Shown: piece by piece, positions 1 through 64,000 of the stretch
Numbering within the stretch: the stretch's first letter is position 1
How the letters are laid out: each line of letters begins with the position of its first letter
Assembly (NCBI GenBank): GCA_015143295.1
Contig: CM026567.1
Span: forward strand, 11,426,416 to 11,490,415
Source of the DNA: Tetracentron sinense
Taxonomy: Eukaryota; Streptophyta; Magnoliopsida; Trochodendrales; Trochodendraceae
Direction: 5' to 3'
Length of the DNA: 64,000 nt
Made by a program: the position numbers and the translations under genes
The notes under the pieces: model-generated
The model's database searches: none
What the model was told of the DNA's origin: nothing
The model's input: only the letters and a program-made list of their open reading frames with translations

Positions 1-1052
1 AATATATGAATTTAGGGTAGTTCGACGAGACAGATCCAAGTTGAACATTATAGCGGTTCTCTGACATTCAGATTTCCATTTTGGGATCATTTTGAGGTTT
101 TTCAATGTCTTTTTTAGTTCTAGTAGTATTTTCGTAATATGCGTTATGGGTATTTTTGTAATTCGTCCATTAGGATTTGTTTTGTTCTCTATTTAAAGTC
201 TTTTTATGCCTCTTTTGTACTTAGACTTGAAGAAAACCTAATCTAAAGCAAGAGCAGATACTGTTCTTTTTCCCTATATTCTTTGCCTTTGATCTTCGCC
301 TCCATTATAAAACATGGTGGGCCTATCAACCGCCACAGTCACTCGAGGAAATGGAACCCTAAACCTCCCACATGAGGATATGTAAGTGAAATGTTTCTTA
401 AGAAGAGTGGGTTGCTCTTAGGGAGAGCTCTTGTAGTTCTCAAGAAGAGCAGGTGACTCTCAGAAATAAGAGTGGTGACTCTTGGGGAGAACAAGAAGCT
501 TTCGAGAAGAAGAGCAATCTCACAGTTAAATGAGACCTTGGGGTTTAATGATAATGCAACAAACAAATATGAAAATAATGTAAAGCATAATAGGATATAC
601 ACACAACCACTGGCACAAGCCAGACTGTGTAAATTAGAGTCATGTTCGCACACACAAAAAACGAATGACTACCCCAATGCATCAACCATTAATCACCTCT
701 TAAAAGAAAAGTCAAAACATTTTTAGATGATGGCCTTACCAAAGAGTGTATTGTAGTGGGTTCATTACCCTTTTTTACCTTGGCATCAACTCATATAATT
801 GTAATTTGTTATTTTAATGATATCTTCTACTTAGATTTTGGAAATTTATCCATTATTGATTCAACAATATTTGCAGTTGATTGACACAAGAAATGAGACA
901 CCACACCCTTCGAACAATTTATTGAGAATATCCTCTAATATATTTGCTATTAACAAAAAGGTCATTATAAATATTTCTATCATTTTATTAAACTTATTTT
1001 TATCAAAATTAATACGTGCAAAGCACGTGCACCATTACTTAGTTCCCAGAAA
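1..1052. other. Intergenic, no gene seen
   Basis: AT-rich sequence without a reading frame that resembles a known protein. The short open frames on both strands have no recognisable domain. The stretch around 180-330 has the look of retroelement or UTR-like sequence, but I see no terminal repeat to support a call. Confidence 0.5.

Positions 1053-1079
<27 letters not shown>
1053..1079. repeat. (AT)n microsatellite
   Basis: About 13 uninterrupted AT units, directly abutting the inverted-repeat element that starts at about 1081. A second, shorter AT tract lies at about 1320-1341. Confidence 0.9.
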
Positions 1080-1080
<1 letters not shown>

Positions 1081-1083
<3 letters not shown>

Positions 1084-1306
1084 CTTGCAAGTGGGTGAAC
1101 TTGGTAACGACCACCAAGGCATTTTTACCCCTGCATTAATTAACAAAATCCACTAAAAGTAAGGATACTTTAGTCTTTTCATAGGAGACTAGTAATTAAA
1201 TGCACGAGAGAATAAATACAATTTGACTTTTCTCTCTCCTATTTCATGAACTGTCCTATGAAAAAATGTCTTGATGGTTATTAACAATTTCACACATTGA
1301 GTGATC
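1081..1306. mobile_element. Small MITE-like inverted-repeat element
   Basis: The first ~45 bases (GTGGGTGAACTTGGTAACGA, then CCACCAAGGCATTTTTA) are matched at about 70% by the reverse complement of the last ~45 bases (around 1258-1306). This gives a ~225-bp element with terminal inverted repeats and no coding capacity. It sits in an AT-microsatellite context. The class is not determined. Confidence 0.5.
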
Positions 1307-1342
1307 ATTAGAATTTCCAATATATATATATATGTATATATA

Positions 1343-2060
1343 CTAGCAGAGACCCTGTGCGATGCACGGTAATAATTAAGAATATCTAAAATTAAATAAT
1401 AATATTATTTATTTAAATATTAAATAATATATTTTAAGAATATTTCATAAATTTTATTTTTAATAGTATTATTTTATTATTATTTGTATTAATTAATTAA
1501 TTTTATAATAATAATTTATTATTATTTTAATAACATTTATAGGAAAATCATAAGACTATTTAGTATTAAACTTAAATTAATACACTCAAGAGTTGGAGAT
1601 AAGAGATGAGTCTATAATAGTGGAGATAGAGAGAGCTCTAAGATGAAATAGTGAGTCCTAAATTTGAATGGTGGAGATTAAAGAGAGAAGCCACATGTCA
1701 TCTCTAAAATAGAACTTATGAGATCGGAGGGATTGAAGTTTGGAGAGTAAAGAGTTTGATAATTGATGACCTAAATCAAACGGTGGAGATTAAAGAGGAA
1801 AGCCACATGGCATTCCTAGGATTGAACGTATAAGCGTTTTGGGAGATAGAGATGTGTGAGAGAAAATTTAGGAGAGGTTAAAAGTTGTTTTGTTTGACGT
1901 CAGTTTGTAAAGACGTATTGTTTGATAATTGATGACCTAAATCAAACGATGGAGAATAAAGAGGGAAGCCACATGGCATCCCTATGATTGAACGTATAGG
2001 ATTCAAGAGATTTTGGAGAGTAGAAAGAGTCTTATTTCTTTATATTATAGTATAGATGCT
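1343..2060 (+). repeat. Dispersed AT-rich repeat, copy A
   Basis: Starts with ACTAGCAGAGACCCTGTGCG and a GTGCGATGCAC hairpin. It then has ~200 bp of A/T and three diverged ~150-bp internal units containing 'GATGACCTAAATCAAACG...GGAGA...AAAGAGG.AAGCCACATGGCAT'. It ends near TTATATTATAGTATAGATG. A homologous copy lies in inverted orientation on the other side of the P450 gene (about 6100-6418). No protein is encoded. The 'GTGCGATGCACGG' head is common in plant non-autonomous repeats, but the family is unresolved. Confidence 0.6.
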
Positions 2061-2136
2061 GCCTAGAACATCTATTTTAATGGTATGGTAAAGATCATCT
2101 ATATTACAAAATATGGAAAAAAACCCACTTAAAAGA

Positions 2137-5100
2137 CTAGTGAAGCCGGAGGCGAATTGGTAGTCCTTGTTCTGGGGTGGGCATCATATCGCCTATTATC
2201 TTCTCATTGGGAAGCACCGTCTCCCACTTGAACTTCTTCACTACATTATGGAGAAAAGTGAGTATTGATAATCGAGCATACTCTTTTCCCGGGCACAATC
2301 GAGGTCCTCCTCCGAATGGAACGTATGTGAAAGGAAGAGGTCCATTTCCTTCGTACCTCGAAGGGTCGAACTTTTCTGGGTCTGGGAAGTACTCAGAGTT
2401 CTTGTTTGTCGTGCTCACGGTCCAATATATCTGCAAAAACAATTAATAACATTAATAGAAATGAAGGTTCATTATACTTAGGAGCAAAATGAGTCCAAAT
2501 TGTAAAGATTGTCAAGAAATTCTGAGCTAACATACCTTCCACCCCTTTGGAATGGTGAAACCTGCATAGGTGAAATCAGTTATGGCTTCTCTAAAAGTTC
2601 CTTGAAGTGGTGCTGTGAGTCTCATCCCTTCACATGCCACATTCCACGAATATTTCATCTTCTGCATGTCGTCCCACTCTAGCAACTCTCCCGACTTCTT
2701 CGATGCCATGATCTCGGATTGCTCTGATTCACAAACAATAAGCCTATTCAGGGGCAGAGCCAGGTGGGGGCACGTTCCCCCACTTAATTTTCAATTTTTT
2801 TTTCCTTTCTTTTAGGCATAGCCATTGGAATGGGGACATCCCACTGGAACATGCACGTGAAATCAGATCACTCAATTGCGATTGAACTTGGAGAGTGTTC
2901 AATCACACCCATAGGTCAACACATATCTTTTTTAACCTCTGTTAACTATGGTTAAGATTCACTAACTCTTGGGGTTCGACAATATAACTTTGGCTTTAAA
3001 AAAAAATATTAACCCTGAGATTTAAAATTCCTAACCAAAGTTGAATATTTTCTAACATTTTTTCTTCTAAAAACCAAGGGTATATTGTTTAACCCCAAGA
3101 GTTAATAAATCTTAACCATAATTCATAAAGGTTAAAAGGGACACGTGTTGACCTGTGGGTGCAATTGAACTCTCCCCGAGTTCAATCACAATTGACTGCG
3201 ATATGATTCCCATGTAGGTGCCATTGAACTTTTAAAAACATATTTTATACTAAGTTGTTTAATTATTTTAGGGGCATAATTATGGTAAGGGGCAATTGTT
3301 TCTAGAAATTAAATTATACTATACTATACTATTTAATTATTAGGTATATCCATGAGGCAAGGGGGAAAAGTTGCTTAGACTATTAAAAACAAAATATATC
3401 TTTTATATCATGTTATTTAATTTTTTAAAGAGCATAGCCATGAGGGCATCCTATTAAAATATAGGATTGATATAAAGCTAAGAACAATAATTCCCTCCTC
3501 GTGGTGAGGAAGGGACTAGTCCTTCTCACCCTCACAAAGCTCCTTTAACTGTCCTTGAACTATGGTTAACAATATTTAACTCTTGTGGTTAACTTTTTTT
3601 CTTCGAAGGATAGATGCTTTAACCATAGGCTTATGTTTGGTTGCCAAAAAATCAAGCAAAAACATAAAAAATAAAATTTTAGATTTCTCGTACAATTCTT
3701 AGTTGAGTTTTGTCCAATTTAATTTTCTTCTATTTTCTCATTTTTTAGTTGTTTTCTCGACATCCAAACATCAGAAAATTTTAGATTTCTCACTCAATTC
3801 TTAATTGGGTTTTGTCCAATTTTGTTTTCTTTTCTTCTCCTTTTTAAGTTGTTTTCTTGACATCCAAACATCAGTTAAAATGAGTTGAAAATGGACAAAT
3901 GACCAAAAAAAAAAAAAAAAAGTGGGTGGGGTTGGATTTTCCCCTCATAGCTCGGGAGTGGATTATTTTCTTAAGGCCAATCATTTTTTTTTTGGAAAGA
4001 GGAAAGTTGGGGTTTAGGTGGATCCCGACCAGATACATTAAAATAAAATAAAGAAAAAACAAAGAGGAAGAAGAGAGGAAAAGGCCGCCCCAAGGACGAA
4101 CAAGGAACCTTGTAAAGCGGCTACACACAAAAATACTACAACATGGGACAAAGCCCAGAAGAATACAGACGGCACGGCTCATACACAGACAAATAACAGG
4201 TACCCCATGACACTATGTGGGTCCCACTTAAACACGGGTCCTTATCACAAGGGGACTCATAATCACCAACCTTATGAGGAATCCTAAACTTATGGTGAGA
4301 AAAAAGAGGGGAGGAGATTGACCTATACCCAGACAACTAAGGATTAAGAGGGACTGACAGAATCTTCCCCTCATTCTGATGAGCAGCCATAACATTCTCC
4401 ACACTAACATCCTCCAAAGCCACTCCCTCATCCTCGGAACCCCGAACCTATCCTCGAGGGGCCCTTCCGCTCCCAAGGCCAATCAATGTAAATGAGGCCT
4501 TAGACCCATCTCCTTTAATAAAGGATAATGCTATCCCCTAAGGTCAATAATCTTAAATGAAACCTTAGATCTATCTCTTTTAAAAGAAAATGCTAGCATT
4601 TATTTTTAGTATAACACTTTTAGATAGGAGTCAAATCCTCTACGGTGATAACGGGATTTGGTAGAGATGGCCACGTGTTCCCTTTGACACTCCTTAACTG
4701 TCAGATTCACCTACCCCTAAGGTTCACCCACCCATCCTCGGTTTTTTTTTTAAAAATATTAAGTCTATTTTTTAAAATTAAAAAACTGTTTTTATGGTTT
4801 TTTTAATATTAAAATATTTTTAAAAAAAAACCAAGGATGGGTGGGTGACCCCTAGGGGTGGGTGAATCTGAACCACAGTTAAGGGGTGTCAAAGGGGACA
4901 CGTGGCCACCTCAAAGGGTGATAACCGGATTTGCCAAATCCGGTTATCACCGTAGAGGATTTGATTCCAAAAAGAAATGATTCTTAACAATTCAGAGAAG
5001 AGTTCCAGTTGTTCACCAGCAAGGATCTTCTCGTAGATATCTGATCTCTGTCCAACATATTTCATGAGGAAAGTAATAGCAGTAGCCACGGCGCTATAAC

Positions 5101-5971
5101 CTGCAACGAGCAAACCCATTATTTTATCGGCAATTTCGGCCTCGGGCATAAATCTTCCAGTTGGGTCGGTAACCACGATCATATGCGACAGTATGTCTTG
5201 CATCTGTACCCCACTTGACATGGCTGCTTTCTTCTCCCTGATTATCAGTTCAAGCTCTCTCCGAATCACTCTTGCCGCTTTACTTGCACGGTAAAAGGCG
5301 GTGCCGGGGAAATTTACTGGTATTGAATGTTGCCCTATGGTCATGTCATCGAACTTGCTGACAAGCTTGGCCACTCGATCTGGGTCGTCGAGGCCCAAGA
5401 AAAAACGGGAGGCTAAAGTAAGGGTAAATGTCTTGGAGAGGGGATAGACCTTTACCTCTTGTTGGCCTACCCAGTACTTCTGCAAGTGCTGCTGCGTGAT
5501 CAAATCCATTTGCCCAGAATACCGCATCAGTGCTTCTGGCTTGAGGAACACAGGCGAGCGCAAGATTTTGGTTTTGGTGTCGGCTTCGTGTGAGTTGGGA
5601 ATTGGAGCAGGAGCGGCGGCCTTGTAGGAGCGGAAGAGCTTCTGCATGGAATGCGGACGCCACGCCGTGACGAGCTTTTGCTCGTTAGCAAAGAGGAATT
5701 TGTTTCCGGCAGGGCCGCAGATGACAGCGGTCTGCTCTCCTAGTATTTTGGTCTTAAAGATATCGGGGGAGTATTTCTGCATCCTATCTCCCACAAACTT
5801 CTCAGGCTTCCCGTACAGGAATTCCAGAGTTTCACCCATAAACGGCCATCCCAAACTCCCTCGTGGCAGCTTCGTGCCACTTCGGGCTTTGCGACGTTTG
5901 TATGCAAAGATGCTTATTGCAAGAGAAGCGAAAATGAGAAGCAGAGGCAGGAACAGAGCTAGGAACTCCAT
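2137..5971 (-). CDS. CYP716-family cytochrome P450 (triterpenoid oxidase-like), three exons
   Basis: Exons on the minus strand are 5971..5017, 2723..2536 and 2430..2137. Introns are GT-AG (donors GTGAAC and GTATGT; acceptors ATCAG and TTGCAG). The joined CDS is 1437 nt, giving 478 residues, the usual CYP716 length, with no stop or frameshift. Visible landmarks are an N-terminal membrane anchor (residues ~3-24), the Pro-rich hinge LPRGSLGWP, the K-helix ExxR as EGMR, the PERF-like PSRY, and the heme-Cys loop [10 protein letters not shown]. The I-helix reads AGYSAVATA, so the usual acid-Thr pair is absent; I recall AGYS-type I-helices in part of the CYP716 family. CYP716 enzymes oxidise triterpene scaffolds such as beta-amyrin at the ER membrane, using CPR-supplied electrons. 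The substrate cannot be read from the sequence. Intron 1 is 2293 bp and loaded with MITEs. Only this host gene in the window looks functional. Confidence 0.9.
2846..3229. mobile_element. Fold-back MITE in P450 intron 1 (distal)
   Basis: About 160-bp arms read as inverted repeats of each other. The left arm carries GATTGAACTTGGAGAGTGTT..AGGTCAACAC..ACTCTTGGGGTT. The right arm carries its reverse complement with roughly 80% identity (AACCCCAAGAGTTAATAAAT..GTGTTGACCTG..GAGTTCAATCACAATTG). There is no coding capacity. It sits inside a 'GGCATAGCCAT' repeat context. Confidence 0.7.
3677..3878. repeat. Two-copy ~101-bp tandem repeat in intron 1
   Basis: Units at about 3677-3778 and 3779-3878 both run TTTTAGATTTCTC..CAATTCTTA.TTG.GTTTTGTCCAATTT..., and both end with GACATCCAAACATCAG. 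They differ by scattered substitutions and short indels. Confidence 0.75.
3879..4626. other. Intron 1 middle, no gene seen
   Basis: Contains a poly-A run (3904-3921), an A/G-rich stretch near 4040-4085 and 'GGATCCCGACC...GGCCGCCCCAAGG', faintly like the 3' end of a LINE on the minus strand. No conserved reverse-transcriptase residues are present, so I do not call one. Confidence 0.4.
4627..4968. mobile_element. Fold-back MITE beside the exon 1 splice donor
   Basis: A 342-bp element whose arms (about 4627-4762 and 4831-4968) are near-perfect inverted repeats around an A/T loop. Shared blocks include TCAAATCCTCTACGGTGATA, GGCCACGTGT.CCCTTTGACA and CACCCACCCATCC. The right arm holds an extra small palindrome, GATAACCGGATTTGCCAAATCCGGTTATC (interrupted here only to name it; it spans 4920-4948). 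The outer end lies 48 bp from the P450 exon 1 donor at 5016. Related sequence occurs at about 40550-40811 and 58266-58300. Confidence 0.85.
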
Positions 5972-6017
5972 GGTTGAAGCTGAGAAGGGATGAGAGTTAT
6001 GCAGACCTGAGAGTCAG

Positions 6018-6023
6018 TTTATA
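6018..6023 (-). promoter_or_regulatory. Probable TATA box of the P450 gene
   Basis: TATAAA on the minus strand, 47 bp upstream of the ATG at 5971. This implies a short 5' leader. The position is typical but untested. Confidence 0.5.
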
Positions 6024-6099
6024 TGTAGGTGTGAAACCGTTCATTAGCTTTGATTCTTTCTTACATAGAGGCCCACCGCGTAATCTCCACTAGTGTAGA

Positions 6100-6418
6100 G
6101 TCTCTCTTATCTCCGACTCTTGCATGTCTAGATCCATTATCTCATTCAAGAGACCCTATTTATCTCCACAATGTAATAGTCCTCTCTTATCTCCAACTTT
6201 TAAATGCATTAATTTTAGTTTAATATTAAAAAATTTATGATTTTTTATTAAATGTTATTAAAATAATATATTATTATAAAATTAATCAATTAATACAAAT
6301 AATAATGTATCAAATAAATAAAAAGCTTATATTATTAAAAATAAATTTATTAAATATTTTTATTTTTAGATATACTTAATTATTACCCGTCCATCGCACG
6401 GTACCTCTGCTAGAGTAT
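6100..6418 (-). repeat. Dispersed AT-rich repeat, copy B (inverted)
   Basis: The reverse complement begins CTAGCAGAGGTACCGTGCGA and continues through the same A/T core and GTTGGAGATAAGAGA segment as copy A at 1343. The two copies face each other in inverted orientation, one on each side of the P450 gene. This copy lacks the distal triplicated units of copy A. Confidence 0.65.
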
Positions 6419-7083
6419 GAACCATAAAAACAAATATTGCAAGTAACACTTTCTTCGAAGACTCGGTCTCTTCTTGACTAGACTTAAAAAGGATAATTTT
6501 TCTGAGCTGGAGTTCTACGCCAAGACACATTTTTAATGTGATACATTTATTAAGAGAAAGGTAAAAAAAAAAAAATTAGTTGCGAGTATTGTGGGACCAA
6601 TCACAAATGCATAGCCCGGCCCATATTTAAAATTGATGGTTTTTTCATTTATCTCAAGGAGTAGCTTCCTTTTTTCCTTGGATGAATAGACTGGCTCCTG
6701 CTTTTTCTATTTAAATTTGTATTTTTTAGGTCAGGTGATCCTTTCAAGAGTTTCGACACCCTATAATAAGTTTGTATAATTTAAGAAAAGCTGATTATAT
6801 TTGTGGTGTTTATAAATTTGAGATCATGCACGGATCTTAAAATTTCAAAAACGAATTTAATAAAATTTTGAGATCTGCACATCACAAACACGGTCTAAGT
6901 AGCAAAGTCCATTAATTATTTGGCTTTCATTTCTAAATTGCTTAGTTGTCTTTGAAGCTTGAACAATTACTCTCCGGTATATCACACCAGCAAAGACCTC
7001 ATGCATGCACAATTGGGTAAAAATGAATATATACAAGATTATCATCTATTTTGCCTTGTGTGGTGGTTTACAAATTCATGCAT
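6419..7083. other. Intergenic, no gene seen
   Basis: AT-rich sequence with a 14-base A run near 6567. No recognisable coding or repeat structure. Confidence 0.5.
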
Positions 7084-7088
7084 TACTT

Positions 7089-9270
7089 TGAAAGTATGCC
7101 TCTTTTTAATTTTAGAAACACAGTTCTTGGGGGGCATATATCGAATCCCAAGATCTAACTAAGATTCTAATTGATTTTATTCAATAAAGGTTAAAAATTA
7201 CAATCACCTTTGCGACTTTGAAATTGTTAAGTCAAATCCACATAAGAATAGTACTCACAAAACTTCACAAGTGTCAAGTCTTCTGTCAATTCACACAAAC
7301 ATTCTTTTTCCTTTAAAGCTTTCTCTAATGGAAGCTAATGACCCTTCCAAATTTCCAGCTCGAGGATCTTGAAATAAAGATCCAATCTTTATTATAAAGA
7401 ACTTTTCTTGATGATCAAGATCCTTAATCTTCTTCTTCTTGATTATTCAAAACTTAGAACACACAAGAGAAGAAAGGAGAGAGGGGTGACCGTACACTCT
7501 AGGGAAGAGAGAGAGAGGGGCGTGAGGTTATGAGGAGAGGGGAGTGAGATTCCAAGAATTCTAGAAAATTAATTGTCACAACCTTGGACGTCCACCTCTT
7601 TATATAGGAGAGTTTGAGTTGCTTGCAACTCAAGACTCCTAATCCTTATCCAATAAGGATTCCTCAATTCTTTCTATTCTTGATTTCTCCTAATTAATTA
7701 GGATTAATTATTAATAGAAACTAACCTTATCCATTAGTGTCCCACTAATCTTATCCTTATCTAATCCAATTAGGATTCTTTGATTAGCAAGAAATTAATA
7801 GACTCCTTGTCCAACAAAGAATCTTTAATTAGTAATTAACTCTAACTAACTAACTAACCTTATCTAATAAGGATATTAGTTATTAGAAACTAACTAAAAT
7901 AATGACAATTATTATTCCTCCTTGAAGTGGGTGTCCCACCCTAGGTGGGTCCCACTCCACAAGTCCCCAATGGGTTCTAAACCCTTTTGGTCACTTTAAC
8001 TATTCTTTTAAAATATTCTCCAATGGGTTCTACCCATTTGGTTTTTCACATCTAATGTAATTCCACCTTTTAGAGCTTCACTATATCATATAATGATTAC
8101 TTAGAGAAATTAATTAATTTAATAAATTATTAAATTAAATACTTTAAGAAGGTCCTTGTGTGTGGGATCTCCTATTTCCGGTTGTGGGACCAAGTATTCA
8201 ACCTTTTTGGTTAAAGCATTGTTACTAGGAAACACCTTTCCTAACACTCTATTAGGATCATAGAATTTTATCTATATCCCTGGACTTCCACCAATCACAA
8301 TTAATGTCCATCAACACAATGTGATTAACCTTCAGAAATTAGAGAATTGCTTGTAAGTACCATCTCACAATATATTTACAAATAAATCCTTCCACATTCC
8401 GATATCACTTGTAAGCTTCTGGGATTGGAACAATTCCACTGTCTTAGTCCCTAGCTTATGAATAGAACCCTTTCTCATGATTACTTTTTCATTGAACTGA
8501 ACCTCCAAAACACTTTTGAAGAAACATTAGAAAATAACTGACATATATATATTTATATATACTTTTCCATATTAAAAATATCAACTTCGATAAAAACCAT
8601 TTTACCGAAAAGCATCAGTACTGGATTTAACAGTTCAATTCAACAAGTATCACCTTGATATCATTATCTCCAATTAAGGAGTTGTGGATTCCTTATTGAA
8701 TGTTTACACACTTCTCCAAACATTGTGTACATGACGCAACGTACCCGGAGTTAGTCCTGTGTATTGGACATTGCCGATTGGCACATTAAAGTCATTTAGA
8801 CAAATGTCTGAGAAGATGTTAACCTCTCGGGTCTAAGGACAATTTGTCAAATGGATAACATTAATACAATCTGACAGTGTATTCCATAGGGTATCCACTA
8901 GTGACCCCGTTCAGTATTATGTACTTGTTACATATACTCACATGTTAGTCAAGAGTCACCACTCTCTGTGAATGAGATTCATCACACTATCTCATAAAAC
9001 TACACATGTGCAAGCCATGATGAAGTACGGCGCCCAACCAGTACTCTAGATGCTTCGAACAATATTAGGTTTACAAGGAACCGGAAAATCATATCTCCTC
9101 GCAACCTTTGCATGATTTTCCTACAATGTTACCTATGGAACTTTATGTCATCATCATATGAGACAGTAATTAATATAAATACCCTTTATAGTTGGTTGTA
9201 TAAATATGATGCTTGTCTAATCAACATAGAAAAGTCTCTTATTGGCTTTTGAGGGCATATATGTCCAACA
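7089..9270 (-). mobile_element. Solo copia-type LTR
   Basis: A 2182-bp unit that reads TGTTGGACATATATGCC... to ...GGCATACTTTCA on the minus strand. It is flanked by the 5-bp duplication TACTT (7084-7088 and 9271-9275). Its start resembles the copia LTRs at 40812 and 52899 (TGTTGGACATGATGCC), and its length is almost equal to theirs (2188 bp). There is no internal region, so it probably arose by LTR-LTR recombination. Sequence between 7400 and 7620 carries the promoter-like end (TTTATATAGG near 7600). Confidence 0.85.
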
Positions 9271-9275
9271 TACTT

Positions 9276-10486
9276 GAATTATTGCCTTCCTAATATATAT
9301 ATATATATATACACTACTACTATAATCCGGTTGGTCTCAACGTGACTCTTTCTTTCAGAAGCCTCTATTTGAGCTCTAAATTGTTGCCATGTGTCGCCAT
9401 CTTATTCAAAGATTAATAGTGGACCCCACTTCAACCCCAATCAAATAATTAATTAATATCTCTTATTTAATGGGACCACCACCCCTTTCTCTCTCCATCC
9501 CTCACACTCTTTATCTCCCCAACGAAATCCCCTCCCTCTTTGTCTCCGAAACAAAATCTATTTTTCTCTCTCATAAATGGTTGATTTGTGGACCCCTCTT
9601 ACTTTGGTTAAACTTATGCATTTACTCTCTCCCACAAACCACTCACTTCGGTTAAACTTCTACAATTACTCTCTCTCCCACTAACCCTCTCTCCTATTCA
9701 TCCCCCATTCATCTCCCCTACTCTCTCGCTCTCCCATTCATCTCCAGAGACTTTCCATGTTTCCAATGATTCTCTATTTAAACTTCACCTCCTCTTCTTC
9801 ACCATATTCTAACCTCAACTAGAAGTTTGTGGCATGCCCTCACATGGCAGTGGGTTTGGCAGGTCTTAATGCTAATGGGGTTTTGGCTCTGATGGGTGTG
9901 ATATGGTTGTCGTGGAATGAACGATTCCAGTTATGTCCGAAGGAGAGTTCCCCCATCATTTTAAGGAAGGCTGGGGAGAGGCCATGAAGGTCAGAGACCT
10001 GGTGACAGGTACATGGACGACTTTAATTGACTGCTTTCTTTTATTTTGTTAGAGAAAAGTGAATGGTCTCTAAAAGCTTTTTTGGGTGTAATTGTTGTTT
10101 AGACCTCTATATACATAGTGCAAGGGATAAAATTCATAATTTGATCTTGTGTTGTGGCAAAAGACATGTTTTCGGTGTTAAACGTTGGATACGAATTTAT
10201 ATGTGTTTTTGAGTACGTATTCGTTGCGTGTATGACAACGAAATCGTTGTGTTCCTCACAACGGGAACGTTGTTTTCTAGGCAACGAACTCGTAGTCATC
10301 AAGACAATGGTATCGTCCTCGTTGTGAACAACGAGCCCGCGCTTTATGTCGACAACGAGACCGACTTTTAGGAGCCGATCCTCAGGAGGTGATCATTTAT
10401 CTCTGACGTTAGGTGGAAAGCACTGTCTTGGCATTTATTGTTAGTCACCTCAAGTGGGTTTTCGACCCACAAACCGACTTAGAAAT
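9276..10486. other. Intergenic with CAACG-rich repeat tract
   Basis: A pyrimidine-rich region (9470-9760) without a domain-bearing frame. Between about 10208 and 10370 the motif ACAACGA/TCGTTGT recurs many times on both strands. A related 'CTCGTTGTC...CGACACGGTATCGTTG' stretch appears at about 11780-11890, inside the following element. Confidence 0.4.
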
Positions 10487-10898
10487 TGTAGGCTCCCATG
10501 TGTGCTGCGTTCGTCATCAAATATGTCTGACATATTTGATAATGAGTAGCAAGCTTATGACATGGTCATCCAAGTCATCGATGGTCATCAATGGACATCT
10601 CAAGCTTAACCTATAAATACCCTGGAGACCCAGTGTATCAGGATCGATCAGGGAATATCAAAATATAGTGCCTTAATTTTCACCTCAGTGTTCTAAACTC
10701 TCAGTGTTTCAATGCTTCTGTGATTTATAAGTTACCTTATTCTTTGTATAACTGACTTTATCATCGGAGTTGTTTCAGGGTGCGAACCCGCCTCCTCTCT
10801 TTTTGTTGTTTTTAATCTTATTTATAGAGAAATGTTATAGTGATTGCTCTACCAGTCAAAAAGCTATTGACGTGCCGAACCCGGGAAATTTTCCCTCA
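10487..10898 (+). repeat. 5' LTR of a Tat/LARD-like element
   Basis: A 412-bp TG...CA unit (TGTAGGCTCC ... TTTTCCCTCA) containing a TATA-like CCTATAAATACCC at about 10609-10621. A primer-binding site follows a few bases downstream. A second 412-bp copy in the same orientation lies at 31275-31686, with an estimated 4% divergence by eye. Confidence 0.8.
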
Positions 10899-10903
10899 TA
10901 AAA

Positions 10904-10920
10904 TGGTGCCGTCTGTGGGA
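10904..10920 (+). other. Primer-binding site
   Basis: TGGTGCCGTCTGTGGGA, the variant of TGGCGCCGTCTGTGG found just after the 5' LTR in many plant gypsy elements. It lies 5 bp from the LTR end. Confidence 0.75.
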
Positions 10921-11006
10921 AATTATTTCTGAAATCATTTACATTATATAAAGTGATAAGTTGATTCGCATAAAGATTCTCCGGGACTCCCTACTTCTCT
11001 ACCACC

Positions 11007-11510
11007 ATGGCCGACCATTCTCCTATCTCACCAATGGATGAACAAACCCCAAAGCCAGCGCTATCTCAGGCAGAGCAGATTATCATGCTACTACAGTACC
11101 GGCAATCTCTATTGATGCAACTCACCAGTCAGCAGCAGTTGTTACAAGAACAAATCGAAGCTTGGACACAAGATGTGAATACATCAAATCATGCCTTTTT
11201 CCAGGACAATAGTCGTCAGGCAGCTGAGCAGCGCCCTCCCAGATGAGCCGACCCAATAATGTTCACTGCTCACCCCGCTGCGATCATGCGAGCCATAGAG
11301 GATGACCCGAATTTCGAATAGCCATTTCGTACTAGTGGGGACGTCACCAAAGGGCCTCGAGCATGAGAATATTGCCAGTACCATAAGAGTCATGGTCATA
11401 CGACTAACCGCTGCTGCGACTTGAAGGCCTATCTGGAGAGTTTGGTGCGAGAAGGCTTCTTAGCCGAGTTTGTACTTCCTGCTGATGAGTCGGAGACCCC
11501 ATGACTCGGG
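11007..11510 (+). pseudogene. Shrunken gag remnant
   Basis: An ATG at 11007 opens 79 codons (MADHSPISPMDEQTPKP..., Gln-rich, no known fold), ending in TGA at 11244. After further stops, the same strand shows YCQYHKSHGHTTNRCCDLK followed by AYLESLVREGFLAEFV. This matches the zinc-knuckle and C-terminal pattern of gypsy Gag proteins (C..H..HGH.T..C..LK..IE.L...G.L..FV). The capsid core between the two parts is missing, so this is a deletion derivative. No protease, RT or integrase follows. Confidence 0.65.
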
Positions 11511-12396
11511 GATATCGCTGTACCCATGTTCTGCTTTCTTTTCTTCTATCATGTTCAAAGTTTGTTTTGCTGGTTATTCCAGCTGAGATATCAGCTGGTG
11601 TAGGGCTTTTTTATGCTTTTTGTACTTCCTCCTTTTAATGTGAATTATCTAAATGAATCTCTTTTGTTTTGTATGATGAAACATGTGCACTATGGAAAAT
11701 CTTCCATCATCCGTCGAGATATTATGAGCGTGAGAAAAGAGGAAAAAAAGACAGTACAAATGCATATTTGGTGTTATTATAACCTTGTTCTCGTTGTCGG
11801 ACTTATCGACACGGTATCGTTGATGGGAACTCGTTCTCGTTGTCTATTTGTTCCTTCCCGGTGTTCAATGTCTTCAACGATCATATCAGTACGGACTAGT
11901 GTTTGCAAAAAATTTCGGTGCCTTTATACAAAAACAGAAATTCAGAGCCGTATCAGAGAGAATTCTGGAGCCATGTCAAAAGTGAATTTTGGAGCCGTAT
12001 CAGAGTGAATTCAATTTCAGTGACTTAACGAGAGTGAATTAAATTTCGAGAGTGAATTCAATTTCAAAAAACACAAGTATATGAGTTCGTGCCTTTATAA
12101 AATACTTCTATGGTGACATCGAACGCCTCTGCAGCATATTGATGTGTCTTCTTTAAGCATGTTCTGGTGTCTTTTCGATATCTATTTTAGTGCTCTATAT
12201 TTTGGTGATTGACAAACAAAGATTTTGGTGATCGACAAACAAAGAAAGATCATCAAGGTGAGTACGAATTGATTTAAATTTACTACATGTGGTATATATA
12301 TATTATATATACTTCGTCAAAATTTCCAACAAGTATAGCATGATGAGTGAAGTTACATGTCCAAAGTATCATCAAGAGAGAAGACAACAAGTATTG
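11511..12396. other. Non-coding interior of the LARD-like element
   Basis: Contains the CGTTGT-rich stretch (11780-11890) and a local repeat around GAGTGAATTCAATTTC (about 11990-12065). I see no protein-coding region. Confidence 0.45.
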
Positions 12397-14628
12397 TTAT
12401 ACAACGGAATTAGCTTCAATATTTATAATTTCAATCATTGAAGGATCATTAGGGGGAGCAGGTATAGTTGGGGCTAGTTCGATGGGTAGAGGAGGTTTTT
12501 CGTTTTCTTCAGTTTCTTTTATCTCATCATCCTGGGTATTATCCTGAGTAGGGGATTCAGAATCAGAATCATTAAGTCTTCCTTGTTCTTGGAGCTGCCG
12601 CATTATGATTTCTGCAGTTTCTCTGTGGTCTTCATCTAGCAACTGGTCCATTTGAGTTTGAAAGTGAATACGGAGAGACTCCATGAGAGCATCTTCAGCA
12701 GCTTCAATTTATTTCTCTTTTAAAGCTTGAGCTTCATCGAGCTGTTTTGCCAAGGTCTCTTTTTCAGCCTCAGATGCTTTAAGACGACGGTGCAGTGTGT
12801 TTAAAATTTCGTCTAGCTCGCTACTCTGAAAAATAACACTCTCTGTTTGTTCTAACGCCTTCTTCTCTCTCTTCTGCATTGCGAGCCTCTTGCCGAGCTG
12901 TATCTTGTTGTGTTATCATTAAAGCAAGTTTATCTTTCATAGTCTTCAGTTCTGATTGAGCTTTCTCCATCTCGTATTGCCATTTCTTTTCTTCACCTGT
13001 TCCTTTCTTCTCGAGCTTGTTAACTCATACTGTTAATCCGGTGGACGTGTTTCAGACATTATTATAGTATTCGTATAGTCCAGCCAACATATTATTCATC
13101 TAGGCCAGAGAAGTATCGTTAGTATGAAATTTGATTAGCAGCCAGAGCAGATAAAACTCGAGTTCTTACCGTGGCAATAGCTTGGGATGCAGCGCCAAAC
13201 TTTCCCATGAAGTGCATATTATTTATCGCAGTAATGTCTTTCGGAAGCCTCGTTGCGAATAGCATGGATGTGGCTATGTAATCATGGTCCATTGCCGTAT
13301 GAGCAACAGTAAGGTGTGGGTATCCTCGTGGGAAGGTTGGAGTCCATTTCTCAGTATTTCTGTCCGTTGTCTTTTCTTCTTGAGGTGGAGCAGATGATGA
13401 AGCAATGTTGGGAATTATAGTTGAAGTGGTGGTGGCAGGAGTCAGTGTAAGAGCAGGTACAGCAGTAGTGGTTCGAATTCTAGTGACCAGAGGTTGATCA
13501 TCCTCTAGCAGATCATCGGAGCCGAAGAGTTCCTCATCGCTGTCTATTTTAGGCCGACTAGACGTTGTGGCAGTCAACTTTACGCCCTATTGAGCTTGTA
13601 GTCTTTTGTTATAATTTGCTTCACGTTGAGCTCATTTTGCCTTCAGTTGTTTAAGAGCATCGTCCCTCTTTCTCTTTTCTGTCTTCTTTTCTGTTATGGT
13701 GAGTTGGGAAGAACGGGTAGATCTGGGAGCTCGTGGTGTTCGGTACAAATGAGGCATGCGATGAGCCATTCTTTCTCCAAGTTGTCTAGGAGCAGCAACA
13801 GTGGTATCAGATTGAGAAATATAATCCGCGGCAACTGTAGACTCCGGTGTTGGTAGTGGCCTCCAGGTAATATACTCGTCTTCTTTTTCTTGACGAATAT
13901 TTCGTAGTCGTTGTTCCTCTGCAGGAGTGAGTTCTGCATAGCACAGCTTGGAGATTTCTGTACACACGAGATGCTATTTTCGGTTACAAATAGAAGATAT
14001 ATATGAAGCAATAGTGAGTAGAACGGTAATAGCAACCTGAAGCCAATTCGTTGGGAACTGGTCGATCACTCTCATTTCTCCAGGCATCGGAAATGATGAA
14101 GGGCATTCCTTTCCAATTCTTGTCTATATCAGGGAGGTGCATAACGATATCCGTAATTTTGGCTCGTTGATTCCAAGTGAAGTACGTCTTATCGCCATCT
14201 TCAGGAAATTTCCGGCATTTCACTTTATGGCGGAAATGGAAGATGTACCTAGGTTCTATATGATATCCATCTTTGTTGAATTTCGTCATCAGGGACATAT
14301 ATTTATAAAACCTAGGATGCATCTGTCCAGGGGCTACTTGCAGAGCAGAAAGGACTTCATCGATAACGGGTTTTAATGGGAATCGCAATCCAGCTTCGAA
14401 CTGAGTAGTATATGCAGTGGTGCAGGAAGAAAGGTAGTCAGGGTGGACGTCTCCTTCATTTAGATGAAGATAGACATATGGAGGAATCTCATACCTAAAA
14501 ATGTAGAAATCAAGAATGTATCTATCTATGGCTTTGGATATAGGAGCAGAAGCAACTATATTTAGGGGAGCATTATCAGCCTGGGTGGGTTCTTCATCAC
14601 TAACGATCCTAACTATGTCGGTCGACAT
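12397..14628 (-). pseudogene. Decayed antisense ORF ('putative gypsy type transposon' protein)
   Basis: Reads on the minus strand, opposite to the surrounding LTR/PBS. Exon 1 starts with ATG at 14628 (MSTDIVRIVSDEEP...) and contains PPYVYLHLNEGDVHP..LSALQVAPGQMHPRFYKYM. This fits the family annotated as putative gypsy-type transposon proteins. A GT-AG intron is likely (exon end 14037, next exon 13957; it joins ...ELAS to EISKLCYAELTPAEEQR). Downstream come a basic region with in-frame stops near 13631 and 13590, a low-complexity Thr/Ala/Pro stretch (13577-13350), and a long C-terminal coiled coil (about 12990-12550) ending with an acidic Pro-rich tail. Stops make it a pseudogene. Antisense ORFs of this type are known in Tat-lineage elements; that assignment is inference. 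Confidence 0.6.
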
Positions 14629-15003
14629 GGTGAGAAGGTTATAATCACTGAAGATGCAAACAGAGATTTATAACAAAAACACTATGAATAGCAAGAGCAT
14701 TAAAAATGAAAGCAGAATAATAGCAAAGGAGATCTTACCACAGTGAATGTTATGCAAAATCTGTGAGTGAGAAGATTCAAAATTACAAATCGTTGGAGAG
14801 ATGCAAATCCAGCAGAGTAACAGTGCAAAAAAACCAAAGTGAGGAAGACGAAGGTCCATGCATCTTATATAGATGGCACCAAAATGCAAAAGACTACCTT
14901 GGCCTTAAATCTCAGCCATACACGTGAGCACATGATGGGGTAAGATGGTCATTTCCATAAAATTTAAAATATGATGTGTCAGATTAACTATCTTGTAGGA
15001 TGT
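14629..15003. other. Upstream region of the antisense ORF
   Basis: No coding region is evident. It carries repeated short A-rich tracts, and the sequence runs continuously into the 346-bp segment duplicated around element 1. Confidence 0.4.
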
Positions 15004-15349
15004 ATTTAGCTTGCATCTCGACCGTACACGTCAATGATAAAAAGGGTGAGATCATCTTTTTACAAGACTGAAATAACCGTCGAGGCAAACGAATCATCTC
15101 GGGTTCCGAAAAAGTCATGATGACCAGTTTGCCATGCATTAATGAGGCGTGATAGATTTGAGAAACGTGGTACAGTGGTTTCGGTGATATATCTTCGCGT
15201 ATAATGCAAGTAAGAGATCAAGGACAACGGAACATACATAACGAAGTCTGCACAATGGGGCGAAAATATGAAGAACTGAGAACGGATGTCACGACCCAAA
15301 ATACCCCCTAGGAGTTAGGGATACTTTGACTCGTGACCGCCGTATCATA
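15004..15349 (+). repeat. 346-bp direct duplication, left copy
   Basis: From ATTTAGCTTGCATCTCGACC to CGCCGTATCATA. It is identical, apart from about 8 differences seen by eye, to 25132-25477 on the far side of element 1. The last 63 bp (15287-15349) are the first 63 bp of the minus-strand LTR of element 3, so the duplication includes a truncated piece of that LTR. Confidence 0.9.
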
Positions 15350-15558
15350 GTAGAGCCCCGACTTTTTCATGTTTTATGCATGGCACTTTCGTAGACAATT
15401 TACCTTTAAAGTAGTACAATTAATAAATAAGGAAGAAATTGGAAATTCCAAAAGGTCAGAAATGTTCCTTTTCGAAGTACGAACCTAACACAAGTTGAAT
15501 CGTCAAAATCCGACGAACGAGTCAAAAGATATGCCAAAACAATTTGGACCTGCAGAGC

Positions 15559-15742
15559 ACCGATCGCTCGGTCCATGGAGCGATCGATCGGTCCAAAACC
15601 GATCGATCGGTAGCTATCTACTGGTCAAGATTTTTGTATGGGGAAATTTTCCAGAGAGTTGATTTTTGGTCGAGAGCTCGGTCAACACACCAATCGCTCG
15701 GTAGGCAACCGATCGATCGGTCATAACCACCGATCGCTCGGT
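15559..15742. repeat. Palindrome array, element 1 5' LTR (ACCGATCGATCGGT type)
   Basis: Seven or eight copies of a 14-bp unit at or near the perfect palindrome ACCGATCGATCGGT. Some carry one arm variant (ACCGATCGCTCGGT). They form two groups separated by a conserved TTTTTGTATGGGGAAATTTT spacer. The array lies between the conserved 60-bp block and the promoter. Every unit contains several CpG sites. Confidence 0.9.
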
Positions 15743-16592
15743 CTTCGTGTTTTTGCAGAAATTTCATTAAGGGTGTTTTCATCTTTTGGGCGTTTCACTC
15801 ATGCCTTAAAGGCTTTGCCCGATCATTTGAGGGTTCATACACAACCCTTAGAGTCTTTTGAGAGATAGAGAGAAAGGAGAAGGGTTTCCAAACCTAGGGT
15901 TTGCTTTGGGGAGAAATCAAAGGGGTTTCAAGACCCACAATCATCCTCAAGCTCGTTTTCTTCAAGATCGAGGTTCAAGCACGTGAGGAGCACTTTCTCC
16001 AAGCTAGGGCAGCGCCTCACGAACGTTTTTGGAGGATTTTTCTTCCTCATTGATCAAGGTCGGTACTTCTTGCTACCCTCCTAGTCATAGCTCCTCTTTT
16101 CCTTTATTTCTCTTTGTTTCCTTCCTTTGTACATGTGCTATGAGTTTGGAAGCATGAACGTGGTGAATGGTGATGGAATAGGCGATTGGATGCCAATGGT
16201 TGTATTGTGATGATTAAAACAGGGGAGGGCATTGTATCCATAATAAACACACATTTATGATGTGAGTAAACTCTCCTAGAAAAGCATAATTTAGGTTTAA
16301 ATGAATAATGAATAATGAACACACCATGTTTGATGAAATGCCAAGGTGAATAAAGTGAGTTGTAAATTAGGAAATGCATGCCTAATAAATTATGAAAATT
16401 GCTAGGGCCTATGATAGTGTGTTTTCTTGTTTTCCCTAAATGATGTGAATAGTGCATTGCTCAATCATTGATGTTACATGTGTGGTGAATTACCCAAATG
16501 TCATATTTACATTTAAATGCAAGTATGTACACGATTCCCATGAGCACGGCATGCATGACATGATTTACTGAGGTTTTCAAGAATATGGTTAG

Positions 16593-16624
16593 AGGTAGGA
16601 CATATCCTACGATATGTTTTACCT
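16593..16624 (+). other. Conserved leader hairpin
   Basis: AGGTAGG ACATATC-CTAC-GATATGT TTTACCT forms a 14-bp stem (two G-U) with a 4-base loop. Homologous hairpins occur at 24063-24094, 38621-38653, 60069-60101 and, on the minus strand, 43877-43910. Confidence 0.6.
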
Positions 16625-16659
16625 TGCTTTTCACAAGAAAACAAGAATAAACATTCCAC

Positions 16660-16867
16660 GAGGGGTCTCCCCTCACTCACAAGTGTATAACATAAATAAG
16701 GGCCTCCCTTCCCTCGCGAGTACATACATATCATAAAGAAGGGTCTCCCCTCACTCACAAGTGCATAGCATAAAGAAGGGCCTCCCTTCCCTCACAAGTA
16801 CATACATATCACGAAGAAGAGTCTCCCTTCCCTCTCAAGTACATTGCATAAAGAAGGGTCTCCCTTC
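16660..16867 (+). repeat. Hairpin minisatellite in element 1 leader
   Basis: Six ~40-bp units built on GAAGGGYCTCCCTTC or GAGGGGTCTCCCCTC, each a self-complementary stem with a YCT loop, followed by CCTC.CAAGT.CAT. The 3' LTR has the same array at about 24130-24340. Confidence 0.75.
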
Positions 16868-17263
16868 CCTCTCAAGGCATCTCATAAGCGCATCTCATAA
16901 GTACATCTTACAAGTGTATCTCACAAGTTACATGATCACAAGCAAGCACGCATGACATGCATGACATGCATGACATGACACGATATACAAGAATCAAGCA
17001 AAATAGACAAGACGAGTTTTCAAGCACGAAAATGGTACCTTAAGTCAAGTCAAGTGCACGGTGTTTTCAAGGGTTTTATCGGCTTTTATGAATGCAAGCA
17101 TGATTATATACTGCTTTACTTAATTGTTATGATATGAATTATTCCTGCTTTATGTGTGAATTGTTTCCTGCTCTATGTATCGCTATCTGTATGCTATGAC
17201 TGTTGGTTAGTATTTGGTACCCGCTGAGTATTCCATGCTCAGCCGTACTTCTTATGTCGGCAG

Positions 17264-17373
17264 GTGATAGCGGAGCGGCTGCTCCTTTTGATGTCTGTGC
17301 TCCTGGCCCATGGGTGGAGGAGGAGTACATTGAGGAACCTTTAGAGGAACCTCCGGTCGAGGGTTATTATTAG
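17264..17373 (+). other. Conserved acidic peptide exon, element 1 5' LTR
   Basis: After the AG acceptor, 35 codons read GDSGAAAPFDVCAPGPWVEE.. and end in EGYY-stop. Homologous exons in the other LTRs keep the frame, the PW(I/V)EEEY core and the terminal Tyr-stop, although the nucleotides have diverged. The start codon is uncertain. An ATG (MSAGD) precedes it here and in three relatives but not in the others. The function is unknown. Confidence 0.55.
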
Positions 17374-17672
17374 ATGGTAGTAGATTCTGAGTGATATAGC
17401 TGTGGGTGAGTTGAGAGAGATACATCCATGTATTTTGGCTGGCATGTCCGCACTTTCTTTTGTATATCTTTTTGAATAACTTGGATCACATGTATATACA
17501 TAGAGGTTTTGTTTAAGTATTCTGCTGTGCTATGTTAGGGAATGTTTCCGCCATTTATGTCCTCTATTGTATATGCTCTGCCGGTTTTGCAGGTTGGTTT
17601 GTCAAGCAAGTCATGATTAGTCGTCTAAGATTCACTCTAACTTCTAGGGTGGGTTTTGGGTCGTGATAGAAG

Positions 17673-17684
17673 TGGTATCAGAGC
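17673..17684 (+). other. Element 1 primer-binding site
   Basis: TGGTATCAGAGC, complementary to the 3' end of plant initiator Met-tRNA, 4 bp after the LTR end. Confidence 0.9.
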
Positions 17685-18028
17685 CTAGGCTTTAGGTCTT
17701 TAGGGTCATTTAGAATCTATACCACGGCTTGACAAGAGCATATGCCCGGAAACAAATTAGGAAGGAAGTAAGTCGGAAGCGAGTCATGATTCCAAGTGAG
17801 AGACTAAACTTTAGTCTAAGTCAAAATGTTTGCTTCAACCAAGTACGCTTCTTAGGAACACTAGAACGCCAAAGTATAATATCATAAATACTCTAATGAC
17901 TTGATGCGATGTATATTAGTATTATATTATACACATAATGCCACTTGAATTATTGTGAAATGGAAATGCGATAAATTATGGTTTCAAGAGAGACTCATGT
18001 GGTGCTATTGTTCTCAGGACTTTAGTCA

Positions 18029-19276
18029 TGAGGCGGGGCACACGGAGTCGTGGACCACACACCAGAGCTTCTTCTTCTTCATGAGATGAGGATGAGCAGC
18101 CGGACCTCTCTCAGGTCTTAGGCTCTATTGCTGAGACTCTCGCCATTCTGCGGCTCGGCAGGCTATACCTTCTTCGGCGGCACCTACTCCACCGCCTACG
18201 GCTCCAGTACATCGTACAGCTGGGGTTGAGGCATTCAGGAGATTGAGGCCTCCACCATTTCATGGGAGTGTGGAACCTCTTGCTGCGGAGGCGTGGATCC
18301 TCCAGATGGAGAAGATCTTTGCGGTCCTCTCGCCTACAGAGGGGGATAGAGTAGCATGGGCAGTTTTCATGCTAGAGGGCGAGGCACATCACTGGTGGTT
18401 GTCTGCCTTGAGGACACAAGATTTGACCATGCAGGGTCAACCCTTGGACTTGGGAGGAGTTCAAGGATACTTTTTATAAAAAATAGTTTCCTATTGGAGC
18501 ACGGGAAAAGAAAGAAAGAGAGTTCATTAACCTGGAGCAAGGTTCGATGACTGTGGCTGCTTGTGAGGCTAAGTTCTCGGAGCTATCACGCTTTGCTACT
18601 CACATGGTTGCCACCGAGGCAATGAAGGCAAGAAGGTTTGAGCAAGGGCTCAAAGAAGTTATCATGGAGAAGGTTTCGGTTTTCAGACATGCTACCTACC
18701 CTGAGGTAGTGGACAAAGCCTTATTTGTCGAGGCGAATTCTGAGGCCGTGTCCAAGAAGAGGGAGTTGGCGAGAGGCCAAGCCAGTAGTTCAGCACCTCC
18801 AGAGAGGCGGGCTCGTACCGGCCCTTATCAGTATACGTGGCCAGCACCACCGATGAGGCCATCTTATGCGCCTCCAACTCCACGATAGTATGTGCCTCAG
18901 GCACCGCGACCTCAGGCTCTTCTAGCTCCACGGCCAATTGCACCTCAGACAGTGAGGTATGCTCCACCTCCGGCCCCTCCGACCTATACACACGAGGTCT
19001 GCACTTCGTGCGGTCGAAGGCACCCGGCAGGAGATTGCCGAAGGGCATCGGGTGGATGTTTTCATTGTGGTCGCCAGGGCCATGTGATCAGGGATTGTCC
19101 CAGTTGGCATTTACCAGGCCAGTCTCAGGGGATTAGGTCCCTAGCACGCCCAGCAGGATCATACCAGGCGTCATCCCAGACTACCCGGTCTACACCTCAG
19201 CCTCGCCAGGTGAACCAGGGGCGAGTTTTTGCCTTGACAGAAGGTGATGTACTTGCATCTGACGATGTAGTGCAAG
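18029..19276 (+). pseudogene. Element 1 gag
   Basis: ATG at 18029 (MRRGTRSRGPHTR), with a TGA at 18083. The capsid-like region RPPPFHGSVEPLAAEAWILQMEKIF..LEGEAHHWW lies in another frame (18243-18479). It continues after a shift at 18547 (MTVAACEAKFSELSRFA..). A TAG falls at 18886. Two zinc knuckles follow: CTSCGRRHPAGDC and CFHCGRQGHVIRDC. The structural Gag would coat and package the element RNA. At least two frameshifts and two stops make it non-functional. Confidence 0.85.
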
Positions 19277-19418
19277 GTACGCAGTTGTAATTTATTTAAT
19301 TACCCGTAATTAAATTGTTATGTATTATTCTTTGTGTACGTATATGGCATGTTATATATAAATACCTATTTGTATACGCTGTTGATGCATGGATTGACTT
19401 AGCTAGCTAAAATTTCAG
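19277..19418 (+). other. Predicted intron between gag and protease
   Basis: 142-bp AT-rich segment bounded by TGCAAG|GTACGC and AATTTCAG|GAACC. Removing it joins ...VVQG to [18 protein letters not shown] in one frame. Retaining it gives a stop (TAA at 19288) a few codons after the donor. Confidence 0.6.
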
Positions 19419-22400
19419 GAACCTTACTAGTTAATGAGTGTTTGACTCAAGTGTTGATTGATACCGGGTCTACTCATTTGTTTGTCTCACCTGAGTTTTT
19501 CAGAAGGCTTTTCTGTGGAGCCTAGTCAACTAGAACCAGAGTTAGCCATTTCGACTCCTCTCGGCAAAATAGTGTTGACAAACAAAGTGTGTCGAAATAG
19601 TGTGGTTCAAGTGGGAAGCCACGAGTTGGCGGTTGACCTAATAGTTCTTGGATTCCAAGACTTTGACGTGATATTGGGAATGGATTGGTTAGCAGCACAT
19701 CACGGGCATGTAGCTTGCTTTGAGAAAATGGTACTCTTCAAGCCAGTAGAAGGAAAATCATTCCACTTTCGCGGGTTGAAAAGTAGAGATATTGCTCGTT
19801 TTGCAGCGTTGAGCTTAGCTAACCCCGAGGCAAAGGACTCATCGACTATGCCGGTTGTGAGTGAATTCCTGGATGTATTTCCAGAGGAGTTGCCAGGGTT
19901 ACCTCCAGACAGGGAGATTGAGTTTGTGATCGAGCTTGCACCAGGCACAGCTCCTATGTTCAGGGCTTCATATAGAATCGCCCCTATTGAACTCAAGGAG
20001 TTGAAGACTCAGTTGGAGGAATTACAAGGCCTTGGTTTCATACGACCAAGTGTCTCACCGTGGGGTGCCCCGGTAATGTTCGTTAAGAAGAAGGATGGCT
20101 CGATGCGGATGTGCGTCGATTATCGGCAATTGAACAAAGTCACTATAAAGAATAGATATCCATTGCCTAGAATCGATGACTTGTTTGATCAGTTGAAAGG
20201 AGCGAGATTTTTCTCAAAGATAGATCTTCGGTCAGGCTATCACCAGTTGAAGATTAAGGCGGAAGATGTTCCCAAAACTGCTTTTCGGACTTGATACGGA
20301 CACAACGAGCATGCGCCGGCAACCTTTATGGATTTAATGAACCGGGTATTCCAGCCATATCTTGATCGATGCGTGATAGTATTTGTTGACGATATCTTGG
20401 TGTACTCCCAGACACGGGAAGATCACATGCGAGACCTTCGTCTTGCTTTAGAAATGCTAAGAGAGCACAAGCTGTACGCCAAACTTAGCAAGTGTGAGTT
20501 TTGGTTGGAAGAGGTGGCATTCCTAGGCCACGTTGTTTCTGCGGAAGGCGTCTCGGTTGATCCAAAGAAAGTAGAGGCAGTTATGAGTTGGGCGAGGCCT
20601 AAGAGTGTCACAGAGATACGCAGTTTCCTTGGGTTGGCAGGCTATTACAGGAGGTTTGTGGAGGGTTTCTCCAGTCTTGCAGCACCACTCACTTACCTGA
20701 CGAGGAAGAATGCGAAGTTTGTATGGAGTGACAAGTGTGAGATCAGTTTCACGGAACTGAAGAAGAGGCTTACTACAGCCCCTGTCCTTACTCTGCCATC
20801 CAGACCTTATGGGTATGAGGTGTATAGTGATGCCTCACACGTTGGACTTGGGTGTGTGCTCATGCAACACAAGAAGGTCATTGCCTATGCGTCTAGGCAA
20901 TTGAAGGAGCATGAGAAGAATTACCCCACACACGACTTGGAGCTTGCCGCGGTCGTGTTTGCACTCAAGATTTGGCGACACTACCTTTACGGGGTATAAT
21001 TCTATGTGTATATGGATCACAAGAGCCTCAAGTATCTCTTTTCCCAAAAAGAGTTAAATCTAAGGTAACGGCGTTGGATGAAATTTTTGAAAGATTATGA
21101 TTGTACCATTCAATACCACCCGGGTAAAGCAAATGTAGTGGCTGATGCTTTGAGTAGAAGACCTCCGGATTATTAGCAAGCATGTTGGTGCAGGAATGGA
21201 AGCTACTTGAAGGTTTGGCAAATCTGGACATCAGTGTGGATGACTCTGTCCGTAGTCCTATCTTGGCAAATGTCACGGTTCAGCTATACATTATAGATTT
21301 GATCCAAGAATACCAAGCCACGGATGCTGAATTATTGGCTTATCGGGACAAGGAAGTTGTCAAGGGTAGTGAAGACTTCTCTCTCACTAGCCGAGGTGCT
21401 ATCACATTCAAGGGAAGGCTGTGTGTCCCAGCCAATGCAGATCTTCGAAGGGAGATTATGGATGAAGCCCACCGGGCAAAGTACACTGTGCATCCAGGGG
21501 GTACGAAGATGTACCGAAACCTCAAGAGTCACTTTTGGTGGCGGAATATGAAGAGGGATGTTGCGGAATATGTGGCATGGTGCTTGGTGTGCCAACAGGT
21601 GAAAGCAGAACACATGCGACCCGCCGGTCTATTGCAGTCTCTTCCTATTCCCGAGTGGAAATGGGAGAACATATCCATGGATTTCATAGTTGGCTTGCCA
21701 AAGACAGTAAGGGGCTCAGATGCGATATGGGTAGTAGTGGATCGTTTGACAAAGTCTACGTATTTCTTACCTTACCGGACCACGTTCAATTCTAATCAGT
21801 TGGCCGCTCTGTACATCAAGGAAGTTGTTAGGCTACACGGGGTGCCAGTTAGTATTGTCTCAGATCGGGATCTAAGATTCACATCCAGATTTTGGAAAAG
21901 CTTTCAGGAAGCTATGGGTTCCCGACTTGATTTCAGCACTGCTTTTCATCCACAGACGGATGGACAAACCGAGAGGGTGAACCAAGTAATAGAAGACATG
22001 CTTTGGGCTTGTATGCTGGATTTCAAAGGCAGTTGGGAAGAGCACTTGCCTTTGGTAGAGTTCGCCTACAACAATAGCTACCAGGCGAGTATCCAAATGG
22101 CTCCATTCGAGGCTTTGTATGGGCGAAGTTGCAGGTCTCCTCTCTACTGGGATGAGGTAGGAGAAAGAAAAGTACTTGGTCCGGAGTTGATCGAGCAAAC
22201 TGCAAGTATAGTTAAGATCATCCGGGATCGGTTGAAAGCCACTCAAGATCGTCAAAAGAGCTATGCGGATACGCGCCACAGGGACTTGGAATTCCAAGTT
22301 GGGGATCGAGTCTTTGTGAAAGTATCTCCTAGCAAAGGGATTATGAGATTCGGAAAAAGAGGCAAGCTTAGTCCTCGCTATGTTGGACCGTTTGAGATTA

Positions 22401-22717
22401 TCACGCGGGTTGGTGAAGTTGCTTATCGAGTAGCTCTTCCACCTCACATGGCCGCGGTTCACAACGTTTTCCATGTGTCTATGCTTCGGAAGTACATTGC
22501 AGATCCTTCGCATGTCATAGACTTGGAGCCGTTGGAAATACGGGAGGATCTCACTTTAGTGGAGAAGCCGGTTCACATATTGGATCGGAGAGATCAAGTC
22601 CTTCGCAACAAAACGATTCCGTTGGTTCTCGTGCAATGGCAACATCATGCTCGAGAAGAGGCTACATGGGAGCGAGAGGCCGAAGTCAAGGCGAAGTACC
22701 CAGAATTGTTTGAATGA
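19419..22717 (+). pseudogene. Element 1 pol (protease-RT-RNase H-integrase-chromodomain)
   Basis: Protease active site LIDTGST is at about 19455-19475, followed by a frameshift before 19510. RT runs from [13 protein letters not shown] and includes [16 protein letters not shown] and [12 protein letters not shown] at 20292 and a 27-nt in-frame deletion just after it remove the MPFGL segment. RNase H ([12 protein letters not shown], 20815 on) is cut by stops at 20997, 21066 and 21174. Integrase (21182-22717) has the HHCC region, catalytic residues in MDFIVGLP, VSDRD and TERVNQ, the GPF motif YVGPFEIITRVGEVAYRVAL, and a chromodomain ending EEATWEREAEVKAKYPELFE. The integrase frame is open for 511 codons. 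Confidence 0.9.
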
Positions 22718-22802
22718 GTTTTGTATAGGTTTTGTATATGACTTGTCATTTTGTTTTGGTTTGTAATGCAAGTATCGTCTAAATTTCGAGGACTAAATTT
22801 TT

Positions 22803-22817
22803 GTAAGGGGGGGAGGA
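22803..22817 (+). other. Element 1 polypurine tract
   Basis: GTAAGGGGGGGAGGA directly before the 3' LTR (TGCAGAGCTCCGG). It primes plus-strand DNA synthesis. Confidence 0.85.
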
Positions 22818-25131
22818 TGCAGAGCTCCGGACTTTTTTATGTTTTATGCATGGCACTTTCGTAGCCAATTTACCTTTAAAGTAGTACAATTAATAAATAA
22901 GGAAGAAATTGGAAATTCTGAAACATCAGAAATGTTCCTTTTCGAAGTACGAACCCAACGCAAGTTGAATCGTCAAAATCCGACTAACGAGTTAAAAGAT
23001 ATGGCCAAAACAATTTGGACCTACAGAGCACCGATTGCTCGGTCCATGGAGCGATCGATCGGTCCAAAACCGATCGATCGGTAGCTATCGACTGGTCAAG
23101 ATTTTTGTATGGGGAAATTTTTCAGAGAGTTGATTTTTGGTCGAGAGCTCGGTCAACACACCTATCGCTCGGTAGGCAACCGATCGATCGGTCATAACCA
23201 CCGATCGCTCGGTCTTCGTGTTTTTGCAGAAATTTCATTAAGGGTGTTTTCATCTTTTGGGCGTTTCACTCATGCCTTAAAGGCTTTGCCCGATTATTTG
23301 AGGGTTCATACACAACCCTTAGAGTCTTTTGAGAGATAGAGAGAAAGGAGAAGGGTTTCCAAACCTAGGGTTTGCTTTGTTGAGAAATCAAAGGGGTTTC
23401 AAGACCACAATCATCCTCAAGCTCGTTTTCTTCAAGATCGAGGTTCAAGCTCATGAGGAGCACTTTCTCCAAGCTAGGGCAGCGCCTCACGAACGTTTTT
23501 GGAGGATTTTTCTTCCTCATTGATCAAGGTCGGTACTTCTTCCTACCCTCCTAGTCATAGCTCCTCTTTTCCTTTATTTCTCTTTGTTTCCTTCCTTTGT
23601 ACATGTGCTATGAGTTTGGAAGCGTGAACGTGGTGAATGGTGATGGAATAGGCGATTGGATGCCAATGGTTGTATTGTGATGATTGAAACGGGGGAGGGC
23701 ATTGTATCCATAATAAACACACATTTATGATGTGAGTAAACTCTCCTAGAAAAGCATAATTTAGGTTTAAATGAATAATGAATAATGAACACACCATGTT
23801 TGATGAAATTCCAAGGTGAATAAAGTGAGTTGTAAATTAGGAAATGCATGCCTAATAAATTATGAAAATTGCTAGGGCCTATGATAGTGTGTTTTCGTGT
23901 TTTCCCTAAATGATGTGAATAGTGCATTGCTCAATCATTGATGTTACATGTGTGGTGAATTACCCAAATGTCATATTTACATTTAAATGCAAGTATGTAC
24001 ACGATTCCCACGAGCACGGCATGCATGACATGATTTACCGAGGTTTTCAAGAACATGGTTAGAGGTGGGACATATCCTACGATATGTTTTACCTCGCTTT
24101 TCACAAGAAAACAAGAATAAACATTCCACGAGGGGTCTCCCCTCACTCACAAGTGTATAACATAAATAAGGGCCTCCCTTCCCTCGCAAGTACATACATA
24201 TCATAAAGAAGGGTCTCCCCTCACTCACAAGTGCATAGCATAAAAAAGGGCCTCCCTTCCCTCGCAAGTACATACATATCATGAAGAAGGGTCTCCCTTC
24301 CCTCTCAAGTGCATTGCATAAAGAAGGGTTTCCCTTCCCTCTCAAGGCATCTCACAAGTGCATCTCACAAGTGCATCTTACAAGTGTATCTCACAAGTTA
24401 CATGATCACAAGCAAGCACGCATGACATGCATGACATGACATGATATACAAGAATCAAGCAAAATAGACAAGACGAGTTTTCAAGCACGAAAATGGTACC
24501 TTAAGTCAAGTCAAGTGCACGGTGTTTTCAAGGGTTTTATCGGCTTTTATGAATGCAAGCATGATTATATACTGTTTTACTTTATTGTTATGATATGAAT
24601 TATTCATGCTTTATATGTGTGAATTGTTTCCTGCTCTATGTATCGCTATCTGTATGCTATGACTGTTGGTTAGTATTTGGTACCCGCTGAGTATTCCATG
24701 CTCAGTCGTACTTCTTATGTCGGCAGGTGATAGCGGAGCGGCTGCTCCTTTTGATGTCTGTGCTCCTGGCCCATGGGTGGAGGAGGAGTACGTTGAGGAA
24801 CCTTTAGAGGAACCTCCGATCGAGGGTTACTATTAGATGGTGATAGATTATGAGTGATATAGCTGTGGGTGAGTTGAGAGAGATATATCCATGTATTTTG
24901 GCGGGTATGTCCGCACTTTCTTTTGTGTATCTTTTTGTATAACTTGGATCACATGTATATACATAGAGGTTTTGTTTAAGTCTTCCGCTGTGCTATGTTA
25001 GTGTATGTTTCCATCATTTATGTCTTCTATTGTATATGCTCTACGGGTTTTGCAGGTTGGTTTGTCAAGCAAGTCATGATTAGTCGTCTAAGATTCACTC
25101 TAACTTCTAGGGTGGGTTTTGGGTCGCGACA
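22818..25131 (+). repeat. Element 1 3' LTR
   Basis: 2314 bp, TGCAGAGCTCC to GGTCGCGACA. It is very similar to the 5' LTR. It carries the palindrome array at 23030-23213, the donor at 23528/23529, the hairpin at 24063-24094, the hairpin minisatellite at 24130-24340 and the acidic peptide exon at 24727-24836 (one Ile/Val and one Pro/Ile difference from the 5' copy). Confidence 0.95.
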
Positions 25132-25477
25132 ATTTAGCTTGCATCTCGACCGTACACGTCAACAACAAAAAGGGTGAGATCATCTTTTTACAAGACTTAA
25201 ATAACCGTCGAGGCAAACGAATCATCTTGGGTTCCGAAAAAGTCATGATGACCAGTTTGCCATGCATTAATGAGGCGTGATAGATTTGAGAAACGTGGTA
25301 CAGTGGTTTCGGTGATATATCTTCACGTATAATGCAAGTAAGAGATCAAGGACAACAGAACATACATAACGAAGTCTGCACAATGGGGCGAAAATATGAA
25401 GAACTGAGAACGGATGTCGCGACCCAAAATACCCCCTAGGAGTTAGGGATACTTTGACTCGTGACCGCCGTATCATA
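25132..25477 (+). repeat. 346-bp direct duplication, right copy
   Basis: Begins at the base after the element 1 3' LTR. The homology ends where the left copy meets element 1. It includes the first 63 bp of element 3's LTR, which continues beyond it here. Confidence 0.9.
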
Positions 25478-25768
25478 CCTCCGATAAGATACATAAGGCA
25501 CACATGGAAACCTGTCAGAGTACATAGACAACATAGTGGAAATAGTATACAATGCACAACGGAATTTAAAACAGACTAAGTATAGAGGAAGCAAACGCTC
25601 CTATTACTTGGTCCAAACATGAACCAACAAAATATACATGTATGGGAATATCCAAAAAGGGTGGAGTGGACAAGTCCCACTCTCACTTAACAAAATATCA
25701 AGTATCTTACTAACTGCTGTTGATCAACAGAAATCGAAGTCACGACACCTATTTAGAGACTCATCATC

Positions 25769-25857
25769 CTAGTAATGATCCATGGAAGGCTCCGGGTCGA
25801 AGTACTCTTCCTCTACCCAAGGCTCCGTACCACATAGATCAAAAGGAGCCCGATCAC
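25769..25857 (-). other. Conserved acidic peptide exon, element 3 LTR
   Basis: 28 codons after an ATCGGCAG acceptor: DRAPFDLCGTEPWVEEEYF..., ending PSMDHY-stop. It is shorter than the element 1 version by multiples of three bases. The core PWVEEEY is unchanged. Confidence 0.5.
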
Positions 25858-26787
25858 CTGCCGATGATAACAAATATCGGCTGAGTGTGGAGTACTCAGC
25901 TATACAAGCTAATAACAATAAAGCAATATAGCATAGAGCATACGAATCATGGAGACTGAAATCCTTAAAGCATATCGAAGTGTAGAAACCATGTATAGCA
26001 TATGTGAGATGAAATCCGAAATCCGAAACCATAACCAATACCGTGTGAGTCAAGCGATAATCATAGTCTTGTGAGTTTCTTGTGAGTTCATAGAGTTCAT
26101 GGAGTTACTTAGAGTCATTTATGATTCGTAGAGACATTGAGCATAGAGCAAAACCATAGAGCCAATACCATAGAGATCTTCGAGCATTTCATTTATGATC
26201 CTTAGAGCTTGTGAGACAATCTTAGAGATATCATGGAGTTCTTGTGAGTATGTATCATGATCCTTAGAGCTTGTGAACCGATCTTAGACAAATCATAGAG
26301 TTGCTTAGAATCATTCCTTATAAGTCATTTATTAAAAACCCCTTTTGTAACTTTGAGAAATCCGTGGAAAACATCGGTTCATGCGAGACATGCAAGCATA
26401 TGAGCATATAAGAGTACTAGCATATTTTGACACCCAAAAACTCTTAGAGACTTAGAGTACATCATAATAATAACTTACATCCAAGTATGACACCACCTTT
26501 CACCACATAACAAATCAAGGTACATATATAATAGATAGTAAGAAGAACAACTCAAGGTAACTAGTAGTATTGCAAGATTGGTAGTAGAGTGTATCTACCT
26601 TGGTGAAATTAGTGATTTTGATTCCAAAAGCTTGAGATAAGTGAGAACCTTGAGTTCTTTGTCTAGAAACACCAAAGGAATGAAATGATCTTGATCTTCC
26701 TTCAAGCTTGAGCAACACTTGGCTACCTCCTTCTTCTTCCTCTTCAAAAGTCTCATAATAGGGCACAAAGGGTTTCTGAAACCCTAA

Positions 26788-28934
26788 TGTAACGACCCCA
26801 AAATCCTACAAGGCTAAAATAGGACTTTGGAATCGTCACATTACTTAAACCTGCTTAAAATCCATGCATACAAGGCTTACTACACTAGTCTCTAGAAATG
26901 AGAGTAATAAAATTTCGATATATAAAAACCAAGTCATCCTGCTCAAGTCTATACTCAATGTAACCACCCACAATAAAACAAATAGTCTAACACCCAACTG
27001 TAAAGTAATCTTATGAGCAACATCATCTAAAAGGTCTATTACAAAACTCTTAAACCAAACAAAACATGAACTAGTAGGTGTAATCATCCAAGCCCCTGGC
27101 TCCCTCCTCGGAAGGCTCACCTTCTCCTCCTTCCTCGACGTAAGTCTCTTCAATCCATGGCTCCGCCGTGTGCTCCTGCTCTAAACCTGCCAAGACAAAG
27201 TCCGGCTGAGTACAAAAGTACTCGGTGTATATAAAATCCAACCAACAACATAATACACCTGCACTTAGGTAGAATCATATCCAATAGCCTAATAACATAA
27301 TCAGAGTGCGGAAGAACATGTGCTCATATACATCATATCATCACTTTGACTCGTGTACTTGTGAGAACTTTAGACTTAGTAGACAACATACTTATGAGAT
27401 GCTTATGCTTATGCGCTTATTCAGATCATACAGTGATGTGACATGCCGTTCTTGGCGGATACGGACCATGCCTAAGAAATTATAAAATGGACATGCCGTT
27501 CTTGGCAAATACGGACCATGCCATGCTTATGCTTATTCAAAATGTCACACGTATGCCATGCTTATGCCTATGGTCCACATGTGTGACTTGTGAGACTCTT
27601 ATTTTAACATATACGTGCATCTGTGCTTAAGTGTCGAAACTAACATTCGAGTTGGTAATTGCTTAGATTCCAATTTCCCACCATGGAAACTCGACTATAC
27701 TATCCTATACCAAATAGTTAAAGAATTTCCGGTTTGAGAGATTTCCTCGAAGTTCTTACCTTCCCGACTATCAATTTCCATGCAAGTAATTAGACATACT
27801 TAACAAACAATCACATATAAATATCTTATCATGATCTTTAGCACAATTCATAATCAGTTTCCTACAATTCCATAATAGAATATTAGTATTTATCCTCTCA
27901 AGCATTTTCACAAACACCTTGGGTACGTAGATCATGAATCCATTGCCCTTTCACATTTCCAACATTCCATCAAACCATAATCCTTCCATACAATCCAAAT
28001 ACCATCCATATCCACACATTCATCCCACCTCCATAATATATTTCTCATCCTCCATACATTTCATCCACATTAATACTCCATATTTCTATCCATAATAGCT
28101 TACTTTATACAAAAATAGGGAAAAACACATCTAATTTCTATTTCTATCATTTCTATCATATTAACATTCACAAAACATTATAATAGAGTTGATTGGGATA
28201 GTATATCGACCTTAGGGATCCTTCCCTTGGATCCAAATTGCTCACAAGATGATTTGAGGAAGCTTTGAGGACGATCTCCAAGCTTTCCTAGCGATATCCA
28301 AGCTATCTCCTTCTTCTCTAAGCAATCTTTCTCCCAAAACCCTAGGTTTTCTCTCTCTTTTGCCAAATTAGGTTAGAAATAGGTAGAGTACTCTAATATC
28401 TCGAAATAGGACCCCCTATTTATAGTCCCAAGGTTTGAGAGCCAAAAGACCTAAAAGTCCTTACTGAAATTTTGTAAAAACACGAAAGACCGAGCGATCG
28501 GTGGTTATGACTGAGTGATCGGTCGCCTACCGATCGACCTGTGGTTATGACCGAGCTCTCGGTCAAAAATAGCATCTCTGGAAAAATTTCCCATATAAAA
28601 AAGTTAACCAGTCGATAGCTACCGATCGATCGGTTGCAGACCGATCGATCGCTACTTCTGGCCGAGCGATCGGTTTTGTACCGATCGATCCCTAGCGATC
28701 GGTGCTCTGTAGATTTTGACCCATTTTACTGTTTTGGTCATAACTTTTGACTCGTTCGTCGGATTCCGACGATTCAACTTGCGTTGGATTCGTCTTTCGA
28801 AAAGGAACATTTCTGGCATTTTAGAATTTTCAAATTCCACTTAAATATAAACACATAAACATTAAAACATCTCAAGGACTATAATATTCTTAATGCTTGC
28901 AATAAAAATATGAAAAAGAATCCCGGTCTCTACA
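26788..28934 (-). mobile_element. Solo chromovirus LTR inside element 3 LTR
   Basis: 2147 bp, minus-strand TGTAGAGACCGGG... to ...TTTTGGGGTCGTTACA, flanked by CCTAA (26783-26787 and 28935-28939). It carries a palindrome array (28489-28703), TATA (CTATAAATAG at 28417-28425), donor CCTAAG|GTCGATAT (28211/28210), an acceptor after TTGGCAG, and a diverged peptide exon (27071-27186: LEQEHTAEPWIEETYVEE..., ending DDYTY-stop). Confidence 0.9.
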
Positions 28935-29539
28935 CCTAAGGCACGAACCCAGCCCTTATATAGGCAAAGGATAGTGGCTAAAGTCTTAAACACCCTTAAT
29001 GAAGAAAATCTGCGTATGATCGATCGATCGGTGGTACAGATCGAGTGATCGGTGACTGACCAGTCAATCGGTGGTTTCAACTTGTCAATCGGTTGAAAAC
29101 ACCCTCTCTGAAAATTTTTCCCATACAAAAAGTTAACCACTTTATAGTTACCGAGCGATCGGTATAAGACCGGTCGATCGGAGGTTATCACTGAGAGATC
29201 GGTGGTCCCCTGTTTTCTGCAAAACCCTGTTTTCACTACTTGAATCTTCTCCAAACCAATTCTAACACCTTTTAATATTTAAAACACACTCCTTAAGGAT
29301 ACATAGACCTATTAGAACATGCATGCCATAAATCCAAATATGTATATTAACATAAGGCCCATTGGTGCACAACACCATACTTGAGCACTACTCACATACT
29401 ATTCACTGCTTAGTCAAATATGGATTCGGGGTTCTACATCCCTCCCCCCTTACAAGAATTTTGTCCTCGAAATTAGAACGACACCAAAAGCACAACAAAA
29501 TAAAATACATACAAACCATGAAGAAAAAGTAAAATAAGT

Positions 29540-31274
29540 GAGGGTACTTTTCCTTCACTTCGGTTTCTCGCTCTCATGTAGCTTCTTCCTTGGAATGATT
29601 CTGCCACTTCACAAAGACTAAAGGGATAGTCTTGTTGTGCAAGACTTGATCTCTACGATCCAAAATCTGAACTGGTTGCTTAACCAAAGTGAGATCCTCT
29701 CTAATCTCCACAGGATCAAGAGTAATGACGTGTGACGGATTCGGAATGTATTTCCTAAGCATAGAGACATGAAATACATCATGAACCGCTGCCATGTGAG
29801 GCGGTAAGGCTACCCTGTAAGCAACCTCACCAACCCTCGTTATAATCTCAAATGGCCCTATGTACCTAGGGCTAAGCTTTCCTTTCTTCTTGAATTTCAT
29901 GATTCTCCGACTCGGAGAAATCTTCCCAAAGACTCGATCCCCAACTTGGAATTCCAAATCTCTACGGCGAGTGTCCGCATAGCTCTTCGGCCTATCCTGA
30001 GCAATTTTCAGTCACTCCCTGATTACCTTGACCATTTCTGCGGTCCACTCAATCAATTCAGGACCAAGGACCTTTCTCTCACCAACCTCATCCCAATATA
30101 GCGGTGATCTACAACTCCGACCATACAGAGCTTCAAAAGGCGCCATTTGGATGCTCGCCTGATAACTGTTGTTGTAGGCAAACTCAACCAACAGCAAGTG
30201 TTCCTCTCAACTGCCCTAAAAGTCCAGCATACAAGCTCGGAGCATATCCTCCACAACTTGATTCACCCATTCAGTCTGCCCATCAGTTTGAGGATGGAAG
30301 GCGGTGCTGAAATCTAAACGAGAACCCATAGCACTCTGAAAAGTTTTCCAGAATCTGGAAGTGAACATAGGATCTCAATCAGACATGATGGAAACTGGCA
30401 CCCCGTGCAACCAAACCACCTCCTTGACATACAAAGCCACCAACTGATTCAAACTAAAAGTAGTCCGATACGGAAAGAAATATGCAGACTTAGTCAATCT
30501 GTCTACTATCACCCAAATAGCATCAGAGCCCTTCGCTGTCCGCGGTAAACCCACGATGAAATCCATCGAGATATTCTCCCATTTCCATTCCGGAATAGGA
30601 AGGGACTGTAAAAGACTTACCGGCCTTTGATGCTCAGCCTTCACCTGCTGGCACACCAAACATCTAGAAACATACTCGGTGACTTCCCTCTTCATGTTTC
30701 ACCACCAGTAGTGCCTTTTGAGATTCTGATACATCTTGGTACCTCCCAGATGTACTGTGTACTTGGATCGGTGAGCCTCGTCCAAGATCTCACTCGTCAA
30801 CACTGTGTCGGCTGGAACACACAACCTGTCATTGAATGTGATAGCACCATCACCATTCAAAGCAAACTCCTGACTACCATTACTAACCGACTTGTCTCGG
30901 TAAGCAAGCAACTCAGCATCCGAGTTCTGCAACTCCTTGATTCGGCTCAAAATATGCGGCCTAACCGCGATGTTGGACAATACCGACCCGTAGGTAACAT
31001 GCCTGAGAGTAGTGTCTAGATTGCACATATCATGCAACAACTTCCACTCTTGTACTCTCAAGTGAGCCATAACCCCGTAGGGCTTCCTACTAAGAGCATC
31101 GGCTAGCATATTAGCCTTACCCGGATGGTACTGGATAGAACAATCATAGTCCTTCATAAACTTCATCCATCGACACTGCCTCATATTTAACTCCTTCTGA
31201 AGGAAGAGATACTTCAAGCTCTTGTGGTCCATGAACACAACGAACTCTTTCCCATAGAGGTAGTGATGCCAAAT
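29540..31274 (-). pseudogene. Element 3 pol fragment (RNase H end, integrase, chromodomain)
   Basis: Begins inside RNase H ([21 protein letters not shown] near 31270). It passes through the spacer and integrase zinc region ([11 protein letters not shown].., CLVCQQVKAEHQRP), the core (ENISMDFIVGLP, then the Asp region near 30375) and the GPF motif (YIGPFEIITRVGEV), and ends in a chromodomain with TGA in place of Trp near 29576. Several stops and shifts occur (near 30697, 30375, 30200 and 30012). Confidence 0.85.
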
Positions 31275-31686
31275 TGTAGGCTCCTGCGTGTGCTGCATTC
31301 GTCATCAAATATGTCTGACATATTTGGTAATGAGTAGCAAGCTTATGACATGGTCATCCAAGTCATCGATGGTCATCAATGCACATCTCAAGCTTAACCT
31401 ATAAATACCCTGGAGACCTAGTGTATCAGGATCGATCAGGGAATATCATAATATAGTGCCTTAATTTTCACCTCAGTGTTCTAAACTCTTAGTGTTTCAA
31501 TGCTTCTGTGATTTATAAGTTACCTTATTCTTTGTTTAACAGACTTTATCATCGGAGTTGTTTCAGAGTGCGAACCCGCCTCCTCTCCTTTTTTTGTTTT
31601 TAATCTTATTTACAGAGAAATGTTATCTTGATTGCTCTACCAGTCAAAAAGCTATTGACGTGCTGAACCTGAGAAATTTTCCCTCA
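31275..31686 (+). repeat. 412-bp LTR, second copy
   Basis: TGTAGGCTCC...TTTCCCTCA, the same length and orientation as 10487-10898. No matching 5-bp TSD is visible (CAAAT before, AACAT after), and no polypurine tract precedes it. The left neighbour is broken element 3 RNase H. It may be the 3' LTR of the LARD-like element after rearrangement, or a separate insertion with a deletion. Confidence 0.75.
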
Positions 31687-32687
31687 AACATAGCATATTA
31701 ACTATTAGATAATTCTAAGATCCCCATTTTGTTTTGTGTTTTCTGTTTGATTATAGGTGATAATATTCAAAGAGCCTCTTCACAGAAGCATCATGATGGA
31801 TCTCATTAAACAGATATCCTAATTGTTATGTCATGTAATCAGATTCAATAGCAAGCGCATAGCCACTGGAATACCACCAACAAACCTGTCAAGCAACAAG
31901 AAGAAGCACCACCAATAGCTCTGTGAAGCAATGATGCTTTATTCAAAGTACCCTTAGAGGTTCTATGGCAATTCATTTTGTTTTGCAACATGTTTCTTGC
32001 CCTGAAACATAACAGTGGTTGACCCGATTTTTTTTTTCAATGTTTGGTTAAGCAAATTATTTTTTTTCCTTTTTTCCTCTTTGATTATTCTAAGAAAGGT
32101 GTTTGTTAGTGTATTAATTTCATCCTCATTTGGGAGTTGCAAGTCTACTAATGGCAACTAAGAGGAGTCATGTCAAAACTCGAAAACACTAAAAACCAAA
32201 CATGCTACAATTCCTCTATGAAGAAAATAACCCCATATGGATTTTCTTAGCAAAAAGAGATGTGGAATAAGAAATGCTTTGAATATATCAATCGAGTCTA
32301 TTTTTTTTCCTGTTTGATTCGTTTTGATTTAGTGAGAATAATAGATAGAGACTCTTGAAAAAGGTTGTATGTATTTATATTAAAGTGGTCAGACAAGGTC
32401 GCCTACCCCTATGCTCGATCAATAATTTGGTCACCACAAGCCCAGCCTGGTTACACCCTATTCAAAAGCAACCTATTTTTACCCCATAGTACCCCTTAAT
32501 TAATTCTTAAAACCAACTTATTGGGGTGACTAAAACCTTGCAATCTTTCTTACCAAAAAAAAAGGGAAATAGTTAACATACCTGGGACAAGGATTTGTAA
32601 AGTTAAGGCAGGACCACATTCGTCCATGCCCTCCCTCTTAAATACTCACCTAAAAAGAAGGGGGAAATAGTTAACGTACCAATGAAA

Positions 32688-32743
32688 TCCATTTACAAAC
32701 ATAAGGCTGGACCAATGAGGTCCAGCCTTGGTTCGTAAATGGA
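32688..32743. repeat. Short imperfect hairpin
   Basis: TCCATTTACAAAC then AAGGCTGGACC, a 5-base loop AATGA, then GGTCCAGCCTT and GTAAATGGA. This gives an arm of ~24 bp with a small internal mismatch. It could be a MITE relic or a small-RNA-like fold-back. Confidence 0.6.
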
Positions 32744-32944
32744 CTATCACTGCTAAAAAAAACCTGCAATCTTTAATAGAACAGAAGCACTTAGGAAGGA
32801 AAGATCTTGTCAGCTAAGTAGAATATAAAATATTCAAGAGGCAAGTATGGAAAAGGAGGTCAGTCTCCTTGGATAAGGCAGAATATGATCCTCTAAAATT
32901 TGGTAGCAGAATATGAAATAGGAAAAGGATAATTTTGTTACCTA

Positions 32945-33165
32945 ACACACATGGAAGTGTGTTTATCTAGAGTCTGAATGTGATTGATGAAATTTTGAAT
33001 ATCATTCTGGTTTGCCCGTATGTTTCCTGTATGTATTTGCAGGTTAGTTTTTATGTTCTTTTTGACATGGAAGTGTGTTATCGTCTTTAGTTTGAATGTG
33101 ATTGATGATGAATTTCTTAACATCATTTTGGTTTGGCCGTATGTTCCTATATGTCTTTTAGTTTT
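32945..33165. repeat. Two-copy ~115-bp tandem repeat
   Basis: Both units run ACATGGAAGTGTGTT..., GAATGTGATTGATGA, CATTCTGGTTTG/CATTTTGGTTTG and CCGTATGTT, and are separated by about 115 bp. Confidence 0.7.
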
Positions 33166-34128
33166 CATGCTTCATTTTCTTTCTCTATAAGATTAATAAT
33201 TTAGATTCTTAAATAATGATGAGAGAAACTTCATCAAAGTTCACCTATATATAATTTATCTACATTTCTCAACTTCTTTATCAAAACTCAACTTCTTCTT
33301 TTTATTTTCTTTCCATTTCAAGAATGAACTTAAAACTAACTTCTCAAAATTTCATTCCCTTTGTATCTGTGCTGAGATTTGTGCAACAAGCATCCAAAAT
33401 CTTACCCATCAACGCCTCAAAGATGTCATGCATATATATACATGGACTGGGTGGGCAAAAAGAAAAGGTGTCTACACAAGCCCAACCAAGAGATAACGAC
33501 CTAGAGTATGTGTGACAATTTATAACCCAGCAGAGTTAGGTTCACACTAAGTTTTCTGATAGCCTCTTAAGGCCATAATTGATTCTACTTAACTTTTAGG
33601 CATATTAAAATTGTTATGCTTTTTAGAGAGAAAGTGGTTCATAGTATATTCTTCTATGTATTTATTTATTAAATTAAAAGCATAGCCTTGAGAATATACT
33701 TTTGGTCCGTGTTAATTAGAATATAGTCTATGATTTTTATGTAAAAATGTAGCAAAAGTATCATTTTTTTTACTTCTTTTTAACTCACCTGTTCATTGCT
33801 AGTGTATATATATCAAGTAACCATCGATTTGAATTGTCCATGCACTTATGATTCTTGTGAGTCAAATAACTAGTACCCTTAAAAATTTACTTAAGAGTCA
33901 ATTACTATGTACCATTGAGGTCCTAACTTGTGAGATAGGTACTAGCATCCTTGATTAATAGGATTGAATACCATTGAGATCTTAGACAGTGTTGGTACTC
34001 ATAACTAGTGAAAACACATCATGCAATTCATACATGCATACTTACTTGTGAGCACGGAAAAATTCTCGCCCTTTAAAGAATCGTCGTTCCTTTCCCTCGG
34101 GTGTATAATTATTGGGGACGGGCCCGAG

Positions 34129-34260
34129 TGTAGAGCCCCGGAAACTTCTTCTATGTATTGGAAACCGTGCCAAGGCATTATGCCTTTGTAATCTTCCTAT
34201 TTCTATGAAATGAGAAAATTTAAGGAACTCTAAGTGTTTAGAAGTAGTATTCCTAAGTCG
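34129..34260 (+). repeat. Element 2 5' LTR stub
   Basis: TGTAGAGCCCCGGAAAC..., matching the first part of the 3' LTR at 37240. It retains a ~58-bp segment (GCCAAGGCATTATGCC...) that the 3' LTR lacks. It breaks off at ...CCTAAGTC. Confidence 0.8.
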
Positions 34261-34299
34261 GAATTCACTCACGACTATTCCGGTTGTGAGTGAATTCCT
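34261..34299. repeat. Inverted repeat at the deletion junction
   Basis: GGAATTCACTCAC, a 13-base spacer, then GTGAGTGAATTCC: perfect 13-bp arms. The right arm is normal pol sequence. The left arm is not LTR-derived and looks templated from it. Confidence 0.8.
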
Positions 34300-34302
34300 G
34301 AT

Positions 34303-37149
34303 GTGTTTCTAGAGGAGTTGCCAGGGTTGCCTCCAGACAGGGAGATTGAGTTTGTGATCGAGCTTGCACCAGGCATAGCTCCTATCTTCCGGGCTCCGTA
34401 TGGAATGGCCTTAATCGAACTCAAGGAGTTGAAGACTCAGTTGGAGAAATTGCAAGGCCTTGGTTTCATTCGACCAAGTGTCTCACCGTGGGGTGCCCTG
34501 GTTTTATTTGTTAAGAAGGATGGCTCGATGTGGGTGTGCATCGATTACAGGCAGTTGAACAAAGTCACTATAAAGAATAGATATCAATTTCCTAGGATTG
34601 ATGACTTGTTCGATAAGTTAAAGGGGGTGAGATTTTTCTCTAAGATTGATATTCGGTTCGGCTATCACCAGTTGAAGATCAAGGTGGAAGATGTTCCCAA
34701 AACTGCTTTCCAAACTCAGTACGGACACTACGAGTTCTTGGTGATGCCTTTTGGTCTCACGAATGCATTGGCAGCTTTTATGGATTTGATGAACTGGGTG
34801 TTCCGACCATACTTGGATAAATGCGTGATTATGTTCATTGACGATATTTTGGTGTATTCCCAGACATGGGAAGATCACGTGCGAGACCTTCACCTTGTCT
34901 TAGAAATGCTAAGAGAGCACAAGTTGTATGCCAAACTTAGCAAGTGTGAATTTTGGTTGGAAGAGGTGGCATTCCTAGGCCACGTTGTATCTGCGGAAGG
35001 CATATCAGTAGATCCGAAGAAGGTAGAGGCAGTCATGAGTTGGGTGAGGCCCAAGAGTGTCACAGAGATACGCAGCTTCCTTGGGTTGGCAGGCTATTAC
35101 AGGAGATTTGTAGAGGGTTTCTCCAACCTTTCCGCGCCGCTTACTTACCTAACCAGGAAGAATGCCAAGTTGGTATGGAGCGACAAGTGTGAGATCAGTT
35201 TCACGGAACTGAAGAAGAGGCTTACCATAGCTCCCGTCCTTATAGTACCATCCGGACATGGTGGTTATGAGGTGTACAGTGATGCCTCGCATGTTGGACT
35301 TGGGTGTGTCCTAATGCAACACAAGAAAGTCATTGCTTATGCATCAAGGCAATTGAAGGAGCATGAAATGAATTACCCCACGCACGACCTGGAGCTTGCT
35401 GCAGTCGTGTTTGCCCTCAAGATCTGGCGACACTACCTTTACGGGGTAGAATTTTATGTGTGCACGGACCACAAGAGCCTCAAGTATCTCTTTTCCCAAA
35501 AGGAGCTGAATCTGAGGCAACGGCGTTGGATGGAATTCCTGAAGGACTACGAGTGCACCATTCAATACCACCCGCGCAAAGCAAACGTTGTAGCAGATGC
35601 TTTGAGTAGAAGACCTCCGAGTCTATTGGCACACATATTGGTGCAGAAATGAAGACTACTAGAAGATTTGGCAAATCTGGACATCAGTATGAATGTTTCT
35701 GTTCGCATTCCTATCTTGGCAAATGTTACGGTTCGGCCATACATTATAGACTTGATCCAAGAGTATCAAGCCACAGATGCTGACTTATTGGCTTTCTGGG
35801 ACAAGGAGGTTGCAAAGGGTTGTGAAAAATTTTCTCTCACTAGCCGGGGTGCTATCACATTCAAGGGAAGGCTGTGTATTCCGGCCAATGCGGATCTTCG
35901 GAGAGAGATTATGGATGAAGCCCACCGTTCGAAGTACACAGTGCATCCTGGGGGTACAAAGATGTACCGGAACCTCAAGAGTCACTTTTGGTGGCGGAAT
36001 ATGAAGAGGGATGTTGCAGAGTATGTAGCACGATGCTTGGTGTGCCAGCAGGTGAAAGCAGAGCATATGCGGCCCGCAGGTCTATTGCAGTCTCGCCCGA
36101 TTCCCGAGTGGAAATTGGAGCACATATCCATGAACTTCATTGTTGGCTTGCCAAAAAGGGCAAGAAACTCTGATGCTATTTGGGTTGTAGTAGATCGTTT
36201 AACAAAGTCTGCACACTTCTTACCTTACCGGACTACGTTCAACTCGAGCCAGTTGGCTGCACTGTATATCAAGGAGATTGTTCGATTGCACGGGGTGCCA
36301 GTTAGTATTATCTCAGATTGGGATCCAAGATTCACGTCCAGGTTCTGGAAGAGTTTTCAGGAAGCTATGGGTTCCCAACTTGATTTTAGCACTGCCTTTC
36401 ATCCACAGAAGGATGGACAAACCGAGAGGGTGAACCAACTCATTAAAGACATGCTTCGGGCATGTATGTTGGACTTCAAGGGCAGTTGGGAAGAGCACTT
36501 ACCTTTGGTTGAGTTCGCCTACAATAATAGCTACCAGGCGAGCATCCAAATGACACCATTTGAGGCCTTGCATGGGCGAAGCTACAGGTCTCCTCTCTAC
36601 TAAGATGAGGTAGGAGAGAGAAAAGTACTTGGCCTGGAGTTGATCAAGCAAACTGCAAACAAGGTTAAGATCATCCGAGATCGGTTGAAAACTGCTCAAG
36701 ATCGTCAGAAAAACTATGCTGACACTCGCCGTAGGGACTTGGAATTCCAAGTAGGGAATCCTAGCAAGGGGATTATGAGATTTGGCAAGAGAGGCAAGCT
36801 GAGTCCTCGATATGTCGGCCCCTTTGAAATTATCACAGATGTTGGTGAAGTTGCTTACCGAGTAGCTCTTCCACCTCACATGGCTGCAGTTCACAATGTT
36901 TTCCACGTATCTATGCTTCGAAAGTACATTGCGGACCCATCGCATGTCATAGACTTAGAACCGTTGGAAATTCGAGAGGATCTCACACTAGTGGAGAAGC
37001 CGATTCAAGTGTTGGACCAGAGAGATCAAGTACTTGGCAACAAGACTATTCCATTAGTGCTCATTCAGTGGCAACATTATACTCAAGAGGAGGCCACATG
37101 GGAGCGCAAAGCTGAAATCAAAGCGAAGTACCCAGAGTTATTTGAATAG
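34303..37149 (+). pseudogene. Element 2 pol (RT-RNase H-integrase-chromodomain)
   Basis: Open from [13 protein letters not shown] (34315) for ~445 codons. RT is complete, with [25 protein letters not shown] and the catalytic FIDDILVYS. RNase H includes [12 protein letters not shown] and [13 protein letters not shown] at 35650 separates it from integrase ([51 protein letters not shown]). TAA at 36601 replaces a Trp codon, and a short in-frame loss near 36758 removes part of the VGDRVF segment. The chromodomain ends EEATWERKAEIKAKYPELFE. In integrase, MNF stands where MDF is usual, so one catalytic Asp is lost. This is the least decayed RT in the window. Confidence 0.9.
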
Positions 37150-37545
37150 ATTTTGTTTGTGCTATGTAATGATGTTTTGGGATTATAATGCAAGTGTCGT
37201 CCAAATTTCGAGGATGAAATTTTTATAAGGGGGAAAGGATGTAGAGCCCTAAAAACTTTTTGCCATGTATTGGAAACGGAACTCTAAGTGTTTAGAAGTA
37301 GTATTCCTAAGTTGGATCTATTGAAAACCCGAGTTACGGAAACTCGTTTGCGGATCAATCAATTTTAGGGGTAATTTGGTAAATAAATAAAGAAGAAATT
37401 GGAAATTCTAAAATACTAGAAATGTTCCCCTTCGAAAGAAGAATCCAACGCAAGTTGAATCGTCAAAATTGGACAAGTGAGTCAAAAGTTATGGCCGAAT
37501 TACTAAAGTGGGGGAAAATGGAAGAAAACAACAAAATCTAGAGGG

Positions 37546-37804
37546 TGCGATCGATCACATGTTTGGTGCGATCGATCGCATACAGGCGAAATGGGTCCCA
37601 AACTCTTTGGGCCATATGCGATAGATGGATCCCCCAGGTGCGATGGATCGCAGGGATCTGCGATCGATCGCAAGTATGTGAGATCGATCGCATGTAGGGG
37701 AAATCAGACCAATGTGTTCGGATTCATGTGCGATAGATCGCATCCAGGTGCGATCGATCGCAAGGACCTGCGATCGATCGTAGATAAGTGTGCGATCGAT
37801 TGCA
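37546..37804. repeat. Palindrome array, element 2 LTR (TGCGATCGATCGCA type)
   Basis: Ten units, at least three of them the perfect 14-bp palindrome TGCGATCGATCGCA and the rest with one to three changes (TGCGATAGATCGCA, TGCGATGGATCGCA). It lies at the same place in the LTR as the ACCGATCGATCGGT array of element 1. Confidence 0.9.
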
Positions 37805-39127
37805 TGAGGTAACTGAAGCTAGATTTGAGGGTCTTAAACCCTTTTCTTGTTTAGGGATCCTCATTTGGGGCCTTTCTAACCTAGAGAAGAGAAAGAGGGG
37901 GTTTCCAAGAGGGTTTTGGATTGGAGAGAAGGATTTGCTCCAAATTTCTTCCCCAAATCTCAAGATCTTCCTAATCCAAGCTCAAGCAACTTGTGGAGTT
38001 CTCCAAGCTAGGCAATGCCTTCCACGAGCTATTTCAAGGGTTTCTTCAACCTATTCAAGGTCGGTACCTTATACTACCCTCCTAGTTCATATTATTATCC
38101 TTTTAATGGTTTTCCCCAAATTTTAAACAAGATAATAAGATGGGATGAATGGATGAAGGAGGATGGTTGTGTGGATGTGTATGGGCATTTGGATGTCGTG
38201 TGTATGTGTTGTGATGAACGAATGGGAAGGGCATTATACTAATAATGAACACAAGTGTATGTTGTGAACGTTAAACCACCTAGAAATCCAAGATTTGGTA
38301 TTTACCATAATGCACATACCAAGTGTTTGATGAAATGCCTCAATGAAGAAGATGATGACTTATTCTAGAAATTGCATCTGTGAACTCCCTTGTTTCCTAA
38401 ATAGCATATTGATAGATTAAATGTTTAATTATTGATGTATTAATTATCAAATGCAAATGCTGTATATGCCATTGTCATCCTTAATTGTACACGAAGCCAC
38501 GAGCATGGCATGTAGTCCACGAGTAGGGTTTCAAGCATTAAACACCGTGTTTTGTTTTCAAGGTTTTATTCCCAATTCACGAACACCATGACAAGGCCAA
38601 ATGAAAGGGTTGGTAAATAGAGATAGGGCATATCTTAAGATATGTTTTGCCTCGCTTTTGACACGAACAAGAACGCCCCAAGCATGCAGGTTACATTCAA
38701 TGCATTTCGTTAAAGAGAGGTCTCCCCTCCCTCACAAGTTGTTTCTCATTTAGGAAGAGGGGTCTCCCCTCCCTCACAAGTAGCATGAACATGTTTATTT
38801 TTCAAGCAAGCAAGCAAGCATGATACATGATATGACACGCATGACAAGCATGATACAAGCATGACACGATACGATACGACAAGACTAGACACATGATAAG
38901 ACAAGTTTTCATGCACGAAAAGAATATTTTCAAGGCAAGTTAAGCACATGATGTTTTCAAGGGTTTTACCGGTTTTGATGTGATGCAAGCATGAACTATA
39001 AACTGTTTGCTTTCCTGTTATGATATGAAGTGCTTTCTGCCCTATATTGTTATTGCTATGTTATGGTTGTTGGTTAGTGTTTGGTACCTGCTTAGTATTC
39101 CATGCTCAGCCGTACTTATGTCGGCAG

Positions 39128-39237
39128 GTGATAATGGAGTGGCTGCTCCTTTTGATATCTGTGCTCCGAGCCCTTCGGTGGAGGAGGAGTATGTTGAGGA
39201 ACCTGTGGAGGAACCTCACGTAGACGGTCACTATTAG
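39128..39237 (+). other. Conserved acidic peptide exon, element 2 LTR
   Basis: GDNGVAAPFDICAPSPSVEE.., ending HVDGHY-stop. Same length as the element 1 exon. The usual Trp of PWVEEE is Ser here. The frame continues open upstream for ~40 codons of hydrophobic sequence but without an ATG. Confidence 0.5.
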
Positions 39238-39548
39238 GTGGTAGATTCTAAGTGAGAGATTGTGGGTGAGTGTGAGAGTTATATTCACGTATTTTGGCGG
39301 GCCTGTCCGCACTTTCTTTGTTTTGATTTCCTTTTTGTTTGAACATGGATCATGTGTATATATATACATAGAGGTTTTGTTAGACTTCTGCTGTGCCACG
39401 TTAGAGTATACTTCCGCTGTTCTTGTCCTCTATTGTATATGCTCCAGGTATTTTGTAGGATGGTTTGTCAAGCAAGTCATGCAAGTCATGATAAGTCGTC
39501 CAGGATTCACTCTAACTCCTAGGGTGGGTTTTGGGTCGCGACACCGAG

Positions 39549-40811
39549 AGCGGAGGAAGAACACCTTTAATGATTTTCACACATAAATGGATTTTTGCAT
39601 TTAGATGAAAAGGTGGCCACCTTTTTTGAATTTGAGGGAAATAGGATCCGGATTGATGTGGAAAAGGGCCTACAGTCCAATGTTGAGATTCTAGGTAAGT
39701 GATTTGCTTAAGTCCCAGAGAAGGAGTTAGGCACCCGGGACCCTCATCCTAAAATGGTTACCTAATCTTAAGTCTTTGCCAAGTAATATTATCTAAGTAG
39801 TTTGAAAATGTTAATCAAGAAGGGGGAAAGGAGTCTTTTAGACTAATGGGGTTGCACCCTTGATCGGGTTGCTTACTTATCTGGCTTGGCCGGAATCAGA
39901 CCAATAGTAGTTCGGGCGGGAGCTGATTGTGTGTACTTTATACTCAATTTCAGAGTTTTGGTAGTTAGGCGCTCATACTGGAGCGAGGATGCTCATTTTA
40001 GAGCAAAAGGTGGTTTATACTGCTTTGATTGCTTCTTTTGTGCAATTTTGAGTTTTTAGATGTTTTTTGGGATTTTGATTTTATAATATTTTTAGAATTT
40101 TATTTTTTGTTTTTGGCCTTTTTTGGATAATATGGAGTGCTTATTTGGAAGCCCAGGGGGTTAGTGAAGTCTATCTAGGGTCAAGAATATCCTAGGGGGT
40201 AAAAAATAATGAAAACAATGTTTCTAATTTGAGAAGAAATACAAGAGCAAGAGAAGCCAAAGTCCAAACATTTTGAATATAAGAAACATCATAAAAGTGT
40301 GGACAGTAAATCCCAAGGTATTAAATGTTATGAATGTCAAGGCTACGGCCATATTACCAAAGAATGATAAAATGAGAAGAAATATAAGAGCAAGAGAAGG
40401 GATGATAGTGAATCCGAATCTGAGGAATCGGATAGTTGTTCTGGTAAGAAGACTAAGAATTATATTAAAAAATTCAATTTAATATAATTAATATTAAAAA
40501 AATATTTTTAAGGTTCTTTAATATTAAAAAAAAGAATTAATATTTTATTTAAAAAAAACAAGGATGGGTAGGTGAATCTTAACCACAATTAAGGGGTGTC
40601 AAAGGTACACATGGCAACCTAGGGGTGATAACTAGATTTGCAAAGCTTGGAGATAACCGGAACACTCATGGAAAAGCTTGCAAATCCGGATAACCGCTAA
40701 CTAGATTTGCAAAGCTTGGAGATAATCGGATTTGCAAAGCTTGCAAATCCAGCACCCTCTTTTCCTCACGACAAAAGGTACACATGGCAAATTTTTGCCT
40801 TGCAAATCCGG
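39549..40811. other. Intergenic with gag-knuckle and MITE relics
   Basis: 39549-40250 has no recognisable coding; a T-rich tract lies at 40050-40130. 40500-40811 carries sequence related to the fold-back MITE in the P450 intron (GGATGGGTAGGTGAATCTTA, AGGGGTGTCAAAGG, repeated GATTTGCAAAGCTTG). Confidence 0.5.
40255..40420 (+). pseudogene. Copia-type Gag zinc-knuckle remnant
   Basis: The frame around 40318-40368 reads GIKCYECQGYGHITKE, then TGA. This is a CCHC knuckle in which the last Cys codon has become a stop. Lys/Arg-rich sequence surrounds it. It is an isolated fragment with no other domain. Confidence 0.6.
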
Positions 40812-42883
40812 TGAAGGGGATCCGGATAAAAATTTATGTAGAAACTGGATCCCTTAGATCTTAACCCCTAGATCTTAACATCATAAAAAGCATCAAAATT
40901 ATCTAAGAGTTTTAGTCATATAACCTCGTTGAATGTTTTTTCACCGGTGAAGCTTAATCCACTCGAACCGTCAGAACTCTTTGTAGAGATTTATCCGAAA
41001 AAAAACTAGAAGCTCAATCCTTGTTCTTCGCTATCCCCACAAAGCTTTAGAATCTCCTTTGGAATTATAGAAGCAAGAGAAAGAAGATGGATCAATGGTG
41101 TAGACCTTCTATCACCAATAATACTAAGGTTCAAAACCCTAGATTTGCAAAACCCAACTAGGACCACCAATATAGCTCACGAAAATCCCTAAGGGTCTCC
41201 CCTAGGGCTCACGGTTTGGATAGAGAGAGGAGAGGAGAGAAAAAATTCTGGAGATTCTACTTAATGGTCTAGGGTGTTGGGGTATTTATAGACTAGGATC
41301 TTATCCAAATCCTACTCCAACTTAATCTTATCTAGTAGGATTTATTAATTAACAATAACTCTTATTATTAATTAAATAAAATCCTACTTAATCTAAAACT
41401 ACTTTAGTTATAGTAATCCTATTAATTAAAGAATCCTTATTATAAGAGGATTCCTTAATTAAAAGGGATAAGTCAACATCCTACATCAAAGTAGGAAACC
41501 TAGTCAAACTAGGAATCCACAAGGGGGGCGTGAGCTTCTATGGGGCGTGGGATTTGAGGAGTTAAAACTCCTTATTGTAATCTAATTACAATAACATCTT
41601 AATCCTAATTGCAATCCAACACTTGGATTTTAATTCCATAATAAAAGGAATTATATTTCAATAATTATTCAATTAAACAAATCCTAATCCAATTAGGATT
41701 CCTCAAGTGGGCGCCCCACCCTAGGGTTTAAACCCATGGGCTTTGGCCCTTATTAAAGGTCTATTTTAATGGGTTTATGGATATGGGCCAAACCCATTTC
41801 CCCTTTAATTATGTTAATCAAATAATTACTAAAATAATCCCTTAGTTTAAATTAACAATTAATTTAAACAATAGATTAACTATTAATCTATTTAATTAAA
41901 TGATTAACTTTTAATCACCTAAAATAATTGATTAACTTTTAATCAATTATTGAGCTTGTATTTCTTATGTGAGCACTCCACAGATTGCTTTGGGACATTC
42001 TTACTCTGGCTTATCCAATGTTATCCCATTGACCATAAATGAGAATTACATCGGAATTACAAGTGACGTGAGATATCCATGTTGCAATTGAATCTGAGAG
42101 TATGAACATTAACCATTACGGATCCCGCCACATGAACTTTTAAATTTGATTTATCCTTCCAAATACATTATCCCTAATGGGCCTTTGAGATTGACATACT
42201 ATCTAACCCATAGCCCATTGCAAATCATTCGGGTTTCCAAGACTTATGATTAAGCCATGAGAAACAATTTCGCATGAAATTTTTTTTGAAAAAATCCTTT
42301 TATAAGTATAATACCTTTTAATAAAAGTATATTTCAAAACTTATTTTGTTTCCAAAATCACCTGCGCAGGATTTGAACTTAATCAACTGTCTTACCTGGA
42401 ACTTGGATAATCTCTCAAATTAATGAGCATGGATTTCTTGTTTGAAATTCATCATGACTCGAACAACTTTCTGACTATCCAACTATCACTGTATTGTATT
42501 CACTAAGTTAGAAAATACGTTGGTGAAATCAAAACAGTCAGATCACTGCCTAGTCATAGATGAACTCATCAGATCTATGGATCATCGAAACCGTTCAATG
42601 TGAATGAAGACCAACTATCTGATAGTATATTTATGCAAGAGGTCTCTCATTGAATGCAATCAGTTAGTGTACATTTAAGAACCCATATGCTGATGTGTAG
42701 TCTCCACTACAATAGTTCGAGATAGAACTACATCTCAAATATTGAGAACATCTTAGCATTCTAGCAGCCATATAAGTGAAGTGCCCAGCTTCACCCACAG
42801 CTGCGACTATATAAGGTATAAGGAATCGGAAAGTTATATCTACTTGTGATAATCTAATCACATAACTTTCCTACAATATATCC

Positions 42884-44994
42884 TATCGCGACCCAAAACC
42901 CACCCAAGGAGTTATAGTGAATCTTGGACGAGCTATCATGCCTTACATGACGTGCTTGACAAACCAATCTGCAAAATACCTGGAGCATGCACAATAGAGG
43001 ACAATAAAAGCAAAAACATAAGTACAAAGCACAGCAGAAGTCTAACCAAACCTCTAAGTATATATACATGATCTAAGTTTTATACAAAAGGGAACAAAAG
43101 AAGGTGCGGACAGGCCCGCCAAAATACATCAATCTAATCTCTCAACCTCACACCCACAGCTCACTCACTCAGAATCTACCACCTAGTAGTAGCCCTCGAC
43201 CTGAGGTTCCTCCGCAGGTTCCTCAACGTACTCCTCTTCTACCCACGGGCTAGGAACACAGATATCAAAAGGAGCAGCCGCTCCACTATCACCTGCCGAC
43301 ATGAGAAGTACGGCTGAGCATGGAATACTCAGCAGGTATCAAATACTAACCAACAGTCATAGCATAACAATAACAATATATAAAGCAGAAAAAAATTCAT
43401 ATTATAACGCAAGAAGCAATTCATATTATAACGCAGGAAACAATTCATATAATAACAAGGAAGTAAAGCAGTTTATATTCATGCTTGCATCACATAAAAG
43501 CCGATAAATCTCTTGAAATCATCATGCACTTGACTTGACTTAAAATACTCGTTGCGTGCTTGAAAAACCTATCATGTTTATCTTGCTTGATTTTGTCGAG
43601 TGTGTCATGTCATGCGTGCTTGCTTGGAATTTAAACATGCTCATGTACTTGTGAGATGCGCTTGTGAGATGCACTTGAGAGGGAAGGGAGGCCCTTCTTT
43701 AATGAGATGCAATTGAGAGGGAAGGGAGGCCCTTCTTTAATGAGATGCACTTGAGAGGGAAGGGAGACCCTTCTTTAATGATATATACTTGTGAGTGAGG
43801 GGAGACCCCTCATGGAAGGGAGGGAAGTGTAAACTCCCTCCTATGCGGTGCTTGTTCTTGTCCTCATGTCAAAAGCGAGGTAAAACATATCGTAGGATAT
43901 GTCCCACCTCTAGACCTTAATCATGAAAACGCCGGTAAACCCTGTCACGCATGCCGTGCTCGTGGAATCGTGTGCATGCTTTCATTTGAAATTAAATATG
44001 ACATTTGGGGATTTCAACAATACATAGAACATCAATAATTGAGCAAGTAATTATTCATGCAATTTAGGGAAAACGAGTAATCACACTATCATAAGCCCTA
44101 GCAAGTCCATAAGCTTTTAAGCATGCATTTCTTAAGTTACAACCACATACATTTATCTTCCATTAGGTTCATACATTAGGCAAGATAAAGAAGAAGGAAA
44201 AGAAAGAGGGTATGAACTAGGAGGGTAGCAAAAGGTACTGACCTTGAAAAGAGGAAGAGAACCCTTGCAAGAGCCGAGGTTGAACGCTGCCCTAGCTTTG
44301 GAGAACGAGCTTCTCAAGTGCTTGAGCCATGAACTTGAAGAAATCCAAGCTTGAGGTGATCTAGGGTCTTCAACCCCTTTGATTTCTTCTCAAATGCAAC
44401 CCTAGGTTTAGAAATCCCTTGCTCCTCTTTCCCTATCTCCCAAATGTCTTACTTAGGGTTTATGAACCCCCAAATGCTCGGGCAGACCCTTTAAGGCAAG
44501 GGTGATACGCCCTAAAGATGAAAAAGCCCTTACTGAAATTTCTGCAAAACGCGATATACCGATCGATCGGTGGTAAATACCGAGCGATCGGTCGCCTACC
44601 GAGCGATCGGTGTCTTTGACCGAGCTCTCGGTCAAAAACATGCTCTCTGGAAAATTTCTCCATACAAAAAAGTTAACTAGTTGATAGATACCGGTCGATC
44701 GGTTGTGGATCGATCGATCGCTAATTTGGACCGAGCGATTAGTTGTGAACCGATCGATCCCTAGCGATTGGTGCTCTGCAGATTTTTGACCCATTTTACT
44801 GTTTTGGCCATATCTTTTGACTCGTTCATTGGATTTTGACGATTCAACTTGCGTTGGGTTCATCATTCGAAAAGGAACATTCTTGACATTTCAAAATTTT
44901 CAATTTCTCCCTTATTTATTAATTGGACTACGTTAAATACCAATTGACTATGGAAGTGCTATTCATTAAGTACGAAAAAGCCCGGGGTTCTACA
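42884..44994 (-). mobile_element. Solo chromovirus LTR in the copia 3' LTR
   Basis: 2111 bp with TSD TATCC (42879-42883 and 44995-44999). The intact copia LTR at 54921 shows the empty site. On the minus strand it starts TGTAGAACCCCGGGC. It has an ACCGATCGATCGGT-type array (44558-44773), donor TTTCAAG|GTCAGTAC (44243/44242), a hairpin (43877-43910), GAGGGAAGGGAGGCCCTTC minisatellite units (43673-43812) and the peptide exon 43183-43292 (GDSGAAAPFDICVPSPWVEE.., ending VEGYY-stop). Confidence 0.95.
43183..43292 (-). other. Conserved acidic peptide exon, solo LTR at 42884
   Basis: 35 codons, APFDICVPSPWVEEEY..., ending VEGYY-stop, after a CATGTCGGCAG acceptor. Nearly the same protein as in element 1, although the copy is in a solo LTR. 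Confidence 0.55.
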
Positions 44995-45156
44995 TATCCT
45001 ATGGACCTTTATTGATATCTCATATCGTATAGATCATCTCATGATCATGGTCAATTACCCATAATGAATACACAATAGATTAAGAAGAAGCATTTATTAA
45101 TCAAATTAATAAGGTTCTAACAATCTAAATGACTTTTCTAGGCATCATGTCCAACA

Positions 45157-45462
45157 ATCTTCCACTTGCCCTAAAAGTCACTGTGCCATAGATTTCAATC
45201 CCATACTGTCTAAGTGTGTTACAAAAACTTTATCTGATAAAGCCTTGGTCATCGGGTCTGTAACATTAAGTTGAGACCTAATCTTTGTAATCACTACATC
45301 CTGCCTTCTCTCTCAATAATCTCATTAATGAGAAGGTACTTCCTCTAAGTGAAAAGTAAGCACATAATCCCTAGTCCTTTTCAGGTGCTTCATGATATGC
45401 TTCACAGCAGTCCAATTATCTCATACTTGGATTGCATTGGAACTGACTAACAACTCCCACTA
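45157..45462 (-). pseudogene. Copia RNase H / pol C-terminal remnant
   Basis: Reads (minus) ...VTITKIRSQLNVTDPMTKAL.. and ends LDSMGLKSMAQ-stop just before the polypurine tract, the usual C-terminus of plant copia Pol. Most of RNase H between RT and this tail is missing. The remainder is split off by the solo LTR at 45463. Confidence 0.7.
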
Positions 45463-46101
45463 TGTAGAACCCCGGATCTTGCTTTCATAGCCTGTGAATA
45501 GTGCTGTGAATAGTGTGTGAATAGTGCTTTTGCACTAGGTATGTAAAGGCCAAGGTCTTCCATGTGAACTTGGTGTTGGTTTAAATGGGGATGAGGCATC
45601 TCATTTTAAAAGGAGTGTTAAGCTTTTGATTTGGCATGTGAAACATAAGGTATGCTGTATGTGTGGTTGGGAACCAAACACAAGAGTATGAAATACTTTA
45701 AGTGTCAAAGAGGGTGAATGTCTTACCATAACCTCATCTTTACGGACCTCTAGTTTTGTCGTCTCTCATCGGAATCAAGTGATTCTTGAACCTCTGGAAA
45801 GGTATTGAACCCCTCTTTAAGGTTCATGTTTATCACGTTTTGAGATTAGGAATAGAAGTTAATTCAAACGTGGGATTTCTAGAAAGCGGGTCTGCTGTCA
45901 TTTCAGCAATCCCTTGGATCAGTAGCCTTTAGGGCCATTTTAGAATATGAAGATAGAAGAATTAGGTTTTGTGTAAAACATGAAAGTTGTTTTGCTTTAA
46001 ATGTAGAATCTAACGCAAGTTGAATCGTCAAAATCAAATCACCGAGTCAAAAGTTATGATCAAAATACCACAGCAGGAAAAATGAAGGAATGAACAGTAG
46101 A

Positions 46102-46264
46102 AGGATCTATCTAGTTTGGGGAGGATAGATCCTTCAATTCCACACACTGATGGATCTATCCATCCCCATGACCGATCGATCGACCAAGCCCAATTTTCTA
46201 TGGGTTTTTGGCTAGAGAGTGATTTTTTGAAGGATCTATCGGTGCTCTTGACCGATAGATCCTT
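46102..46264. repeat. Inverted-motif array, solo LTR at 45463
   Basis: GGATCTATC and its complement GATAGATCC recur in both orientations, with one ACCGATCGATCGACC unit. One inverted pair reads AGGATCTATCGGT...ACCGATAGATCCT. It occupies the same slot before the TATA box as the palindrome arrays in the other LTRs. Confidence 0.75.
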
Positions 46265-47368
46265 GGTGATGGTTTTTGCCTTGAAACCGACTCCTTGAGA
46301 TATTTTGGGGGTGTATGGGTCATTGGCTTCAATCCCTTGGCCTATATAAACCACAATTTCATGGGTTGGGTTACAAGAACCCTAGAGAGGAGATTTTTGG
46401 GAGAAATTTTGAAAGAGAAGAGAGGAAAGTTTGGGTTTTTGCTAGGGCTTGTGCTAGGAGTAAAGAGGTGAAGTAGGATTTGCTTCTCAAGCTTGGAGCT
46501 CGCCTCCACAAGCGTTCTAAAGCATGAATCTTGTTCTCCTCAAGCTTTCTCAAGCTTGGGATTGATTCACAAACTTCCTCAAAGCTTTCTCTTGCTACCA
46601 AGGAGTATTCTCAAGCTATAAACCGTAGGGATTCGGTTTTGAAAGGTAGGTACACTCTACTACCTACCTTGTGCTATTATTTTAAAGGCAAAACTCTATG
46701 TTAAGGTTGTTCTTGGACTAATTTGGATGATGATTGGTGTATGGGATGTAAGCTATCACTATTATTGATTTCTATGAATATGATGCCATGCTTACAAGCT
46801 TTCTAAGATCACCATGATATTCACAAGTACTATATGCACCTATGTTCACAAGTTTAGCATGATATTCATAAGTCTTGCATGATTCGATGATTTATCACAA
46901 GAAAGGTATTTTCAAAAGTTCATAAGCAAGGTTTTATTAAAAGAATTCTCACAAGCTCACAAGTGATAAGGCCAAACTTTGGATTGGTATGTGACAAGTT
47001 CTAAGATCGTTTCAAAGCTCAAAAGGAATCCCACTATACATAGACTCACAAGTAGTCATGTCTCACAAGCTCACAAGTTCACAAGCTCGCAAGTTCAAAA
47101 GAAAATCATGCTTACTCAGATCCTCCCATGCTCACAAGGAATCCCAACTTTCGTAAGAATTCACAAGAACTCACAAGAACATGATTATCACATGACAAGT
47201 TTTACCTAGTTTTGATTTCACACGAATACTGTTAAGAAAAAGGATTTTGGGTAACTACTTTCACGAATGTTATACGCTTATGCATGCTCATGATATTATT
47301 CATTGTTAGTTAGTAGTTTGTATATCACTGAGTATATCATGCTCAGCCGAATTATTGACTATCGGCAG

Positions 47369-47457
47369 GTGCACGCGTTCCATTTGATGTCCGTGGTTCG
47401 GATCCTTGGATAGAGGAGGAGTACTATAAGCCGGAGCCTTCTATGGATCATTACTAG
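47369..47457 (+). other. Conserved acidic peptide exon, solo LTR at 45463
   Basis: ARVPFDVRGSDPWIEEEYY..., ending PSMDHY-stop, after an ATCGGCAG acceptor. The frame upstream of the acceptor is closed (TGA) without splicing. Confidence 0.5.
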
Positions 47458-47766
47458 GACGAGGGAACAATAGATAGGCGTCCCAACTTTGACTTTTGTT
47501 GAGTGAGCCAGGAAGAGAGATATTTGTATATGTTAAGAGTGGGACTTGTCCACTCCATCTTTTGGACATGTTATGTTGGTTCAAACTTGAACCTAACGAT
47601 AGGAGTATTTTATTATAAACTGTTTCCGCTTTGTTTCCACTATGTGTTATAACTTGTGTACTCTGACAGGTTGATATGTATGCTTCATGTGTCATACGGG
47701 ATGTATGATACGGCGGTCATGAGCTAAAGTATCCCTAACTCGTAGGGGGTATTTTGGGTCGCGACA

Positions 47767-49841
47767 CACTGCATGACAGATATCCGGTCTAATACATAAC
47801 ATGGCATACATGAGGTTCCCAACTGCCGAAGCATAAGTGCACCTCTTCATCTGCTCGATCTCATCAGCTGATGTAGGGGCCATCTTTTTAGACAAAGTGA
47901 CACCATGTCTAAAAGGAATGAGTGTTGTCTTACAATCACTCATATTGTACCTAGACAATATCTTGTCCATGTAGGAAGTTTGGCTCAATCCCAACATTCA
48001 GCATTTTCTATCTCTCAAAATCTTTATTCTGAGAATATATGATGCCTTTCCCAAGTCTTTCATTGAGAAATGCTGAGAAAGCCATATCTTGACTGATGAC
48101 AACATCCCTACATCATTCCCAATGAGTAGGATGTCATCTACATAAAGAATTAGGTATACTACCGCTATGTCACTGTCCTTTTTGTATATACAAGATTCTT
48201 CCAAATTCTTTTGGAATCCAAATTCTTTGATCGAAAGATCAAATCTTTGGTTTCAGCTTTTTGAAGCTTGTTTCAAACCATATATCGACTTGTTAAGCTT
48301 GCATACCATGTTCTCCTAGTTAGGAGCAATGAAGCTCTCTGGTTGCTTCATATAGATGTCTTCATCTAACATTCCATTAAGGAAAGCAGTTTTGACATGC
48401 ATTTGCCATATCTTATAGTCATGGTGTGCAGCTATAGCTAGCAATATCCTGATGGATTTAAGCATAGCTACAGGTGAAAAGGTATCCTCATAATCAACTC
48501 CTTGAATTTGAGTATAACCTTTTGCAACAAGTCTAACTTTATAGGTCTCCATGTTACCATTAGCACCCTTCTTCCTTTTGTAAATCCATTTGCATCCAAT
48601 TGGCCTTATACCATCTGGTGGATCTACTAAAGTCCAGACACCGTTGTCATACATAGAATCTATTTCAGTATTCATGGCTTTATTCCATTGAGATGCATCT
48701 ACATCCAATGTAGCTTCCTGATAAGTATTAGGATCTTTATCCTCATCATCAGGGGTAACTAGATAAACTTCATTATTGAATACTAAAGTCTATCCGGTGG
48801 TCTAGAAACTCTTTCAGACCTTCTCAGTGGAACAGAATTAGGAGAAATTAAAGTGGAAGGATTAGGTTCAGTTTGGATACTGGCTGTGTCATCTTTCATC
48901 TCATGAAATTCAACTTTCTTAAGGAGATCCATTTCTTCCTCCAAGAAAGTGGCATGAAGCCTAACAACTATTGTTTGGTCTACCTTGGAGTAGAAATAGA
49001 AACCCTTAGTTTCTTTTGGATATCCTACAAAATTCTATTTCTCTATCCTAGATTCCAATTTAGTGGGTTTGAGTTTGCGAACATGTGCAGGACAACCCCA
49101 TACCCTTAGATGTTGTAAACTAGGTTTTTGCCCAGTCCACAATTCATACGGTGTAAACAGAATAGACTTAGATAGAACCCGGCTTAGAATATAAATGGCA
49201 GTTTGTATAGCATATCCCCAAAGATATGAAGGAACATCGGCATAGCTCATCATAGAGTGAATCATATCTAATAAGGTCTGGTTTCTTCTTTCAGAAACTC
49301 CATTTTGTTGAGGAGAGGCAGGACTTGTCCATTGCGAGATAATCCCATTATCCCTTAAGTAATCCATAAACTCGTTGGTGAGGTACTCACCACCTCAATC
49401 TGATCGAAGTGTCTTTATGGTTTTGTCAATTTGATTCTCAACTTCTAATCTAAATTCTTTGAACTTTTCAAAGGTGTCAGATTTGTGGTGCATCAAATAG
49501 ACATATCCATATCTGGAATAGTCATCGGTAAATGTGACAAAATACCGGTATTGACCTCGTGCAACAATGTTAAATGGACCACATACATCACTATATATTA
49601 GTCTTAACTTTTCTTTGGCTCTTCCTACCTTTTTAGGGTAAGGCTTCTTGGTCATCTTCCCTTCGAGACAAGACTCGCATGTAGGGAGTGGTTCTACCTT
49701 GAGGAAATCAAGGGGACCATCTATTACTAACCTCTTGATCCTATCAAGATTAATGTGACCAAGTCTCTTGTGCTAAAGATAAGTAGACTTAGTGCAATGT
49801 CTCTTCATTCCAGACATTCTAGATGATGAGACATTGTCACT
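47767..49841 (-). pseudogene. Copia integrase and reverse transcriptase, decayed
   Basis: Pre-integrase (CHKRLGHINLDRIKRLV-like, near 49790-49740), then the integrase core: IYSDVCGPF, FTDDYSRYGYVY and SPQQNGVSERRN (the D, D and E positions), with a stop after TLRSD at 49398. RT begins near 48708 (WNKAMNTEIDSM..GCKWIYKRKK), with MHVKTAFLNG where the catalytic Asp has become His, and the YVDDILLIG box intact at about 48135. Stops lie near 49035, 48316, 48206 and 47998. RT runs up to RPDICHAV, where the solo LTR interrupts it. Confidence 0.85.
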
Positions 49842-51128
49842 TTACAGACATTCATTATTTACCAATGGAAATATCAAACAAAGACCATTAATTAGATTAC
49901 CAGTTATCAAGACCATTCCATCTTTCTTAATTTCAACAATTGAATTAAAATTGATAGAGAATCCATAAAATAAGAATCCAGATACTGAAATCAAATTTCG
50001 ATGTGTTGAAGGCACATAAAAGTAGTCTTCTAAAATTAATGTCTTTCCATTAGGTAAATAAAGAGTAAACAAGCCAATTGACTTCACTGCAACATTTGCA
50101 TTGGAGCCAAATTTAAGCTTCTGCTCCTGTTTGGTCGGCTTTCTGGTTTTCTTGAACCCCTGCAAAGAATTGCAAACGTGTACAGTGGATTCAGAATCCA
50201 CGCACCATGAGTTAGGAGGACCGTCCAGAAAGTTAGACTCAACAGTAATATGTACTTCAAAGTATCTCATACCTTGAGTACTTCCGCTACCCTTCTTAAG
50301 AGTTGCGAGGTAAGTCCTGTAATTCCTCTTCCAGTGGCCTATTTTACCATAGTGGAAACACTTTCCATTGCCTTTGTTTTCTTTGCCAGCTGTCCCTGAA
50401 GAACCTTTGGCAACTCTTGTTTTACCCTTATTGTCTTTAAACTTTCCTTTGCCTTTCTTCCATTTTCTAAACTTTTTAGATTTCTTGGAGGTATTAGGTT
50501 TATTGACGATTAAAGTTTCACCTTTAGTTGACTTCTTGATCAAATCATCTGCAGCCATAAGTGAGTTCATAAGCTCACTTAGTGACATTTCACACTTGTT
50601 CATGTTATAATTTAACACGAACGAATCGAAGCACGGAGGGAGTGACTGCAGAACAGTGTCAACTTGAGTGATGACATCCATCTCTCCACCAACAATTTTC
50701 AATTCATTCAATAATCCTATCATCTTTACGATGTGTTCCCTGACTGGAGTTCCCTCAGCCATCTTGGTGTTAACAAGGGATTTCAACTTTACTTGTCGAG
50801 CTGACCTATTTTGCTCACCAAACATCTCATGAAGGTTTTGCAAAATGTCAGAAGCCTTATCCATGTGTTCATGTTGGCTTTGCAAAATGTTAGACATCGA
50901 AGCCAGTATGTAACACTTGGTCATCTAATTGGACCTCTCCCATTGCTCTAACTCAGCCTTTTGGGCCGGTGAAGCATCTGGAGGAATTTCGAGCTTAGGT
51001 GTCTTAAGACATAGGTCAAGGTTATCCATGGCAAACACAATTCTAATCTTTCTTTTCCAGTCTACATAGTTAGTTCCTACTAACTTTTCATCACGAAGAA
51101 TTTCAGTTAATGGGTGTAGGCCTGTCAT
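49842..51128 (-). pseudogene. Copia gag and protease, decayed
   Basis: Starts MTGLHPLTEILRDEKLVGTN (51128), with a stop at 50926 between ERSN and MTKCYILASM. A UBN2/Gag-like helical region follows, then a Lys-rich linker. The zinc knuckle CFHYGKIGHWKRNYRTY has lost two of its Cys (both Tyr). The protease loop WCVDSESTVHVC has Glu where DSG is needed. Each of these changes alone would inactivate the product. Confidence 0.85.
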
Positions 51129-52880
51129 GATCTAATCAAATGACAAATAAGACAGTATTAGGGATCTATTGTATTCATTAATACCAATTAGATTATGGGT
51201 CTGTTTCTAATGGTATTGCCAATTTGGGAAGAATTAATTGGCATCGAAAACCTAGACACTGGCTTAATGTGATCCTACCTTTGGGCACATCATCACATCG
51301 CCTTGAATAGGCAGATAGAAACTATCTTCTCCAATTTCACAGATCTCATCTTGTGAATTCTGGAGTATTCGATCTACTGTCTGATCTATAATGGATGTTA
51401 TACTCACGCTTTGGCGTTATTGTATAATATCTCTTATTCATGTGCCCACCTACCATTAACCTAATAAACCCCTAATGAAAGCTCATGCTTTGGCGTTATT
51501 GCTCCCACTATTTGCTTATTCAGTTTTCACCATGTTCACTCACAGGTGAGAGGGATTGGGCCCGGCTTTGGCCTGTCAGCTTACTCACACTCCCCACTAT
51601 AGGATCACATAGTGTATGGTAGAAGATCATAATACTTAGGGACTAGTCCCTAGTCTTATATACACATGATATATCAAGAGCAATTATTTCAACAGAATAA
51701 TTAAACATATAAACATATATCATCTCATGATAAATAAGCAGCAGTTATCATCTTATGATAATAAAACATTAGTATACAAGATTAATCGTTATGGGTCAAT
51801 AAATTAAAATGCATGGATGCAAGGGAATGTGATAAGAACAAAGGTAGCTCGCAAACTCATTCGCGATCCCTTCCTTTATCATCTTATCTAGATCACATCG
51901 CAACATCCTCCTTCGCAGCATGTCCACCAATGCATTAAATAGAATTTAAATGGCATTAGGGAAACCAGTATTCAATTCGCCCTTTTCAGGGAAACCGAAT
52001 GAATCTGCCCTTTACAGATTGCCAAAACCTACTACATATTAACCTCTAGTATAAATGCATGAATGATAAAAAATTTATCATATATTATGACCTATAACTA
52101 TAATCTCATATAAAAAAGATGCTACATGATGATGGAGTACTTTTTCTTATTTTTAAAAGGATTTAAAATTTGATAACAATTATCAAATCGCCCGATAAAC
52201 ATCTATATCTTATATAGATGAAACCCCAGAAAAAATAAACAATTATATTTTCCATAGAACAATTCTCATAATCAAATAATGCAATTTAGGAAAAATTTGA
52301 AAGCCTCTTGGAAAATTAATTTAGAAAACTCCTTTTCCCGCTTTAGATTTTTGACTCAAGTTTTAACCCTCAAAAAGATTGATTCTGGAAAAACTTTCCT
52401 CACGAAAATTGTAGATCTTTTCGATGGCTTTGAAACGATGTACTGACGGACCTAAATCGGACTTATGGTCATAAAGTTATGGCCAAAATACCGAAAATGT
52501 ATTGATTCTTCTAATCAAATACAAATCCGAAAATCCATGAATCAATTTAAATCGAAATAAGCTTTAACCTCCAAGAACGCTTAAGCAAGGGTGTCAAACA
52601 CCATGGGATTTATTAATTAATGATCAAATCATTTAAAAGGAATTTCAAAATAAAATCTTTGTTTTGACTTTATTTATATCACATATAATACTAGTTTTTA
52701 AAATTTATTTAATTATCAAATCTCGTTCAATAATATAATAAATATTTATTTATTCATCTTATGAACAAATAAAAAAATAAAAACTATGAGCAATATTAAA
52801 TAGATCTAAATTAATTCATCTCATGAATTAAATCATCCATTTAATTACCTTATCAAAACAAACAAAAAATACTCCTAACC
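51129..52880 (-). other. Copia untranslated leader
   Basis: About 1.75 kb between PBS and gag start, AT-rich and without a convincing reading frame. Confidence 0.6.
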
Positions 52881-52896
52881 ATGGGCTCTAATACCA
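52881..52896 (-). other. Copia primer-binding site
   Basis: On the minus strand TGGTATTAGAGCCCAT, a one-base variant of the initiator Met-tRNA complement, two bases from the LTR end. Confidence 0.85.
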
Positions 52897-52898
52897 AA

Positions 52899-55086
52899 TG
52901 AAGGGGATCCGAATAAAAATTTATGCGGAAATTGGATCCCCTAGATCATAATACCATAAAAAGCATCAAAATTATCTAAGAGTTTTAGTCATATCACCTC
53001 GGTGAATTTTTTTTCACCGGTGAAGCTTAATCCACTCGAACCGTCAGAACTCTTTGTAGAGATTTCTCCGAAAAAATACTAGAAGCTCGATCCTTGTTCT
53101 TTGCTATCCTCACGAAGCTTTAGAATCTCCTTTGGAATTATAGAAGCAAGAGGAAGAAGATGGATAAATGGTGTAGACCATCTATCACTAAAAATACTAA
53201 GGTTCAAAACCCTAGATTTGCAAAACCCAACTAGGACCACCAATATAGCTCACGAAAATCCCTAGGGGTCTCCCCTAGGGCTCATGGTTTGGAGAGAGAG
53301 AGGGGAGGAGAGAAAAAATTCTGAAGAATTCTACTTAATGGTCTAGGGTGTTGGGGTATTTATAGACTAGGATCTTATCCTAATCCTACTCTAACTTGAT
53401 CTTATCTAGTAGGATTTATTAATTAACAATAACTCTTATTATTAATTAAATAAACTCCTGCTTAATCTATAACTACTTTAGTTATAGTAATCCTATTCAT
53501 TAAAGAGTCCTTATTATAAGAGGATTCCTTAATTAAAAGGGATAAGTCAACATCCTACACCAAAGTAGGAAACCTAGTCAAACTAGGAATCCACAAGGGG
53601 GGGAGTGAGCTTCTTTGGGGCGTGGGATTTGAGGAGTTAAAACTCCTTATTGTAATCTAATTACAATAACATCTTAATCCTAATTGCAATCCAACACTTG
53701 GCTTTTAATTCCATAATAAAAGGAATTATATTTCAATAATTATTCAATTAAACAAATCCTAATCCAATTAGGATTCCTCAAGTGGGCGCTCCACCCTAGG
53801 GTTTAAACCCATGGGCTTTGGCCCATATTAAAGGTCCATTTTAATGGGTTTATGGATATGGGTCAAACCCATTTCCCCTTTAATTATGTTAATAAAATAA
53901 TTACTAAAATAATCCCTTAGTTTAAATTAACAATTAATTTAAACAATAGATTAACTATTAATCTATTTAATTAAATGATTAACTTTTAATCACTTAAAAT
54001 AATTGATTAACTTTTAATCAATTATTGAGCTTGTATTTCTTATGTGAGCACCTCCACAGATTGCTCTGGGACATTCTTACCCTGGCTTATCCAATGTTAT
54101 CCCATTGACCCTAAATGAGAATTACATCGGAATTGCAAGTGACGTGAGATTTTCATGTTGCAATTGAATCTCAGTGTATGAACATTAACCATTACGGATC
54201 CTGCCACATGAGTTCCAAATACATTATCCCTAATGGGCCTTCGAGATCTAACCCATAGCCCATTGCAAATCATCCGGGTTTCCAAGACTTATGATTAAGC
54301 CATGAGAAACAATTTCTCATGAAAAACATTTTGAAAAAATCATTTTATAAGTATAATCCCTTTTAATAAAAGTATATTTTAAAACTTATTTTGTTTTCAA
54401 AATCACCTGCGCAGGATTCGAACTTAATCAACTGTCTTACCCAGAACTTGGATAATCTCTCAAATTAATGAGCATGGATTTCTTGTTAGAAATTCATCAT
54501 GACTCGAACAACTTTCTGACTATCCAACTATCACTGTATTGTATTCCCTAAGTTAGAAAATACGTTGGTGAAATCAAAACAGTCAGATCACTGCCCAGTC
54601 ATAGATGAACTCATCAAATCTAAGGATCATTGAAACCGTTCAATGTGAATGAGAGACCAACTATTTGATAGTATGTTTATGTAAGAGGTCTCTCATTGAA
54701 TGCAATCAGTCAGTGTACATTTAAGCACCCATATGCTGATGTGTAGTCTCCACTACAATAGTTCGAGATAGAACTACATCTCAACTAGTGAGAACATCTT
54801 AGCATTCTGGCAGCCATATAAGTGAAGTGCCCAGCTTCACCCACAGCTGTGACTATATAAGGTATAAGGAACTGGAAAGTTATATCTACTTATGATAATC
54901 TAATCACATAACTTTCCTACAATATATCCTATGGACCTTTATTGATATCTCATATTGTATAGATCATCTCATGATCATGGTCAATTACCCATAATGAATA
55001 CATAATAGATTAAGAAGAAGCATTTATTAATCAAATTAATAAGGTTCTAACAATCTAAATGACTTTTCTGGGCATCATGTCCAACA
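52899..55086 (-). repeat. Copia 5' LTR
   Basis: 2188 bp, uninterrupted. It is closely similar to the 3' LTR and shows the empty site for the solo LTR at 42884. Confidence 0.95.
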
Positions 55087-55716
55087 TCCGAAACCCTCAC
55101 GGCACCCTCTTTTCCTCAAATTTCCCAGTTCCCTTGTTTCGCCTCTATTTAGGGTTTCGCTCACCACAACATTCTCAAACAGAGAAAACTATCTAGGGTT
55201 TCTGTGAATCCAAATGGGGTCAGAATCTGAAAACCCTCCCAAAACCTCCCTTCCCAAGGATGGTAATGGTGCATAATCATCTACAGTTGCAAAGGAAGAT
55301 GGGAAGACTCTAAGCAAAAAAGCCACGAAGAAGGAAGCCACGTAACTTGAGAAACTGAGATGTCAACAAGAAGCTGTAGCCGCTGTTGCAGCAAGCTCTG
55401 AAGAATCCGATCCTCTTTCTAGAAACTACGGTGATGTTCCGCTTATAGAATTGCAGTCGAAGGCAGTGAGTGGTCTAAAATGGACAAAAATTGGGTTGTT
55501 GAATGAGGACTTGAAGGATAAGGAGGTTTTGATTCATGGAAGTGCTCGGACTATACGTGCTTTAGGGAAAAACATTGTCCTTTTGGTTTTGAGAGAGAAG
55601 TGCTTTATGGTTTAGTGTGTCGTGACAGTTGCGCTAGAGCTCGTTAACAGACAAATGGTGAAGTTTTCAACGAGTTTGAGCAAAGAATCTCATGTCAACA
55701 TTGAAGGTATTATGTC

Positions 55717-58003
55717 TATATAGCCCCGGAATTTAGGTTCATTGTTCATATGAATAGTGCTGTGAATAGTGTGTGAATAGTGCCTTCAAGGCCTAAAGCC
55801 TTAATGGAATTGTGAGTTCATGTTTTATAATGAAAGGAGGTATTGAATGAATCAAAATATGTATGGAAAGTATTTTTGGGGGTTGAGGACAAATGAAAAA
55901 TGAGAGTATAACATACTCCAAGTGTCAAAGAACTGGATGCCTAAACATACCCTCAGCTTTAAAGAGCTCTAGAATTCTCACCGCTGATCGGAATTGAGTG
56001 ATTCTTGAATTTTTGGAAAGATATTGAAACCCTCTTCAAGGTTCATTCTACCACTTTTTTAGATTTTGAGTCATGATTGGATCAAACGTCAGATTTCTAG
56101 AAACGAGTCTACTGAAAATCTGGGCTGCTGAAACCCATTTTCGGACCAGTCAGCTTTATGGGAAATTTTATCCATGAATAAAGAAGAATTAGAAATTTTA
56201 CAAAACATGAAAGTTGTTCCCATTTGAAATAAGAATCTATCGCAAGTTGAATCGTCAAAATCAGATAAGCGAGTCAAAAGTTATGATCAAAATACTAAAG
56301 AGGGAAAAACCCAGGCCTGTCATAACTTCACTAGTCGATGAGTGGACTTCACTAGTCGACGAGTGAGCACCACTCGTCGACGAGTCAGCCCTAAAAATTC
56401 CCAAAAACGTCTTGAAATATCCCAGAACTCTTCCATCGACCTTGGGAGATATTTTGGGATTCTTTCCTAGGATATTTTGGGATTTTTGACAACCTTTAGA
56501 CTATAAATAGATGAGATTTCGTGGGTATGGATTTACCCAACCTAAAGCATAGATTTTGAGGATTCTTGGAAGAGAAGAAGAAGAAAACTCTGATTTCTCA
56601 AAGCGTTCTTCTCCGACCAAAGTGAAGCTAAATACTTGCTTCTAAGGTTTGTACCTTACTAATTTTAGTGTTTTAGAGATTGGATTTTCTACCCAAGGTG
56701 ATCTCAAATTCTAAAATCAAAAGAGGGGTTTTTGGTTTGTTTTCCAATTAAGGTTTAGGTTTCTCAAAGCTTCAACCAAATTCCCTCAAGCTTGATTCTT
56801 GTTCCACAGAAGTGTAAAAACTTCATTTTAAGGTAGATACACACTACTATCTATCATGTGCTATATTTTTAAGAAAACCATGATACACAGTATATTTCTC
56901 AGATGAATTGGATAATGATTTTGACATGAGATGTAAACTATCACTACTATTGAAATTCTATGAATATGATTCCATGTTTACAAGCTTTCTAAGGATACCT
57001 TGATGTTCACAAGTACTCTATGCACTCTATGTTCACAAGTCTCGCATGATTCGATGATTTCTCACAAAAAATATATTTTATAAAGTTCATAAGCAAGGTT
57101 TTTCTAAAAGAAAGCTCACAAGTTCACAAGCTTACAAGTTCACAAGAAATCATGCATACTCAAATCTCGCATGCTCACAAGTTTCTCAAAAGCTCATTCA
57201 TATCTCACAAGGCATCATTCATATCTCTCAAGGCATTCATATCTCACAAGGCATCATTCATATCTCGTAAGGCATCATATGTGGCTCACATGACTCATAA
57301 GTACTTATTTGCATTCTTAAGAACTCATAAGCGATTGATTTACACACGACCTCACAAGATACATTTTGTTCTCTACGAAATTTCACAAGACAAGGTTTAA
57401 AATGCTATGCACTTGTAAAAGTATGATTTCCAAGTTCGGTTTATAGCATGAAATATGAATTGTTAACACTTTATGTGCTCGCTTGATATTGTTACCTTAT
57501 ATCACTGTTAGCTAGTATTTTGTACCCACTGAATATTCCATGCTCAGCCGAATTATTGACTTCGGTAGGTTTTGTGGACGCACATACTCCTGAACCTTGG
57601 ATAGAGGAGGAGTACTACGAGTTGGAGCCTGCTATGGATTACTACCAAGATGATGGAGCTCTAGATAGGGGGTCCTATCTAGACTATTGTTGAGTGATGT
57701 GAGGGAGAAGGTCATGTATTTTGAAAGTGGAAAATGTCCACTTTAGATTATATATTTTGAGAGTATTGAGGGTGGGAATTGTCCACCTCATACTTAAAGT
57801 TTACTGTGTTCTGTGGTTCAAACTTGAACCTAATGATAGGAGTACGTTATTTTGAATTGCTTCCGCTTTGTTTTAGTTATATGTATAACTTGTGCGCTCT
57901 GACAGGATGTTAAGTATGCCTTATGTGTCATACGGGATGGTTTGACATGGCGGTTACGGGCTAAAGTATCTCTAACTCCTAGGGGGTATTTTGGGTCGTG
58001 ACA
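55717..58003 (+). mobile_element. Solo chromovirus LTR inside the AspRS pseudogene
   Basis: 2287 bp, TATATAGCCCCGG (decayed TG end) to GGGTCGTGACA, with flanks ATGTC / GTGTC (four of five match). It has an ACTCGTCGACGAGT-type array (56329-56385), TATA (CTATAAATAG at 56511), donor TTTAAG|GTAGATAC (56832/56833), TCACAAG-rich leader repeats (57110-57300) and a peptide exon from 57569 (FVDAHTPEPWIEEEYYELEP, then AMDYYQDDG...). Confidence 0.9.
56329..56385. repeat. Palindrome array, solo LTR at 55717 (ACTCGTCGACGAGT type)
   Basis: Three units: CACTAGTCGATGAGTG, CACTAGTCGACGAGTG and CACTCGTCGACGAGTC. The palindromic core GTCGAC differs wholly from the CGATCGATCG core of other subfamilies, but it lies in the same slot, 127 bp before TATA. 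Confidence 0.85.
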
Positions 58004-58260
58004 GTGTCGGTTCCTGGTGTTTCAATCAAGGGTGCTTCACAGCAGGTAATTTTGCTTTACCGAGCTGAATTGTGTAGTTTGGATATTTTGAAACCCAATA
58101 GAATTGATATTGTTTCCTGTAGGGGGAAGTTCAAGTAAGGAAACTTTATGGCATTAGCAAAGTTGTGCCAAATCTCCCTATCAATATTGAGGATGCTGCT
58201 CGAAGTGAAATTGAAATTGAGAAAGCATTGTAGGTTTGCTTACAAATATGAACTTTAATT

Positions 58261-58788
58261 GTTTTTAGGAGTGATAACCGGATTTGCAAAGCTTTGCAGG
58301 AATTCCAAACTACAAAGATTTCTAGAGATTGTAATTACATTCTTATCTAGCTCAGTAAGGAGCTCTATTTTGGATTGAAAATTCACTTCAAAATATATTT
58401 GAAGATCTCAAGAGAAGGTGTTTCTCTTGCATTGAAAGGTGTTGATCTTCAACCTGTGAAGAAGATTGTAAAAGGCGGTATCTCAGCCTGCAAGGGACTG
58501 TAAGGTTTGAGCTTCACCCGGTGAAGAAGCTTGTATGAATAATATTGTAGAGAATCTTTGAAGTGGGAAGCTAAAAGGCGGGGATTTAGGCAAGTTGCCG
58601 AACCTCGAGAACAATATCTAGGTGTTTGTATCTATTTGTATCTCTTTAATTCTCTGTCTCTCATTCATATTAATTATAGTTTATTGCATTGCATTAAATT
58701 CCTTAATTCCGCAAAATAGACCAAGGTAAATTTTTATTGTGTCATTGACCTTAATCACCCCCTCTAGGGTCCATTTACTAGGCAACAC
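58261..58788 (+). mobile_element. Copia-like LTR relic
   Basis: The start (58266-58300) is related to the fold-back MITE (GTGATAACCGGATTTGCAAA). The remainder (TTGTATGAATAATATTGTAGAG.., GGCAAGTTGCCGAACC, T-rich AATTCTCTGTCTCTC, ending AATCACCCCCTCTAGGG) has the look of the 3' half of a Tork/Ale-type copia LTR. The interior is missing and element 4 interrupts it. Confidence 0.45.
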
Positions 58789-61016
58789 TATAGAACCCCG
58801 AAACTTTTCACACCTAATGAATAACGTTCTCATAGCCAATTGGCCTTCCACGTAGTCCAATTAATAAATAAAGAGGAATTTAAAAATTCTAAAATGTTAG
58901 AAATGTTCCTTTTCGAATGAAGAATCCAATGCAAGTTGAATCGTCAAAATCCGACGAACGAGTCAAAAGTTATGCCCAAAATATGAAAACGGGAAAGTCT
59001 GGAAAATTTCTGCAAGAGTTACGAACGATCGTCCAGACCCTACGAATAATCGTAGGTGAGCTACAATCGATCCTAGAAAATCTACAATCGATCTTAGAGT
59101 TTCAGAAATGGGCATAAATCTCGGTAACGTGTACGATCGATTCTAGAAAACTTACGATCGATCGTAGAATTCCAAATGGCCAAAACTCTCTGTAACATTT
59201 ATGATCGATCGTAGAAATTTACGATCGATTGTAGAAATTTACGATCGATCGTAGAAGGTTATGATCGATCATAGAGAACCTATGACCGATCGTACGTCGC
59301 GGACCCAGAATTTTATTAGGGATTTTTAGGGTTTCCACCCTTGGCCTATAAATAGGGGGCCTCTTGGGGGGTTTATGGTTTACCCTAAACCTAAAAAAAA
59401 CCCTTAGGAGATTAGAGAAGCAGAAGAGGAGAGATTTTAGGATTTTCCAAGAGGGTTTGAAATTGAAGAGGAATGAGATCAAGATCAAGGGTGATCTTCC
59501 CAAAATCAAGCAAGGGGGTTTCTTCCAACCTCGGTAGTGACCTACACATGTTTTGGAAGGTTTCCCCTCATCTATTGAAGGTCGGTACCTTGTGCTACCC
59601 TCCTTGTCATATTTTCTTGCCTTTATTGCTATGTTTCTCTATTTCCTTGCTATTCCCTTAAATGTTCACATGATATAAGATGGAATTAGTGAATAAAATG
59701 TCATATGGATGTTGTGTTCTGATGAAAATAAATGTGAAGGGTATTTCACCAAATAATGAACATACAATGGATGATGGATGGATTGGATGAATCTTTAATC
59801 AAGAAAAGCATGATTTAAAGCATATGAAAATTTCTAGGGTTTATGATAGTGTGATTATTCACTTTCTATAACGGCATGAATAATTATGTGTTGAAATGAA
59901 TATTATTTCATGTATTATTGAATTTCAAATACCACGTTTAATTTCAAGCTAAAGCATGTGCACGAGCACGGCATGCATGACATGGTTTCTCGGTGTTTTA
60001 CAATACAAGGGTTTTATTCTCGATTCACGAACACCATGACAAGGCCAAATGTAAGGGTTGGTAAATAGAGGTAGGGCATATCTTACGATATGTTTTGGCT
60101 CACTTTTGACAAGATCAAGAACACATCAAGCAAGATTGCATCTCATTGAAAGAGGGGGTTCTATACCACCCTCCCTCGCAAGTGCATCTTATTGAAAGAG
60201 GGGGTTCTATACCACCCTCCGTCACAAGTGCATCTCTCCCAAGCGCATGAGCATGTTTAAATTCCAAGCAAGCAACCAAGCATGAGCATTTCACATTTAA
60301 TGACATGACACGACACGCATGACAAGATATGACACACATGACACGACAAGACAAGCAAGACAGAATATGACAAGACAAGTTTTCAAGCACGAAAAGATTA
60401 TTCAAGTCAAATGAAGTACACGATGATCTTAAGAGTTTTCCCAGCTTTGATGTGATTGCAAGCATGAAATATAAACTGTTTACTTTCCTGTCAATTAAAT
60501 AAACTATTTCCTACTTTATTTGGTTATTATTATGCTATGACTGTTGAATAGCATTTGGTACCCGCTGGGTATTCCATGCTCAGTCGTACGTCTTATGTCG
60601 GCAAGTACTGAAGGAGCAGCTGCTCCATTTGACATTTGTGCTCCTGGCCCATGGGTGGAGGAGGAGTGCATCGAGGAGGTCCCTACCGAGGAGCCTCATG
60701 TTGAAGGCTATTACTAGGTGGTAGATTCTAGGTGAGTGTGGGTGAGCATGAGAGATATATACTCATGTATTTTTGACGGGCATGTCTGAACCTTCTTTTG
60801 TTGAGTTCACTTTTGTACAAAACTTGGATCACGTATATACGTAGAGGTTTTGGTTAGACTTCCGCTGTGCCATGTTAGTTTATGCTTCCACTATTTTGTC
60901 CTCCATTGTATATACTCTGTATGTTTTGCAGGATGGTTTATCAAGCATGCCATGTTGATCATGATAAGTCGTCCAAGATGCACTCTAACTCCTAGGGTGG
61001 GTTTTGGGTTGCGATA
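58789..61016 (+). repeat. Element 4 5' LTR
   Basis: 2228 bp, TATAGAACCCCG to GGGTTGCGATA, both ends decayed from TG/CA. It carries a palindrome array (59021-59294), TATA (TATAAATA at 59347), donor TTGAAG|GTCGGTAC (59580/59581), a hairpin (60069-60101), two 46-bp hairpin units (60152-60219) and a peptide exon (60604-60717: STEGAAAPFDICAPGPWVEE, ending VEGYY-stop). The acceptor AG is changed to AA here. Confidence 0.9.
59021..59294. repeat. Palindrome array, element 4 LTR (CTACGATCGATCGTAG type)
   Basis: About eleven units around TACGATCGATCGTA, some with AATCGATC or GATCGATTC variants, ending 53 bp before the TATA box. Confidence 0.9.
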
Positions 61017-61020
61017 GAAG

Positions 61021-61032
61021 TGGTATCAGAGC
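61021..61032 (+). other. Element 4 primer-binding site
   Basis: TGGTATCAGAGC, 4 bp after the LTR end. Confidence 0.9.
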
Positions 61033-62672
61033 TTAGGCTTTAGGGTCATTTAGAATCGGGTACCACGGCTTGACAAGAGCATCGGTCATGAAGCAAGTTA
61101 GGAAGGAAGTAAGTTGGAAGCGAATCATGTTCCAAGTGTAAGACTAAACTTTAGTTTTAGTCTAAAATGGTTGCTTCAACCAAGTATGGGTCTTAGGGAT
61201 GATAGAACACCAAAGTATAATATTATAAATACTCTGATGACTTGATATGATGAATGTGATAGTACTATGCTATCATGTGTGGTAATGATTATGTGGTATT
61301 ATATGCTATATGGTGTGCATACTATATGTCACATGCTAAGTGAAAGCCAATGCTTTATGAATGAATTCCCAGTTAGACTCATGAGTTGGGTGATACTCAG
61401 GCTAGAGTCTAGCCTAGGTATTGTTTGACAAGGGAGGGGTAGGTCCTTATCGTACATTTTGTCATTAGGTTTTTGTAGGGATTCGTTTCCCAAGAGAGGC
61501 TATAGGATGCTCTTAGGTCTTACAAGTCTAGTGTGTTTAGATTCGTTGCGAAAATGGGGACATACGTTTTGATATATAATATTATGCGTATCCAGTGTAA
61601 TTTGACTTGTTAAACTATACTTAATGCATCTTACATCACAAATAAGCATGAGTCGCACATCACGGTATGACGATAAGTCCATGTGAGTCTATGTAACCCC
61701 ACGACTAGTAGAAACAGATATAGATATCAATATATTTTAAACTCAAAAAACAAATATAATTTTAACAAGCTCAGGGATGCTTGATGCACGCTTCTAGATA
61801 CAGATGCGCATTTTCTGTAGCACGTTCTCGAATCAATGCTCAGTCCCAACTGATAAATATATTATAAACTTCAAGAACAGATAAAATTTTGGACAAACAC
61901 ACGGATGTTTGATACACGTTTTTAGATACAGATGTGCGTTGACTCTACAGCACGTTCTAGACTTAGTGCTTGGTCCAAGTTCTAGACACAGATGCGCGTT
62001 CATTCTGCAGTACGTTCTAAAACCCTGTGCCTTGTCTGAAATGATAATAAATTATAAACTCCAAGGACAACATGCATTTCATACATGGCATGCACATTCA
62101 TACATAACATGAGCATGAGCATCATGCACTTTCATGCATATCATAAGCATCATACCGAGCATGGACATCATACATAACATTCCTTTCACACACACGCAAG
62201 CATCATGTAGACACTAGAAGCATCATGTGTGTCACACAAATTCAGAAGAAATTACATAAGTAACTCAAGGGTATAAACCACTCATTAGTCTTAATCTTAA
62301 GCCGATCAATGTTCTAGGTATGTAATCGGTTCATGTTGTAACCAAGTTTTAGAACACAGCTTAGCTAGGAAAACCAGTTGTATGATTATACTATTATGTG
62401 TAGATTTGGATATATACAATACACTTATATAGGTTATGTATTGCTCTTAAGTGTAGACTAATAGGTTAGTGCCAGTCAAAACGGGTTGAAATTTCAACCA
62501 AACTTGGTGGCGTACACTAGGAAACATTATTGGTATGCCTATATTAGCTTATTATATGCTGCCATGTATCATTATGTACCTACAGACATTGGATGATTGT
62601 AGAAATTAGGATCGAGACAAGTTGGTTTCCAAGTTAGACTCATGCTTTGCTATTGTCCTCAAGGATTCAATT
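61033..62672 (+). other. Element 4 long untranslated leader with repeats
   Basis: About 1.64 kb between PBS and gag, against ~0.35 kb in element 1. It includes three diverged copies of 'TAGAYACAGATGYGCRTT..CTRYAGYACGTTCT' (about 61792, 61919, 61980) and a CAT-rich tract with repeated GCATCAT (62085-62235). No coding region is convincing. Confidence 0.6.
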
Positions 62673-63254
62673 ATGAGGCGTGGCAACCTGGATCGCGGTT
62701 ACCATACTAGAGGAAATGGAGGTGATGCTCAGGTAGGGGACGAGCAACTTGACCTTACACACATCGTGGGGTTGGTAGTTGAGACCTTAGCTATGCTCGC
62801 AAGCAGGCAACCTGCCACTCCTTCACCTACTACAGCACTAGTCCCTACTCCTCCAAACAGAGCACAGACAGGGATCGAAGCATTTTGGAGGATGAGGCCT
62901 CCAGTATTCTACGGTTGCATAGACCCATTGATTGTAGAAGCATGGGGTAGGGAGCCAAATAAGAGGGATAGAATGGCTCAACACCAGACCTCTGGACATA
63001 CACAGGTATAGAGTCCTCCTCTTGCACCACAGGCTCCTCATTTGGTTGCTTCACCGGCTTCACGCCTGGCTACCACTCAGGCACCTCACCCTACACCATC
63101 TCAGGCCATGGAATATGTGCCCTCCACCTACTCTTATGAGATCTGTACCCTTTGTGGGAAGAGACATTTGGCCAAAGAGTGTAGGCAAATTTCTGGTGGA
63201 TGTTTCCACTGTGGTCGTCGGGGCCACATGATCAAAGATTGTCCCCACCGTTAG
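62673..63254 (+). pseudogene. Element 4 gag, internally deleted
   Basis: ATG at 62673 (MRRGNLDRGYHTRGNGG) parallels the start of element 1 gag. The N-terminus runs to RPPVFYGCIDPLIVEAW and then jumps past the capsid core. TAG at 63009. In the same frame two zinc knuckles follow (CTLCGKRHLAKEC and CFHCGRRGHMIKDC), ending at TAG 63252. It has lost the capsid fold, so it could not assemble particles by itself. Confidence 0.8.
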
Positions 63255-63654
63255 ATGCCATCTCATTCTCAGGGGAGTAGGCCCCCGGTTAGGCAATTAC
63301 CTCAGCAGGGCTCTACGCAGGCATCGAAGCCCCAGCAGCCCACCCAGCTGCCTCGCCAGGCTAACCAGGGGTAAGCCTTTGCCATATCAGGACAGTAAGC
63401 TCAAGCGCCAAATGATATGGCGTAGAGATGTGAGAGAGAGAAGAAAATTTTTGTTTTATAGAATTTTAAAAAAAATGATGTAATGTTGTGTTTTCGGTAT
63501 GTTGCCTATATGTATAAACAGGTTGGTTATGTTGTATGCAATTTTGCGCAATTGAAGGAGAAGAAAATTGAGTTGTGTGAATGTTTAAGCATCTCGCCGT
63601 TAAACAAATGCAATTGCTAAAAGCTTCTCCTTTAGTGTTTTGGGAATGTTCTTG
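63255..63654. other. Element 4, rearranged interior
   Basis: The start continues gag-like Pro/Gln-rich sequence (to about 63400). The next ~250 bp have no match to the other elements in the window and no domain. Confidence 0.4.
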
Positions 63655-63828
63655 GAGGATCTCACTCTGGTTGAAAAGCCGGTTCAGATATTAGATCGGA
63701 GAGATCAAGTGCTTCACAACAACACTATTCCGTTAGTTCTCGTGCAATGACAGCATCATGCTCGAGAAGAGGCCACATGGGAGTGTGAGGCCGAAGTCAA
63801 AGCAAAGTACCCAGACTTGTTTGAATAG
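63655..63828 (+). pseudogene. Element 4 integrase C-terminus (chromodomain part)
   Basis: EDLTLVEKPVQILDRRDQVL.., ending EEATWECEAEVKAKYPDLFE-stop, 58 codons collinear with the tail of element 1 Pol. TGA at 63748 replaces the Trp of the QWQ motif. Confidence 0.85.
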
Positions 63829-63915
63829 GATTTATATGTGTCATGTAATTCTGTTTGTTTTGTAATGCAAGTATCGTCCAATTTTGAGAACGAAATTTTT
63901 GTAAGGGGAGGAGAA

Positions 63916-64000
63916 AGTAGAACCCTGGAACTTTTCGCACTTGATGAATAGCGTTCTCATAGCCAATTGGCCTTCCACGTAGTCTAATTAATAAATTAAG
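63916..64000 (+). repeat. Element 4 3' LTR, first 85 bp
   Basis: AGTAGAACCCTGGAACTTTT..., matching 58789-58872. It is cut by the window edge. Confidence 0.85.

Follow-up and report, generated by a model that had tools for sequence, protein, structure and literature searches.

Arrays of short dyad-symmetric sites occupy one slot upstream of the TATA box in long terminal repeats (LTRs) of Tetracentron chromoviruses, and their spelling differs between subfamilies while the symmetry is kept, as the initial annotation had proposed. We consider that the arrays probably constitute a U3 upstream activating region with predicted dimer-binding sites in this chromovirus group. All nine arrays first noted in the 64,000-nucleotide stretch analyzed here (the window) are present (Table 1). 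The window contains 13 perfect 14-bp palindromes with CG, and 13/13 lie inside the arrays, spread over 7/9 of them, compared with 0–4 per shuffle in 20 dinucleotide shuffles of the window; arrays 29017–29203 and 46102–46264 have none.

Table 1. Array-bearing elements, arrays and associated features in the window.
Feature	Position	Strand	Details
Chromovirus element E1	15349–25131	+	5' LTR 15349–17668, 3' LTR 22818–25131; from LTR repeat (96.4%), LTR ends, Pfam
E1 PBS TGGTATCAGAGC	at 17673	+	just after 5' LTR end
Conserved anchor block GTTGAATCGTC...GAGTCAAAAGWTATG, 5' of array	15494–15533	+	genome-wide exact core matches
Array, ACCGATCGATCGGT design, E1 5' LTR	15559–15742	+	
Array, ACCGATCGATCGGT design, E1 3' LTR	23030–23213	+	
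Array, ACCGATCGATCGGT design, minus-strand LTR	28489–28703	-	TATA at 28425(-)
Array, ACCGATCGATCGGT-like, perfect unit absent	29017–29203	-	LTR start 29438(-), TATA 28963(-)
Chromovirus element E2, 3' LTR	37240–39543	+	E2 pol at 34297–37146
Array, TGCGATCGATCGCA design, in E2 3' LTR	37546–37804	+	
Array, ACCGATCGATCGGT design	44558–44773	-	LTR 42884–44994(-)
Array, inverted GGATCTATC/GATAGATCC pairs	46102–46264	+	14-bp inverted repeat, 7-nt loop; TATA 46343
Array, ACTCGTCGACGAGT design	56329–56385	+	21-bp spacing; TATA 56502
Array, TACGATCGATCGTA design	59021–59294	+	TATA 59347

The two array-bearing elements with a legible pol, E1 and E2, are Ty3/gypsy chromoviruses; the assignment by pol covers these two, the remaining array LTRs not being joined to any pol. 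The E1 pol reads PR-RT-RH-INT-chromodomain, with Pfam matches to RVP_2, RVT_1, RNaseH, Integrase_H2C2, a weak rve, SH3_Tf2-1 and Chromo, the last falling short of the 25.1 cut-off at 22.6 bits. E2 follows the same order from RT onward (Chromo 25.6 bits), and no protease was found in the scanned E2 pieces. Neither element has the Sirevirus (Ty1/copia) order, in which INT precedes RT. The RT matches listed carried no clade name, and those with organism names were mostly from eudicots. The LTR length of 2.3 kb presumably points to the Tekay/Del clade of chromoviruses.

Genome-wide, the ACCGATCGATCGGT unit occurs in 30,033 perfect copies against 3 of the reversed word (1.16 Gb host plant assembly), and the core of the anchor block 5' of the arrays has 22,857 exact matches against 103 for the control; the anchor was not found for the LTR of array 29017–29203 when up to 12 mismatches in 40 were allowed. 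With a summed score of 6 as the threshold for labelling, a design was assigned in 61/80 anchor slices of contig 1 (80 used of ~100 places listed, all within the first 31.5 Mb, skipping second matches within ~12 kb, one already in the set and the last two listed), in 40/60 slices of a second anchor set (60 used of ~100 places listed on contigs 1–3), and in 4/5 of a preset-place sample of 20 stretches at about 1–10 Mb on contigs 1–17. Grouping 154 slots by their flanks gave 26 families, 15 of which had palindromes at no less than twice the shuffle level and at least 1.5 per slot; the other 11 fell below this threshold, units being few or degenerate in some of them and absent from families 7 and 16 (4 and 2 slots). 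The array is thus missing from some families, contrary to the initial view that every LTR carries one.

Five LTRs of the window have a legible start, and in these the first unit lies ~210–306 bp from it. Where a window array is followed by a TATA box (five cases), the array ends about 52–116 bp before it; the distance to a TATA-like word is 45–116 bp (median 64) in 73/113 labelled slots, window included; in 40/113 such a word was absent from the stretch read. The array-before-TATA layout therefore holds, with these values replacing the 53–127 bp given at first. An LTR carries 2–11 units, counting copies in LTRs, and 357/403 spacings up to 34 bp in the 113 labelled slots are 19–21 bp, although the spacers themselves are near-random sequence (spacer identity only 0.30–0.38). 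Mean spacing is 19.8–21.0 bp in 12/14 designs with short spacings, the exceptions being CAACG (22.6) and TTTCG (22.0). This spacing corresponds to two helical turns, which favors a protein on duplex DNA. Over all spacings, gaps between sub-arrays included, no clean 10.5-bp phase was seen (73 slots, those among the 94 of the TCGA-site test below that reach the design score), and our claim of phasing is therefore limited to spacings inside a sub-array.

In the 154 slots, we distinguish six common palindrome designs, six more each present as one exact copy, and weaker ones, i.e. a dozen rather than the four first counted. TCGA is the center of nearly all; exact copies of the TTTCG and CTCGC designs were absent from the sampled slots. 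The list came from a palindrome search, and only two tests avoid or reduce the resulting bias. At TCGA sites in 94 slots, 2 of which were fetched via the motif itself, perfect 14-bp palindromes account for 94/298 sites in slots against 4/545 elsewhere, with an arm-swap null of mean 22 and maximum 32 (500 swaps). The palindrome-blind test took representatives, 11 of them distinct, from the 12/26 flank families in which a TCGA site is repeated; 45/55 arm pairs were complementary against a null of 23.0, and 0/100,000 re-pairings reached 45. The outermost pair of NNCGATCGATCGNN gives genome-wide counts of 52,078 R..Y, 15,805 Y..R, 3,284 R..R and 3,234 Y..Y, so that 91% belong to the matched class, in which A-C and G-T are also counted (85% without ACC/GGT). 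Symmetry thus goes beyond tandem slippage of one motif. Designs differ even on homologous promoters: in a tree built from promoter blocks with the arrays left out (49 slots with a TATA block), the TGC, GAC, ACC and TCC designs fall in one 27-row group (99/99).

Matched arms, initially taken as a sign of selection on dyad symmetry, are a property of the comparison between designs and not within them. In the slots of the helical-period fit minus 7 CAACG slots, compensating changes within a design did not exceed chance: two-sided matched changes numbered 11 where 11.6 were expected, beside 460 one-sided ones; 7/11 of the matched changes were C-G to T-A, as independent CpG decay also gives. The arms mutate independently within a family, indicating that matching belongs to the family's source design rather than to ongoing constraint on inserted copies. 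Only 125/587 units are identical to their own design (106 labelled slots without CAACG). Two asymmetric units, ACCGATCGCTCGGT and AGCGATCGATCGGT, are found repeatedly in fixed form, which shows that full symmetry is not required at every unit. Unit columns are less variable than flanks among copies, but units were chosen by similarity to the design, a choice that also favors conserved columns.

A mechanism can be proposed in which each dyad-symmetric site in the row would bind one dimeric DNA-binding protein, and the two-turn separation would align the bound dimers on one face, with the array acting on the TATA box downstream as an upstream activating region. The subfamilies would have in common a chassis of anchor block, one or two sub-arrays and TATA, each with its own site sequence, presumably suited to a host factor, paralogue or condition of its own; alternatively, re-spelling may have moved the sites away from a repressor or silencing small RNAs. 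The sites most likely dock host proteins that act in pairs and activate the elements. The earlier interpretation is supported in part, by the arm matching between designs and by the spacing, but not by covariation within designs. Several points weigh against this reading: full symmetry is dispensable at some units, and arm covariation is absent within designs; the GGATCTATC family has dyads with varied centers (estimated by eye at roughly 0, 2, 7 and 12 nt), ill-suited to one rigid dimer; the even spacing could descend from tandem duplication; and six designs rest on one exact copy each. A more speculative extension, which we hold to be possible but doubtful, pictures the promoter as a socket with exchangeable keys, in which at least a dozen dyad keys on one chassis (anchor, two-turn spacing, TATA) would be tuned to different host dimers or evade a repressor or siRNA pool common to them.

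Alternatively, selection could act on RNA self-complementarity: U3 belongs to the 3' portion of the full-length RNA, and its units would pair with each other into stems that serve packaging or 3'-end formation or, at some cost, yield siRNAs. The last is reported for maize Sireviruses, in which clusters of palindromes are hotspots of small RNAs (Bousios et al. 2016, as cited in the parts available of PMC10760457 and PMC5311732). Such fold-back is possible, less supported than dimer-site arrays, and in our estimate unlikely to be what was selected. The predicted folding itself is strong, with z-scores against shuffles of −2.7 to −8.3 for 17 arrays and −2.3 to +0.7 for 15 downstream controls. In the GGATCTATC family, where two inverted units flank a 7-nt loop, one pair has switched from C-G (41/100 of the copies listed) to G-C (40/100), with no C-C or G-G intermediates among these 100. 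Complementary changes are somewhat more frequent between neighboring than between distant units in GAC (10/32 vs 10/64), TAC (16/136 vs 46/628) and ACTCG (4/44 vs 0/18). However, neighbor-unit hairpin covariation was rejected across all palindrome designs (adjacent 54/936 vs distant 174/3,077), TGC arrays show the reverse (8/239 vs 86/829), and the sense strand shows no G-U tolerance (C>T 142 vs G>A 169; A>G 18 vs T>C 48) in the same 106 labelled slots without CAACG; nor does folding need two-turn spacing.

A neutral by-product, made without function by quasi-palindrome correction through template switching together with tandem slippage, is improbable. Template switching is able to make perfect palindromes, and the arms decay independently within families, but the single slot, the narrow mean spacing and the low divergence of units relative to flanks argue against it, as do the stable asymmetric units, which indicate that correction is not active. 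Least probable of all is a CpG-methylation sensor or CpG-island device in which closely packed symmetric CpGs would report whether the promoter is methylated: CpG observed/expected is striking in 8/9 window arrays (1.43–2.30, against 0.54 in the LTR remainder and 0.61 in the window), array CpGs are common to both E1 LTRs at 18/20 against 37/60 elsewhere, and ACC-type slices show less CpG decay in units than outside (31/388 vs 39/210, p=0.0003; in a second comparison 9/165 vs 23/143, p=0.001), but TGC- and TAC-type slices show no difference (p=0.35, 0.84), non-CpG sites within units are likewise less variable, and the GGATCTATC array has a ratio of 0.63, so that CpG density is not common to all designs.

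Having weighed these alternatives, we return to the dimer-site arrays, which are best read as a Ty3/gypsy counterpart of the published palindromic RM arrays of Sireviruses, an architecture already known in Ty1/copia (Bousios et al. 2010, PMC2829016). According to the accessible portions of that paper, the Sirevirus RMs are family-specific, CpG-rich short palindromes in multiple copies, starting 200–400 bp into the LTR and lying directly upstream of a conserved TATA box, and dyad-symmetric repeats in the upper LTR before TATA are common to both systems. The CGGTCGACCG motif of the Vitis RM is contained in some designs here; the CGG-CCG core signature is found only in these, most sharing the TCGA center instead, and is absent from the ACC, TGC, TAC, GAC, GGC, ACTCG, TTTCG, AAACG and CTCGC designs, as from one published RM, Tnd-1. 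Two further Sirevirus criteria are at least 8 motif copies per element, for which our count is 2–11 units per LTR, and a CpG island over the cluster, for which the arrays here give a ratio >1.4 in 8/9 with GC of 0.39–0.54 and lengths of 57–274 bp. Unit spacing, measured here, is undiscussed in those portions. Maize Sirevirus clusters and the present arrays both lie in the LTR cis-region and have strong predicted RNA structure, while in maize Ty3/RLG elements a clear peak of this structure is generally absent (PMC10760457, in part). Sites for host factors that precede the promoter in the LTR, the place of the putative sites here, are described for Tnt1 (PMC2829016), ONSEN and EVADE (PMC12786077) in the sections available, but those motifs serve particular stress factors, whereas in the present group one chassis carries a dozen designs. 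The open-access literature searched, as far as its texts were available, yielded no previous description of palindrome arrays in Ty3/gypsy LTRs of plants. CGATCGATCG and GATCGATC, searched as letters, gave nothing relevant among the matches listed; of two matches checked, one was a Hi-C junction setting and the other a primer.

Palindrome arrays of the Sirevirus type had been described as peculiar to a single genus of Ty1/copia. A like layout in a very abundant Ty3/gypsy group suggests that plant retrotransposons repeatedly reached, or exchanged, a common promoter solution. The dozen natural spellings on one chassis provide a variant set for the host-factor search and for the question of re-spelling; if the keys diversify by tuning to host dimers or by escape from a repressor or siRNAs, the arrays would record a host–element arms race at base resolution.

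All nine palindrome arrays that the initial annotation had placed in the LTRs of the window were confirmed at their coordinates. Perfect CpG-containing 14-bp palindromes occur 13 times in the window, each time inside an array (13/13) and spread over 7 of the 9 arrays, compared with 0–4 in shuffled window sequence, and 8 of the 9 arrays are preceded by a conserved block, the anchor. Pattern matching located TGTAGAGCCC-like starts and GGGTCGCGACA-like ends of LTRs, as well as a PBS, TGGTATCAGAGC, presumably of the tRNA-Met type; E1 and E2 are the two array-bearing elements with a legible pol. E1 is flanked by a 346-bp direct duplication, 97.7% identical and abutting both element ends, which resembles a very long target-site duplication; the usual length is ~5 bp, and the E1 LTRs are 96.4% identical to each other. 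Several LTR types carry short tandem arrays in their downstream half, and two direct repeats (93.5%) containing a 28-bp AT-rich repeat with inverted arms are apparently the LTRs of a Ty1/copia element. One anchor copy has an internal inverted repeat, TCGTCGGAATCCGACGA, similar to the ACTCGTCGACGAGT unit.

Features located in the window
Feature	Position	Basis
E1, chromovirus	15349-25131	Pfam domain order
E2, chromovirus, 3' LTR	37240-39543	Pfam domain order
Direct duplication flanking E1	15004-15349, 25132-25477	
Tandem arrays on CTCACAAG or CTTGTGAG	16663-16943, 24133-24398, 43643-43808, 46845-47101, 57112-57278, 60137-60236	
Apparent Ty1/copia element, minus strand		RVT_2, gag_2, PBS-like site at 52885
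Its apparent LTRs	40812-42886, 52899-54932	Direct repeats
Anchor copy with TCGTCGGAATCCGACGA	28778(-)	

In the 1.16-Gb assembly containing the window, ACCGATCGATCGGT was counted 30,033 times versus 3 for the same word reversed, and the anchor core gave 11,498 + 11,359 matches versus 65 + 38 for the control. Preset places totaling 200 kb held 5 anchors; after each of them come palindromes in which no fewer than 6 of the 7 pairs match, and four of the five had palindromes at a stricter design score. With 140 further anchor-flanked slices, the set of candidate array positions (slots) comprised 154. Designs, the palindrome spellings of subfamilies, are labeled by arm; common as exact copies (4–33 slots each) are the ACC-, TGC-, TAC-, GGC- and GAC- arms on CGATCGATCG, as well as ACTCGTCGACGAGT. 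Single exact copies, each with degenerate units in the same slot, were found for TCCGATCGATCGGA, TTCGGTCGACCGAA, ACCGGTCGACCGGT, TCCGGTCGACCGGA, AAACGTCGACGTTT and ACCGTTCGAACGGT, and the TTTCG- and CTCGC- types had no exact copy among the 154 slots. CAGTCGGCCGACTG occurs at one site only, CAACGTNNACGTTG has an open centre, and among the genome matches listed GCCGATCGATCGGC appears at three places and TCCGATCGATCGGA at several more. Another palindrome, AAACCCTAGGGTTT, which we take to be telo-box-like, follows the TATA box at ~75 bp and the anchor at ~340–360 bp in four ACC-type slices (L028, L043, L060, L068), with near versions in other slices.

Among 503 successive unit spacings, 403 are ≤34 bp and 357 of these fall at 19–21 bp; spacings of 17–23 bp average 20.4 bp. 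The mean short spacing is 19.8–21.0 bp in 12 of 14 designs, the looser two being CAACG (23 and 34) and TTTCG (22 and 31–32), and distinct spacers of 5, 6 and 7 nt show identities of just 0.38, 0.30 and 0.34. Sub-arrays are separated by gaps of 48–52 bp (46 cases) and 69–72 bp (31 cases), across which no common helical phase was found.

TCGA-conditioned sites form perfect 14-mers at 94/298 positions in slots versus 4/545 in background, the arm-swap null for slots giving a mean of 22 and a maximum of 32. When one repeated TCGA site was chosen per flank family (slots grouped by array-flanking sequence) ignoring symmetry, 12 of 26 families qualified, and the 11 distinct sites had complementary arm pairs in 45/55 cases versus 23.0 under the null, with 4/11 sites perfect. 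Genome-wide, the outermost pair is of matched purine/pyrimidine class, which includes A-C and G-T, in 67,883 of 74,401 cases, counts that weight families by copy number. Within designs, the proposal that arm changes are matched on both sides did not hold: 2,772 pair cells contained 11 two-sided matching changes versus a null of 11.6, 6 two-sided non-matching changes and 460 one-sided changes. One-sided changes thus dominate and copies decay arm by arm, the pattern expected for dead insertions. The symmetry belongs to the source designs of families, and certain units are asymmetric throughout an entire family.

Different designs sit on homologous promoters. In a tree of TATA-centred blocks with arrays excluded (49 rows), a 27-row group with 99/99 support, many of its inner branches weakly supported, unites TGC (10), GAC (8), ACC (8) and TCC (1); the whole tree requires 16 design-label changes, the least possible being 11. 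Unit positions correspond between slices (46/67/117 in L085, 47/68/118 in L130), and the array of L087 combines ACCGGTCGACCGCT, ACCGATCGATCGCT and the intermediate ACCGATCGACCGCT. Read by eye, a spacer around TATGGG between sub-arrays is common to ACC, L087, L104 and GGATCTATC arrays; the word itself occurs in 42/154 slots, 31 of them ACC. Either whole-array exchange by recombination or unit turnover would give such differing designs.

Pairing of array units in RNA is strong on paper, but the substitution patterns give it no overall support, the exception being the inverted-pair GGATCTATC family, where they are supportive. The GGATCTATC unit is itself non-palindromic, and two opposite-orientation units 21 bp apart together create an inverted repeat of 14 bp around a 7-nt loop, whose open-pair pattern matches 85 + 68 places genome-wide (control, 0). 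Among 100 of these places listed, pair 12 is C-G in 41, G-C in 40, another combination in 19 and never C-C or G-G, and pair 2 is A-T in 75, T-A in 8, T-T or A-A in 12 and other in 5; among the 26 distinct sequences, pair 12 is C-G in 2 and G-C in 13. The pair-12 switch is a true two-sided co-change by transversion, and may be a single event inherited within one subfamily. The CpG evidence is mixed. Owing to their conserved place before the TATA box, the arms matched between designs and the two-turn spacing over unconserved spacers, the arrays are consistent with putative dimeric protein sites on duplex DNA.

A literature search limited to open-access papers, with matches partly examined, found no earlier report of such arrays in plant Ty3/gypsy LTRs. 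The layout matches that of the Sirevirus RM arrays, which one study terms Sirevirus-specific as against 'classic' elements (PMC2829016), and another describes an obvious structure peak as generally absent from maize Ty3/RLG elements (PMC10760457). E1 and E2 failed the Sirevirus domain-order test and their membership was rejected; the arrays therefore represent a Sirevirus-type architecture in another superfamily.
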